NCBI GenBank assembly: GCA_018292915.2 | Contig: JACVVK020000085.1 | Coordinates: forward strand, 1,746,001-1,810,000 | From: Batillaria attramentaria | Taxonomy: Eukaryota > Mollusca > Gastropoda > Batillariidae | Length of the DNA stretch: 64,000 bases | Direction of reading: 5' to 3' | Part shown: piece by piece, positions 1-64,000 of the stretch | Layout of the letters: the number at the start of each line of letters is the position of its first letter | Position numbering within the stretch: position 1 is the first letter of the stretch | Translations under genes and position numbers: made by a program | Notes under the pieces: generated by a model | The model's database searches: none | What the model was told of the DNA's origin: nothing | The model's input: only the letters and a program-made list of their open reading frames with translations

Positions 1-951
1 AAACAAAGACGTTTGTAAGTCCATAATTGCATGTTCCTGGACCTTCATACGGCTTTAATGATTCAATTCGGTTCATGGCTTTACTTTTCCAAAACATGGA
101 GAACTGCCTTGCAGCGAATAACATGAATAAACATACAAACATTACAAGATTATTAAAGGTGAACGGGTGCAAATCGGAGGTTCCCAGCTAGAAGTTACCA
201 TCAATAAAATAGAAAGAAGGAAGATGGTAGTTTCTGGCAGGAAACTTTCGAAATACTGTTATAATGTATATCTGGTGGGGCTCTCTCGTTACTTACAAAG
301 AAAAGCATGGCGACACATAGGGCAAGGCCGCATCGCCCAGACCTTCTCTTCGGCCAAATATTCAGCCTGGTCAGGGGACGCAGCTCCGTCACCAGGGGGC
401 GCAGGCGGCCGCAGAGTCGTTCGGTGAGCGATGGAGGATGCAGGCTGGCGAACAGGGGACATGACTGCTGTCTCCAATGGTCGCCGCCACCTGGCATCAT
501 GCGCATGCGCGATCGGCATCGGCAAGGTCAGCTGTCGCACGAGCGCGAGGACGAGGCAGCATCACTTCTGGTGGACCCTGGTAACGACTGGAACACACAA
601 ACAGAACCAATGAACCAATTACAGACGTTGCTGTGCTCGATACTCGGGTCATGACTGAGCCCGAATTGAGTTTGGAGGCAAAACGAATCTGCTGGCGTTG
701 ACCTTGTTACCTTTCGTATCACCCTTTTGGGAGGAAAAGGACCAGAGACCTGTAACCAATCAACCAACCAGCCCCCCCCCCCCCCAAAAAAAAAAGGACA
801 AAAAAAACAAAACAAAACAAAACAATAAAAACAACAACAACAACAGCAACAACAACAAGAAAACACTTTGTCAATACGACCTCAAGATGTTAAAATTGTT
901 CTTCCAAATACTCGACACAGTGTATGTGTGAGGCATTGGGTATCACACGGC

Positions 952-1005
<54 letters not shown>

Positions 1006-1566
1006 GTGTGTGTACCAAATGGATACATGTACCTCCAGTGTAGAAACAGACAAAGTTGTACCATGCTAGACAAAGATGAAAAAATGACCATTCTGACGTG
1101 CCAATAGTTACCATGGAAACCAAGTAGGAAAAGGATTCGCGAGCACGGGCAACTCAGAACTAATCAGCCAGCGTCTAAATGCAGAACAGAAAACCCTCAA
1201 CGGGGGAAAGACTACAGAAGTACCTGGCCGTAAATCTCATGGCCTCTTGCCCGATAGGTACACGGCATGGATACTCAGCCAGATAACATTTTTCTTCAGG
1301 ATGACTGCCTAAGGTACTGTGCTGTGAGATCCATCGTTCCTTGTCCACTGTGGGGGTATGGTTTCTAAATATATATATATTTTTTTTTAAATGACTTTGA
1401 AGTGCAGGCGATCTATATCTGAAAGTGGCCTTCCGAAAAGAGTAATAGCCCTCCTCCCCACCCCCACCCCTCCACCTCCACCCGCTCGGCTGCTCTCAAC
1501 GGGTCACTGATTTTGTTTCCTCCTCAAACACTATACATTGACGCATGACGTATGACATTCAATTAA
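1..1566. other. Non-coding stretch with simple repeats
   Basis: No gene is supported here. It holds a poly-C/poly-A/CAA-rich patch around 773-860, a GA then GACA microsatellite at 952-1007, and a short AT run near 1368-1390. The short open frames on both strands have no recognisable domain and several are translations of the simple repeats. Confidence 0.6.
952..1007. repeat. Compound (GA)n(GACA)n microsatellite
   Basis: An uninterrupted GA run passes directly into GACA units. The same GA-to-GACA transition recurs at 3354-3391, so the two repeat types are linked in this genome. Confidence 0.95.
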
Positions 1567-1695
1567 GTATTGTCTAGGCGCTTTACCCAGTTTCATGAAT
1601 CGGCTCAAAGCGCCGCGAACTGAACCCAACGCGCACGCTCAGGTGAATCACACGCATTCTCTCACATACTGGACATAAACACATTACAATCCTAG
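1567..1695 (+). repeat. Dispersed repeat family R1, copy 1
   Basis: This stretch aligns along about 125 bp with 10613-10747. Shared blocks include TAGGCGCTTTAC, GAATCGGCTCAAAGCGCC, CTGAACCCAAC and a conserved CACTGGACAT-type end. Related, shorter pieces appear at 2452-2510 and 54362-54440. Copies tend to lie next to AAT/ATT runs, which suggests a SINE or MITE tail. The family is not recognised by name. Confidence 0.75.
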
Positions 1696-2154
1696 TTTCT
1701 TTTGGAGGGAGAGACAGGTCACAACTGAAAACAACTGAATATGACCGCCTGGCCCTGACAGTACAAACACGAGTCTTGACAAGCTGGGAAAATAACTGAC
1801 TCCTTGAGACACAAATCAAGCAGGCCAAACTTACGACTTGTGACTTCAGACAGACAAACAGACAGGCAGACAGAGATTGGCATCTGTTCTTGACAGACAG
1901 CATTCAGGTCCAATCTCACGTTCTGTCGAAATTCCACAAACACAGCCACTCGCTTTCGGCAAGCCCGCATACTAAACGAATTCCACGCCCAGCGGAGTAC
2001 CGTTGTTGAGTAGTCAAGGCTCACTGGCATACTAGCGATGCGCTACCACCTCCTCCACCACCAATGCCCCCATCATCACCCTCTTCGTCATGCCCATGTT
2101 TCAGACGTCACCTCTTCTTATCCCTTTTTCTTCGTCAGCTACTGTTACACACTG

Positions 2155-2345
2155 TAAAGGTTTACGGGAGCCATACTGCCAGCGCACTGGTGATGCCTGG
2201 GTTGCGAGTTCGAATCCGAGACGGGTTCTCGCCAGGTTGGCCCCAAACTCGGGCTAGGTTCTTGCCCTTGCAGGCGTGGTGGAAGGACGTGAAACATTCC
2301 GCCAACCAACCAACCAACCAACCAACCAATCAACCAACCAACCAA
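2155..2345 (+). mobile_element. tRNA-derived SINE with CCAA tail
   Basis: A B-box-like GAGTTCGAATCC lies at 2208-2219. Downstream is a body ending GTGGTGGAAGGACGTGAAAC, followed by a (CCAA)n tail. The end of the body resembles the GTGGTGGAAAAGGACGTTAAA core of the main SINE family in this window, so the two families probably share a 3' domain. Confidence 0.65.
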
Positions 2346-3285
2346 TCAGCCTCCTTCTGTAGTCACTCCAAGCTCTGCTATGAAAGCAAACGGACCATAA
2401 GGAAGACATATTTATATACGACAACAATACTACTACTACTACTACTGCTGCTAATATAGCGCAGTTCTCAGACAAGGCTCAAAGTGCACACTCCCGCATT
2501 CACACCACACAATTTACAACACAATGCAACGCACAGCAGTTGAATCCAGGAGAAGAAGAATACAGTAATGACCTACTTAAAAGAACATATGTGTGTTCAA
2601 GTGAAACGACTTGAAGCGATCAATGTCCGTCTCTCAGACCGCTACGCTAAACGCGCGTTTGCCTGGGGCCGTCCTGGGATCAGTTAAACCGAGTTTGATG
2701 AGCAGATAAAAGCACGAATAGCAGAATATCTTCACAAGTTTTAGTCAACAAGTTGAGTAAATCAGTGCGAGTTTATATTGTCAGCGCTGATTTCCGCCAT
2801 CAGAATAACGTGGAACAATCACCAAAACCAGGACAATCTCTTTTTACGAGTATTTAGGGAAATGTTCATCATGTACATGTATGCTGGCAAACAGAATCCT
2901 ATAAAATAAAGAAATAAAATCCTAGAGCGAATGAGAGCTGACATTCCATTGATGGCGAAGCCATGCTGTACACAGGAAAACGGCCAGACTACTTCCAGTT
3001 CAGTTGCCAGCAAAATTACGGCAGTAGCTGTGCTGAAAACAGATGTTTCAGCAATCACGACGCCTTCTGCAGTCAGGCGTAATGAACCCCAAACTCCACG
3101 GTGCCCGGCAGCAGTGTTTCTGCCTTTAGAATTCGCGATTTATGTCATAAACCTTCTACGGAGCCTTTCTGGCAGAATCGCCGACGGTTAACCAGTTGCT
3201 TCTCTGTGCGTCCTAATGGTCTCCTAAACTTCGGCTAGACGTCCACTTCACGTCTCCAGGACGGGACGTGAACAGCTGTAGATGT

Positions 3286-3288
<3 letters not shown>
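2346..3288. other. Non-coding stretch
   Basis: No gene is supported. A CTA/CTG triplet run at 2428-2452 leads into an R1-like piece (2452-2510). The remainder is unremarkable apart from scattered CAGT/ACTG words. Confidence 0.5.
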
Positions 3289-3371
<83 letters not shown>

Positions 3372-3391
3372 GCAGACAGACAGACAGACAG
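3289..3391. repeat. Compound (CA)n(GA)n(CAGA)n microsatellite
   Basis: About 65 bp of CA is followed by GA and then CAGA units. The open frames that cross it on both strands are low-complexity translations. Confidence 0.97.
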
Positions 3392-4954
3392 AGCCGAAAA
3401 AGTTTTTCCGGCTCTTTCAGGGCAGGAAACACGTTCAGGGTGTGAATGCATGATATAACCCTGAAATTTACAGTAAGAGCCGTCAAGGAACAGATACTGA
3501 TTCGCCTGATTTTCGCATACAGCAGGGCCAAAACCGAAAAAGAGTCAAAAACGTGGGATACTCCGCCGGGCGTGCGAAATACGAAATGTGTTATATGTGT
3601 CGCGAAACCAAACCCACAAATCGAGACAAAGCATGATTCAACAGAAGGTGACACGTCGTGTACAGAGCTGACATTGAACAAGGAGGTTACCAGTAGTGGC
3701 CCCCTTGCGCGGGCAAACTTCTGAAGCAAACAGCCGCGGTCAAATTCCGTGCTGTGTTCATCAGAAACGCACGAGACGAAACGTTCTGACAGCGTCGCTG
3801 AGCGCCGAACCATTCTACTGAATCCGACAGAATGAGTGCACTGACTTCGATTTCGAACTTAGCATTCAGAGCATGGATGAGATCATCAAATAAACGAAAC
3901 CAAGTCAGAGGCGCCTTGCAGAATCACAGGAAACTAGCTGGGACAAGCGGAGGTGCAAGAAACACAAGAAACTATACTTGAAAAAAAAACTCAAGAAGGC
4001 CCTGTTGCAGAACAAAATAATGGTATCAGGCTGAAAAGTTATTCCCAGCCCATGCGGTTCTGTGTGTTATCTACCTTTCCAGTTGGTAGTGACATTAATT
4101 TTGCACCTGTTGAAAATGCACTACGGCCGTCTAAACAACATAGCGACTGACTGCACTATTACCACAAGTTAACCCAAACCCTAAACCGAGCTAAGCCTAA
4201 CCCTAACCCTAAACCGATCTAAGCAGGCGAAAATGAGCGTGGCTGCTTTGGCACATTTCGCCTGGCCAGTACGGCCGGCCCAAAGTGAGTGCGAACTATT
4301 TTAACTGATCGACACTGACATAATCACTTATCAGGTATCGTCTCACCTCAATGTTCTTACGTACTGATTACCGAAGAACTAACACTCCCCCCCCCCCCCC
4401 GAAAAAAGAGTGTAGCCTATGTCATAACATCATCAGTAGCACATAACCTAACGCACAATACTAGTATTCAAAAAAGAGAGAAGCTGTGAATGAAGAAACT
4501 GATACACAAAGAAAGAAAAACCCACTCACCAACAAGGGGATGAGGGACAGCTACCTCTCGTTAGGAAAACTGGCAACCACACAAACGACGTACAATACCT
4601 CACAGACAAGATGCATACAGTCTGGCAAGAATTATGACTGCTCAGTGCATCAGCGCTGGACTGTGAAAGATGCATCTCGCTAAAGCCTGAGATTGGCTCT
4701 CCCGTCTGGTCATTGAGTAACACACACACTGGAGGAGGCGGCACGGCAGGCTGCTCCTATCAGCACCCATCAGAAGCACGTGTGTAAAGCTGAAAGGTAT
4801 GGACAGGTGATGGCTGCCCCACATCTAGACAAAGGCTCTACACATCTTTGACCCTGAAGGTGGTCAGTCGGCCCTACAACTGGAATGCCCAGTCTGTAGA
4901 TCCCTCTGCTCGTACCACGTGACCAAGTGCACTTACCGGTCTGTGTTCGTGGGA
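3392..4954. other. Non-coding stretch with telomere-like patch
   Basis: No gene is supported. At 4171-4223 there are interrupted CCTAA-type units (CCTAACCCTAACCCTAAA), degenerate and far from any chromosome-end context, so an internal telomere-like repeat. A poly-C tract lies at 4387-4400. Confidence 0.5.
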
Positions 4955-5093
4955 GGAGCCGGGATAGCCGAGCGTTGGACTCTCAATGAATCTCGGCTGG
5001 GCCAAATGTTTGTTCAGGCCTTTTTCTCGTTGCCCCGTCTTTCATATCACCCTTACGTGGTGGAAAAGGACGTTAAACCCCCTAAACAACCAC
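4955..5093 (+). mobile_element. tRNA-derived SINE family S1, copy 1 (internally deleted)
   Basis: It begins GAGCCGGGATAGCCGAG. The tRNA-like head has lost the B-box segment, but the body keeps TCGTTGCCCCGTCTTT and GTGGTGGAAAAGGACGTTAAA. Family S1 is the commonest mobile element here. Full copies are about 170 bp with a Pol III A/B-box head. Confidence 0.85.
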
Positions 5094-5381
5094 CCTGCGT
5101 TCTTGGAGTGGACAGGCGCCGTTAGTAATCAACGACTGGTGACGCCCCATTGGTCAGTAATACAAATGGGATGATGATTTGTTCAAAAGGAGACCTTGTG
5201 CGTCATGCCAATATAGACAACAAAAGGTTCTCTTTACACAGTTTGACAAAAAAGAAAGGCTCCATCTGAATATGAATGGCACTGGGTTTTATTTCCCCGT
5301 TTGCTTCTTTTCAAATGAAAAACCACTGAAAAACTATGCACGTGGAAGAATAATGCGTATTCACTATTTGTTTCCGTCAGT

Positions 5382-5383
<2 letters not shown>

Positions 5384-5414
<31 letters not shown>
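5384..5414. repeat. (GA)n microsatellite
   Basis: An uninterrupted GA run of about 31 bp. Confidence 0.9.
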
Positions 5415-5416
<2 letters not shown>

Positions 5417-5710
5417 GCAAGTACGCACGAACTTGGCGTTTGCCACTCCCCCATCTCCCTAAAAAAATAAAAACATAAGTGAGAAGCCAGTACGCCTGAA
5501 AACGCCTGTTGCTGCCAGTCACTTGTAAACACACACTGAGCCTGTGGGAAACTTCTCCAATCTTTGATAAATCAACAGCAGTTAAGTGCCAGCTGTGTTT
5601 CATCGTTGCCTTCGACATCAGAACTATATCTTGACATCTACAAATTGAGAGGAACAGGTTTCCATAGTCAGGTGGTAACGCCAGTGACAGCTTGTATTGC
5701 AACAAGAATC

Positions 5711-5715
<5 letters not shown>

Positions 5716-5769
<54 letters not shown>
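5716..5769. repeat. (CT)n(CA)n microsatellite
   Basis: A short CT run is followed by about 45 bp of CA. Confidence 0.95.
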
Positions 5770-5771
<2 letters not shown>

Positions 5772-6652
5772 AGGACAGTGAATATGAAACCTCCAAACAG
5801 CCCGTGCCACTAAAAGCGCCACATAGGCAAGGTCATCCTGATCCGATCTCCAGGGTAACTTTTGAACTATTATCGTCCTAACGACTGACCTCCGTAACCG
5901 CCAATCGGATAACAGGAACAGATGCTGTAAACAGCTCTGTATCTAATCAACACTATGTCTAGTTCAACCCCACCCTTCTGCTATCATGGTCGACTTATCT
6001 CCTGTGATTTTTTCCCTGACACAAAAAACAACCGCTGACAGCCGAGTTCAAGGTTGCACAACCGAAGCCAGCTACGCTACCAGAGGGCAGGGGGCAAAAA
6101 ACAGACTTCGCTTGCCTTGACTTACTTGCGAAACCTGATGCAACAAGGTGATAAGACCACGGATTTGTCAGCTAAAGATACGAACAGAAACTAGATCTAC
6201 AGGCAAGGTGTAAACGCATGCGTGTGAACATTAGATTTGGTGTGAAGAAGGCAGACGCAACCCGGGCTTGTGGTGAAAAGACAGATTGTGTCAGGTGTTC
6301 GGTCTGATGAATGGTGATGTGTGTAGGCCTACGCTAAGAGGTTTAGCGTTTAGGAAGTGCTTGAACTCTGTGTGTGTGTGTGTGGGTGGGTGGGTGGGTG
6401 GGTGGGTGGATTGATCGGGTGTGTGTGGCGGAGGGGGGGGTTGGTGGGAGCGGGTGGGGAGTGTGTTAGATAAGATACGATAATTTATTTATGATCCCAA
6501 ATGAGAAATTACGGTGTCTGTTCTACAGGAAACTAAAATGTCATAATTATATAGTGCAGAATACAAACAGTTGCCTGTAATAACTACTTAAAGGCTAAAT
6601 GTGCTAGAAACAAAACTTATACGCCACAGAAATAATAAGTACATTATCACAG

Positions 6653-6656
<4 letters not shown>

Positions 6657-6717
<61 letters not shown>
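6657..6717. repeat. (AC)n microsatellite
   Basis: About 30 uninterrupted AC units. Confidence 0.97.
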
Positions 6718-6718
<1 letters not shown>

Positions 6719-7221
6719 GCGGATGTAAGTGTCAGGGAAAAGTCAAAGATTCATCATCTACATCGATGCGTTTCCAGCGTGAGTAACATTTGCCCTACAA
6801 TGCTGGTTAAAATTGCTTCAGAGCTGGCAACATGTCTCCTTCAAAACCCAGTATCACATAGGCTAAACTATCCCCTGCCTCCTCATCAGTGTCACCATCC
6901 ATCCATCCCTCCTTCCCAAGATCGGAAAAGGGCAAACGTCATCACCCTTGTCAGATACGCTGTATCGGCCGTGTACGATGAGTCATGTCAGCGGGGAAAC
7001 AATGGCAACTGCCCACTTCAGAGACCAATTAAAGCGAATATTCGAGTGAAAATGTCACGAACCTCAATGAATGAAGAGCACGGCAAATGGGGTCGCATTT
7101 TTGTAGCAGTGTCCGCTATGGCCGAATTCAGTGTGCTAGCTACCGTTCCTGTTCTGCGTGGACGGGGGAAACGTTTTCACAGCCCAAACAAGACCTGTTG
7201 GTGCCCTGTTTTAGAACAACA

Positions 7222-7226
<5 letters not shown>

Positions 7227-7280
<54 letters not shown>
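7227..7280. repeat. (CT)n microsatellite
   Basis: About 27 uninterrupted TC units. Confidence 0.97.
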
Positions 7281-7282
<2 letters not shown>

Positions 7283-7526
7283 GTTTCAAACACCATGCTG
7301 TCTACTTTTCACCAATTTCCCGATGTCTTTCCCTTGAATTTCTTGCGCTTGCATGTTTAATTTTTTCCTTTCTTTTCTTTTTTACTATTAGATTTACTCC
7401 TTTTGTGCCAGGTATATTTTTTTTTCGTTTTGTCATATTAGCCTTTATCTTTTAATGTTTCTAGATTAGCAGGACAGCTTGTAAGATAGGCAGACCATGC
7501 CTACAAGTCTTTATCCTGAAATAAAC

Positions 7527-7649
<123 letters not shown>

Positions 7650-8289
7650 CTTCCATCAAAGTGCTGTGTATACCTTCGTAAGAAACAATGGAGACTGGAT
7701 ATCATGCAAGGGGGAATTCCTATGGAAATACCCGAGTTTACATTTCGTGCATGTCCCCCATACTCTTCCCGTCATCTACACAACCGCGAAGTGCCTTCTC
7801 TTCCGGCGCCCCAGTTCCAGAGGGCGCGATCACCTAATAGCTAGCACGTGCGGCGCACCTCCGTGGTGGCGTGACATATCATGTGACAGGCATACGTCAT
7901 CCGGCTAGGGGCTGGCGTACTGTCTAGACATTCAGTGCGCTTCCGAAACGACGGTGAGTACATTGGGGAATAGGTCAAAGTGCCAAACGCACTTGCGGTG
8001 CAATATTACTATTTCTCCCGTTCTGTTCGCGCTCTTTTGCTTCACAAGTGGCCTAGCTGAAGGGTAAGATTCTATAAGCAGAGATTCTGGAGAGTCGCGT
8101 GGCTTGATGCCATGGATATGAGGCGTGAAGCAGCGGTATGAACATGCTCGCGGTCTCGCAATATCTACGAGGCATGTTGCACGTGCTCCAAAACATTTAA
8201 AACAAAAACGTTTTTAAAGTTTGTGTGACTGACTCAGCTAAACCAGGTCAAAGGTCTGAACTGAAACCAAGGTATATAATTTTCTGCGA

Positions 8290-8290
<1 letters not shown>

Positions 8291-8340
<50 letters not shown>
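8291..8340. repeat. (CA)n microsatellite
   Basis: About 25 uninterrupted CA units. Confidence 0.97.
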
Positions 8341-8341
<1 letters not shown>

Positions 8342-8808
8342 CCTCTGCCGCCCTCGATCACCCCCACACATAGAATGCATGATAAGACATACAACAGATT
8401 CCGCCATCCTCTTATGGTCAAACGGCACCAGAACTAGCACAGAGATGGACTGCTGTATAATTTTGTTGCAGAGGATTTCAAAGCAGTCAGCAACGACAGT
8501 TGTAAGTAACTTGGGGTGCTACGGGAATCAACGCTTTTTTTCTGCCCAAGTAATTCAATAACACAGATTTACAAAACCACAAGCACATGATCAAAACCAA
8601 TCACGACGTCCTCGTGCTGTGACACCAGGGGGAGCTTTCTAAGCCATGAGATCCTCTTTCCTTGGCCTAGCAAAAATGCATAGAAACGCACAACACTTCA
8701 GTTTTAAATATATACACTGACATAACTGGGGACAGTTGACTGTCCTGGTTTGTAAAAATAAATTACATTTATTTTCACATTGACAGTAGACTGTATCTGA
8801 CGCACATC

Positions 8809-8809
<1 letters not shown>

Positions 8810-8875
<66 letters not shown>
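8810..8875. repeat. (GT)n microsatellite
   Basis: About 33 uninterrupted GT units. Confidence 0.97.
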
Positions 8876-8876
<1 letters not shown>

Positions 8877-8967
8877 CCTAAGCCGTTTCAAATCAGTCAC
8901 CCACAATACCCCGACAAGTTCCGGCGGAAGGAGGCCAGTGAAGAGCAGACCACTCCAGCCAAGTGGA

Positions 8968-9020
8968 ATGAATCGCAGCTTCTAACGCTCGTATCACCTA
9001 CACCTTTCCACAGACACTAA
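8968..9020 (+). repeat. Single unit related to the 57-bp minisatellite
   Basis: The block GAATCGCAGCTTCTAACG followed by TATCACCTACACCTTTCCACAG matches the left edge of the tandem array at 9799-9843. It appears to be a single dispersed copy of the array's first unit plus its left flank. Confidence 0.7.
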
Positions 9021-9314
9021 TCTTGCCAGATACGCCGATAGAGAACCGGCGGGAGGAAACTCAGAAGCCCTCCCTGCACAGTGCAGCCGGCTTCGGGACA
9101 CAGAGGCCCATTGATTCACCGCAATGTTTGATCTACAAACGCGTTGCAGTCTGCATCAGCCACATATTTCAAACAGTGAAAATGCCGCCCTCAGCCCTTA
9201 GACTGACACGAATTACACGCGAAAAGGCCTTTAAAAAAAGTAGACCTTTCCTAATTCACTTTGAATATAGCATCACGTTTCTCTCCCCACTGGGGGGGGG
9301 GGGGGGGGAGGGGG

Positions 9315-9482
9315 GAGTCGAGACAGCCAAATGGTAGAGCGTTGGACTTTCAATGCTCGGGTCGTGAGTTCGAATTCCGGCTAGGGCCACATATTTGTGT
9401 TGGATTTATTTCTCGTTGCCCCGTCTTGGACTGATATCACTCATATGTGGTGGAAAAGGACGTTAAATTACCAAACACCCAC
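9315..9482 (+). mobile_element. tRNA-derived SINE S1, copy 2
   Basis: The A-box region is AATGGTAGAGCGTTGGAC and the B-box is GAGTTCGAATTCC, followed by the S1 body ending GTGGTGGAAAAGGACGTTAAA. Relative to other copies there is an extra ACTG at 9430-9433, inside the conserved CTTTGATATC block. Confidence 0.9.
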
Positions 9483-9798
9483 CTCGCACCCTCTCCCCGC
9501 TGCTCACATCTCATAGCAGACAGCTTTCCAAATCAGAAATGTGACATATGTATATGCAGCTCTTGTTTACAATAGCATACACCAACACGTGGCTGCCACA
9601 ATTTTTCATTCTCTTACCTAAAATTCCACCAAAACACCTGTTCACTCACAACAATTTAAAAAAAAAAAAACTTTCGTTCAATTCCTCTCTGCAAAAAAAA
9701 AATCAACAAGAAAATTTCACTATTACATAATTACATGTATACACAAAACAGACTCCTACAAGCCACTTCTCGCGCAGCCTAATTGGGCATTTGTTTCG

Positions 9799-10110
9799 TG
9801 AATCGCAGCTTCTAACGGATGTATCGCCTACACTTTTCCACAGACAAATATTCACAGACACGCTCAAATGGATTCCTGTATCGCCTACACTTTTCCACGG
9901 ACAAATCTTCACAGATATTCTCAAATGGAATCCTGTATCGCCTACACTTTTCCACAGACAAATCGTCACAGATATTCTCAAATGGAATCCTGTATTGCCT
10001 AACTTTTCCACAGACAAATCTTCACAGATATTCTCAAATGGAATCCCGTATCGCCTACACTTTTCCACAGACAAATCTTCACAGATATTCTCAGATGGAA
10101 CCAACAGGAG
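9799..10110 (+). repeat. 57-bp-period minisatellite, about five units
   Basis: The word GTATCGCCTACAC (or a close variant) starts at 9821, 9878, 9935, 9992 and 10048, giving periods of 57, 57, 57 and 56. Each unit includes TTTTCCACAGACAAATCTTC and CAGATATTCTCAAATGGAAT. Because 57 is a multiple of three, long open frames arise on both strands; I treat these as by-products. Confidence 0.92.
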
Positions 10111-10612
10111 AAAGAACCAGAAGCGACCTTCGCTGTAATTTTTGCCGGGTTTCAGATGCCAGCTGGCAAGGTCAGTGTGTCTGGAAGTTCTATTGCCAAG
10201 TTTGCTTGAAACCCAACAGATAACCGTAAAATTCACAAAGGAAGCGGAAACAACGGACATAAAACGTTCAGTTGAGACTACACAGATGCCCTCAAATGCA
10301 CTTTACGTCCTTCCTAATCGCAGAAACTTGGGTCTGGCGTTGAGAACCTGCCGTTTAGATTGTTGCGTGAATTTTATGGGCAAGGAAATTGAACGACGGA
10401 GGTACAACAGTCACGGACGCAAGAAAGCTTACGTTGTGCCATGCAGATTTTCTCCCGTCTCAAAAGCGACAAGTGCTCCTCCATGAAGGAGACTCTACCT
10501 GACCGGCTGAAGTATCAGTATTGGGATATGCTGGCCGATATCATTTAGGACAATGTGATATATGTTGGAAACAGCGCATGTGTAATAATAATAATTATTA
10601 TTATAATAATAG
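10111..10612. other. Non-coding stretch
   Basis: No supported gene. Unique-looking sequence ends in an AAT/ATT run (10583-10610) that leads into R1 copy 2. Confidence 0.5.
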
Positions 10613-10747
10613 CTGTGTATTGTGTAGGCGCTTTACTCAATTTCTTGAATCGGCTCAAAGCGCCTCGAGCCGGCTGAACCCAACACGCACGCTCATGTGA
10701 ATCACGCGCATTCTTTCACACACTGGACATGAACACATTACAGGCAC
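10613..10747 (+). repeat. Dispersed repeat family R1, copy 2
   Basis: Aligns with 1567-1695 from GTATTGTGTAGGCGCTTTAC to GAACACATTACA. It is preceded directly by the AAT/ATT run at 10583-10610. Confidence 0.75.
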
Positions 10748-10908
10748 CTGGTGCGAAGGCCAGGGTCAGCTCAGCAATTTCAGTTTCAGAATTTTTTTTT
10801 AAATTCTGCTCAGTTTCGGAATTTTAGAATTGCATTTATTTTCAAACTTTGTGGGCTGAACATTTCTAAAGCAGAGGGGGAGGAAGCCGGAGTACGCGGA
10901 GAGAACCC

Positions 10909-10910
<2 letters not shown>

Positions 10911-10965
<55 letters not shown>
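10911..10965. repeat. (GT)n microsatellite
   Basis: About 27 GT units. Confidence 0.96.
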
Positions 10966-10966
<1 letters not shown>

Positions 10967-11078
10967 TAATTTTAGGGGTTTTTTTTAGGGTTTTATTGTC
11001 ATGTTTACATTGTATATTGTTATCGAGTAATTGTGTATATCGATTCTTATAGTCAGTGGTGCCAGCGGGCTGTGGAAA

Positions 11079-11240
11079 GCTGAGATGGCCGAGCCAGAAC
11101 AACGCTGAACTTTCAGTCCTCGGGTCGTGAGTTCGAATCTAGGAATAAAGCCAAGTATTTGTGCCGACGTTTTCTTCGTACCCTTTGGTATTATCCTAAG
11201 ATAGACAGTACACGTTGAAAAGGATAGTAAATCCTTCAAA
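11079..11240 (+). mobile_element. tRNA-derived SINE S1, copy 3 (old, diverged)
   Basis: It keeps CTCGGGTCGTGAGTTCGAATC (B-box part) and a degraded tail GTTGAAAAGGATAGTAAA. Divergence is clearly higher than in the other copies, so it is probably an early insertion. Confidence 0.75.
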
Positions 11241-11956
11241 ACAAAACAAAAAAGTTTCCACCATGAGGACTGGAAAGAGGAAGAGGGTAGAGGTTGGGTG
11301 CCAGGGATACTGGGCGTGGCTGAAATTTTCCCAAAAGGGAGAAGAAAAACAAAACAAACAAAAAAAGAAGTAGGCCTACATCGCAGAAGCAGGAGATGAC
11401 TAAATCAAGAAACGTTCTTTCAAGCATGATGAAAAGTCGGGCCAAACCAAACACCCCCACAGACATGCACTGGCGTGTTGGTCCCTGATAAAACCCTAGT
11501 CTAATGCCCTGCCCCCCTTCCCTATCAGCGTCCATCATTCTCGCACGTGATGTACGCCGCCTGCTAAGCAGTTTTGTACCCGGCCATGTTATGTAAGGAA
11601 CCGTGTAAATATTTGTCAGGCTTCTTATTACCGCCAGGAGCATCCTACAGCTGCTTCGGGGCGGCTTATCTGGGAACTTTGCACTCGAGAAGCCGATGGG
11701 AACTTCCTCAAACTAAGTGGGGGGCTTTAATCCTGCGGGTGGGGTGATGCTCGTCGGCCGTCATGATGAAGTCTGATGAGGGTGGTAACAGATAAGTCAT
11801 CACACTCTAGTATACATCATTACATGTATGTATGTAGGAGTTTATCTTGTCTCAACTCGATATGTCAGTTGCGTTGCTAGCATACAAGGGGATTCCAAGA
11901 GGAACTTGAAAGAAAAAAATCTTCAACTCGGTATGCGTGATTCAAATTCAACACAC

Positions 11957-11958
11957 AC

Positions 11959-12041
<83 letters not shown>
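11957..12041. repeat. (GT)n microsatellite, about 42 units
   Basis: Uninterrupted GT run of about 84 bp. Open frames on both strands here are dipeptide-repeat artefacts. Confidence 0.97.
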
Positions 12042-12042
<1 letters not shown>

Positions 12043-12286
12043 CGACGTCTTTTGTTCCAAAGCGAAGTGGTTTTGAAGACAGCGAAAAAGGGTAACTATG
12101 TACACGTATGTGCACATTTTGACTCTGTTGGAAGTCAAGACTCAAAAAGTTTGGTCGTACAGTAGAACACGTGTCCCAACATCCAGCCACATTCGCTATC
12201 TCCTCCTCTCCCTCGAATATGAGGCACAGAAAGCCTGTACACAGGGTCGCAGAGAAATACATATAAATCAATCATTCGATCACTTC

Positions 12287-12294
12287 GCGCGCGC

Positions 12295-12326
<32 letters not shown>

Positions 12327-12359
12327 ATGAGAGACAGGCAGATTGACAGACAGACAGAG

Positions 12360-12395
<36 letters not shown>

Positions 12396-12451
12396 CAAAA
12401 GTAATGTTGGCCTATGACGAAAGCCAGCGTATTGCGTGCGTGCGTGCGTGC

Positions 12452-12524
<73 letters not shown>

Positions 12525-12605
12525 TGTGTCTGTGTCTGTGTGTCTGTTTGTCTGTCTATCTGTGTCTGTGTGCGCGCGCGCGTGTGTGCGTCAGACAGAC
12601 AGACA
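12287..12605. repeat. Compound GT/GA/GACA/TGCG array
   Basis: Two compound simple-repeat blocks (12287-12392 and 12436-12605) are separated by about 40 bp of ordinary sequence. Units drift from GT to GA, GACA, TGCG and GTCT. Confidence 0.95.
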
Positions 12606-13629
12606 GATCTAGGGAGATCTAAGGTGTATAAATCAAAGTTCACGCGAAATAAGCAACCGCAGCACGCTAGGTATGCACCGGTGTTTATCGCTGCAGGTAG
12701 TCAGCATTAGATCAAAAGAAAAAGCCCAGGTTCAGAAGCCAGAATCAAGCAACGCGACATTTGCTACAGCACCAACCTAGTGAAATCGCACGTTTCCGTC
12801 CCGTTGCATGCTAAAGATATGACTGTTTATTTGTGTCTGGGTGTACGTATCGGTGAGAAATGCCGAGGAGGGTTTTGGGTAAAGCGATTAAACAGCTGTG
12901 GTACACAGGCTTTTAATTGTGTTCAGAGGTCGAGGAGGCCCCGCCTACTCCCCTCGTCTTACCCCCTCAAACTGTAAACATGGGAACTTTGGAAGTCGGG
13001 AACCGGCTGTTTAAAATTGCCACCACTGCCCTTGACCTCTCCCCCCTCCCCTTCTCCTCCCCCCCCCCAACCCCCCGCACCCCTTAACCCTTTCGATTCC
13101 GGCAAAGATAAAAGCAAAAAACAAAAAAAAAACCCAAAAAACAAAAAAACAAAAAAACACGAATGAACGGAAACATCAACTAATACCTAGGACAGAAACA
13201 AACAAAACAAAACAAAACAAAAGCAGGCAGAGATATACAGAGACAGAGAGACAGACAGAGACAGACAGAGACAATGGCATTGTCCGATCCCATCTTCAAC
13301 TCTCCAGGCTGGCATAGCCACCTCGCATCTCTGTGTGATAACACTCTGCGATTACTGCCTTGCAGAACCCTAGAGGGCCACAACTTGATGTGATGTTTTG
13401 CATGGTTGGTGAGGCGAGTGCCTACGTAACAGTGGGAATGGGGGGATCACACCAGATACAGAATTTCCACCTATTCTGGATACTTATCAAACCATTGGAA
13501 TAGGGCAGTTAGACGGTGTGCTTGCATTTCTGTGCGAATTACACCGCCATACACTGCTAGTACGCTATTCGTTTGTTATCTGTGTTGCTCACAGATAGCC
13601 TAAGAATGATATTTCAAAGTTTCGTAAAG

Positions 13630-13805
13630 GGTGGGTGGGTGTTTGGGGGTTTAACGTCCTTTTCCACCACATACGGGTGATAGTAAAGACGCGGCAACGA
13701 TGAAAAAGCCAGCACGCATGTTTGGCCCCAGCCGGGATTCGAACTCACGACCCGAGCACTGGAAGTCCAACGCTCCACCATTCGACCACCCCGGCTCCCC
13801 TCAAC
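13630..13805 (-). mobile_element. tRNA-derived SINE S1, copy 4, with target-site duplication
   Basis: Complete minus-strand copy: head GGGGAGCCGGGGTGGTCGAA, B-box GAGTTCGAATCCC, body through GTGGTGGAAAAGGACGTTAAA and a CACCCACC tail. It is flanked by an 11-bp direct repeat GTTTCGTAAAG at 13619-13629 and 13806-13816, which fixes the insertion boundaries. Confidence 0.95.
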
Positions 13806-14274
13806 GTTTCGTAAAGTTTAGATGACCCGCTAAGTTTATAGGATTTTTTTGTTTTAAACAGATGTGCAGAACGTTCGCCTCGTATACGACATGACACTCG
13901 TGGCATCGCTCCCCATTGTTCCACGTGTATCCGGATGCCTCTGCCCAAAGCCACAATTTGACAGATATACGTTTGTTATTCCACTGTCGGCGACCTGGCG
14001 AAGGTAATTTGCTGGACTTTGAGGCACACCGTAGTCTGATTTAGAACTGACTGCTCCTTGTCTGGTGCGCTCTCACAGGAAATAACAGTAACAAAAGTGC
14101 TGTGACATTTGGGATGATTGTTGTTTCGCTGCCGCTGTCTGGGATTCTCGTCCGACACTTCCATACCGACCATGTCATCGCGGCTCCAGAAACGATGAGT
14201 GTGCAAACCCTGTCAGGGATACATCGCCGTACGAAATGAAAAAAAGACCCCGCTACAAAAAAAAAACAAAAAAA

Positions 14275-14515
14275 GCAAACAACAGCAACAAAACATTCAA
14301 CAACAAAACAACCAAAAACAAAACAACCAACAACAACAAAACAATCAACAACAACAACAAAACAATCAACAACAACAAGAAAACAATCAGCAACAACACA
14401 AACACCAACAACAAAACAATCAACAACATAAACAAAACAATCAACAGCAAAACAGTCAACAACAACAAAACAATCAACTGGCAGCAACAGCAACAACCAA
14501 CAACAACAACAAACA
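14275..14515. repeat. CAA-rich minisatellite
   Basis: About 240 bp built from ACAA/CAACAA units with a recurring ACAATCAACAACAACAAA motif. The Gln/Asn-rich and Leu/Val-rich frames here are composition artefacts. Confidence 0.9.
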
Positions 14516-15029
14516 GATAACCAGTCGATGAACATTAAAAAGGCAGTGGCTACAGCCCCGACCAGAAGGGCAAATTTATCTTTGCCTATTCCCCTGACCA
14601 CTTCCGACTATTTGAACCATCTCGTGCCATACGCATGACACAGATCTACACTCCTCAGTCATATATTATACGCATACACCAGTGAATGAATGGTGTTTCT
14701 TACTACACCACACTACCACACCACACTACCACACACACTATTAAACATGAGGGGTATGCGAGGCCAGGGCTGCCGTATCAACAGCGTCTTGATTTCTCTC
14801 ACATAATTATATAAAATACGGCGGCTGCCTGTTTACTTCTTAGGAAAGTGATGGGACATAGCTACTTTCGGACAACAACGGAGAACAACGTGCATGAAAT
14901 GATAAAAAAAAAATATATATTTTTCACAGAAACCGCCCCCCCCCCCCCCCCCAAAAAAAAACAAAAAAAAAACCGGCCGGCATGATGAAAAACCCGCCAA
15001 CTGGGGCTGGCCTTTCTGCTCTCTGTTCT

Positions 15030-15132
15030 GGTTCCCGCCAAACACTTGTGCTGGTTTTATTCCTCGTTGCCCCGTCTTTGACATCACCCTTACGTGGTGA
15101 AAAAGGGCGTTAAAACCCTAAAACAACCATCC
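15030..15132 (+). mobile_element. SINE S1, copy 5, 5' truncated
   Basis: Only the body remains: TTGTGCTGGTTTTATTCCTC, GCCCCGTCTTTGACATCACC, then GTGGTGAAAAAGGGCGTTAAA. The tRNA head is missing. Confidence 0.8.
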
Positions 15133-15516
15133 AGCCAACTCTCTGTTCTGGTGCTAATCTATGGCACCCAACCCACCCCACCCTCTATGCACTGAGCTAC
15201 GTACACGCATACGTACGTGCACCGAGTGCCTCGTGTTCACTCAACCGGAACATGGAGTTCCGCGTTACAGATGGCGAGGTGTTGTAACGCAGTTAGCGCT
15301 TCACGCACACGACTGCACGGAGAAGGCACACTCGCCTCACGGGCCCACGACGGGAGGTTTCAAATGTTTCACATGCTCTGCTTCGGGATGTGTGGGCCGG
15401 GCAGACCCTGTCTTTGTTCAGCCACTTTACATGGGAAATAAATTACCAAAACGGCCCATTCATGTCAGTGCATATCTGCAGTGTAAAAGCGATTCCGACC
15501 TTGGGTTTGAGAATTC

Positions 15517-15682
15517 TGGTGGGTGGGAGGATGTCTGGGGATTTAACGTCCTTTTCCACCACATACAGCCGATATCAAAGACGGGACAACATGGGGTGCG
15601 GGGGGGGGGGGGGGGGGGGGGGAGCACAAATCAGTATTTGGCGCACAGCCAGGATTCTAACCCGATGAATATCCAGAGTTAC
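15517..15682 (-). mobile_element. SINE S1, copy 6, interrupted by poly-G
   Basis: Minus-strand copy with the GTTAAA-type tail at 15540-15560. A poly-G tract (about 22) lies at 15600-15622. The GCACAAATATTTGG block carries an extra CAGT at 15632-15635. Confidence 0.8.
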
Positions 15683-16496
15683 GGAATTATGGTTATGCCC
15701 GGTTATTCCGAGGGTCAAAGGTACATCGTCCGGTCTGCCTTGTTTTCAATAAAACTGTTACAGTATTGAGGAAGCAACCAAACTTACATATACAATTTAT
15801 CTGGCTAAAACTAAGGCTCTGGCTCTGGTGTGCTCCTAGCGGCACAAAGGTCTTTTGTTGAAGAGTATAAAGCCGTTTAAATCTTTTCTAGACATCTCAG
15901 AAACTCCCCCCCCCCCCCCCCTACGCTGGAGATACGAAAGGGACGGAAATCCTGTCTTTGGTTTCTAATAACGACATTGCAAGTATTCTTTTTATTATTT
16001 CATACACTTCTTTCTTATGCTAGAGATCATTATACGCCATATCACTTGAAACATAGCTGCGACACTTCAGCACAGAATTATAGCACATTTGACTGAACAG
16101 GACGATGTCGCTTCCATAAGACCAGAGAAACGTCTTACAAAAATAGCTTGACTTGACTTGGATGCTCGGACAATATATCCATAAAATGTGCGAACGCTTC
16201 TACTTACTGGACAAAGGAACGTAAAATTCAAAAACTCAGGGATTGACTCCCGGTGGTGCACTGATTTGAAACAACGGGGAAGGACCTGTAAATAACAACC
16301 GTTACTCCAAGCTGGAAAATAGTGCATGCTGGGATGTACATGTAACTTGTACAAACGCAAACTGGAATCCTTCTCAAGTTCAGTTTGAAGAGGACAGCTG
16401 AAAGTCCGAGTCACCTTCTTGTCATATCAGTGTCGACACTGATATTTTGATTATATTATGAGTTACTACTCACTGATCCCAACTCTCGTTTCAGTT
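15683..16496. other. Non-coding stretch
   Basis: No supported gene. A poly-C tract lies at 15907-15921. The frame at 16067-16414 (-) has no recognisable domain. Confidence 0.5.
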
Positions 16497-16668
16497 GGGG
16501 AGCCGGGCTGGTCGAATGGTAGAGCGTTGGACTTCTAATGCTCGGGTCGTGAGTTCGATCCCGGCTGGGGCCAAATATTTGTGCTGGCTTTTTCATCGTT
16601 GCCCCGTCTTTGATATCACCCGTATGTGGTGGAAAAGGACGTTAAACTCCTAAACCCCCACCCACCCA
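16497..16668 (+). mobile_element. tRNA-derived SINE S1, copy 7, with target-site duplication
   Basis: A full-length, well-preserved copy and a good family reference. The head is GGGGAGCCGGGCTGGTCGAA, followed by AATGGTAGAGCGTTGGAC and GAGTTCGATCCC. The body runs to GTGGTGGAAAAGGACGTTAAA and a CCCACCCA tail. It is flanked by CTCGTTTCAGTT (12 bp) at 16485-16496 and 16669-16680. Confidence 0.96.
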
Positions 16669-16680
16669 CTCGTTTCAGTT

Positions 16681-17820
16681 TATTCGTACATTACACACTT
16701 ACAGCCTTCACAAAAAGTGAAGGACCACTTGCAAATATCATTCAACGTTTGTCGTGGTGGCATGCTGGTGTAGTGCTGAACATAGCTGAAACGGCGGCTT
16801 ATGTAGGCAAACAAATGAGCACAGTTCATAACCAGTCATGCATTCTTTGACTGACCTGCATCTTATTTTTGCCGTGCAGAAAGCCCCAGGTATCACTGAA
16901 ACTCGGTCTAGTTTTGCCGAAATTGCAGATTTTCAAACGCACCAAGCATGCTGTGTGACGTGCACGTGCCATCCACACAGTGGTCGCCATGTTCACTAAT
17001 TACCCCTTAACCCTGCTACCGAATTTTACGGGAAAAATCTTATTCGTTTATTTTTTTCTGATTTATTGAAACTATCACCCATTATGTTGACTGGTCCTTA
17101 ACTTTTTGTGAAGACTGTATGTGTCTGCGGTCTACGAAAACTGCAATGTCTAATCAGAGCTGCATGCAGTCACTTATCGGTCTGCCACCGAAACCTGCAA
17201 AGCAGATGTATGAGAACAATGGATGTCATGACATTGTGTCCGCCCAACCCCCACCACTGAGACCCTCCAGTGTAGTTGTGGCGATCCTAGAGATGCAGTT
17301 TGCAAAACTGGCGTAGACAGCTCAGTTACTAAGTACAATAACACGCGCTGGTTCGTCAGAGAGTTCTATGCTCTCCATTGCTGTTGTGTTACTAACGTGC
17401 CGCAGCAGAATTTCGAACTCGACACCAGCAGCCGGGAAAGTACTTGTTGCGCTCATGTACGTTGCGTCATCACGTGACCCGCGTGGCGGACAGCCCGGTG
17501 TTGTTGTTTTCTCCTATGGGGAACGTTTTGTTTGTCCGCCGGGTATCGGGCCATGGTATCTGTATTGTCCTGACCAGCTCGTGTACAACGTGATAGTGAA
17601 AGAGCTCTATAGGAATTCACAAGCTTTGATCGGCTTTGCGCTTCTTCCCATAACGAATGAAGTCGTCTGTATGTCATGATGATGATGATGACTGAGGAGG
17701 AGGAGGATGTCGTCAACGACGACGACTGACAACGATGATGATAATAATGATGGCAGATGGTGATGATGTGGATCTGCCGCACGGTGTAGGTCGCTACAAA
17801 AACTTCCCCGCAATTATGGT
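16681..17820. other. Non-coding stretch
   Basis: No gene is supported. The frame at 17368-17679 has no recognisable domain. A GAT/GAG/GAC triplet-rich patch occupies 17678-17768. Confidence 0.5.
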
Positions 17821-17983
17821 GGAGCCGGGAAAGTCGAGCGGTAACGGATTTTCACTGCTCAGGTCGTGAGTTCGAATCCTCAGTGGCTGGGAGCCAAAAT
17901 ATTGTGCTGTTTTTTCTCTCGTTGTCCCGTCTTTGATATATCACTCTTGGAAAAGGACGTTAATCCCTTAAACACTGACCCAT
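17821..17983 (+). mobile_element. tRNA-derived SINE S1, copy 8
   Basis: Head GGAGCCGGGAAAGTCGAG, B-box GAGTTCGAATCC and a shortened tail GGAAAAGGACGTTAA. Directly after the B-box it has an extra CAGT (17881-17884) compared with the family. Confidence 0.85.
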
Positions 17984-18647
17984 GCACCAGCCCCTGCAGT
18001 TATCAGTGGATGCTCGCAGCGCTTTTGGGATGGGGGGGGGGGGGGGAAGAAGAAACAAAACAGAAAGAACACACGTGTACGCACGCACAAATAGAATTGT
18101 AGAGAAGACATTTTAAAGATTGAGGTTTTAAAATTTTTAAATAGTAATGATCATATTCGTACTCACGTTGAACATGTATCGTATGATCTCAGCTTCCCAA
18201 GTAACTCCCAACCGAAGGAAAAGGAAGGCGAGAAACACAACACAACACAGCGGTATTTCCTTCACTCAATGACCGCAGACAGCCTGCGCTAAAGAATGGT
18301 TGACTGACTGACTGAGTGACTGCGAACAGAGGCACCATGTGCTGTGAGAATACTACCACTCCCTCCCACACCTCCCAGTGTGTACCCAGTTTGTGTGTGT
18401 ACGGAAACACCAGGGCATGCAGTGGGCCGGCTCTGCGGTTGGCACAACACTAAACTGTGCACAGCGCTCCTATGCCAGCGAGTCCCGCCTCTCGCCGCAA
18501 GAACCCAGAGTGTACGGAGTGAGATGGAGTACAGCACTTAGCCCTTTCACTGCCAGACGCGTCACGGTTCACTCACACACCTCATCACGTCACGCTGCTG
18601 TAAACAAGAAACAAAACCTATCCTGCATCCAGAAAGCTTTTTCTACT

Positions 18648-18940
18648 TTATTATCCCTTTTGGGAAATTCGGGGTGCTTCCCCCGGGAAGCGCGTCGCCA
18701 CGGTGCAGCGCCCCCCAATACCTATCCTATATTTTTTACAATTTTGCTGGGGGAGGAAAGCCGGATAACCCGGAGAGAAACCCCCGATGAGCAGCCCGGC
18801 AGCCAGAAAAAACCGGTATCACATATCACAAGCTCGACCTGGGATCGAACCCACGCTTCATCGCCATGACATTCGTGACGGCCGTTCAGTAACGCAGCGG
18901 CTAAATCCGACGCGCTACATGTTAGACCACCGCTCACCCC
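18648..18940 (-). mobile_element. Long tRNA-derived SINE family S2, copy 1
   Basis: Aligns in reverse complement over about 300 bp with 58742-59062. The head is at the right end (GAGCGGTGGTCTAA on the minus strand) with a B-box of the GGGTTCGATCCC type. Then comes a body containing TCTCTCCGGGTTATCCGG and GGATAGGTATTGGG and a tail with AAAGGGATAATAAAGTAG. Short open frames on both strands inside it are SINE sequence. Confidence 0.9.
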
Positions 18941-19074
18941 TAACTACTGGAAAGTCTAGATTTAAAATTTTTTAACTAATTTGACAGTGGGGCTACTGGT
19001 GCGATTCACGAAATCCTGCGACGTCAGCAGGTTAAGGGTTAGTTAGTCTTTGTTCTCCGTGAAGTAGATACACA

Positions 19075-19390
19075 CAGTGTGAAGGGGTCGGTGGAGTAGA
19101 TGTAAGGACTCCTGCCGCCAGAGCGAGTGGCCTGGGTTCGAGTCTCGCTTTGGGCCCATCGCCGAGGGCTGTCTGCGGTGACTACGGCTTTCTCCTCCTC
19201 TGCTTTGGAAACGTTCAACCAGCAAACAAATATCCAAACACTTGAATAACTGAGGTAAGCTATTCCCTCGCACCACGTGATTGTAACGTGTTGTTGTCCG
19301 CTGTGTCGGTGAGTGCGCGTGATTCACGTCTGCGTGCGTGGAGGGTTCAGTTATAAGCCAGTGGGTAAAACGTTATTATTATTATTGGCA
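19075..19390 (+). mobile_element. tRNA-derived SINE-like element S3
   Basis: A tRNA-like head with B-box GGGTTCGAGTCTC at 19134-19146 and an A-box-like GGAGTAGATGTAAGG upstream ends near an ATT triplet run at 19372-19386. Only one copy is present, so the boundaries are estimates. Confidence 0.5.
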
Positions 19391-20034
19391 TACATGCAAC
19401 CGTAGTAAACATGTAATGCCATACATCTCACTGCATAGAGAAGTGCGTCTGTTAGATATATGCTGGCTATGTACTGTACAATCTAGGTGCCCGTACCACT
19501 GTCTGTCTGCCAGCCACTGAAACCCTAGGGTGTGGGAGGGGGGGGGGGCTCTTCCGGCCACTGACCCCCATCACACCCCACTTCCCCCTCCATCCGGACC
19601 AGATTAGTTGCGATGATGAAGAAGCGTAAAGAGGGGGCGGGGGAGGGGGGAGAGAAGAGGCCGGAGGGGGAGGAAGAGAACACAGGAGGGGGTGCAGATG
19701 ATGAGGAAAAAAGGTTTCACGTGTCAGCCGAGGTAGACACGCGAAAAACATGCCGTACCCCTCCCCTCCCCCCTCCCTCCCAACCCCTCACCATCACACA
19801 CCAGGAAGAGGCTAAACTATTCCACATACATTTGCTGAATGGTGGTGGTGGTTTCAGCTGCATGCAGACTGGCCGTTGGCGGTGTACTGATGTATTCAGC
19901 AGATAAGAAATTGGATTTCTCTCCTGTACTTCAGTGCATTTGACAGCATGCCATGCACCAGCATCATGCGTCTATTTTGATGCAGGCAGGATGGCATGAG
20001 GATGGTGCCGAGGCTACTCGTTTATGACTGGCTA

Positions 20035-20038
<4 letters not shown>
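19391..20038. other. Non-coding stretch left of the LINE
   Basis: GGGGGA- and CCCTCC-rich patches occupy 19530-19790. No gene is recognisable; the frames at 19467-19751 (-) and 19613-19906 (+) are low-complexity. Confidence 0.5.

Positions 20039-20082
<44 letters not shown>
20039..20082. repeat. (GT)n at the left edge of the LINE
   Basis: About 21 GT units. A second GT run (26291-26328) closes the 3' end of the LINE. The element may therefore have inserted into a GT array, with GT repeats acting as the target-site duplication; this is inference. Confidence 0.9.
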
Positions 20083-20084
<2 letters not shown>

Positions 20085-20086
20085 AG

Positions 20087-20186
20087 GAGAGAGAGAGAGC
20101 GGTGGATGCAGTCGCTTTAACAGACGCTCTCTCTCTCTCTCTCTCTCTCTCTGTTTAGAAGTCTGTTCAGTAAAGCGATTGCATCC

Positions 20187-20218
<32 letters not shown>
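20087..20218. repeat. Palindrome in the LINE 5' leader
   Basis: GAGAGAGAGAGC plus GGTGGATGCAGTCGCTTTAA (left arm, to about 20125) is mirrored by GTAAAGCGATTGCATCCACC plus CTCTCTCTCTC (right arm, from about 20161). The loop contains a CT run. The arms match except for about one substitution and a 4-bp indel (CTGA in the right-arm reverse complement, missing from the left), so the transcript could form a long stem just before ORF1. Confidence 0.85.
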
Positions 20219-20219
<1 letters not shown>

Positions 20220-20280
20220 GGGTGAGTTCGTGCTCACGATTCTGTGCGCACGAAATTTTTGGTGCTGGTGATTACGATGG

Positions 20281-22239
20281 ATGAAATTCGTTAATTATCG
20301 CCAGACAATAGTGCCATCTAAAATGCCGAATGACACACATAGTCACCGATGTGTCACTGGTCATTTTGTGCCAACTTTGATGAGGATTCTTTGGAGAAAA
20401 GCCGACATAGCAAGGCGAAGAATCCGAGGGCTCACACCACGAAGCCGCGCCAGGCTAGCCGCCATACTGCTTGTTTGGGTGTCACTACTGCTCAGATGTG
20501 GGGACATAGAGGCGAACCCGGGGCCAACTGCACCAAGCCCAAACAACAACAACAACGACACGGACACTACAGGTATGGACACAGCGGACATGACAACGGA
20601 AAGTCAACAAGTCAACGAGCGTACAGCGGTCAACTTCGCAAGCGGTGTCAACGAAAACGCAACACGCCATACTGAAGGTGAGAGCACGGGCACAACAAAC
20701 TTCGATAAGCGCCTTGACCGTATCGCTACGCTCATTGAGTCATTGACTGTTTCACAAAACAACATGTCAAGGACAGTAAACACACGTTTAGGGGCTCTGG
20801 AACAGACAGTACAAAACAAACTAAGCGATGTGGACAACAAAATTGACGTGGTGAATGATGATATTGTCGCCTTACAAGAACAGGTGGAGAGACTAGAGGG
20901 AGAAAATAACAGTCTGAGAGATGAGTTGGTAGAGCAGGCAAAAAGACTGGAGTATATTGAGTCGCAGGCACGGAGGCAAAACCTGTTGTTTTTTGGGGTC
21001 CCAAAACAGAGAGACGAAACATGGGAAGAATGTGAAAGACTGGTACAAAACGTGATCAGACATGACATGAACATACAAACAGACATTCACATTGAACGTG
21101 CGCACAGGGTAGGCCAGGCGATCTTGGTGAAAATGTACAGTCTGAGGGACAAATCTCTTGTTTTGAGAAATGCACGCAACCTAAAGTTCAGTGGCATAAG
21201 TGTGTCGGAGGACTATTCCCCACGGGTCAGGGAGATCAGGAAAGGTTTGCTTGGCTTGCAGCGCACTTACAGGGAGGACAAAAAGACGGCCAGGCTTGTG
21301 TTTAACAAACTACACACTCCTGACGGTATTTTCACGTACGACACGGACACAAAGTCTTTTGTGAAGGTTGACCCGTGGTCAGATCGCCAGCCCCAGTCCC
21401 AGCACGTGCGCGCACAGCAAGAGGACAAGTACAGCTACAGTTGTGCAACGGATGAAGCGGAGCTAACACGGGCCCAGTTTACACGGGACAAAGGACAGTC
21501 ACGTGGGGCAGAAGGTGTGTCACGTGCGAGTTGCGACCTGGACATACCCAACGCAGCATCGCTCACTCATTTCCCTTCACTGCAGCCGAGCGATCAACAG
21601 CCCTCTGTTCCTGGTTGGTGCGGCTTGTCGGGTCAACAGCATGATGGAGCTTTGCTGGATGTTGGACCGGGCGACAGTCACCATGACATGGGACCCAGGG
21701 GTGACCAACATACTTACAACAACAACACCCCAGGAGGCGGCAACAGCGACAACGCAAACGGAGGTGACAACAACAGGCAGAACAAGAACGGTCGCAACGG
21801 CGTCCATGAGCAGAGGACCGACAGCGGCGGGGCCGAGGATGACAGCAACATTAGTGACAGCGGGTTTGACAACCGAGCTCAAGGCAACGACTACGTCGAC
21901 CACAGTAACCGCGGTGAGAGCACTAACCGTGGGGGTGGCCTCAGCGGCAGCACCAGAGGCAGGCGCAACGACCGAGCAACGGTTGGCGGCCGCGGTGGTG
22001 GAAGCAGTCGGGCCGGTGCAGGCCATGGTGTTAACCGTGGCGGCGGCAACAACCGAGATGGCAGCAGCTACCGTGGTGGACACGGTGGTGTTGGGAGCAG
22101 GGGCGACGACAGGAGGAGCAAACAGAGCGGCCCTGCTAGGCAGACCCTGCTTGGCTTCGGTGGTGGTACAGGCCGTGGCTCCGGACGTGGCGTGTTGGCA
22201 GAGCGGCGGCAGGACAACCCGAGCGACGCGTGGCGATGA
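20281..22239 (+). CDS. LINE ORF1 protein with N-terminal 2A-like motif
   Basis: A 652-residue ORF1 with a true ATG. Residues 35-71 are Arg-rich then hydrophobic (LAAILLVWVSLLL). They lead into GDIEANPGP at residues 74-82, an exact match to the 2A consensus D-(V/I)-E-x-N-P-G-P, at 20500-20526. In characterised 2A peptides the ribosome skips the bond between this Gly and the last Pro. Residues about 140-230 form a long coiled coil; 233-300 look like an ORF1-type RRM (NLLFFGVP, then IERAHRVG). Residues about 460-650 are Gly/Asn/Arg-rich with RGG-like repeats, expected to bind RNA. ORF1 proteins coat the element RNA and act as chaperones. The 2A would release an 81-residue leader peptide. The frame ends in TGA at 22237-22239 and stays open beyond it. 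Confidence 0.93.
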   Translation: MKFVNYRQTIVPSKMPNDTHSHRCVTGHFVPTLMRILWRKADIARRRIRGLTPRSRARLAAILLVWVSLLLRCGDIEANPGPTAPSPNNNNNDTDTTGMDTADMTTESQQVNERTAVNFASGVNENATRHTEGESTGTTNFDKRLDRIATLIESLTVSQNNMSRTVNTRLGALEQTVQNKLSDVDNKIDVVNDDIVALQEQVERLEGENNSLRDELVEQAKRLEYIESQARRQNLLFFGVPKQRDETWEECERLVQNVIRHDMNIQTDIHIERAHRVGQAILVKMYSLRDKSLVLRNARNLKFSGISVSEDYSPRVREIRKGLLGLQRTYREDKKTARLVFNKLHTPDGIFTYDTDTKSFVKVDPWSDRQPQSQHVRAQQEDKYSYSCATDEAELTRAQFTRDKGQSRGAEGVSRASCDLDIPNAASLTHFPSLQPSDQQPSVPGWCGLSGQQHDGALLDVGPGDSHHDMGPRGDQHTYNNNTPGGGNSDNANGGDNNRQNKNGRNGVHEQRTDSGGAEDDSNISDSGFDNRAQGNDYVDHSNRGESTNRGGGLSGSTRGRRNDRATVGGRGGGSSRAGAGHGVNRGGGNNRDGSSYRGGHGGVGSRGDDRRSKQSGPARQTLLGFGGGTGRGSGRGVLAERRQDNPSDAWR

Positions 22240-25200
22240 CATGGCGGCCGGTCCACACAAGATGGCGATACTCCGGCTGGTGCAGGCCGGGGCCTGAGGT
22301 TGCTGACATGGAACATTGGTGGGCTGGTGGCGCGACTCCAAGATCAGGGGTTTGTCAGTTATGTAAATCAGTTTGACATTGCTTGTTTATTGGAGACTTT
22401 TGTTGATGCATACAATAACTTGACAAACATTTTTCCAGCGTATGACATTTACTCTTCACCAGCTCACAAACTTACCAGTCAGGGCCGGATGTCAGGAGGA
22501 CTCATTTTGCTTATTAAGAAATCTCTACAGAAGCTTCATGAACAGATTGTTATGCAGTTAGATAATGTGATATGTGTACGGTTATCAAAGCAGCTGTTTT
22601 CCACTGACAGAGACGTGACGTTGATATGCACTTACGTGCCTCCAATAGACTCGCCTTTCTATCAGCAGGCAGATATGGACAACGGCATTGCGAACTTGGA
22701 CACTTGCATTTCTAATGTCCTGCAGCAGAACGACACTTACCTCGTGGTGTGTGGTGACTTTAACAGTAGGGTAGCGGACGAGAATCCTATGGAGGCACTG
22801 CTGGAGGACGACTCTGACGGAGGTAGTTTTGCCCCCTTATCAGCACATAGGTCACGGCACTCACAAGACAATACTACCAACCAATTTGGAAGATATTTAT
22901 TAGACCTTTGTTATGTCTTTGATTTGGTCATTTTAAATGGTATGTGTAATGGGGATGAAGAGGGTAAGTTTACATACGTTACATCAAATGGTAGCAGTGT
23001 CATTGATTATTTCCTGGTTTCTGTGGATTTCAACTGGAGTGATTTGTGCTTAGTTGTGGGTGAACAGACACTGTCTGGGCACTTCCCAGTCGAGTTAACC
23101 ACTGCTAGCAGTAGAGCGGGAAATCCACAGAAAGATCGGGGACAGATGGATCATGCTGTTAAAGTGCTATGGAATGAAGATAAAAAAGGAGAATTTATGG
23201 AAGCTATGGAATCTGATGAAGCAAATGCTTTGTTGCAGGAGGCTATGGAGATGATCGGTATAAATTTAGACAAGGCTATTGAAGTGTTTACTACGTATCT
23301 GCATTGTATTTCAGAATGTATGAAAAGGAAAATTTTGCCTCGGGATAAATACCCGTCTTGGTTTGATAACGAATGCCAAAAAAAGAAACGAGAAACACTC
23401 GCAGCTCTTAGAAAATACAGACGGACGCTTCGAACTGAGGACAGGGTCTTTTATTGTACATGCAGAAAAGAGTACAAGTGTATGCAAAAGCAAAAGAGGG
23501 AGGCCTTCAGACAGGAAAAACTGAGACTTTTGGACGAATCCTCTAAAGATAGCAAAAAATTCTGGAACGTAGTACGATCTCTATCAAGGAAAACAATGAT
23601 AAAACCAAATATTTCTTTGGCAGATTGGAAGAAGCATTTCGAGTCTTTGTTGAACCAAAGCGCAACAGCTAAGTATGATAAGGTACACGAGCCTACTGAT
23701 TATTGCGAGATAACAGACACCCCAATCACAGAAAAAGAGATACAAGAAGCTATTAGACATCTTAAGAGAAACAAAGCCAGTGGTTGGGATGGCATTCCGG
23801 CAGAAGTTTTGAAAAACGCAAAGTACATTATCCCGTTTCTGAAGGCCTTCTTCAATGCTCTTCTCGATGCTGGCTATTTTCCGAAGCCTTGGTGTATGTC
23901 AATTATTGTTCCACTTTACAAGAAAGGGAACGCTGATGAACCGGGGAACTATAGGGGAGTATCACTCCTCAGTGTTGTCAGCAAGGTGTTTACGTATATA
24001 TTAAACAAAAGGCTTACGGAATGGGCTGAAGAGCAAAGTGTGATTGCAAAAGAACAAGCTGGATTTAGGTCAGATCACTCCACAGTAGACCACATCTTCA
24101 CTCTCATCGCCATTATCCAAAAAAGTATGTCACAGGGCAAACGAAAAGCGTATGTGGCTTTCATAGACTATGAAAAGGCGTTTGATTCTGTAGATAGAAC
24201 ATGCCTATGGTCACTGTTGTGTAAAAGAGGTCTCTCCAGGAAAATGTTATGTTTACTTCAAAGTGTATACGAAACCGTTCGTTGTTGTGTAAGATCTGGT
24301 TATGACTACACAGATTTTTTCGAGTCGCCCTGTGGCGTTAAGCAAGGTTGTTTGCTGAGTCCAAGAATTTTCTGTCTGTTTATCAACGAAGTAGCAGATG
24401 AGATTCGGAAGGGGGGAAGACATGGCATAAAATTGTCACAGCTAATAGAAGAGATTTTTTCACTGTTGTTTGCAGATGATGTTGCACTTGTATCACACAC
24501 CGTGGTGGGCCTCCAAAACCAATTAAATGTCCTGGCTAGAGCCTCGGCAAATATTGGCCTTAGAATAAATATGGACAAAACCAAGGTAATGGTATTTAGG
24601 AAGGGCTGTTATTTGGCGGCCAGAGAGAAGTGGTTTTTAAATGGGCAAAAAATTGAAGTAGTTAACTCGTATACTTATCTCGGTTTTACACTGACAACCA
24701 TGTTGTCTGCAAACATTGCCTTGGAAGGAATAGCTGTTAAAGCCAGGAAAAAAGTAATGGAAATTTTCAAATCTCTGTGGAAAATTGGCTGTCAAGACAT
24801 CAAGGTGTATCTAAAGCTTTTTGACCTCCAGGTACAGCCTGCCTTGACCTATGCGGCGGAAATTTGGGGTTGGGAAGAGGTAAAGCAAGTAGAAGCGGTA
24901 CACATGTATGCTTGTAAAAAGATTCTAGCTGTCAGTCAGAAAACTCCAAACACACTTGTGTATGGGGAGTTGGGTAGGTACCCCCTTTTTATAAACACAC
25001 TGGTGAAAGTTGTAAAATACTGGCTACGTCTTTTGACACAGGATGAGGCCAGACTCCCAAGAGCAGCGTATGAATCGGCGAGAACATTAGATGACAAGTG
25101 TATAGAAACTTGGGCAACACATGTGAGGAAATGTATGTTCTCGTACGGATTTGGGTTTGTGTGGTTGTATCAGGGGGTCGGAAACAAAGCAATGTTTCTA

Positions 25201-25677
25201 AGAGAGTTTAAACAGCGCTTGGTGGACTGTTACCATCAAGACTGGCACTGGAAGATTGTCAATAGTCAGCGATATGTGAAATATAAAGAATTCAAACAGA
25301 CTTTGCAGCCAGAGCCGTACTTAAACGAGCTAACTACCAGACATTTCCGCGATGTAGTTGTTAGATTCAGATTAGGAGTAAATGAACTTATGTCCAATAA
25401 ACATAGATATGCACAAAATGCTAGTGCAAGATGCTGCCCTTTTTGTCAGGGGAAAGAAGAGGACGAAGTACACTTTTTGTTCAGTTGCCCTGTGTATGAG
25501 CAACTCCGGACGGACAGATTCCCGAATCTATGCATTGACAACCCTACTATGAATGATATATCCGTGCTATTGAGTTTGTCCTTTGTTCGGACACTTGCAA
25601 AATTCCTAGTCGAAGCGTTTAAACTTAGAAATTATAAACTTGGTATGACATCTACATCCTTTGTAAGGAATGATTGA
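22240..25677 (+). CDS. LINE ORF2: APE endonuclease and reverse transcriptase
   Basis: Open from the codon after the ORF1 stop to TGA at 25675. Residue numbers here count from 22300. The endonuclease shows TWNIGG (3-8), the catalytic Glu in CLLETF (about 32), GDFN (152-155), SSVIDYF and an SGH motif. The reverse transcriptase shows FIDYEKAFDSVD near 620, GVKQGCLLSP near 678 and FADDVAL near 724, giving the three catalytic Asp. A CCPFC-x-H-x4-C zinc-knuckle-like segment lies near the C terminus. There is no ATG in frame between the ORF1 stop and 22489, which lies past the first catalytic residues. ORF2 therefore needs readthrough of the UGA, reinitiation at a non-AUG codon, or an ancestral sense codon at that position. 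I set the start at the first sense codon after the UGA, not at the TTG at 22300. Confidence 0.93.
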   Translation, partial: HGGRSTQDGDTPAGAGRGLRLLTWNIGGLVARLQDQGFVSYVNQFDIACLLETFVDAYNNLTNIFPAYDIYSSPAHKLTSQGRMSGGLILLIKKSLQKLHEQIVMQLDNVICVRLSKQLFSTDRDVTLICTYVPPIDSPFYQQADMDNGIANLDTCISNVLQQNDTYLVVCGDFNSRVADENPMEALLEDDSDGGSFAPLSAHRSRHSQDNTTNQFGRYLLDLCYVFDLVILNGMCNGDEEGKFTYVTSNGSSVIDYFLVSVDFNWSDLCLVVGEQTLSGHFPVELTTASSRAGNPQKDRGQMDHAVKVLWNEDKKGEFMEAMESDEANALLQEAMEMIGINLDKAIEVFTTYLHCISECMKRKILPRDKYPSWFDNECQKKKRETLAALRKYRRTLRTEDRVFYCTCRKEYKCMQKQKREAFRQEKLRLLDESSKDSKKFWNVVRSLSRKTMIKPNISLADWKKHFESLLNQSATAKYDKVHEPTDYCEITDTPITEKEIQEAIRHLKRNKASGWDGIPAEVLKNAKYIIPFLKAFFNALLDAGYFPKPWCMSIIVPLYKKGNADEPGNYRGVSLLSVVSKVFTYILNKRLTEWAEEQSVIAKEQAGFRSDHSTVDHIFTLIAIIQKSMSQGKRKAYVAFIDYEKAFDSVDRTCLWSLLCKRGLSRKMLCLLQSVYETVRCCVRSGYDYTDFFESPCGVKQGCLLSPRIFCLFINEVADEIRKGGRHGIKLSQLIEEIFSLLFADDVALVSHTVVGLQNQLNVLARASANIGLRINMDKTKVMVFRKGCYLAAREKWFLNGQKIEVVNSYTYLGFTLTTMLSANIALEGIAVKARKKVMEIFKSLWKIGCQDIKVYLKLFDLQVQPALTYAAEIWGWEEVKQVEAVHMYACKKILAVSQKTPNTLVYGELGRYPLFINTLVKVVKYWLRLLTQDEARLPRAAYESARTLDDKCIETWATHVRKCMFSYGFGFVWLYQGVGNKAMFLREFKQRLVDCYHQDWHWKIVNSQRYVKYKEFKQTLQPEPYLNELTTRHFRDVVVRFRLGVNELMSNKHRYAQNASARCCPFCQGKEEDEVHFLFSCPVYEQLRTDRFPNLCIDNPTMNDISVLLSLSFVRTLAKFLVEAFKLRNYKLGMTSTSFVRND

Positions 25678-26273
25678 TACTCATTTCAGAGAACTATGCC
25701 ATAATGTACGCGCCACATGCCCCAATGTCACCAGTTGTAACCAGAGGGCTCAGCTGGGGGGGGAGTGTTCCTTTTTGTTCCTTTTGTTCCTCTGTGTGTG
25801 TGTGTGTGTGTGAAGTGGGTATAAACTAGGATATATTCTATTGTACGCACAAAGTTGTCTACACGCAAAACAAAATAGTAAAGACATGCATACACATACT
25901 AGTAATATAAACTAAGGAAACGCACAGTTGGCAAGGACTGAGGCCAAATCAATCAAGCACACGACTATTTAAAAAATTCAAACTTGCGGGGTACAAACTA
26001 ATGATGCAAATGAACCATCGTAATCTGTAGTGTATACATGTACAGCATGTGGCCACGAATGTGGATACTTTATATGGTAATTATCTTATGCTTTTTCTGT
26101 GTTTTTATGTTTTTCTGTTTTGTGTTTTTGTGTTTTTTTCCCCCTTTCTTTAAGGTATCCAGTACCCACACGTGTCTTGCTGTGAAAATGACGACTGATC
26201 ATGTATTGTGCATGTATAACTCCCCCTTGTTACGGATCAAGTATCCAAACAATAAAATATGTCGAAGTCGAAG

Positions 26274-26328
<55 letters not shown>
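25678..26328 (+). other. LINE 3' untranslated region and tail
   Basis: There is no open frame of note. It has a GT patch (25793-25812), a T-rich stretch (26090-26150), AATAAA at 26251-26256, then GTCGAAGTCGAAG and a CT/GT dinucleotide tail from 26274. LINEs outside the L1 group often end in short tandem repeats rather than poly(A). Confidence 0.7.
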
Positions 26329-26332
<4 letters not shown>

Positions 26333-27920
26333 GACTAACTGTTACACAAAGCAATCAAACTTACACAAGTCAGTAATGAATGCACTAACTCCGGCTAAAA
26401 ATCTGTCTGCCGCGCAGTTGTCGAGTCAACTGGCACAAAGGCCTTTTTTTCAAAGGTAAATCGAGCTATTGAAACAAATACATGACTAGAAAGTGAAGAT
26501 TCACGCGCATGAAGATACGAAAATGCGGCTTCGCTGAGCCAGTAAACCAAAGTTTGAAATCAGTTCCTGGCAGCCGTGAATGATGACCTGAGCAAAAGTG
26601 GTGACTGTAAGTCGAGGGACGGATCCTGTTTTCAGTCTCTGGTCCGGCGTCTGTACGACATTATAAAAAGTCATTGCTGTTTATCATTTCTTGGACTTCT
26701 TCCTTTCAGCAGACGCAACTATCCTCTATATTAAATATAATTATGACACTTGTGTAAGCGGAATTACAACACTTTTGAGCTGCCCTGAGATGGAAAACTG
26801 TCGCTTTCCGGCCGTCGAAGCTCTCAGTGAGACTGTTAGGCCATCGCCGCGACCGTTTCCATGACTTTGTGGCTTCTAAGTAGACTGAGAAATACGAATT
26901 TCTTTGAGACTACGGTCCATACCTGAACAGCAGACTGGGACTCGACAAAGCTTCCAAAAACACTGAGCGGCCACCAATCAGCGCAGTCTGGTCCTCAGTC
27001 TGTAACCAGCCGAATCAGTAACGTCCGGCGTCTGCTCAGTCAGTACGCGGAACGCTTCTAGAACAACTTACACGCCGGCCAGAATCAACGCAATGATTGG
27101 AGGTGCTATACTGTGACCCAAGTGACTGAGTCTGATGCACAGCTTGAATGAATTTGTTTAAAGTTTTCCGTACGCCAATGTGTGCCTGTCAATGGTATCA
27201 AGTGAAGGCTTTAACTCAGTCTTTCTACACATCATACGCCTGGCACCACTGAGCTGCTTGGATCCCGTAGTGACATTGCACTCCACCATGTGGGACACTG
27301 AAATGATATTATATCCAGAGGAAGTGTCGCATAGATGTTGTACTTTACATCCCCTTCAGCGGTTTGCGCAGGAACTTGAACCTAACGGCAGACATGTTGG
27401 TAAGGGAGGTAGAGTGTAAACAAACTATTACGACTATAGTCGTAGCTCGTGCAGAATGAGTTAAACGGCTCAGTCGTGTGTGACCTGGGCGTGTCCCCAT
27501 CTCAATCTGCACTGAATGAAATTGATAGTGTTGCACGGCCGCTTCAGTTGAAGAGAAAAGCCTGAAATACAGTGAAGTGCGCAAACCACCGCGATCTTCT
27601 TCAGTTGTTGTTTTGTTTGGGGGTTTGTTTGTTTTTGTTGTTGTTGTTGTTGTTGTTGTTTTTTATATTGTCATTACTGAAACTTGAGAAAGACTTCAAG
27701 TAGAGAAAGTTATTGATTTTGCTTTTGACTCGGCACCTCAGTGGCCTGGGTCGACAAGAATATTATTAGCAGTGTCAATGTGCAGGTGGATGTGATATAC
27801 ATATCTGCCTCGTGTCACTTTCTTTCACGTCAATAGCATTTTTTTAAAAGTCTCAATACTGACGTGTCAGTGTCAGGCATACAACAACGCCGGCTGTGAA
27901 CTTCTCGTCGAATGCGCGCT
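26329..27920. other. Non-coding stretch rich in TCAGT/ACTGA
   Basis: No gene is supported. TCAGT or ACTGA occurs about ten times between 26560 and 27150. A TTG triplet run lies at 27619-27662. Confidence 0.5.
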
Positions 27921-27924
27921 TAAA

Positions 27925-28263
27925 GCTCTAAGCACCCAACAAAAACTTTCCGAAGTGTGAAAAAAATTGTACAGAGTCGACCGTGCAAGCACAGTCAACT
28001 CTGTCACAGTTGCAGAGTTTTCAGCGTCCCTGAAACCCCAATAAAAGCCGAGGGCAGCCTGATCTCACACCGTTTTGACACTGATCGAGCGAGAAAGATC
28101 GTGCAGCACTCAACATCCGCTACTGAGACACTGTAGCGGTGTGTCTCGCTCGCGCACTGACCAAAAGCCAACTAATGTCACGGCAAACTCGTGCTCTGGT
28201 TTTGTAAGCGTCTCCGAAGCGCTGAAAACTCTGCAAGTGTGACAGAGTTGCCTGGATTATGCA
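27925..28263 (+). mobile_element. Fold-back repeat family F1, copy 1
   Basis: It aligns with 52692-52928 (TTTCCGAAGTGTGAAAA, then CAGAGTCGACCGTGCAAGCA, and so on). This copy also contains inverted repeats of about 30 bp: AACTCTGTCACAGTTGCAGA near 28000 and its complement TCTGCAAGTGTGACAGAGTT near 28232-28251. It looks like a non-autonomous fold-back transposon. The MULE-like element at 28274 sits immediately to its right. Confidence 0.75.
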
Positions 28264-28273
28264 CAGTCGAAGG

Positions 28274-28489
28274 GGTGAAGGCTATTTTGGAGGGAACTCG
28301 TGCAGGTCTATTTTTAGACGGACGTCACCTGAGGTCATGGGATTCCGGAAACGCCCGATAGCGCGTTCAAACCCTAACCAAACCCTAACCCTATGCCTAA
28401 CCTTAACCCTAAGCCTAAAACTAAACCTAACCCTAACCCTAATCGTCTAAAAATAGACCTGTACGAGTTCCCTCCATAATAGCCTCCCC
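28274..28489. mobile_element. MULE-like MITE with telomere-like core
   Basis: Terminal inverted repeats of about 41 bp (outer part GGCTATT, inner part TCTATTTTTAGACG) differ at only two positions. The element is flanked by a 10-bp direct repeat CAGTCGAAGG at 28264-28273 and 28490-28499. Long TIRs with a 9-10-bp target-site duplication are typical of Mutator-like elements. The interior (28372-28441) is mostly CCTAA/CCCTAA units. No transposase is present. Confidence 0.85.
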
Positions 28490-28499
28490 CAGTCGAAGG

Positions 28500-28874
28500 A
28501 GTCGCCGTTTAAACGCCATGTTTGCGGCTTTTTGCTGAGATTGCAGACCGTTCGCGTCAGAATCAGTCACTTGGATCCGGGACACAGTATAGCATCTGAA
28601 ACCATTGTTTGGCGCATAATGTTGTTCTACACACGTAGAAGCGTACCGCGTACTGAGCAGACGACTGTGACGTTATCGATGTGATTGCGTACTGAAGACC
28701 AAGTATACAGCGCTGAACGATGGTGGCTATTTACATTGTCGATCGGCGTGTAGTTCAGTTATGGACGCGTTCGGCCAAAGAAAGTCATATTTCTCTACGA
28801 TTTGAAGCTGCAAAGTCATGGAAATGGTCGCAGTGACCAAGAGGCAGTAGGCCCACTCACGTGACAACTGACCA
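28500..28874. other. Non-coding stretch
   Basis: Nothing recognisable. Confidence 0.4.
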
Positions 28875-29348
28875 CCCTGAGTTAGTTAGTTAGTTAGTTA
28901 GTTAGTTAGGGCTTAACGCCGCGTAGGCAACGCTGAAACTATTTCGCGGCTACCACCATGAGTTAGTTAGGGCTTAACGCCGCGTAGGCAACGCTGAAAC
29001 TGAGACTGTCACGGCTACCACCATGAGTTAGTAAGTTAGTTAGTTAGTTAGTTGGTTAGGGCTTAACGCCGCGTAGGCAACGCTGAAACTATTTCGCGGC
29101 TACCACCATGAGTTAGTTAGTTAGTTAGGGCTTAACGCCGCGCAGGCAACGCTGAAACTGAGACTATTTCGCGGCTACCACCATGAGTTAGTTAGTTAGT
29201 TTGTTAGTTAGTTAGGGCTTAACGCCGCGCAGGCAACGCTGAAACTGAGACTATTTCGCGGCTACCACCATGAGTTAGTTAGTTAGTTAGGGCTCAACGC
29301 CACGCAGGCAACGCTGAAACTGAGACTATTTCGCGGCTACCACCATGA
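28875..29348 (-). repeat. Minisatellite of 68-95-bp units with GTTA spacers
   Basis: Six units share GGGCTTAACGCCGCG, AGGCAACGCTGAAACT and ATTTCGCGGCTACCACCATG. They are separated by (GTTA)n runs of varying length. Some units carry an extra GAGACT after GAAACT. Read on the minus strand each unit resembles the SINE-like tail at 52386-52440 (TAGCCGTGAAATAGT, GCGCGGCGTTA, then ACTAACTAACT). Confidence 0.9.
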
Positions 29349-29607
29349 CTACCAACAGTGCCATCTCTGAGGCCAGCTATCCCGTCTCCCCAGTGAGTAG
29401 TAGGCCACCAAATTCGAACCGACAGAGACGGAAGGAAATACTCGGCATTATGCACCACTGACTACAGACAGGCATGTCGTTCTGTTTTCACTACTGACCT
29501 GGAAACAATACGGCCTTTGACGCAGAAGTATGAATGAAGGGCAACGGCGACTGGCTTTGATTTGTGTGGCACTCCATACCGGCCGCAAATACGGTACACA
29601 ATGACAT

Positions 29608-29643
<36 letters not shown>

Positions 29644-29645
29644 GG

Positions 29646-29689
<44 letters not shown>

Positions 29690-30769
29690 GGCGGCTGCCA
29701 CCCAAAATAGTTCACTTCAGAATGTAGAGGAAGATATGATCTATATATAGCTAGCTCAGCTCAGTCAGTGTTATTCAGTCTACGTTATACTGAACGTGAT
29801 CATGATGATGACTCAGATCTGCTAATTGAAGTTGTTACCACGTGGTCGTAGGAAAATAGTTACGTTTCCCAGGTGAAGTCACTGAGTGCTGACGCTGAAC
29901 GATGTGCCGCTCAGATTTGCTCCGATGTTTTCATAGGAAAATTGTGTTCCAAGTGAAGGGCTAACATTGAATACTATATCAGTATATGATGAACCGATTA
30001 CATCAAATCAGTCATCAATGACGTAGAATTAGTTCACTGTATAGCTCTCAGAACTGGTTTTCTTTATGCGTAGTGTGTACATAAATGAAGCAACCAGCTT
30101 CACACCACCAAACCGTGAATATCATCATTACATAGTGTAATCAGCGGCCCGGCTCAGGAGGAACTGAAGTAGTTCAAGCAGAACTGACCTGACCCGGCTG
30201 AAGTGGATCCGCGGTACGTCTTTTGGCATAGTGAGTTCAAAGCGTACCGGCGTGTACCCAGACATAGTCACTGTCAGAATCAGTTTATTACTTGACAACG
30301 TTTAGTACCGCCAGTGCCTCCTTCCAGCCTTGACTGATCGACGTGCCCGGTATAACAAAGACAAACTTACTCCCCAAGGGGTTTGCTCTGAAGTAAAAAT
30401 ATCGTACCTGAAGAAATTCAAGTCTTACACAGGCGTAGAAAAGTCCGATGACAGAAGAACTCCCTTGGTATGAGAGTACTTCTGTCCGCGTACGAGGTCT
30501 CTACCCGCGAGTAACACTTTCGTACGGTATTTTTACCGATATTGCTACACGGAGTAAGCCCCTCGTGGGAGTGAAGTTTGTCGGGCTATACCGGCATCAT
30601 CATCAGTTTGCGTTGCCGGCGGAGAAAGGACCAAGTGACCAAAGACCAGACAAGTCACAGAACAGCTCAGATATCACTGTTCAACCCGATGAGCACATGC
30701 AGTGACTACCTGAACAGCCGGAGCAATAACTTCATTAGTCTTCACAGACTTGTAATAACTAGCACTGGT
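29349..30769. other. Non-coding stretch with CT arrays
   Basis: It contains the interrupted CT microsatellite 29607-29689 and many TCAGT/ACTGA words (about 13 between 29740 and 30700). No gene is supported. Confidence 0.5.
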
Positions 30770-30772
30770 CTG

Positions 30773-31083
30773 GGCCCGCATGTAAAACTCGAGGTTAATT
30801 TTAACCTACGGCTACGGGCCGAACCCAGACTAGGACAAAACAAACCAAAAAACAAAAACAAAATTGAATTTTAAAAAAAGGAGGCGAAGAAAGGTAGGAA
30901 AAAAATCTCTAACGGCCGCTTAGGCACCATGGTAGAATGGACCCGTTTCAGTTGTGCTTAAACACCCCCCCCCCCCAAAAAAAAAAAAAACAAAAAAAAC
31001 AGAAAATTTAGTCCTAGAGCTAGTTTAGTTAACCTAGTTAACCTTGGGCTAAAATCCCTAACCTCGACTTTTACATGCGGGCT
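30773..31083 (-). mobile_element. MITE family M1, copy 1
   Basis: Inverted ends GGCCCGCATGTAAAA and TTTTACATGCGGGC. It is flanked by CTG at 30770-30772 and 31084-31086. The interior has A-rich stretches and matches M1 copies 2-4 in reverse complement. TSDs of the form CWG (3 bp), a GG-starting TIR and the lack of a transposase suggest a PIF/Harbinger-like non-autonomous element; the superfamily is inferred. Confidence 0.85.
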
Positions 31084-31128
31084 CTGACTGATTTGTTTCC
31101 GTCTGCGCCTGACTTGCCTCACATCCCG

Positions 31129-31302
31129 GGTGGGAGGGTGTTTTGAGAGTATAACGTCCTTTTCCACCACGTTTGGGTGATATCAAAGACGGGGCAACGA
31201 GAATAAAGGCCAGCACAAATATTTGGCCCCAGTCGGGATTCGAACTCACGACGCGAGCATTGAAAGTCCAAGGCTCTACCATTCGGCTATCCCGGATCCC
31301 CC
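31129..31302 (-). mobile_element. tRNA-derived SINE S1, copy 9
   Basis: Minus-strand, near full length: AATGGTAGAGCCTTGGAC, GAGTTCGAATCCC, and the tail motif GTGGTGGAAAAGGACGTTA. It lies only 46 bp right of MITE copy 1. Confidence 0.92.
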
Positions 31303-32240
31303 TTCAGATCCCGGCTACTCAGTACTAAATTGTTATGCTTCCCATAACGGCCGGGACGTCACTAAACAACGTCTGCTAAATTCAGTCAGTCGCGGGGCGC
31401 CACAGTGTAAGACGGAACTTCATCAGTTGATCTCAAGGTCTAGGTCTGCCCGGGGTAAACACTGCCAACCTGATAAGAACCATGCTGCGCAGTCAGTGGC
31501 GTAACATCACGCCAGCGATTGCTGAGTGTTCACAAGTTGTTGATGTCGCCAATCTAATCAAAATAAAGACGGCGCCTGTGCTAGTCATCACGCTTTTTCT
31601 GTGGTGAGGCGGAGGGGTGGGAGGTGGAGCAAGGGGCGAGAAGCGAGCTCGAGATTATCTAAGGAGAAGATAACCACCTGGAGGAGAAGCTGAGAGATAA
31701 GTGGAAAGACCGAACATAGCTGAAGAGGCTGTGCTGACCTTGCCACAGGGGTGCTAGTCAGTGAAGATGGAGAAAGGGAAAGCCATACTTAATTTTGATG
31801 AGCATGTGCAAGTCTTTTCATTGTGGTAACGCGTTAGTAAAAGTCGTTCAGTTTGTGGTTGATAATCGGCACCATCTCTCACACCGACAGATTGAAACCC
31901 AAGTCCTTTTTCCCGGTCAGTCACGTTGCTACTTAGTACTTCGATTCAACCGAAGTTCTGACCGCGACATGATTCTTCTCGGCAAAAGCCATACTGTGAT
32001 ACCTGAAATATGAACATGCACCCCCACCCCCCACCCCCGGCTTTCCCACCCCACTACGCCCCCCCCCCCCCCCCCCTTTTTTTTTTTTTTTTTTTACATT
32101 GTAGTTACGTTAGAAGCGTAATGCGTACTGAGCACACGACGTTGTTTGGTTGCGGACTGAAGACTGACCGGGCCAACTACACACGGCTGACTGGTGGCTG
32201 TTTTCATCAGATTCGTTGAGTCAGTCCCAGTCAGTCTGTC
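31303..32240. other. Non-coding stretch
   Basis: No gene is supported. A poly-C then poly-T tract lies at 32058-32096. Confidence 0.5.
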
Positions 32241-32243
32241 CAG

Positions 32244-32507
32244 GGCCCGCATGTAAAAGTCGGGGTTAGGGAGTTTAGCCCCGGGTTAGAGTCTAACCTC
32301 GAACTAAACTAGCTCCAGAGTTAAAGTTTCTGTTGCTTTTTTGTTTTAAATCAGGAAGCGGGTCCATTCCAGCAAGGTGCCTATGCCGTTATAGAAGGAT
32401 TTTTGTCTTTCTTTCTTCTTTAATTTTGTTTTAGGGTTTCTTTTGTCCTAGTCTGGGTTAGGCCCGTAACCGTGGGTTAAATTAACATCGAGTTCTATAT
32501 ACGGGCC
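32244..32507 (+). mobile_element. MITE family M1, copy 2
   Basis: Begins GGCCCGCATGTAAAAGTCG and ends near ACGGGCC, flanked by CAG at 32241-32243 and 32508-32510. The right CAG also serves as the left CAG of copy 3, so the two elements are head-to-tail and share one target repeat. Confidence 0.9.
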
Positions 32508-32510
32508 CAG

Positions 32511-32763
32511 GGCCCGCATGTAAAAGTCGCGGTTAGGGATTTTAGCCCCGGGTTTAAAGTCTATCCTCGAACTAAACTAGCTCTAAATCAGGGTCCATTT
32601 CAGCAAGGTGCCTATGCCGTTCTAGAAGGATTTTTGTCTTTCTTACTTCGCCGGCTTCCTTTTTTTTTAATTTTATTTTGTTTTGGGGTTTCTTCTGACC
32701 TAGTCTGGGTTAGGCCCGTAACCGTGGGTTAAATTAACCTCAGTCGAGTTTTACATACGGGCC
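32511..32763 (+). mobile_element. MITE family M1, copy 3
   Basis: Same family and orientation as copy 2, flanked by CAG at 32508-32510 and 32764-32766. Near its right end the conserved AACCTCGAGTTTTAC-type block carries an extra CAGT (32741-32744). Confidence 0.9.
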
Positions 32764-33183
32764 CAGGAACGGAACTTAGGCTCAAAGAAAGTCGTATTTC
32801 TCTAATATTAGAAGCCACAACGTCACCAAAACGGTTGCAATAGTCAAATGAAGCCTCCTTCTCTCTAGTAAATAACCTTATATATTCGAAAGCGGCGGTT
32901 TTTCATCTCAGCGTCGTTAGGAACATAACGGCTTTATAAACATACCCCGGCCTCTTGATTTTTATGAGCTACAAACTCGACCCGCCAGGCGGTGCTCCGG
33001 CTACAAGTGGTAACAGATGTTTGATGGCTCTGTTGACTATCGCCTCTTTCCACTGGTTGATACTGTAGAGATGGTGTTACTTTTAGCTTCAGGGGGAAAA
33101 GTACTGGTGGTATTCGGCATATGTTCGGTTACCGTCTTCGGATTTCCTTCATTCGAAGCCGGGAATTCTCTGTTGCAGGATCT

Positions 33184-33226
<43 letters not shown>

Positions 33227-33377
33227 GGGGGGGCTGATGTCAGTGACCGAAATATTAGTCAGTATTGAACTTGACTGAATCAGTTCGTAAACTCAGTTGA
33301 TGAGACTGACATTTCGTACGAGAACAGCGGTTACTGACGGCCCAGGCGCCCGTAGATTGTCAATATTTGAAAAGTAA
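32764..33377. other. Non-coding stretch with very long poly-G
   Basis: 33184-33225 is 42 consecutive G, then one A and seven more G. No gene is supported around it. Confidence 0.6.
33184..33233 (+). repeat. Poly-G tract (42 G + A + 7 G)
   Basis: The longest homopolymer in the window, capable of forming several stacked G-quadruplexes. The exact length may be uncertain because such tracts sequence poorly. Confidence 0.85.
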
Positions 33378-33543
33378 ATGGGTGTTTGGGGGTTTAACGT
33401 TCTTTTCCACCACATACGGGTGATATCAAGGACGGGGCAACGATGAAAAAGCCAGCACAAATATTTGGCCCCAGCCGGGATCGAACTCACGACCCGAGCA
33501 TTAGAAGTCCAACGCTCTACCATTCGACCACCCCGGCTCCCCT
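33378..33543 (-). mobile_element. tRNA-derived SINE S1, copy 10
   Basis: Minus-strand near-full copy with AATGGTAGAGCGTTGGAC and a GAGTTCGATCCC B-box. Imperfect flanking repeats (GAAAAGTAAAT and AAAAACTAAAT) may be the target-site duplication. Confidence 0.92.
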
Positions 33544-34225
33544 TAAAAACTAAATAGTACTTTAAAGTGTCATATGCCGATTCAGTGCTAACCCCAAGTT
33601 AGTCTGTACTCTATTACTAGAGTGTTAAAAACGGGAACGGTAAGCGGGATCACTGAGGCACTTGTTCTGGAAATCGCTTATTGGCGAGGGGGGGGGGGAG
33701 GAGGCTTTGCTGCTCAGTGTGCCCAAACTGACCTTTGATCTTGAAAGGGAAAATAACAATACACAAAAGAGGCAGCTTCGTCTGTTGGCTTACTGACATT
33801 AACCAGCCCGAGAGGCACCCGGCGGCCACAGTCTTTTTCAGTGTCTGTTTTTGTCGTCAGTCGGCGCCGATACGCTATATCAGTTCTTGAAGCTGAAGCT
33901 GCTCACAAAATCCATTATCTCGAATCCATGCACTGGCACTCAGCTTGGTCTGGCAAAATTCCTAAATAAACAATTCCAGGCTTTTTTTTTCTTGCTTTCA
34001 GTGATTAAGTTAAAGATATCATATCATGTCGAAATTCACTTTAAAAATTACCCAGCTCCGTCCTTGCATCTCAGTTCTAGCGCCTGAATACCCCCCCCCC
34101 CCCACTCCCCGTCTCCCCGGCACCTCATTCCCCTTTCCACACCGGCAAAAACATTGAGTGGTCCATGGCTGTTCTCAAAATGGTCTCTGCCTCTCTCTCT
34201 CTCCCGGCCTCGCCCCTCTCTCAGT

Positions 34226-34295
<70 letters not shown>

Positions 34296-34498
34296 TTAAT
34301 GAACTGAAGACGTGGTTACATCCTATATCCCTGAACTGACTGAAGCCTCCTCCTCCCCCCCCCCCCTCGCCAATAAGCGATTTCCAGAACATTGCAGTTA
34401 ACTTTCAGTTAAAATCAAACAACTTGAACATAAATGGCTTTTTTGTTTGTTGTCACAGCCATTGATGGCCGCCGCAGCAGTAGTAACATTCAGGTTGG
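33544..34498. other. Non-coding stretch
   Basis: No gene is supported. A GT then GA microsatellite lies at 34224-34288. C-rich runs at 34091-34104 and 34357-34367. Confidence 0.5.
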
Positions 34499-34499
34499 A

Positions 34500-35680
34500 T
34501 GTGCATGCAGGACCAGCCATGCATCATCACCTTCACTACACCGATCTGTATCACAGGACCAGCCATACACCACCACCCTCACCACAACTGTATCACAGGA
34601 CCAGCCATACACCACCACCTTCACCACAACTGTATCGTAGGACCAGCCATACCCCATCACCTTCAAAAGTGTATCGCAGGACCCGCAGTACACAATCACC
34701 TTCACCACAACTGTATCACAGCACCAGCTCCAGGAAACAGAGGTCACAGTTTCCGCTGTCAGTGCAGCAGACAAGGTTGGCATCTCTTCCCCATCAACAT
34801 GGAAACATCACTAAGTGTAATGAACAGTAACGAAAAAACTGTATGGCTGCAGACACAATCCGGAAAAGGTGATAATTATCTCCAGAACAGGACTGACCAT
34901 TGCAGTGCAGCAGTTGTAGAGGCACTCATACAAGATCGTCTTCACTTCCAGTCAGCAAGCTCAACCACTATACCACACCACCTTCATCACAACTGTATTG
35001 CAGGACCAGCCATACACCATCACCTTCACCATGACTGTGTCGTGGGAACAGCTGGACACCATCACCCTCACCACTACTGTACAGTAGGACCAGCCATAGA
35101 CCATCACCATCACCACAACTGTATTGTGACCTGTATGGCAGGACCAGCTGTACACCATCACCTTCATCACAACTGTATCGTTGAAACAGCGCTACCGCAA
35201 CACCTTCACCACAGTTGTATTGTAGGATCAGCCGCACTAGATCACCTTCACCACAGCTGAATCACAGGACCAGCCGTATTCATAACTGTATTACAGGACA
35301 TCACCACCTTCACCACAACTGTATCATGGGAACATCCCTACCACAACACCTACATTACAACTGTATGGTAGGACCATCACAGTACCCCATCACCTTCACC
35401 AGAACTATATTGCAGGAACAGCTGTACCAAATCACCTTCACCACAACTGTACAGCAGGACCAGCAGTACCACATCAACTTCACCACTGCCAGATCTTAGA
35501 ACCAGCTGTACACAATCACTTTCACCACAACTGTATTGCAGGACCAGCAGTACCACATCACCTTCACCACAACTGTATCTCAGGACCAGCTGTACATCAT
35601 CATCTTCACCACAACTGTATCGTGGGAAGAGCTTTACCACAACACCTTCACCACAACAGTATTGCTGGACCAGTTGTGTA
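34500..35680 (+). repeat. ~48-bp-period minisatellite
   Basis: About 25 degenerate units over 1.2 kb share CACCTTCACCACAACTGTAT followed by a variable GGACCAGC-type segment. A unique 190-bp interruption lies at about 34770-34960. Most units are 45-51 bp, near a multiple of three, so a 253-residue His-rich frame (34499-35260) and several minus-strand frames stay open. No start context, splice signals or known domain support translation. Confidence 0.88.
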
Positions 35681-35724
35681 TGGTGTACGTTATATACGTT
35701 GATTTTTTATGTTACGTGTAGTTT

Positions 35725-35806
35725 ATGTACGCGCCCTGAGCTCTTGTGAGATGGGGCGCCACAAATACCCTTTGTTGTTATTGTTATTATTATTATTGTT
35801 ATTATG
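35725..35806 (+). repeat. SINE/LINE-tail-like sequence with TTATTA run
   Basis: GCGCCCTGAGCTCTTGTGAG followed by ATGGGGCGCCACAAAT and a TTATTG/TTATTA run resembles the common animal repeat tail in which a GCGC...AAAT motif precedes ATT repeats. Only one copy is here. Confidence 0.5.
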
Positions 35807-36131
35807 TTCCACTTCACGTTCTGGCGCAGTTTCTGGTCACAGTAATCCAAGAGCCAGTATAGTGAACAGACGTTTTCCTCTGCCTTTTTTTTTGGGGGGG
35901 GGGGGGGAGTGAAGGTTAAGGGCGGGGTTTCTCGATTTCACTTCGTACACTTCGGGTTCTTGTAGTCACGTTCACGCCGGCTCCGGCGGCCGGAACAAGA
36001 AGTGGGAAACTTGGCACGTGCAACTTGTTACCTGTCGGAGGGAGGTATTGCAGTACTCAGAACGCCCTAGGGCATGGCCTGTTCCGTAATTACTGACTGA
36101 TCCCCCAAGGTACAAACACTTGCGGAGTCAC

Positions 36132-36144
36132 CTCTTGTTGCCGT
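36132..36144. repeat. Left target-site duplication of RTE element
   Basis: CTCTTGTTGCCGT, repeated exactly at 39431-39443. Confidence 0.93.
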
Positions 36145-39100
36145 CCCCATCGATGAGTGCATCCTTGCCGTTGGAGATGGGGCTTGCGTGTCTCCATGAC
36201 CCCGAGAGCTATGCTGGCGGGAGATTCGTCTCCTGGTAGGGCCACCCATGCTGGACAGGTCGAAGGGTAGAGGCCAGACGAAGCGCACTCACTGGTCCTC
36301 CAGGTTGGGGGTTTGAGTAGGGCTAACAACCCAACTCTTTAAAAAAAAGAACTTGTTACAGAAACTACAACCACAGATCTACAACGCAACTTGGTCCAGG
36401 AAGAGTCCTCTCTAGTAGAGCCCATGACGCGAGCTGGTGAAAGCCCTCGGGAAGCCAGTGCGCCGACTACTCTTCTGACGGCCAAGACCAAAGCCAGGAT
36501 AGGGACCTGGAACATCCGAACCCTATACGAAACAGGAAAGACAGCACAAGTGAGTCAAGAAATGCATAGATACAATCTGAAGCTGCTCGGCCTATGTGAG
36601 ACAAGATGGACAGGAACAGGACGCACACGACTCACCTCCGGAGACACCATCCTCTACTCCGGACACGAAGACGGCCAGCCACACATGCATGGAGTAGCGT
36701 TGCTGATGACACCTGAAGCAACACAAGCACTATTGTCCTGGGAACCAGTGTCACCAAGGATCCTGAGCGCCAGGTTCAACTCCAAGGGCAGGAAAGTCAC
36801 CATCCTCCAGTGCTACGCTCCCACCAACGTGGCGGACGAGGAAGAAAAGGAGAACTTCTACGAGCAGCTCCAAGCCGTCCTGGACAAAGCACCGAGAAGA
36901 GACCTGAAGATCCTCATGGGAGACCTCAACGCCAAAGTGGGCACCGACAACACAGACAGAGAACTCATCATGGGCAAACACGGAACAGGGACACAGAACG
37001 AGAACGGAGAGCTCTTCACAGAATTCTGCACCACCAACGACCTGGTCATCGGAGGCACCATCTTCCCGCACAAGACCATCCACAAAACCACCTGGACATC
37101 ACCGGACGGAAGAACTGTAAACCAGATCGACCACATCACCATCGGCAGGAAGTGGCGAAGAAGCTTGCTGGACGTCCGAGCAAAGCGGGGAGCTGATGCA
37201 GCCTCAGACCATCACCTCGTCATTGCAGCGATCAAGATCAAGCTGAAGGCCTACAGAGACCAGGCGGACAGACCATCTCACAAGTACAACGTGCACAGTC
37301 TGAAGGAGAGCGTCAAGACCAACGCCTTCAGGTGTGAGCTGAGGAACAGATTCAGCGCTCTTGACACACCACCTGAAGAGACAATCGAGGAGCACTGGCA
37401 TGACCTGCGAGAAACCTGGACAGCAACATGCAAGAAAGTGCTGGGAAAGAAGACGAGACAACACAAAGAGTGGCTTACATCTGACACCTGGGACCTCATC
37501 ACAGAGAGGAAACGCCTGAAAGACCTGATCAACCACACTGACGACCAAGACGACAAGCGCGACCTGCAGGCTCAATACTGGGACGTCAACCGGCAGGTCA
37601 AGAGGAGCGCAAGGAACGACAAGAGGAACTTCATCAACGACCTCACAGAAGAAGCAGAAACAGCAGCAGGACAACGGAACATGAAACGGCTCTACGAAAT
37701 AACAAGGACACTCTCTGGGAAAAATAACAACCCCACCAGACCAGTCAAAGACAAGAATGGACAAATCATCACCAAAGAGGAAGACCAAAGGACAAGGTGG
37801 GCTGAACACTTCAAGGAAACGCTCAACAGGCCTCCACCACCAGTCCCACCAGACATACCACCGGCAGCCCAGCTACTCGACATCAGCACCAACCCCCCTA
37901 CCAAGACCGAGATCATCAAAGCCATCAAGTCCCTCAAGTCTGGCAAAGCAGCAGGCCCCGACGGCATACCACCAGAAGCCCTCAAGGCCGACATCCAGAC
38001 CTCCACCGACATGCTGCACCCGCTCCTGAGGAAGATCTGGGAGAACGAGAGCGTGCCACAAGACTGGAAGAAGGGACACCTGGTAAAGCTGCCAAAGAAA
38101 GGGGACCTCTCATCCTGTAGCAACTGGCGAGGCATCATGCTCCTGTCCATACCAGGGAAGGTTCTCACCAGGATCATCCTGGAGAGGCTGAAGACCGCGC
38201 TGGACAAGACACTCCGGGAGGAACAGGCAGGATTCCGCAACGACCGATCCTGCACTGATCACATAGCCACGATGAGGATCATCATCGAGCAGTCCCTGGA
38301 GTGGCAGACCCCCCTGTACAGCACCTTCGTTGACTTCCAGAAGGCGTTCGACAGTGTTGACAGGGAGGTCATCTGGAAGCTGATGTCTCACTACGGTTTT
38401 CCACCAAAGTTTGTCAACATCATCCGACAGCTGTACGAAGATGCCACCTGCCAGGTAATCCACGACGGGAAACTGACAGAGCCGTTCACAGTACGGACCG
38501 GCGTTCGTCAAGGCTGCATCCTCTCACCCACAATCTTCCTGATGGTGGTCGACTGGGTCATGAGGCAAGCCACCGACGGCAAGAGGACAGGGATCCAGTG
38601 GACCTTCAGCAAACAGCTCGAGGACCTGGATTTCGCGGATGACATCGCCCTCCTCTCCCACAAACAACAAGATGCGCAGGAGAAGCTGAACAGAGTCGCC
38701 GAAGAAGCTGAGAAGACCGGCCTCAAGATCAACATCAGCAAGACCGAAGTCATGAGAGTCAATCACAAACAGCACGACCCCATCCAGCTGCACCAGGAAG
38801 ACATCAAAGAGGTGGACAAGTTCGTCTACCTCGGCAGCGTTGTCAGCAAGGATGGAGGAACGGACGAGGACATCAAGAGCCGCACCAACAAAGCCAGACA
38901 TGCCTTTCGCACTCTACGCCCCATCTGGAGATCCACAGCCCTATCCCTGCGAAACAAGATTCGGATCTTCAACTCAAATGTGAAGTCGGTCCTACTCTAT
39001 GGCTCGGAGACATGGCGCACCACCAAGACAAGCTCCCACAAGCTGCAAACCTTCATCAACAGATGCCTCCGCAACATTCTCAACATAAGATACCCACTGG

Positions 39101-39430
39101 TGATCACCAACCAAGACCTCTGGGAGGGAACAAGACAGGTCCCCATCGAGCAGGAGATCAAGAAAAGGAAATGGGGATGGATCGGACACACTCTGCGAAA
39201 GTCAACATCAAATGTCACCAGGCAGTCCCTTGATTGGAACCCCCAGGGAAAGCGCAAAGTGGGCCGACCGAAGCAGACCTGGCGGAGGAGTACGGACGCT
39301 GAAGCCAAGGCCGCCGGAACGACGTGGGCCGAACTAAAGAGGGCGTCCCAGAACCGAGTGCGCTGGCGGAGTGTGGTTGCAGCCCTATGTTCCCCAGGGA
39401 ATAAAGAGGATTAAGCTAAGTTAAGCTAAG
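36145..39430 (+). mobile_element. Full-length RTE-type non-LTR retrotransposon
   Basis: A 3286-bp element bounded by a perfect 13-bp target-site duplication. It has a ~280-bp 5' leader, one long ORF, and almost no 3' UTR. The ORF stop overlaps a short tandem 3' tail of TTAAGC/TAAG units (39411-39430). A single APE-RT ORF, short 3' end and tandem-repeat tail are hallmarks of the RTE clade. The perfect TSD and intact ORF mark a recent, possibly active insertion. Confidence 0.95.
36424..39414 (+). CDS. RTE endonuclease-reverse transcriptase
   Basis: The frame is open from 36391 (a TTG); I use the first ATG at 36424, giving 996 residues. Numbered from 36391, the endonuclease has TWN (39-41), a Glu in LGLCETRW (70), GDLN (177-180), IDH (246-248) and SDHH (272-275). 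The reverse transcriptase has VDFQKAFDSVD from about 647, GVRQGCILSP near 705 and FADDIALL near 748, with all catalytic Asp present. The C terminus has the conserved KWGWIGHTLRK and GKRKVGRPKQTW blocks typical of RTE-like proteins. The protein nicks target DNA and primes cDNA synthesis on the nicked end. No frameshift or stop is seen. Confidence 0.95.
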   Translation: MTRAGESPREASAPTTLLTAKTKARIGTWNIRTLYETGKTAQVSQEMHRYNLKLLGLCETRWTGTGRTRLTSGDTILYSGHEDGQPHMHGVALLMTPEATQALLSWEPVSPRILSARFNSKGRKVTILQCYAPTNVADEEEKENFYEQLQAVLDKAPRRDLKILMGDLNAKVGTDNTDRELIMGKHGTGTQNENGELFTEFCTTNDLVIGGTIFPHKTIHKTTWTSPDGRTVNQIDHITIGRKWRRSLLDVRAKRGADAASDHHLVIAAIKIKLKAYRDQADRPSHKYNVHSLKESVKTNAFRCELRNRFSALDTPPEETIEEHWHDLRETWTATCKKVLGKKTRQHKEWLTSDTWDLITERKRLKDLINHTDDQDDKRDLQAQYWDVNRQVKRSARNDKRNFINDLTEEAETAAGQRNMKRLYEITRTLSGKNNNPTRPVKDKNGQIITKEEDQRTRWAEHFKETLNRPPPPVPPDIPPAAQLLDISTNPPTKTEIIKAIKSLKSGKAAGPDGIPPEALKADIQTSTDMLHPLLRKIWENESVPQDWKKGHLVKLPKKGDLSSCSNWRGIMLLSIPGKVLTRIILERLKTALDKTLREEQAGFRNDRSCTDHIATMRIIIEQSLEWQTPLYSTFVDFQKAFDSVDREVIWKLMSHYGFPPKFVNIIRQLYEDATCQVIHDGKLTEPFTVRTGVRQGCILSPTIFLMVVDWVMRQATDGKRTGIQWTFSKQLEDLDFADDIALLSHKQQDAQEKLNRVAEEAEKTGLKINISKTEVMRVNHKQHDPIQLHQEDIKEVDKFVYLGSVVSKDGGTDEDIKSRTNKARHAFRTLRPIWRSTALSLRNKIRIFNSNVKSVLLYGSETWRTTKTSSHKLQTFINRCLRNILNIRYPLVITNQDLWEGTRQVPIEQEIKKRKWGWIGHTLRKSTSNVTRQSLDWNPQGKRKVGRPKQTWRRSTDAEAKAAGTTWAELKRASQNRVRWRSVVAALCSPGNKED

Positions 39431-39443
39431 CTCTTGTTGCCGT
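39431..39443. repeat. Right target-site duplication of RTE element
   Basis: CTCTTGTTGCCGT, identical to 36132-36144. Confidence 0.93.
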
Positions 39444-39802
39444 ACGCTCTGAGTCTGAGCAAATAGACTCTGCTCGTCAATCTAGAGTAGTTACGCACTC
39501 TGTAGCCTTTACGTCAGCCCTGTCACGTGTACATCATTATCGAGTATTTGGGGAGAAGCCTACCCCTGGTAGATACCAAGCATCACTGAGGTTCTTAGGT
39601 ATGCACTGATTGGCTTCTTCTACCCTGCCAAGCCCGGCGGCTCAGTCAAGGGAGTTACCGGCGGTAGTCGACTCGAGATGGCCGCGGGGTATTCTCAGGT
39701 TGTTGTTGTTCAGCCTGTGTTGTTTGCTGTTTTCAAGTTTCCCCGGTTTTAGTTCACGTCGGTCAGGCTCTGATTCAGCCTTCATCGGGCCCCATTACCG
39801 CA

Positions 39803-39834
<32 letters not shown>

Positions 39835-42164
39835 CACTGTACCGGAGCCTGACTAACTCAGTTGATACAGCACTGACACTGACGGCTTCATGTCATGGCC
39901 GGTCTTGAGTTGCAGTTCATGTCAGTTTTATGTTCATGTTTTATTCCGTACCCATAGTAGTATTCGTATGAGTGTTCATTTATGAAATGCGTAATACACG
40001 TGTACTCATTGCGGATTTCATTAGGCCTCAGTCTCTATGTTCTTCATATTCTTATGATATTTCACAACCTCAGGCACAATTGCCTAAAGTGAAGATATGT
40101 GTGAATTGCTCATAGTTATACATGAAGTGTGCAATGCTGATTATTCAGATTCCAGTCCAGAACAGCACTGACTCAAATATTGACTGAAGGAAGTTATAAC
40201 CGGAGATAGTGGATAACTTTGGCTACTTCTTTTGCATGTGGGATTGTTCCTTTGTTCAGGTACCTACAGTAAAATGTTACAGTATGATTTCTGAATGAAC
40301 TGCCATGGTACACTTTATGCACACCATTGCTGTATAGCCTAGCGGTTTGGAAAGCGGTATTCAATGGCATTTTTTGTGAAAATGTTCAAACACTATTGAC
40401 AGTATTTTAGGTGTTTGATCAACAGACTATGGAAAACAAATGTCTGTTTCAATAAAGAGGACCAGTTGCTCCTGTCATCATAATAGGAGTTGCATGATGT
40501 GCGGCTAGGGACATGGTTTTTGTGTCTCAATTGAGTACACAGTAGGGAAATATCCCAGCCTGAGTAGAATACATATATGGGCAACAAGCTTATTCCCATA
40601 TTTTCAAATACACAGCCTGTAGTCAAGTCAAGTCAAGTTTATTTAATTTAGGTCTTTTGCCCATACACATAGGAAGAGTGTGTGTGTGTGTGTGTGTGCC
40701 GTGTGGGGGGGGAGGGGGGGGAGGAATTCAGATGGACAATTTACCGTGGCGTGGAGGCCATGTTATGATGCCAATCAAAGTGAAACCTTGACATTAATCG
40801 TTCATTCATACCGACAACTCGAGTTATCCCATGAAGTACCGTCAGTACTGCACACGCAACACAGTGTAAATCCTGCTGCAAAGCGTCACAATACTACTTG
40901 TACAAGTCCTTATACCCCATTAATTTCGTGTAAAACACAAGAGCTTGAGTGAACCAACTACGGACATCCCTGGCCTCGGGACTTGGTTCCCGAATGACGT
41001 CCGCCGGTCACAGAGTTTTTGCTAATCACATGCGACCCAGCGCTTGCACTCGCTGATTCTGGGAGAGTTTACCCCATGCCTTTCTGTTGTGACACGATAA
41101 GGCAGTGTGAACCCCTTTAGCTGTAAACACCGAGCTCTCACGACGATGTCCTTGGATTAGGCTGCACACTCACGCTTGTTGCGCACATTGGCGTAGCGGA
41201 ACAAGTTTAGTGAAGGGCGTAAGACAGATAAGAAAGTTCAGCTGACTCGTCGGTGTGTTCGGGATAACTTGACTGAACTAAAACTGATCCTTGACTTTCA
41301 GTTTCATTAGTATTTACTGACTCAGTTTCCTGTTCGTTGGCTTGGTGCGGGCGGGTTGCCGGCTTTGAAGTGTGTTGGGAGGGGGAGGGGGCGTGGATGT
41401 CACACGAAATAGGCTTAAAAAGCGATAGAGGGAAGGGGGGTGGGGCGGTGTGGGGGGGGGGGAGGGGGGGGGGGCTATGTCAGAGCTTTGCTGAAGGGAC
41501 GCAACCGAGATTAAGCTGGAGCTCTTCGTCTTGGATTTATAAGTAATCTCCCATCTTGGTGAATAATCATGTGTGCATGTGTGTGACAGAGAGAGACGAT
41601 TAAATGATTACTGCTGTTTGTAGTCTAGCATTACCCCGTTTATTCTGACGCGTAAGAAACAAATTAATACACGTGACACTAAACATGAGTTTCAAGAAAG
41701 CAGAGAAAGAGAGGGGGGTGAGGGGGAGAGAAAGGGAGGAAGGAGCCGGGTGGGGAGAAATAATTTCACTGGTATTTCACTAAAATGCAAAATGGAAATC
41801 CGAAATGTCATCAAAGTGATTCGGGGTGGCCGAGAACGACGTACACAATGGTTTTTGCCCCTTTGTATGTCGTTCGTGACTGATTTGTCAATCCGCGACC
41901 ACCACGTACTTTCCCGACAGACGTTCCCCGGGTTGTGTTTGGTAGTGTATTGTATACAAAGACGGCAGTAACGTCAGTCTGGTAGGCAGTTACCGCATGT
42001 TTGCTGCTGGTCATATATTCACAAAATGTCCGAGAGGCTGAAGGATTAATGACCCTGCATTAGTCTTCTTTCTATATCTAAATTTGTCGTAGAATTTGGA
42101 GTTAATAATTGTTTCCAATAACTACAATTTTCATGTAATTATACTCTAAATACTGTTCTCAGGA
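39444..42164. other. Gene-poor stretch
   Basis: No gene is supported. A GAT triplet run lies at 39804-39832, a CAAGT-repeat (AGTCAAGTCAAGTTTATT) at 40625-40642, GT and G-rich runs at 40678-40722 and G-rich runs at 41450-41475. Confidence 0.5.
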
Positions 42165-43700
42165 AAGTTCACGGCGTTGCGTGGAGTACGCCGGGTGGAA
42201 TTGCCCTCACAGTATTGATCAGTCAGGCCAATCGACGTGTACGCCGCTATTCTGATCGCCTACAGCAGCTACATTTTCAAATGGTCTTTCATCAGTTCTG
42301 TTTATATAGATGGTTGGTAGGTTGGTTGGTTGGTTGGATGGTTGGTTGACTGACTGGATGGCTGGTTGGTCGGTTGGATGGTTGAATGGATTGGCTGGCT
42401 GAATGGCTGCTTGGTTACTTGACTGGCTGGTTTGTTCTTTGGTTGATTGGTTGGCTGGCTGACTGGATAGTTGGTTGGTTGGTTGGTTGGTTGGTTGGTT
42501 GGTTGGTTGGTTGGTTGGTTGGTTGGTTGGTTGACTGGCTGGTTAGTTGGTGGGTGGGGTGCGTTTTTTTAATAACCCAAGAACTGAACATCCAAACAAA
42601 AGTGAAAACCACGAAACGTTCCACAAACAAAAAGAAGCAAATCCAACATTTAAAAAAAAAAAAAAAAAAAAAAACCTAGCCCGGAACAAAACCAAACATG
42701 ACTACCGAAAAAGTAATGACAATATAGGAAATGTACCCAATAATGATGATGACGATGATCAACGAAAAAGGAGATGACAGCCAACACGCCGTGTAACGAG
42801 AACGACGGGGGGCTAGGTTATTTTTGTGTTTGAGTTTGTTGTAGTGGAGTTTTGCCAATCCTCGTTCACTTCGAACTGACCACCCGCTCCCACCCTTTTC
42901 GCGGCTTGTATTCCTATATCTATCAGACCGGCTGAATTGAAGAATCATACCGGTGACACAGCAATACATATTTTTAATGATCAATATCGTGGTCGATGTC
43001 TGAAGATATAAGATCACTGCCAATTTTATTCATGTTGCAAATATATTACTTTGTTTTGTTTTCATTTTTGTAAACGCCGGTATAGCCTGCTTTTTCAAAT
43101 AATTCTATTTTTCATCGTGTCTGAAACGAAGTAAGGTATTTACTTTTCATTTTAAACCTTAAACGGAAAGTCCCAAACGCGTGTCTCCTTTGTGTCCTGT
43201 ACCGCACTGTGAAAAAAAAAAAACACGACAGCATAATGGCCAGCTACTCGATGTTTGAACAGCGGGGAAAACCCCTCGGTCGCCACAAAGTGTGAACAAA
43301 ATAGGCATATAACCGTGTACGCGTCTGGTTTAATAATTTAAACACACACACACACACACACACACACTGTTGGCATTCTGTATTCGACACTGATGCATTA
43401 CAGGACCGGTGGACAGAACAACTCACACAAGAAACAAGATCCAAATTTGCCTTTAAACTTATCTAATCAATTACAAACATATCAATAGCTGTGTGTTTTA
43501 AAGGTGTTTTGTTGACACAGAAGGAAACTGCAAATTGTCAAGTCAGCAACATGTAGACAGTCTGAATGTGTATGAGAGAGGGCTGTTTGTTGGTGCATAT
43601 GTGTGCGTGTGTGTGTGCGTGCGCGCGCGCGCGTGCGTGTGTGTACCTAGATGTTTCGATCCAAAATGCGATAGTTTATTTAGGAGTACTGTTAATGTTA
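42165..43700 (+). repeat. Tandem segmental duplication, copy A
   Basis: Diverged blocks match copy B in order: GTGGAGTACGCCGGGTGGAA (42181) with 43743; GATGACAGCCAACACGCCG (42772) with 44211; ACACGACAGCATAATGGCCA (43224) with 44641; and GAAACTGCAAATTGTCAAG (43525) with about 45050. The offset is about 1.4-1.56 kb. No gene is recognised in either copy. Confidence 0.7.
42306..42545 (+). repeat. (GGTT)n array with GGCT/GACT variants
   Basis: About 240 bp of GGTT/GGAT/GGCT tetranucleotides, purest at 42471-42532. It lies within duplication copy A and has no counterpart in copy B. Confidence 0.93.
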
Positions 43701-43719
43701 ATTAACAGGATCATAAGAT

Positions 43720-45150
43720 GGTGGCAGTGCGTGCAACGTTACGTGGAGTAAGCCGGGTGAAATTCCCCGTATCTGTCATGCTATTGATCAATTGTGTACC
43801 TGGGCCCGCATGGAAAAGTCGGGGTTAGGGAGTTTAGCCCCGCGTTAGAGTCTAACCTCAAACTAAACTAGCTCTAGGGTTAAATTTTCTGTGTTTTTTT
43901 TTTTTTTTTTTTTTAAATCAGGAAGCGGGTACATTTCAGCAAGGTGCCTGTGCCGTTATAGAAGGATTTCTGTTTTTCTTTCTTCGCTTCCTTTTTTGTT
44001 TAATTTTTGGGGTTTCTTTTGTCCTAGTCTTGGTTAGGCCCGTAGCCGTGGGTTAAATTAACCTCCAGTTTTACATACGGGGCCCTGTTCAGTTCGTCTG
44101 AGTCTAAATTTAGTTCAATGTTTGATAGTGACAGACACCCCAGTAAACCCACTGCTAAGGAAAATGTAGTGGCTAATCATAAGTACTGATGAGAATTGGT
44201 GAAAAAGGGAGATAACAGCCAACCTGTTGCACAACGAGAACGACGGGTTCTAGTGTCGCATTTTTGCTTTTGACCGACAATCCCCGTTCACTTCTGACTG
44301 ACCATTTGCTCCCGCTCACTAAATGTCCCGCGTACCATTACGTACCAAACCGGTTGAACCGAAGATGCATACTGGTGAGACAGAAAGACATATTTTCATT
44401 GATAAAACTTCAAGTGGACGTCTGAAAATATCAGCTCATTGAACTTCTCTTCGTGATCCATACGTGTTACTCCGTTTTGTGGTCGATTTTGTACACAGCA
44501 CAAACTGTTTATTTTTCAAATATATATATATTTTTTAAAAAGAATATACCCTCCTTGTCAAACCAAATAGAAAGTCCCGATTGGGCGCCTCTGAGCACAG
44601 TCCTTCGTGTACCAAACCGTATCCTTTGAGGAGATAAGAAACACGACGATACAGTGGCCAACTACCCAATCCTGAACATGGAGGGAAACCCCTCAGTCGT
44701 CACAAAAATGGTATCGATCTCAAATCGGCAGTTATACGTTTGCATGGCCATGGTTACACTGGTCTTGTCAGTGAAAGCCTGTAGGAGGCTGATACACTGC
44801 TTTGCAGGGCACTCGGACAGACTCGTACAATCAAGAACAATAGCTGCATATCCACTCTGTGTAGTCCTTTTGGCTCCTAGAGAAGCATATTATATTAGGG
44901 CCTCAACAGCTCTCCTCCATCTCACTCTGTTTCAGCATATCCACTCTGCCTTCAATAAAGAAATCAGTTTTAGGCATAGTTAAGTTGGGTTTTGTTGTTG
45001 TTGTTGTTGTTGTTTTCCTTATTTTAAGTCGTGCTACTGTATAAACAGAAAGAAATTGCAAAGGCTGCAATTTGGCAATGTGTGACGAATCATCTTAATA
45101 ATCATTGATTATTACTATGATTTTTGTTGCTGTTGATTTTGGGGTGTGTG
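43720..45150 (+). repeat. Tandem segmental duplication, copy B
   Basis: See copy A. MITE M1 copy 4 is inserted here and absent from copy A, so that insertion post-dates the duplication. The open frame at 44654-44983 has no recognisable domain. Additional short relatives of the GGAGATGACAGCC block lie at 45337-45470 and 62852-63085. Confidence 0.7.
43803..44084 (+). mobile_element. MITE family M1, copy 4
   Basis: Same ends as copies 1-3 (GGCCCGCATGGAAAAG; TTTTACATACGGGGCC), flanked by CTG at 43800-43802 and 44085-44087. Confidence 0.9.
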
Positions 45151-46047
45151 TGTGTGTGTGTGTGTGACTGAGAGAGACAGAGTGTGTGTGTGCGTGTTTT
45201 GTGTGTATGTGCGTGTTTGTGTTGTTGCTAACGGTGACTGAACTGATGTGCGCGTAGGATGTGTGTGTGTGACGTGTATAAAGTATTGATCGGCTATCAG
45301 ATAACTTTAGGTTTAAAAAAGACAATCTCCCAAAAGGGAGATGACAGCCGACCCGCCATGCACCGGGGACATGACTTAATAGAAAGGTTTTTGGTTATAG
45401 TAGGTTTGTGAAGTCAGTCCCCGGCCACAACGAACCGTCCACCCGCTCCCGTTACAATTTCCTCTGAGCACTAATATATACGTGACTACACATATGAAAA
45501 TATTACTCAGGGTGGCCAGCAGTGCATACCTGTTTGTGCATTATTCCCTTGTGTGCTCGAGGCCATTGCTTTTAATAATATTGCACTCGTTAACGGACAT
45601 GTTGCTGCGTATTATCGTAATTTTTATTGTGTTCGTGGTCTCCGATGGTGCAGTGTTTCCTACTTTCTTTTCGTCCCAGACGTGCGACACGGCTTGTTGC
45701 TCGGTTGACGGATGTCTCGCCTTTACCTTGTGGACAGGCGTAAGCACGGGGGAACTCCTGGGCTTGTTTTACTGACACATTTATCATGTGTTATCATGTT
45801 AATCAGCTTGAGGCGTTTGTTTCGGTTTGCACTGTACGCTTACTCGTACCGTTGTGTCAGGTATTTATTTTTAAGTTTCTCTCTCCAACCTAGGGTGAAC
45901 TTACGTGTCCCCGAAATTAACGAAACAGCATAGTGCCCTACAGTTTGTGCCATATCGAACTGGACATGGACAACATACTCGAATTGACTATGGGAGGGTG
46001 TTCTAAACATTATTCAGACTGAAATCATTCTTGGCACACACAAAAAG
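45151..46047. other. Mostly non-coding stretch
   Basis: GT microsatellites lie at 45144-45165 and nearby. A partial relative of the segmental duplication is at 45337-45470. The candidate signal-peptide exon is listed separately. Confidence 0.5.
45599..45739 (+). CDS. Possible first exon of a secreted Cys-rich protein
   Basis: ATG at 45599 opens a frame with a hydrophobic stretch (LLRIIVIFIVFVV) and then a small-residue, cleavage-like DGA, resembling a signal peptide. It is followed by a Cys cluster (TCDTACCSVDGC). A donor-like GGC|GTAAGC follows at 45740. I find no partner exon downstream, so this could be chance. No family is recognised. Confidence 0.3.
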
Positions 46048-46465
46048 ACGTACTAAACGCAACGGTACACGCGCATTCTGTGCTTGTGATGTGGCTCAGT
46101 CACGGGGGTGAAACAAAATGAACGGGTGTTTTACCGGTACTATGCCGCTTTGCTCTTCAGTCAGCGAGTCGTTCCCTAGCCTTAGCAATGCATTTTCCCA
46201 AATTCAAAACGCTTTGGATTTTCAGTTGTCGGTGAGAACGATTGAAAGAGGCCGTTTACCACCAAGAGGCCGACGTGTACCAATACGTTACCACAATCTA
46301 AAGACGTGTGTATGCTCATATTCTAAAATAACGGCTTTACATAAGAGCAATCGTCGTCGATACTTTAAATGCGGCCGGTGTAGCACCAGAAAAACGCCCG
46401 TCCATTTTGTTTCACACCCGTGAGCCACCTCACAAGCACAGAATGCGCGGGTACCGTTAGTACGG

Positions 46466-46466
<1 letters not shown>
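46048..46466. mobile_element. Long-inverted-repeat transposon (non-autonomous)
   Basis: About 100 bp at each end are inverted copies. The left end has CGCGCATTCTGTGCTTGTGA, TGTGGCTCA, TGAAACAAAATG and ACGGGTGTTTT, mirrored at 46395-46466. The left arm has an additional CAGT at 46097-46100 that the right arm lacks. The 101-residue frame at 46118-46423 lies inside it and has no transposase motif. Long TIRs suggest a Mutator-like or fold-back element. The right end abuts a GT array. Confidence 0.85.

Positions 46467-46468
<2 letters not shown>

Positions 46469-46532
<64 letters not shown>
46469..46532. repeat. (GT)n microsatellite
   Basis: About 32 GT units, followed by poly-C and an A-rich tract. 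Confidence 0.97.
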
Positions 46533-46533
<1 letters not shown>

Positions 46534-47880
46534 CCCCCCCCCCCCCGCAAAAAAAAAAAAATTATAAAAAAATAAAATAAAAAATAATATGTTGGGAACA
46601 CTCTTCCGTGGTTACCCCCCTCCCCCCCCCCCCACACACACACACACTACCCCCTGCCCCTCCCCCCTCCCCTACCCCCTGAGGCTTGGCGTATTAAAAG
46701 CACCGGCCAGAAAGGGCGTATACACTCAGTAACGTACTCCTCCAACTGTCAGAGACAGAACCAGCAGAACAGTTACGAGTATAACGGACTAAGACTTGTA
46801 TCTCACGTTTGAAATGTCAACCATTTTGAGTTTGTGGTAAGTCAGTAATTGCCACCAAGTCGCCTGACACGTTCCGCGACAGACGGAAGTGCTTGTGCAC
46901 CTGTTTGTGTTAAATGTATGTATAGTAAAGCGTTTGAGTGTCTGTTGTAAAGATTTCACATCGTATTGTGAGCGTTTTCCGCGGCAGTCTGGTGTTGTCT
47001 GGTTGCGAACGATACCGACTGATGGGCGCGAGTGGTTATGTGCGTGTGTGAATGTGTACGGGAAGGTGTAAGGCAAGACTGGGTCGGCCGGTCCACCCGA
47101 TGGACAGACATCATAAAACAGGAAACGGTCCGTGGTAACACTGAACACATCATTTGTTGTTTATAATGTTGAACTGACACCCCATACCGGGGACGTGGAC
47201 TGGTTATTTCACTGAGTTCACTTTGACAGTGATTGTTCGGGTGTGAACCAGCCTACATAAAGCGCACGGTTACACGACTGCCAGTCTGCATGTTGCCGTA
47301 CTCGGCTGTCTGCTGGCGGGCAGCGTTTTTTTTTCCGCACACGCAGCCTGCGGCGTTGCAACGTTTGGGCAGTGATTGGTCAATTGGCTGTACGGGCTGC
47401 CTGTGGCTAGCTGGCTGCCAGGAAAAATAGGACGGCTTTCCGCGCCGGCACAGGTAAGGGGGATTTGCCAGCTGGCAGCCAGCGATTTATTCAGGGTTTC
47501 CTGCGTTTCCAGCCCTGCAAGTACCGATCCTGGCAACGTGTAGCAGCGGCCCTAAGATCAGTCAGTTCAGGTATCCACCCACAGAACAAGTAAACATTTG
47601 AAAATACAGTAACATGAACTAAGAAAAAGAGGATCGGTGCACATACTTGTCAATAATAGTAATGGAAAGTACGCGCGCACCGAATCCACGAACAACACAA
47701 GGGAAGTAAGAAGTCTGTGATATTTTTACACGGCTACCGGATTACCTCTCTTTATCGTGGGCATCCCCGTCACGTGTCAGTAACGCGGGTATTGTCCTCA
47801 TCGCCGGCTATACAGCAAGCTTGCAGCTTACTTTCAGGTGAGTGTACTCTAGAGATTTCTAGAAACGTTCATAATACATT
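46533..47880. other. Non-coding stretch
   Basis: C-rich runs at 46616-46680. No gene is supported; the frames at 46789-47148 and 47233-47430 have no known domain. Confidence 0.5.
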
Positions 47881-48960
47881 CTGACCTAAACAAGAGAATG
47901 TCAAGTTGGTTAATGCGAGATAGCACTCAGTACTCAGTGATATAGTGACTGAGGCCGGATCACTCAGTACTGAGACACTCATACGAGTACTCCCAATGAA
48001 ACCGCACTTAGTGTCACTCAGTGGTGCCCGAAGCGCCTGAGTCAGAATGTACAACGCCCGGCAGTTACTTGGGTGAGAGAGAATTTCACATCAGTTCAAG
48101 CCAAACACGCCTGCCAGAAACAATTTGTCCTTAAGGGCTAAAAGCCATAGGACGTCAGTAAAGCAAGCTAAGTTCGGCCCCAGACTGAGTCGGTGCAGCG
48201 CGACTGAAACCAAAAGGCGGTTAAACGTGATAGGTGATGGGAAAGTACTACTGACTGGACGCGGCGTCAGTCGTTAATACTGACTGAATAAGTGCGGGTA
48301 TGTTCCTCAGTGTTAGACTTTACTTAAGGCCATGCCGGTCAGTTTGGCGACTGAGACGAACTGCACCAACGACTCGAGCTGTCATATCAGTCCACTCAGT
48401 ATTGCCGTACACATGGGGGTTGACTGAATTCGCCGGGTCACGGGTCTGCCGATACTGAACCCGAATCGAGGGGCATCCCGCCCCCCGCATCCTCCCTCGT
48501 CCGTCCCCCCTCCCTACACACACTGACACACACTCAGTGACACAACGCACACGACTGACCCGGCACCGTGACACACAGAGCACCCACCGTCAGTCACACC
48601 CATATACGCACCCGCACACCCATCCACCCACCCACGCTGACTGACACACAGTGACTCTGTGACACACGGCGGAGAGGGAGAACTCAGTGAACTGAGAGAG
48701 AGAGAGAGACTGACAGAGAGTGTGTGTGAGTGTGTGTGTGTGTGTGTGTGTGTAACATCAGTGATTAGCTTGTCGCGCCGGCTCCACAGCGGATACGTCT
48801 GAACGGATTTTCTCTCAGTTTCGGTAGTTCGCTGCGCCACGGTAAGCGCGTCAGTAAACTAGGGCGTTCAGTTGACAGGCCGTGCTGTTTCAGTATTTAG
48901 GCCGATAACCTACGTAGGCGGCGGGTGTCAGTGACAGTCATACACTGAAGCGATGGCGTG
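47881..48960. other. TCAGT/ACTGA-dense non-coding block
   Basis: By eye I count about 36 TCAGT or ACTGA words in about 1.08 kb, against roughly 2 expected by chance. They are dispersed singly and in pairs, not in a tandem array, and occur in both orientations. A copy of a short repeat (TTAAGGGCTAAAAGCCATAG) lies at 48130-48149, with its relative at 53693-53712. A GT microsatellite is at 48718-48752. Confidence 0.8.
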
Positions 48961-49850
48961 ACACAGTTTTTGAAGGGCCGCTGAGATCTGTGTAATTGTT
49001 GTCATTGGCTCACGGTCACCATGACAATGAATGACGTGAGAGTGTGCGAGAGAATAGCGGATGGGTGAGCGAGTGCATGTGTGTGTGCTTGTGTGTGTGT
49101 TCCACAACTGGATTAAATCCAAGCATCCCGTCGATACCTGTTCAGCCTGGTACAGTAGCGTGCATGTCGTTAGTCGTATTCGTTGCCTGCATGGTGTGAG
49201 TGCGTGAGTATGCGTGGATGGTTGACTGATTGCATGGGTTGCCATGCACCGCCTCAGTCGCCATACACTACATCCTGACAGTAGCAACAAATGATAACCT
49301 TGTAGTCACCGGCGAGACGACTACATAATCGAGACTTACAATCAGAGAGATTGGCTGTGTGTTGTAGCTGCCGACATGTGCAATACGCGTTGACCATGTT
49401 GCGCAAACTCCGAGCAGACTGTTATTGCAAATGCGTCTCCGTGACCAAAACACAAAACATTCGGATAAATCAAATTGGTACCAATTTCATTGTGTGTGCA
49501 CATCAGTTTTTTGTTGTTGTTGGTGGTGTTTGTTTGTTTGTTTGTTTTGTTTGTGTTGGTGTTGTTTTTTTATGTTCTTCTTCTGTTTTGTTTGTTTTTG
49601 TTTTTTGTTGTATTTTGGTTGTTTTTTCTTTTCTTTTGTTGTGGTTGTTGTTTTGTGGGGGGGGGGGGGGTGTTTGTTTTGTTTTTGGTTTTTTGTTTGT
49701 TGTTGTTTGTTTGTTTGTTTGTTGCTCTCTTTTTTTTCTTTTTCTTTTTTTTTTGGGGGGGGGGGGGTTGATTGGTTGGGTTTTGTTTGTTTGTTTGTTG
49801 TTTGTTTTCCTCTTCTTCTTCTTCTTCCTCCTCGTCTTCTTCTTCTTCAG
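48961..49850 (+). other. Upstream region / 5' UTR intron of gene 1
   Basis: 49505-49840 is almost pure T/G (TTTG units) with two G runs, then a CTT-rich polypyrimidine tract ending TTCTTCTTCAG at 49850. This is a strong 3' splice site 10 bp before the ATG, so a non-coding first exon must lie further upstream. I cannot locate it. Confidence 0.6.
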
Positions 49851-49860
49851 AACAAGGAAC

Positions 49861-51585
49861 ATGGCCGCTGCACCAAGGTCACATGATCAACTGACTAAGT
49901 GCTCAGTCTGCGGCTGTTTCGTCCGGATTTCCACCACCTTACCCTGCAAACACAACCTTTGTATGAAGTGTGTGAGTAAAATGACCAAAGGCAAAGGCAA
50001 GAAAGCTAACCCTGCCTGTCCCCACTGTCCTAAAGACCAGCGGCAGGGGCAGACAATCGACGAGCTGGCGGAGACACTGGGAAGGGATCTCATTCTTGAA
50101 GACCTGGTCACCGAGCAACATAGAAAGCAAGGTCCCCCTTTCATTTTTTGTTTAAACTCTTAATACGTATGACAGGCATAATAACAACATGTGGAAAACT
50201 TGTCTTTGAATGCGCTTAATCCGTGCATCAGAATCAGTTATTTTGGTCACAGTATAGTAGGGCAACCGAGATAGCCGAATGGTAGAGTGTTGGACTCTCA
50301 ATTCTCGGGTCATGGGTTCGAACCCCGATTGGGGCCACATATTTGTACTGGCCTTTTTCTCGTTGCCCCGTCTTTGGTATCACCGTTACGTGTTGGAAAA
50401 AACAAAAAAACAAAAAAAAAACCGTTAAACTCCGAAACACCCTGGGTCACAATATAACAACTGAAACTATTGTGGTGACTCTTGCCGGCATGTATGTAGC
50501 TCCAGACGACGTTATTTGATGATGTTCGGCATTTTGGAGTTTCTCTGTAACTGTTGCAGAAAAGACATTAACATCAGCTTCGAAACCACTGACTGTGACC
50601 AACCGACCGGCAGTTTTCTTCGACTTGGAAACCACAGGACTTGGTACGTCCTGTCTGAGAAACATAGTGTAGACAAAGACAAGACCTTAGCAAACTTTTT
50701 TCTCCCCCCCCCCCCCTTTTGGGGGGGGGTGGGGGAGGGTGTAAGCAGAACCGCTTCGTGTGGTGTTTTGATCCAGGGGACTCGGGGTGTGTGTTTTGGA
50801 AATCACACGTCTAAATTTCATTTTATCTGCAGACATTTGTTCATCAGAAAGGCAGACAGACAGACGATGACAGCAACTGATGTGAATAAATGCCGAATTT
50901 GTTTAATACTAGAGGAATGATATCGCAACACAAGTTTAATAATTATACTGTGTCAGTTCTTCACTGTCTTGGTTTGGTGAGGATATTATTGGTGGTGCAG
51001 CTACTGGTGAGTACAAGTTAAATTAAATATTCCGTATTCTTTTCAGGGCATCACTGTCACATCACCCAAATCGGAGCTGTGGGACCTACCGGCAGTTATT
51101 CCACTTTCGTGCGGCCCAAAAAGGAAATAGAAGAACCCGCGCAGAAAGTCACTGGCATCACCTACGACACGAAAAAGTGTCAGATGTGCCACCGTGGAGC
51201 ACCCGTTCTATCTCTACCACTGAAAGAAGCCCTGGAGAGGTTTCTGGATTTCCTTGGCGCTGAGCCTGTGGTTCTGTTTGGCCACAACTGCAAACGTTTC
51301 GACTGCCCTGTTCTCTTCAACGCGGCCAAAGCTTGCGGACGCTTGGAAGACTTGCAGAAGAAGGTGGCAGGGTTTGTAGACACTTTGCCCTTGTTCAGAG
51401 AGGGACACAGAGGCTTGAAGAGTTACAAGCAAGAACTCTTGTACGAGCATTACTTCCAAGAAAGCTATTCTTCGCACGATGCTGCAGCAGATGCCCTGGC
51501 CCTCGAGAGGCTGGTGAAGGCTGCCGGATTCAGCACGGAGTTGACTGAGAAGAATTTATTCTGTTTTGAAGACATTCGCGTGTAG
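49861..51585 (+). CDS. RING finger-DEDDh 3'-5' exonuclease fusion protein
   Basis: Three coding exons: 49861-50131, 50560-50643 and 51047-51585 (894 nt, 297 residues). Both introns are phase 1 with GT-AG ends, and the frame joins perfectly. A C3HC4 RING finger uses C14, C17, C29, H31, C34, C37, C53 and C56, followed by GQTIDELAETLGRDLIL, which is nearly identical in gene 2. Exons 2-3 form a complete DEDDh nuclease: FFDLETTGL (D112, E114) split by intron 2, then HITQIGAV, then GHNCKRFDCP (D204), then HDAAAD (H262, D267). Expected roles are an E3 ubiquitin ligase and a magnesium-dependent 3'-5' exonuclease. Among known families the nearest layout is PML (TRIM19) isoform I, which pairs RBCC with a C-terminal DEDDh-like domain. 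Here B-box and coiled coil are missing. AATAAA at 52520-52525 is a candidate polyadenylation signal. Exon joins are predicted, not confirmed. Confidence 0.85.
50257..50444 (+). mobile_element. SINE S1, copy 11, in gene 1 intron 1
   Basis: Sense orientation, with GATAGCCGAATGGTAGAG and a GGGTTCGAACCC B-box (the best B-box of the family). An A-rich insertion (50398-50420) interrupts the tail between GTTGGAAAA and CGTTAAAC. It is flanked by GGTCACAGTATA (50245-50256) and GGTCACAATATA (50445-50456). Confidence 0.93.
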
Positions 51586-52691
51586 GACTGATAATTATTT
51601 TAAAGTGCATTTTCTTGCTCTTTGTGTGATATAGCACCTCTATCAGTGTTTTCTTATAGGCCATTAGGCTAGTCATCATTTACACCTTTGTCATGTTTGT
51701 AATTATGGATGGAATACTGTATGTACGTCAGTATGTGTGTATTATTTTGTCATGTGTGTGTCACCTACATCCTGTTTGTTATGATGCATAGAAAATTGTG
51801 TGTGTGTGCATCATATATGTGTCTGTGTATGTGTATATGCATGTATGTGTATACGAGTATGTATGTATGGAACGTCATTGTAAAGGCACCCACATCTCCA
51901 ACAGGAGGTTTTGCGCCAGACATTATTATTATTATTATTCAAAGTAAATGTGATCAGCCCTTCCACCTTGACAGGAACTAACTGTTTCAGGATGTACCGT
52001 CTCTCCAATTTTTTTTATACACTCGTGTTTTTTTTAAACATTGTAATTTTTTATGTTTTATGTATTTGTTCTAGACTGTGAGATAAGAAACTTGTATATA
52101 TGCCTAGTTCATTGACCACTGTTTATATGCATTGGGAGCCTGGACCACAAAAATCGCCCATTTGACATCTCCAACTTGTTTTTATACACCCTTGTTTTTA
52201 TTGTGATCTTTTATGTTTTATATACATGTATATACATAAGCTGCCCTTTGAGCTGTATACTCGATGTACAAAGAAGTGAAACGCGTTTATTATTTAGACC
52301 GGATAGATTTTTTATATGTATATGTATTTACACCTTGTTTTATTATCTTCCTTTTTATTTTAGCCTGGCAAAGAAGGACCTGGATTAGCCGTGAAATAGT
52401 CTTTGTTGCTTGCGCGGCGTTATAAAACTAACTAACTAACTGTATGATTAGTCACTTTACCACTACATGTACTTGTATGCATTGAGGGCCGGGACCACAA
52501 ACGTTCCCTCAACTGGATAAATAAAGTTTAAAATCTCCTTATCTATTCAAGTCCATTTCATGCGGCCAGGTCAGGCTGATCACAAACAAACACAATCAAC
52601 ACAACCGTACCAAGCGGAAAGCAAACCATTCGAACCTGATACACATCCCTGTGTTATCACAGTCCCATGGTCAGTCCACTGACACACTTAA
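51586..52691. other. Gene 1 3' UTR and downstream repeats
   Basis: 51586-52525 is T-rich and ends with AATAAA (52520-52525), so it may be the 3' UTR. It contains an ATT run at 51924-51940. A SINE-like tail TAGCCGTGAAATAGT, GCGCGGCGTTATAAAACTAA and ACTAACTAACTG lies at 52386-52443. Confidence 0.5.
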
Positions 52692-52928
52692 CGATCTAAG
52701 CTCCCAGCAAAAAAGCTTTCCGAAGTGTGAAAACCTTTTACAGAGTCGACCGTGCAAGCACAGTCAACTCTGTCACAGCTGCAGAGTTTTCAGCGTCCCG
52801 CCTGAAACCCCAATAAAAGCAAAGGGCAGCCTCATTTCACAGCTCAGTTTGCGTTTGACACTGAGCGAGAAAGATCGTGCAGCACTAAACATTCACTAGA
52901 CACTGTAGCGATGTGTCTCGCTCACTTA
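52692..52928 (+). mobile_element. Fold-back repeat family F1, copy 2
   Basis: Aligns with 27925-28160 (AAGCTTTCCGAAGTGTGAAAA and onward through GATCGTGCAGCACT). The right inverted arm present in copy 1 is missing, so this is a truncated copy. Confidence 0.75.
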
Positions 52929-54591
52929 TAGATATTGTAACTAAAATCGGCTCAAGTATCCAGTTTGAACTTAAAAATTAAGTATTAAAAATTGTAAATG
53001 GCTATTTGTTTGTGTTTGGTTTGTTTCCTGGTCTTGTTTCAAACGACCTATTGTCCCCATCCCATGCCCACCCCCCCTCTCACCAGTTTCCAGTCCATCG
53101 ACACGTCATGCGAAACGTACTCGGTGTACAGAAGACGTCGATGGCACAAAGTAAGCGGAATCAAGGAATTGATGGAAATACTCACCACGACTGGAGTGGG
53201 ATGTTTGATACTACGCAATACGATACGACAATTCCAGAACTGAAGTCAGGCGCAGTGCAGGGGAGTTAATTGAATACTATAGGTGCGTATCACCGATCGG
53301 ATTATCTCTCTTTCATTTTCCTTCTCTCTGTCAACCCTGTTCCGGGTCCGTCGCTTCTTTAGGTCCCTACGGCGACGCCCAAATTGCGCTAACTGAGACC
53401 GAGTCGAGCTAAATGATACATAAGAAGGAAAAAACAAAAAAAACAAAAATACTCAGTGACAAGGAAAGTGGACACTTGCGAACAACTTTGAGGTCCCCGT
53501 GTTATTTCAGAGTGTGCACACTGAGAAGCGGTGAAAACTGTCGCATTCACCATCCAGCACAGTACATTTTCAGCCTCTTTAGAGATTATTGCCTGCATGA
53601 GTTGTCATAAAGGGCCAACGTGAAAAGACAAAACAACCAAAGACACTCGCCCAGCCAAGCAGCCAAAGACACATGCCAAGAACAACTTGTCCTTAAGGGC
53701 CAAAAGCCATAGGACGTAAAGCAAGCTAATGATGATGACAAAACAATACACACAGATTTTTTATTTAAAGAGTAATTTTAGCCAATAACAGGGGAATAAG
53801 ACAAAAGAGGATGGTGACGCTATAGTGACAGGGACACTGGTGAGCTTCCACCATGACACAGGTAGGGCTGTGTACAATGTGTCAGTCCCTTGTCACCATG
53901 TGTCTGCCCACACGTCACCATGAGCCTCACTGATACTGATACTGATGTCTGGACTACATTTACTTATATGCACAATCGATCTGAATATGGTTAGTTTTAG
54001 GTGGGGAACATCTAAATATGACAATAGTGCCGACCGCAGCTGTATTTTGCAGTGCAGCCAGCGAGACTCACGATATTTTCTTTATATTGTGGTATCAGCG
54101 AGTTGTCGTAGTTAGTTTCTCATCATCCAGCAACAAATTCGGACAAAAGAAACAAAAAACATGATGATTATGCCTGGGAGCAAAGGCAGTTACTGGACGC
54201 CTCTAAATTCGGTAAAACGAAATCCCGATTGCGTCATTACGCTTCACAGGGTTATCGGATCGTATCACATGACATGACCGGTACAGGCATTCGATGAAGG
54301 CCTTTGTGGACTGACCTCGCTTAGTCTGGTTTGATAATGATTGGTGTTTTTCGTTTCGGTTTTATAATAATAATAATAACTTATAAGGCGCCTGTACATG
54401 TAAATGACACAGGCTCTAAGCGCCGTACATCATAACTACATACACCGCACAGTAAACAACTTTCATACACATGCACAGACACACAGGGAACATTTAAACA
54501 AGAACTCCCAACAAGCAGGCTGATACGGTGTGGAAGGGCAGGGTAGATCAGTTATCAGTTTTATTTTATTTTATTTTATTTTATATTTGTA
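52929..54591. other. Non-coding stretch
   Basis: No gene is supported. A short repeat TTAAGGGCCAAAAGCCATAG at 53693-53712 pairs with 48130-48149. An R1-like piece (AATAATAATAATAACTTATA, then GGCGCC) is at 54366-54440 and a TTTTA run at 54560-54585. Confidence 0.5.
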
Positions 54592-56865
54592 GACATAGGA
54601 ATACTATTAGTCAGATCCATTAATGATGGTTTTAACAAGCAGGAACTGTCCGTGACCCAGAAGCAAGGAGTGATCACTTGTATACCCAAAGAAGGGAAGC
54701 CTAAACATATTATCAAATACTGGAGACCCATCTCTCTTTTGAATATTACCTATAAAATTGCTTCTTCGTGTATTGCAAAACGGCTCCAACTTGTCCTACC
54801 AAACATCATCCATGAATGTCAAAAGGGTTTCATAAAAAATAGATACATAGGAGAAAATATTAGGCTTCTGTATGATGTTTTGTTTCATGCTGTTTCAAAG
54901 AAAATATCCCTGGGTTGTTACTTATGGTAGATTTTGAAAAAGCCTTCGACAGCGTCTCGTGGTACTTCATCGAGAAATCACTTAATTTCTTTCATTTTCC
55001 TAACAACTTAATTCTGTGGTTCAAAACATTATACAAATATGCATCGGCTTGTGTGTATGTCAACGGCCAATACTCAAATTGGTTTGCATTGCAGAGGGGT
55101 TGTAGACAGGGGGATCCCGTCTCGTCCTATATCTATCTAATTTGTGCGGAAGTCATGTCACTAATGTTTAGAAGGAATAAAAACATCACGGGAATGAAAG
55201 TGAAGGGACAGGAAATTTTATTATCTTTATTTGCGGACGACACAACTTGTTTCCTTGATGGTAGCGAAAAATCCTTCAGGGAAGCAATTCATACACTAGA
55301 TAGATTCTCAGGAATGTCGGGTTTACATGTCAATACAGGGAAAAAAACCAGGTTGTATGGTAAGGAAACAGGAGGAAATGCCAGGTGCGTTTGATGAGAG
55401 ATAGAAACTACCAGTGGGATCCAGGCATCTTCACAATTGTTGGAGTAAGTTTTGTACAAATACTAACGAGATACCTACACTGAACTTTGATGGAAAGCTT
55501 GCAGAAGTTAAAAAGGTTTTGGGTACATGGAAGAAGAGGCAACTTACCCCGCTTGGAAAAATAACTATCATTAAGACCTTAGCTTTATCAAAAATAACGT
55601 ATCTGCTCATAAACCTGCCAGATCCTCCTACTTTCTTGAACCAGGTAAAGGCTGAGATGTTCTCATTTTTGTGGAATGGAAAATGTAGCAAAATAAAGAA
55701 GTCAGTTGTGTGTAAACCATATGCAGAGGGAGGTCTGAAATTGTGTGATATTTTTAATTTTGTGACAGCAATGAAATTAAGCTGGCTGAGAAGATTGGAG
55801 TCAAATCCTAGACTCTTAAAGTTATCCTCAATCTATCCAGACTTTAAAGTCTTGAGTATGTACGGAAGTGAATTTGTAAAGTTAGCCATACGCAGAATTC
55901 AAAACCCCTTTTGGTGTGATGTTTTGAAACATTTCAAGAAAGTGTGCATCAACTGTTACCCTAGTACTGATGAAGAGTTTATGTGTGAACATATTCACTG
56001 CAATGCGGGGATTGTCAGAGATAGTAAGTTTGTGTACCCCAAAGACTGGGTGAATAGGAACATTCTGTATATTAGAGACCTAGTGGACACAGAAAGAAAC
56101 TTTACTGTTTTGATGAATTCAGGCAAAGGTATGATGTGACCACCCAAACAAACTACCTAGAGTATCTAGAGGTTCTCCGTGCGATTAGGCAGTACCAGGT
56201 AAAATGTGGATGTACATCGACAGTTTGTGGTAAGGATCTTGTTAGTAAATCCTGGCCCTGCATCCGCCAAGGTAACCAAGAAATAATATCAATTTTACTG
56301 AAACCGAGTTCTGTACCGACAGCTGTTTGTAAATGGAATAACATGGACCATGAGCTAGATTGGAAAAGTATCTTTACTAAATGTTTTTTCTATTACAAGA
56401 GATACTCAACTGTGTTGGTTTCAAGCTAGAGTGATACATCGATTACTTCCAGTTAACTCGTTTCTATTTAAGTGCAAGCTGGTTCATTCTCCCCTGTGCA
56501 ATTTTTGTGAACAAGAGGACGAAACAGTCGAGCATTTGCTCTGGAAGTGTCCACTGGTGAAAAGTTTTTTGGGAACGAGTTGCTGTCATGGCTTCATGAT
56601 AAGACTGTGAATTGTGAATTGAATGAGCAATTAGTTATTTTTGGTACTGCAAACAATGTACACACTGATAAGGTAATGGACTTGATATTGTTGTTGTCAA
56701 AATTCTTTATTTACAGATGTAGACTACAGAGTTTTATTCCCTCAGTCCGGAGTGGAAAATTTTTTTTCAGCCAAAAGAACCCAGTTCCTCAAAAGTTGGC
56801 TCCCCTATTTGCCATTAGTGACTTAATTTACAGCTGTGTTATCTATATGTGTATATAATTCTATA
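54592..56865 (+). pseudogene. Decayed, 5'-truncated L1-like retrotransposon
   Basis: It begins abruptly inside the RT fingers domain (RSINDGFNKQELSVTQKQG), so endonuclease and ORF1 are absent, as expected for incomplete reverse transcription. RT motifs in order: YWRPISLLN, DFEKAFDSVSW (about 54925-54960), QRGCRQGDPVSSY (about 55093-55131) and FADDTTCFLDG. A C-terminal zinc segment follows (CNFCEQEDETVEHLLWKC, about 56498-56551). The motif spellings place it in the L1/Tx1 group, unlike both intact elements here. At least four frame breaks (near 54920, 55330-55440, 56137 and 56400-56580) make it inactive. I do not attempt a reconstruction. Confidence 0.9.
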
Positions 56866-57099
56866 TAATCCAAGGCAATCATCACCCCTCCCCGCCCCTC
56901 CCCCACCCTACCCATAGCATCTGTTAGCTGTACCTGGAGTGTGTGTGTCTGTGTGGTATGGTATGGTAGACTTCTCCTCGGCGCACGTATCCATCTCTGC
57001 TGAAATGCTCACGGCGCCGCAGGGCTGGAGGACGAAGCAGTGAAAGCCTGCTGCCGTTTAAGCGCTACTTTATGTGCAAACCTCCACCCTGCTATTCAC

Positions 57100-57372
57100 T
57101 CTGGTGCGTGCGACAGTATTTTTCTGTTTACCACGCCACCGGCCACAGCCTACTCTTCTTCGAAAGATGAACGTGGGATTTTTAGCGTGCACACTTGATG
57201 TATGTGCGTGCGTGTGTACACGAAGGCGAGACAGGCACCGCAAACGAGTCTGCACATGGATTTGACTCGATATGGGAAGGAAAAATCCCACCATATTCCT
57301 GCCCACCGGGGACTCGAACCCAGCAGCTCAGGATCCGAAGTCGGATGCCTTAACCACTAGACCAATGTGTGT
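57100..57372 (-). mobile_element. tRNA-derived SINE S4
   Basis: On the minus strand the head reads GGTCTAGTGGTTAAGGCATC (A-box) and GGGTTCGAGTCCCC (B-box), followed by a body with GGTGGGATTTTTCCTTCCC. The 3' limit is not defined because only one copy is present. The lack of a full cloverleaf-ending and the long body argue against a functional tRNA gene. Confidence 0.7.
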
Positions 57373-57831
57373 TATTATAATTATAGTGGCCTTATACAGT
57401 GTAATAGCATAGATCTATATATGCCTGGTGTCTGTACTATAAATGTGTGAAAAAAAAAGCGATGAGGAGGAGCCTGGAAACGTGGAAAAGTTGGTATCAC
57501 ATAATTATAAGAGGCACTATTAAAGCCACATGTGCTAGGTAAAAAAACAAACAAACAAAAAACCACTACAATCAGACAGGTGCCTGCAGGTACAGTGGGC
57601 GAATGGGTCCCTTCCACCGTGGGTTTTTTAAGCAGTGCGGAAGGCCAAGTCAGTACTTGCTGAGCGGACAGATACAGGAAGTGAATTCCATACAGTCGGT
57701 GCTGCAGAAAAGAAAGACGGTTGGGTGGCGGCTTGGGTTGGAATCGGAGGTGTGACAACTATAAGATCCTATAGTGGGCGTTCGATGAAAGGTTTTCTAC
57801 AGCGTGTGCCAGACGTATTGAGACTATAACT

Positions 57832-58321
57832 AGGGGCGCCGGAACCGGGGGGGGGGGAGGGGGGGCAGGGGGGGCAAGAGTATCTTTTTTGCCCCCCCCC
57901 CTCGAAAATCAGGTGACTATGGCAAGAGGGGGGGGGGGGGGGGCAAAGCCATGGTCTTGCCCCCCCTCCCTTCCCCTACCTCCCTCTACCCCTCTTCCTG
58001 CTCTCTCCCTCATCCCACCCAACAGAGAACTCAGTTTAGCCGTTGCATGAAATAACAAAACGACTTGGCAGAAAGTCGTCTCATAATCTCCCCCCCCCTC
58101 CCCCCCCCTCCCGCTTTTCACTTTCTTCCAGCAACGTCCTTCCTTTCAGTGGCTCTCTGGTTCGTAAAGGTTTTTGTCTGCGCAGCATCTGAACGACGCC
58201 CCCCCCCCCCACCCCCCCGCTTTTCACTTTCTCCGGGCAACGTCCTTCCTTTCACTGGCTCTGGCCTTTCCCCCCTCTGAGATTCTGCCCCCCCCCCTTC
58301 CCCCCATCTTCCGGCGCCCCT
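57832..58321. mobile_element. G/C-homopolymer-rich MITE
   Basis: The ends AGGGGCGCCGGAA and TTCCGGCGCCCCT are perfect 13-bp inverted repeats. The interior is mostly G and C runs with two copies of a CGCTTTTCACTTTCT block (58110 and 58217) followed by CAACGTCCTTCCTTTCA. No coding capacity. The superfamily is not assigned. Confidence 0.75.
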
Positions 58322-58741
58322 GTATAAGTACAGTGGCGTATGTGCCACCTCAGATCTATGTACACCTCCCGTATGTCCCTCGGGATTGCGTTCTATGAGT
58401 GTATTACTATTAACAGCCCATGGTTCGTGGACCTAGTTCACTGACTTGGTTCGTCACTAAGCAGGCTACCAACCGACCTGAAAGGTGAGTCTAAACGTTT
58501 GAGTGATTTTAGCGAAAACAAGCCGTTTGTAAAGACGAATTTTTACGTGCAGTGGATCGGAAATTTGACAATGGGACGATACAGTTCATACAACACACAG
58601 CAAAGCTAATATTTCTTTTTTCCAGCGCAGTGTAAATTCCACAAGGCGACAGTACAAACTGTCGTCTTTGTTCGGTTTTACAATGTATGGTATGTTTAGT
58701 TTCGTCAGTTGAAAGACGAACCGAACATGACTGACAAACGC

Positions 58742-59062
58742 GGGCGAGCGGTGGTCTAATAGGGAGCGCGTCGGATTTAGTCGCTGCGCTACTGAACGGC
58801 CGTCACCAATGTCATGGCGATGAAGCGTGGGTTCGAGCCCAGGTCGAGCTTGTGATATGTGATACCGGTTTTTCCTGGCTGTCGTGCTGCTCATCGAGGG
58901 TTTCTCTCCGGGTTATCCGGCTTTCCTCCAACAGCAAAATTGTAAAAAAAAATATATATATATATATAGGATAGGTATTGGGTGGCGCTGCACCGCAGCG
59001 ACGCGCTTCCCCCGGGGGAAGCAGCCCGAATTTCCCGAAAGGGACAATAAAGTGGTAAAAAA
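58742..59062 (+). mobile_element. Long tRNA-derived SINE family S2, copy 2
   Basis: Plus-strand full copy: head GAGCGGTGGTCTAATAGGG, B-box GGGTTCGAGCCC, body with TCTCCGGGTTATCCGGC, an AT run (58951-58968), GGATAGGTATTGGG and a 3' end AAGGGACAATAAAGTGG. It matches 18648-18940 in reverse. Confidence 0.92.
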
Positions 59063-59524
59063 TTTAAAAAAAAAAAATTTAAAAAATAAACGCGACGACT
59101 GATCAAACTATAATACCGCGACTCTGAATGTGCTTCAAGTGGAATTATAAGACCAGATGCCTAAGTAATACCTCATGCTAGAGACATTATTCCATTGAAA
59201 TAAATAGTTCACTGTAACATATCTATGCCAGTGGTCGAACTGACATTGATTGTCCCTTTTATCAAATGACATAATCACCAAGACAGCTCAAACCTTCGAA
59301 GTGGATCCAGAGAAATAAGCAAAACCATAGCGTTTCATTCATAACAAGGCTGACAAATGAACTGCTGTTGTAATGCGTTTTCATGATACTACAACTTTCG
59401 GAAGTGGTTCAAGAGATATACACAAAAACGTAACCTTCGATTCATGGCAAAAGAACTACCAATTTGAAGTGTTTGCAGAATAGAATCTTGTTCAAGGACC
59501 GCATGCTTACTTTTTTTTTCTCAG
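59063..59524 (+). other. Upstream region / 5' UTR intron of gene 2
   Basis: 59264-59524 is similar to the reverse complement of 63765-64000. A TTTTTTTTTCTCAG splice acceptor ends at 59524, 10 bp before the ATG. The position matches gene 1, so both genes share the same 5' UTR-intron layout. Confidence 0.7.
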
Positions 59525-59534
59525 AACACTCACC

Positions 59535-61551
59535 ATGGCTGCCGTATCAGCGTCTCTTGTTGAAGAAACTGACTGTCCAGTCTGCAGCTCTCTCTGTCAC
59601 AGTCCCACCGTCTTACCCTGCGGACATATCGTCTGTAGACAATGTCAGTGCACAACTCTGGAAGGCAATGGAGATAAGTCTACCTGTCCCCTCTGTCAGC
59701 ATCACTTGCCTAGCGGCCAGGGGCAGACAATCAACGAGCTTGCGGAGACACTGGGAAGGGACCTAATCCTTGACGACCTGGTCACGCAGCAACTCGCAAA
59801 TCAGACTCCCGTCTTCTGTCTGGCATGTCCTAAGAAACCTGCCACCAAAGTCTGTCTGGACTGTGAGAGTATGTACTGTGCCGCATGCTCCAACGCCCAC
59901 GAGAAGATGAGTTTGTCGAGAGACCATGTGCAGCAAGATCTGCCCCACGCACTGCTCAACGCGCCTCCAGCTGCCCGCTCGCTTTCCAAACCACCTAGTG
60001 ACAACATCATTCCCTCAGCAGCCTCTGGCGACAGCATTCGAGACAGCCATGATACTCGGCCTCGGGAGGACACGGACAAGGACACGCTGAAAATGGAGGC
60101 CAGGTTGTGTCAAGATGGAGTGTCCCGACTGAAAGTCGCCATTGCTCTTGTGGACAACAACATCACACAGCTACTCGAGGTCAGGAAGAAGCTGGAAAGT
60201 CGGCAGAAGCTGCTGTCGTCGTGCGTCACCCGACTGGCCACACCCGATGACGTACTGGTAACTAAGGCAACAGCCATGCTTCCCCGCCTGAGGCGTGTTC
60301 GCGAGGAGTGCCGCCCGCCACCAGAGGTCGCCTTGACTAAATTGACCGAAGACGTCAACATTGTGGACGGCAAGTAAGGTACGTACTCAAATTCATCTGG
60401 TTTTCTGATCACTGCCTTTACGTCTTTTTGTGTGCAGCGGAAACTCTTTTCGACCCGATGACGTCGGAACCACGGAAGATATCTGGTACGTTTGTCAGGT
60501 TTTCATTCTTGTTGTTTTGCTAAGTGCATGGCTGTGTTTACGCCATGAGTTCCCAATCACAATTAAAACCTCGATAGTGTCCATGATTATGGTACACGAG
60601 ATAGGGTCATGCCTATGTGCATTGTGGACAGCAAGTAAGGTATGTTTTCACATTCATCTGGTTTCCTGACCACTGTGTGCAGCGGAAACTCTTTCCGACC
60701 CGATGACGTGGGAACCACGGAAGATATTTGTGACAAAGCCCGAGACTGATGGAGACACTCAAACGCACGGTCCTTCCATATCATCCATCGTGGCCACAGA
60801 GGACGGGCGAGTGGTAATGGCGGACGGTAACAACAACATGATCAAGGTCGCTGACCTGACAGATCCAGCCAACACTATACAGAGCGTGACACTTGGCGCA
60901 GTTCGTGGTGAACTGGTCTGGCCAAAGATGCTCGCCCTTCTCCAAGACAAACAGGTGGCCGTAACGGCCTCAGAGAAGAGTGTTCACTTTGTGGATGTCA
61001 GCGGCCATCCGACTGTCGTGTCGCACGTGCAGACGGCCAGGCAGTACTGTGGGGTGTCTGCAGTGAAGGAAGACGACACACTGGTTGTCAGCTGTGACAA
61101 CGTTGACGGACCGGCCAGTGTGGATGTTATCTCGCGGGCTGGAGTAGTGCTGAAGACTATCGTAGATAGTAACACACTGACTGATCTGAGCGGACCGTAC
61201 AACCTGTGTGTAACGGACGGACTAGTGGTGGTGTCGGACTATAGAGCCAACGCATTTTTCGAGGTGCAGCTCGAAACAGGTCGTGTTCGCAAAATCATGC
61301 ACCCGGACCTCAAGGGCCCGTGGGGAGTGGCGACTGATCACGCCGGTAACTGTTATATCGCAAACATTGACGGTCGGTGTGTGCTAGTGGTGACCCCTGG
61401 CGGACAGTGGCGGCAGCTGCTTCACGGCCTTGAACATGGAGATGGACCTTGCGTCGAATGTTCCGGGGTATGCTTCACCAAACGTCGGCTGGTCGTGACG
61501 TGGGATGACCATATGGGCCACTGTGTTGTGACGGGTTATGACTTAGTCTGA
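59535..61551 (+). CDS. TRIM-NHL-like protein (RING, B-box, coiled coil, propeller)
   Basis: Two coding exons, 59535-60369 and 60683-61551 (1704 nt, 567 residues). The RING finger uses C14, C17, C29, H31, C34, C37, C51 and C54. GQTINELAETLGRDLIL follows, then a B-box with C95, C98, C107, C110, C115, C118, H122 and H131. A predicted coiled coil spans about 180-270. Residues about 305-567 contain NHL/six-bladed-propeller-like repeats such as GPWGVATDHAGNCYIANIDG. TRIM-NHL proteins are ubiquitin ligases whose propeller binds RNA or protein partners. If the first exon is read through, an in-frame TAA ends the protein at residue 280. Joining to the propeller requires a GC donor (ACG|GCAAGT, 60370) and AG acceptor at 60682, phase 1. 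AATAAA at 62271-62276 is the likely polyadenylation signal. It is a paralogue of gene 1 through the RING exon. Confidence 0.85.
60370..60682 (+). other. GC-AG intron of gene 2 containing a duplicated exon start
   Basis: The donor is GCAAGT, not GT. A GT at 60379 would leave the stop codon TAA (60375) inside the exon. At 60438-60485 the intron holds a copy of the first 48 nt of exon 2 (CGGAAACTCTTTTCGACCCG and onward) with its own TGTGCAG acceptor and a CTG|GTACGT donor. A copy of the exon 1 end and GC donor (ATTGTGGACAGCAAGTAAGG) lies at 60621-60640. The 48-nt copy keeps the reading frame (16 codons). Confidence 0.8.
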
Positions 61552-62300
61552 AGGTCACAGAATACACTGTATCGCTACTCTTTGGCTCCTACAATATCAG
61601 GCAGTCCTTGAAAAAAGATTTTCCAACCAAAACACACAATGGCGGTTTCCAGAAGCAAGACTTGTCCACAAGCTGCACGCCAAAAATCAAGCCCCGATAA
61701 CGTAATTTTCCTGGTCTGCTGATGCGGCGTCCTTCCAAACCCCATACACAAAACTGTTCACTCCGTTATTCATGCCCTGGCACACGCCCAAGGATATGGT
61801 CAAAAACAGGTCACAACCTCAAATCAAAGCTGCCATTTTTCAACACATCAAACATCCCTCTTTTCCACAAAAACAAAATTCTGAGATCAAATGCACTTTT
61901 AGCAACTCAAAAAAAAAAAATCCAGGGAAAAGGGGGAAATTCATTTTAATAATGCAGGTCGTCTTACTCCCTAACCTGCCTCATTTCAACTGGATGTGCT
62001 TTGTGACCTGAAGGCGACCCCAGTGATGAACAAGGTCAAGCTATCATCGGTTTTTCTGCCACACTGTAGAAATACATTTCACAGTGCCAGGCTGGGAAAT
62101 CAAGACAGGGACAGGTATTACCTACGTCCCAACTTTTCTTTTTTATAGTTTGCCTAGACCCTCCCTTTGGGTTGGTCGCTATTGAAATCACCAGCACGTA
62201 TAGAAGTTTTAACACGTATATAAGTTTTACTTGTTGTGCTCTCTTTCAATGTATTACTGTTTGCTGCTTAAATAAAATGTTTAAACCAAATCACCAGCAC
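61552..62300 (+). other. Gene 2 3' UTR
   Basis: Non-coding sequence between the gene 2 stop and just beyond AATAAA (62271-62276). Confidence 0.55.
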
Positions 62301-62530
62301 CATGGACGGAATTATGTAATCCTCGAAACAAATATCCACCTCAGTCACGTGTAATCTCAGAAGCTTATAACTATCCTGCATGTGAAGGCGATTCTTTGGC
62401 GGTTGACACCACTTTTCCGATTACCCATAGCATAGGAACATTTTCAAAGAAGAGTACTCGACCAGAGAATCTTTCTTTCAGTTGAATTGACTTTGTGCCA
62501 ACGAAGGTGATAGTAAATAAACGATAAAAA

Positions 62531-62619
<89 letters not shown>

Positions 62620-63565
62620 TATTCTGAGGATTGTGGGGCTTTTGTTGTTGTTGTTTTGTTTTGTTTTAGGTTTTTTTGTTCTGAATGACAAAAAATGGTT
62701 GAAGGAGTCATGTATACACTAACTGTATAGGCTCTAATCCTAATGTAGGATTTTAATCTCCTAAATTATCTGACAATGATAACGGTGTATACTTTGCCTT
62801 TTCTTGCTGAAACTGAAAACCCTGCCTACCGCTAACTGTGCTAAAAGTCAAAAGGAGATGACAGCCCAGACAGGCAGAGGACCGGGGACACCAGAACCAC
62901 TCCCTCCAGAGTTTGGCTTAGCGCGCGACTTCCTCAGTCCGGAGCCGCAACTCACTCCGCCGCACCCTGAGAGAGTGGAGTCTGGCTGACACAAGCATGG
63001 GATAGGGATAGTTGTTGTTTTTGTTTGGTTGTTGGGTTTGTTTGTGTCAATCCCCGGCCCCCACCGGCCCGAACCAGCCGCCTCCGCTAACACAACGCTG
63101 TAAGGTATGTTATATACACCGTGAGTAGATGTTCACCAGCAAGCGGGTAGCAAGTCTTTACATAACGATTAGTGATCTCTGTCGTGAATGCCTTTCACTG
63201 CTGTTTCCTGATGACAGAAACCAAGGTGTTTTGACGATATAATTCACACGTGTCAGATGGCACTTGTTTTTCATTGTTCTATTTCTTTTGAGATGAACAT
63301 ACGCAGACTATCCACAGCATTCCTTGAAATATCATGAACAATACATCAACGACCTGAGCATCACAGATTCAGTATTGCGCGAGAAGCTGGTAACAGTCTA
63401 TTTCCGATCTTAGTTTCGTTTGCCCGAACACGTCAGCTTGTGCTAGTGTCGTTTGCCCGAACACGCCAGCTTGTGTGTGCTTTTTTCTTCGCACTGGAGT
63501 GGACCTGTACTGACAGGTCCATTTCAAGTGCATTAAGTTTGTCTTCGTTAAAAAAAAAATGTGGC
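62301..63565. other. Intergenic stretch
   Basis: Contains a TG/AG microsatellite (62535-62616), TTG-rich patches and at 62852-63085 a distant relative of the 42.2-45.1 kb duplication (GGAGATGACAGCC and TCCCCGGCC). At 63414-63475 CGTTTGCCCGAACACG is directly repeated. No gene is supported. Confidence 0.5.
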
Positions 63566-63577
63566 GTCCACAGTGTA

Positions 63578-63751
63578 GGGTGGGTGGGTGTTTGGGGGTT
63601 TAACGTCCTTTTCCACCACATACGGGTGATATCAAAGACGGGGCAACGATGAAAAAGCCAGCACAAATATTTGGCCCCAGCCGGGATACGAACTCACGAC
63701 CCGAGCATTAGAAGTCGAACGCTCTACCATTCGGCCACCCCGGCTCCCCGT
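63578..63751 (-). mobile_element. SINE S1, copy 12, inserted in the inverted RING-gene copy
   Basis: Minus-strand complete copy, flanked by GTCCACAGTGTA at 63566-63577 and 63752-63763. The target lies within the former RING coding sequence, after the codons for the Cys-Gly-His stretch. Confidence 0.95.
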
Positions 63752-63763
63752 GTCCACAGTGTA

Positions 63764-64000
63764 AGATGGTGGGACTGAGACAGAGAGAGCTGCAGTCTCG
63801 GCGGTCAGTTTCTTCAACAAAAGCCATGGTGGGTGTTCTGATAAAAAGAAAATGTAAGCATGCTCTCTTGGAACAAGATTCTAGTATGCAAACACTTTAA
63901 ATCAGTAGTCCTTTTGTTATGAATCGAAGGCTGTGTGTTTTGTGTATAATCTGGAACCACGTTCGAAATTTTGGGCTGTCTTGGTGCTCATGTCATTTGA
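63764..64000 (-). pseudogene. Inverted, broken copy of the gene 2 5' end
   Basis: Read on the minus strand this matches gene 2 from its 5' intron through the splice acceptor (AG at 63838-63839), the ATG (63827-63825) and the first ~25 codons. The first RING cysteine (C14 of gene 2) is replaced and five codons are missing near residues 5-9. SINE copy 12 then interrupts the frame. Similarity continues to the window edge, so the inverted duplication extends further right. Confidence 0.85.

Follow-up and report, generated by a model that had tools for sequence, protein, structure and literature searches.

A four-base insert of fixed sequence, CAGT, recurs across the genome of the snail Batillaria attramentaria directly after a T, so that T becomes T-CAG-T. 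We tentatively read these inserts, at a probability of roughly 45%, as genome-wide scars of double-strand-break joining, left by the excision of a putative DNA-transposon-like element. An earlier note, made from the letters of the 64,000-nucleotide stretch analyzed here (the window), had described a micro-insertion, or the scar of an excision, that recurs with a fixed sequence; the recurrence and the fixed sequence are supported, while the term "excision scar" is one that we infer, because no donor element was found. All six inserts listed in that note are present, letters as stated, on direct rereading (Table 1).

Table 1. CAGT inserts and TCAGT-rich zones in the window
Feature	Positions	Strand	Remark
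Case 1, ACTG (= CAGT on the - strand), SINE copy	9430..9433	-	ambiguous: adjoining base differs too
Case 2, CAGT, SINE copy, CACAAAT[CAGT]ATTTGG	15632..15635	+	
Case 3, CAGT, SINE copy; preceding T is C in consensus	17881..17884	+	
Additional case, tandem CAGTCAGT following T	27037..27044	+	BLAST
Case 4, CAGT, MITE-like repeat, AACCT[CAGT]CGAG	32741..32744	+	
Case 5, CAGT, left arm of long-inverted-repeat element; right arm without it	46097..46100	+	
Case 6, CAGT, short repeat, GACGT[CAGT]AAAGC	48156..48159	+	
CA/GT microsatellite with internal scar, both sides in phase	48516..48532	-	coordinates converted from reverse strand
Densest cluster, 31 TCAGT/ACTGA per 950 bp, both strands	48001..48950	.	
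Wider rich zone, 81 TCAGT/ACTGA per 8 kb (TCAGT 44, ACTGA 37)	26001..34000	.	

Cases 1, 4, 5, and 6 were recovered without supervision by BLAST of the window against random loci, and cases 2 and 3 read as CAGT when the SINE copies were aligned to their consensus. The arms of the element in case 5 lie at 46061-46147 and 46376-46458. Case 1 is ambiguous because of a second difference in the adjoining base (CTTTG to CTTGG): of the pairwise alignments, 68 put a GGAC insert at the site and 2 an ACTG, and the SINE consensus alignment gives GTCC. In a weaker candidate from the earlier note, case 7 (42214 versus 43785), the common stretch is only about 8 bases long, on one side. The densest cluster stops some 0.9 kb short of a RING-finger reading frame, whose start codon lies at 49864.

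The earlier note had named a lack of preference for CAGT among 4-bp insertions of the SINE family as grounds for refutation; run here, this test did not refute it. The assembly searched spans 715 Mb. When the window was compared, unsupervised, with 20 10-kb loci drawn at random (10 kb of the 200 kb being N) and low complexity was left out, CAGT/ACTG accounted for 10 of 25 four-base insertions, a total into which the case 1 site enters twice, once per class; the runner-up class had 3. Looser settings, with 20 SINE loci added, gave 10 of 28. At the CTC^ACG SINE junction, genome-wide, T-CAG-T or its mirror A-CTG-A makes up 37 of the 49 four-base inserts (binomial against 2/256, ∼1e-67, with places treated as independent events), and inserts of this kind were met there only at T:A. 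At AAATA^TTTGG, where 47,771 copies are uninterrupted genome-wide, the 100 A-C-x-G-A inserts at the A among the matches listed have CTG in 81, CAG in 2, and the point-mutated A-CCG-A in 3. At AAAT^ATTT, among the 100 matches listed (459 in total), CAGT is the insert in 24, and 29 inserts are not purely A/T. Beyond the several SINE junctions, where they occur in both orientations with one base doubled and the flanks outside the target base unchanged, scars stand in repeats of other types (a MITE, a short repeat, one arm of an inverted repeat) and in further loci. The genome-wide scans at SINE junctions support the constant insert and the need for a T described earlier, and both strand orientations. 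The base following CAGT varies.

The word TCAGT is itself in excess. Of all 5-mers in the masked window it ranks first for over-representation: 321 occurrences where 4-mers predict 214.9 (z 7.2). In the 20 random 10-kb loci it was seen 705 times against 581.3 expected (z 5.1); the strand counts in the window, 159 and 170, show no strand bias. Across 264 kb, 1046 occurrences compare with 596 by control words. Any of the four bases can precede the word (A 219, C 216, G 303, T 308; n = 1046), and the excess over control words is greatest in the contexts GTC, GTG, and CTC and smallest in TTA and ATA. Occurrences are clustered, with a variance-to-mean ratio per 500 bp of 2.05; of 14 control words, 13 lie between 0.98 and 1.65 and one, TACAT, reaches 2.55. 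Several SINE copies have at least two scars each (L055, L060, and L067). Cluster density correlates neither with repeat cover (r 0.03) nor with GC (r 0.05), and the arms compared of a short foldback element in L019, 94 to 99% similar, show no CAGT difference; age, repeat content, and GC were dropped as causes of clustering on these grounds. CCGGC is enriched in TCAGT-dense bins (ratio 2.78), a co-clustering that is not specific because bins picked by TGACT (2.3) or TCACT (2.67) raise it too.

Microsatellites were also inspected. Interruptions of 1 to 6 bp in the window, under a strict 8-bp rule, included no CAGT; a looser 6-bp rule applied to 21 sequences gave two CAGT interruptions, one each in L014 and the window. 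A scan of GT arrays returned 9,183 places, and its reversed control pattern 6,918; among the 100 matches listed, every one on a single contig, CAGT interrupts 39, CTGT (one substitution) 43, and CACT 10. GT microsatellites agree with T-CAG-T scars, as supportive but weak evidence.

Departures from CAGT are graded. Among the 83 inserts of 3 to 33 bp at GATT^CGAA, CAGT occurs 20 times, T-CAAG-T and TT-CAG-TT 5 times each, and T-CTG-T twice. In rarer forms the outer letters T-CA...AG-T are unchanged and only the middle varies (the full list of eight: A-CTATG-A, 4; A-CTCTG-A, 2; A-CTGTG-A, 1; A-CTACTG-A, 1), and T-CATAG-T is present in L063 and L069. Five inserts at AAATA^TTTGG are A-CG-A, with the middle base missing; the blunt form CTTG was absent from that junction among the 100 matches listed, although CAAG reaches 5/83 at GATT^CGAA. 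No remnant had more than 2 filler bases between the outer letters, though up to 31 were allowed. Tandem TCAGTCAGT occurs 4 times in the window and 6 times in random loci, and L027 holds a triple tandem copy. T-CAAG-T, T-CATAG-T, and T-CAGAG-T fit two ends, T-CA and AG-T, joined by one shared base, bluntly, or with 1 to 2 filler bases.

Such ends could arise if the element duplicated a single T:A pair and its departure left CA at one edge of the gap and AG at the opposite edge. The ends T-CA and AG-T would consist of the element's C and an A, the palindromic partner of the target T, which a hairpin opened one base off may supply. End joining mostly through single A:T pairing would give CAG; joining with no pairing would give CAAG, and filler would give CATAG, CAGAG, or CAGTAG. 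The clusters may represent germline-accessible chromatin that was struck repeatedly. We know of no DNA transposon superfamily with a one-base target duplication. Palindromic flank bases fit at T:A targets, and at C:G targets, for which the hairpin reading predicts C-CGG-C, CGGC was found in 0 of 49 inserts at the junction able to show it. On that result we rejected for C:G targets a complement rule covering every base (N to N-C-n-G-N), which had its origin in CCGG inserts at GATT^C and in the CCGGC enrichment of TCAGT-dense bins. CCGGG stands beside the GATT^C site, where local duplication is a possible source of CCGG.

A rival account is direct micro-insertion, in which a templated (telomerase-like) reverse transcriptase or polymerase, or a transferase, would add CAGT to a T at the 3' end of a break and no mobile element would take part. 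We regard this as a serious possibility, though a doubtful one. It accords with the finding of T-CAG-T inserts at T:A only and of no donor element in the places read; the final T of an insert could prime again, and tandem and triple copies occur; slippage along a CAGT template is one way to read CAAGT, CAGAGT, and CAGTAGT. T-CATAG-T and T-CACAG-T, however, are no simple slippage products of CAGT, and tandems are roughly as infrequent as we estimate for independent re-insertion.

For the excision reading, a donor was sought in three ways. Among interrupted SINEs, we read 40 of 132 AAATC[ACG] places; in nine of these the sequence was judged to leave the SINE, and those nine had no start in common. 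Of the 95 chained candidates listed for larger inserts in repeat copies, none was an element bounded by T[CA..AG]T, and none of the 28 inverted-repeat pairs scored for ends reading CAG..CTG after a T was repeated as a family. The places read, which are part of the genome, contained no intact mobile element having both a transposase and inverted repeats, and we lowered our confidence in a cut-and-paste transposon for that reason.

Part of the SINE counts may instead descend from amplified source copies that were already scarred, so that events would be fewer than places. The AATT insert at AAAT^ATTT (56/100 among the matches listed) looks like an inherited variant of this kind; CAGT/ACTG, however, is found at several junctions, on both strands, and in the MITE, the inverted-repeat arm, and the short repeat. 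We consider this account unlikely; it limits the counts and does not explain the phenomenon. Trimmed Tc1/mariner footprints, that is, the Sleeping Beauty-type TACAGTA minus one base, are quite improbable. TA-target scars do occur in the same SINE (TACAGTA 2 and TACATGTA 6, among the 100 of 223 matches listed), but most targets are not TA (GATT^CGAA, ACT^CACG, CCT^CGAG, GCT^CACG), the excess is smallest in TA contexts, and regions dense in TCAGT show no enrichment of TACATGTA (1 occurrence against 5.3 expected). The scars at non-TA sites already contradict this reading, and the earlier statement that the insert is not a TA-target footprint is borne out by GATT^CGAA and ACT^CACG and by the lowest excess, in TTA and ATA. 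Programmed somatic excision, in which germline-only elements are cut at fixed sites and T-CAG-T is left in the sequenced tissue, is still less probable: it would account for many scars without intact elements, but scars common to copies a few to tens of kilobases apart on one contig (such as C37, 568513 and 580035) look inherited with the duplication. Scars common to nearby copies could equally reflect a duplicated element. A sequencing or assembly artifact, formerly named as the main alternative and conceivable for PacBio Sequel subreads polished with short reads, is very unlikely, given 57.5 Gb of Illumina reads in that polishing (PMC10382545) and scars on both strands, in several contexts, strongly clustered, and accompanied by graded variants and point-mutated forms such as A-CCG-A.

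The scar rate is about 0.17% of tested SINE A sites (82 of about 47,850), from which, assuming independence and that the SINE rate is typical, we infer about 0.7 million scars genome-wide; the control-word excess in 264 kb gives about 1.2 million, and the 4-mer expectation in random loci about 0.44 million. The densest place holds about 33 scars per kb. It is conceivable, although we would wager against it, that an animal germline here undergoes fixed-sequence DNA writing, in which an enzyme opens T:A and writes precisely T-CAG-T in hundreds of thousands of places, concentrated at hotspots; the insert would be either the scar that a one-base-target element leaves on near-complete (possibly programmed) excision or a templated insertion. 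To our knowledge, neither form has a described counterpart. If the rate holds, T-CAG-T would be a frameshifting mutational force on a whole animal genome, easily recognized and counted; its scars would be dated, nearly homoplasy-proof marks for population work and would map hotspots without experiment. The sharp question raised is which enzyme writes T-CAG-T.

The literature consulted in part on footprints, microinsertions, and one-base target duplications contained no description of a T-CAG-T insert, which does not prove absence. Several known systems resemble it in some respects. Topoisomerase II breaks give 4-bp duplications that copy local letters; the snail insert shares their size, but its letters are identical everywhere and are not local copies. 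Telomerase-like or templated terminal addition produces a repeatable short unit, as the snail insert primed on T may be, but the snail scars are mostly single units, chromosome internal, with variants beyond unit slippage. Processive addition of the telomerase type would give runs of the unit; tandem TCAGTCAGT numbers 4 in the window and 6 in the random loci. V(D)J coding joints contain P-like bases and a one-base overlap or a few filler bases, and so do the snail joints, without locus-specific rearrangement. Helitrons insert between A and T, whereas the base preceding the snail insert is free. Elements of the hAT superfamily duplicate an 8-bp target; the snail scars have one base doubled, no 8-bp duplication, and a constant C and G. 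Footprints of Ac/Ds nevertheless contain palindromic flanking bases derived from hairpins, according to the portion of PMC4561436 consulted, and bases copied from the flank in this way would explain the A by the C on the T side and the T by the C on the A side. PIF/Harbinger and piggyBac excise precisely from 3-bp or TTAA targets, as summarized in passages of PMC4561436 and PMC7351741, unlike the 4-bp scar at single T:A targets. The footprint of Sleeping Beauty, a Tc1/mariner element, is TACAGTA or TACTGTA in the sections of PMC4378557 consulted, and is likewise a small fixed insert with a CAG center and flanking target letters, formed by end joining. In the snail, however, the target is any T:A pair rather than TA, one base is doubled, and the insert is 4 bp long; and where Tc1/mariner yields both CAG and CTG outcomes, CAG far exceeds CTG after T (20 versus 2, n = 83) and CTG far exceeds CAG at A (81 versus 2, in 100 among the matches listed).

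The window spans positions 1746001 to 1810000 of contig C85 in a 715-Mb genome of 863 contigs, assembled from PacBio Sequel subreads, with 57.5 Gb of Illumina data used for polishing (PMC10382545). The six CAGT insertions proposed in the earlier note, each directly after a T (T-CAG-T, or its mirror A-CTG-A; termed scars here), were all confirmed at their places by reading the sequence. For the first of them the letters are present, although their assignment as ACTG is ambiguous because the adjacent base differs as well; pairwise alignment returned GGAC in 68 cases and ACTG in 2. In an insertion census, 20 loci of 10 kb drawn at random from this genome were compared all-versus-all together with the window, and each insertion with matched flanks was tabulated. 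The CAGT/ACTG class accounted for 10 of the 25 four-base insertions outside low complexity, every other class for at most three, with the ambiguous site entered in two classes; there were 14 three-base and 8 five-base insertions. Of all 5-mers in the masked window, TCAGT was the most strongly over-represented (321 versus 214.9 expected); in the random loci its z-score ranked second (705 versus 581.3 expected; 10 kb of those 200 kb is N).

Genome-wide scans of SINE junctions (^ marks the junction) count places, whose independence as events is unproven, since a SINE may have been copied after it was scarred, and certain adjacent places on one contig look duplicated. Four extra bases were found at AAAT^ATTT at 459 places; among 100 matches listed, AATT occurred 56 times, ACTG 16 and CAGT 8, the others being mostly A/T-only local forms. 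The AATT inserts probably mark a SINE subfamily or arose by local duplication. The full list of 83 inserts of 3 to 33 bp at GATT^CGAA held CAGT (20), CAAGT (5), CAGTT (5), CTGT (2) and otherwise minor classes, several of which are local duplications, and the 49 four-base inserts at CTC^ACG (full list) included T-CAG-T 23 times and A-CTG-A 14 times. The A of AAATATTTGG is expanded to A-C-x-G-A (x, 0 to 3 bases) at 101 places; the 100 listed comprise CTG (81), CG (5, three on a single contig), CTATG (4), CCG (3), CTCTG (2), CAG (2), CTGTG, CAAG and CGTTG (1 each). The uninterrupted 13-mer has 47,771 copies genome-wide, which places a scar at this A in ∼0.17% of copies.

CAGT inserts also occur in several of the random loci, in a MITE-like repeat, in one inverted-repeat arm, and in a short repeat. 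GT arrays carry T-C-N-N-T at 9,183 places, against 6,918 for the reversed control pattern; the 100 listed, from one contig, gave CAGT 39 times, the single-substitution form CTGT 43 times and CACT 10 times, and this support is weaker because arrays mutate by substitution too. Some units of a tandem array (window positions 28880 to 29380) contain the 6-bp ACTGAG at GAA^ACTATT, which may be A-CTG-A with a GA duplication after it.

Both strands of the window are hit (159 and 170 TCAGT/ACTGA). The densest cluster, at 48001 to 48950, holds 31 (32.6 per kb), compared with densities of 2.2 and 1.0 per kb for the two stretches of LINE reading frames, and stops ∼0.9 kb before the RING-finger reading frame at 49864. 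The variance-to-mean ratio of TCAGT per 500 bp was 2.05 (mean, 1.98; maximum, 17); 13 of 14 control words gave 0.98 to 1.65, the exception being TACAT (2.55). Single SINE copies with at least two scars were found in sampled loci L055, L060, and L067 by alignment and in L063 by eye. Scar density was related neither to repeat cover (r = 0.03) nor to GC (r = 0.05). We conclude that the T-CAG-T phenomenon is real, genome-wide, strongly sequence-fixed, and clustered.

Reading frames in the window
Feature	Position	Domains
LINE, two long reading frames	20281-25677	frame 2: endonuclease, reverse transcriptase
Second LINE reading frame	36391-39414	endonuclease, reverse transcriptase, DUF6451
RING-finger reading frame	49864-50160	
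RNase_T exonuclease reading frame	51079-51582	
RING/B-box reading frame	59535-60374	

Frame 1 of the first LINE has, close to its start, the letters GDIEANPGP, which we take to be a 2A ribosome-skipping motif. Locus L019 contains a large nested foldback (1134 to 3577) with several arms of 60 to 310 bp, 94 to 99% complementary, adjoining a dense TCAGT cluster at ∼3600 to 4900. In the window and loci L009 to L028, those 500-bp bins that are dense in TCAGT also show an excess of CCGGC and similar GC-rich words (ratio, 2.78), with no correlation to GC; CCGGC enrichment appears likewise in bins picked by TGACT or TCACT. The scarred SINE copy of L055 carries an extra GC-rich 7-bp insert, GCCGCGG.

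The scar forms seen share the outer letters T-CA and AG-T. Their middles have a common A (CAG), no overlap (CAAG), one added base (CATAG, CAGAG, CACAG), or two (CAGTAG); by eye, T-CATAAG-T was read in L052 and, less surely, T-CAGTGAG-T in L063. The complete genome-wide list for one SINE A held eight scars with at least one filler base, none with more than two, though 31 were permitted. From these sequences, which show the pattern of end joining and also fit such ends, we favor an excision that leaves a hairpin-like end and duplicates one T:A base pair: each broken end would bear a C and the target base's palindromic partner, and end joining would unite the two, yielding the observed middles. 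Its main rival is the rather unlikely reading that the insert is written directly, with no donor element. Counting against excision, C-CGG-C, expected from the palindromic-partner rule, was absent from the 49 inserts at CTC^ACG, as was the blunt CTTG form from the 100 listed at the A of AAATATTTGG. A further point against it is that no common element emerged as donor from 95 chained candidates for larger insertions within repeats, from 28 inverted repeats ending in T|CAG..CTG, or from the 40 interrupted SINE starts read of 132; either the donor is rare, extinct, or nearly always excised, or none exists, the insert being written directly. Excision of a putative donor followed by joining is the likely mechanism.

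Among known systems, the footprint of Sleeping Beauty at TA is TACAGTA/TACTGTA (PMC4378557). TA scars of this Tc1/mariner type occur at AAAT^ATTT, where the 100 listed of 223 include TACATGTA (6), TACAGTA (2), and TACCGGTA, TACTAGTA, TACGTGTA, TACACGTA, and TACAGGTA (1 each). The snail T-CAG-T, in contrast, requires no TA and is not matched in number by T-CTG-T. Ac/Ds scars are palindromic and arise via hairpins (PMC4561436), whereas the snail scars have no 8-bp duplication. T-CAG-T is assigned here to no known family; it behaves most like an excision footprint.
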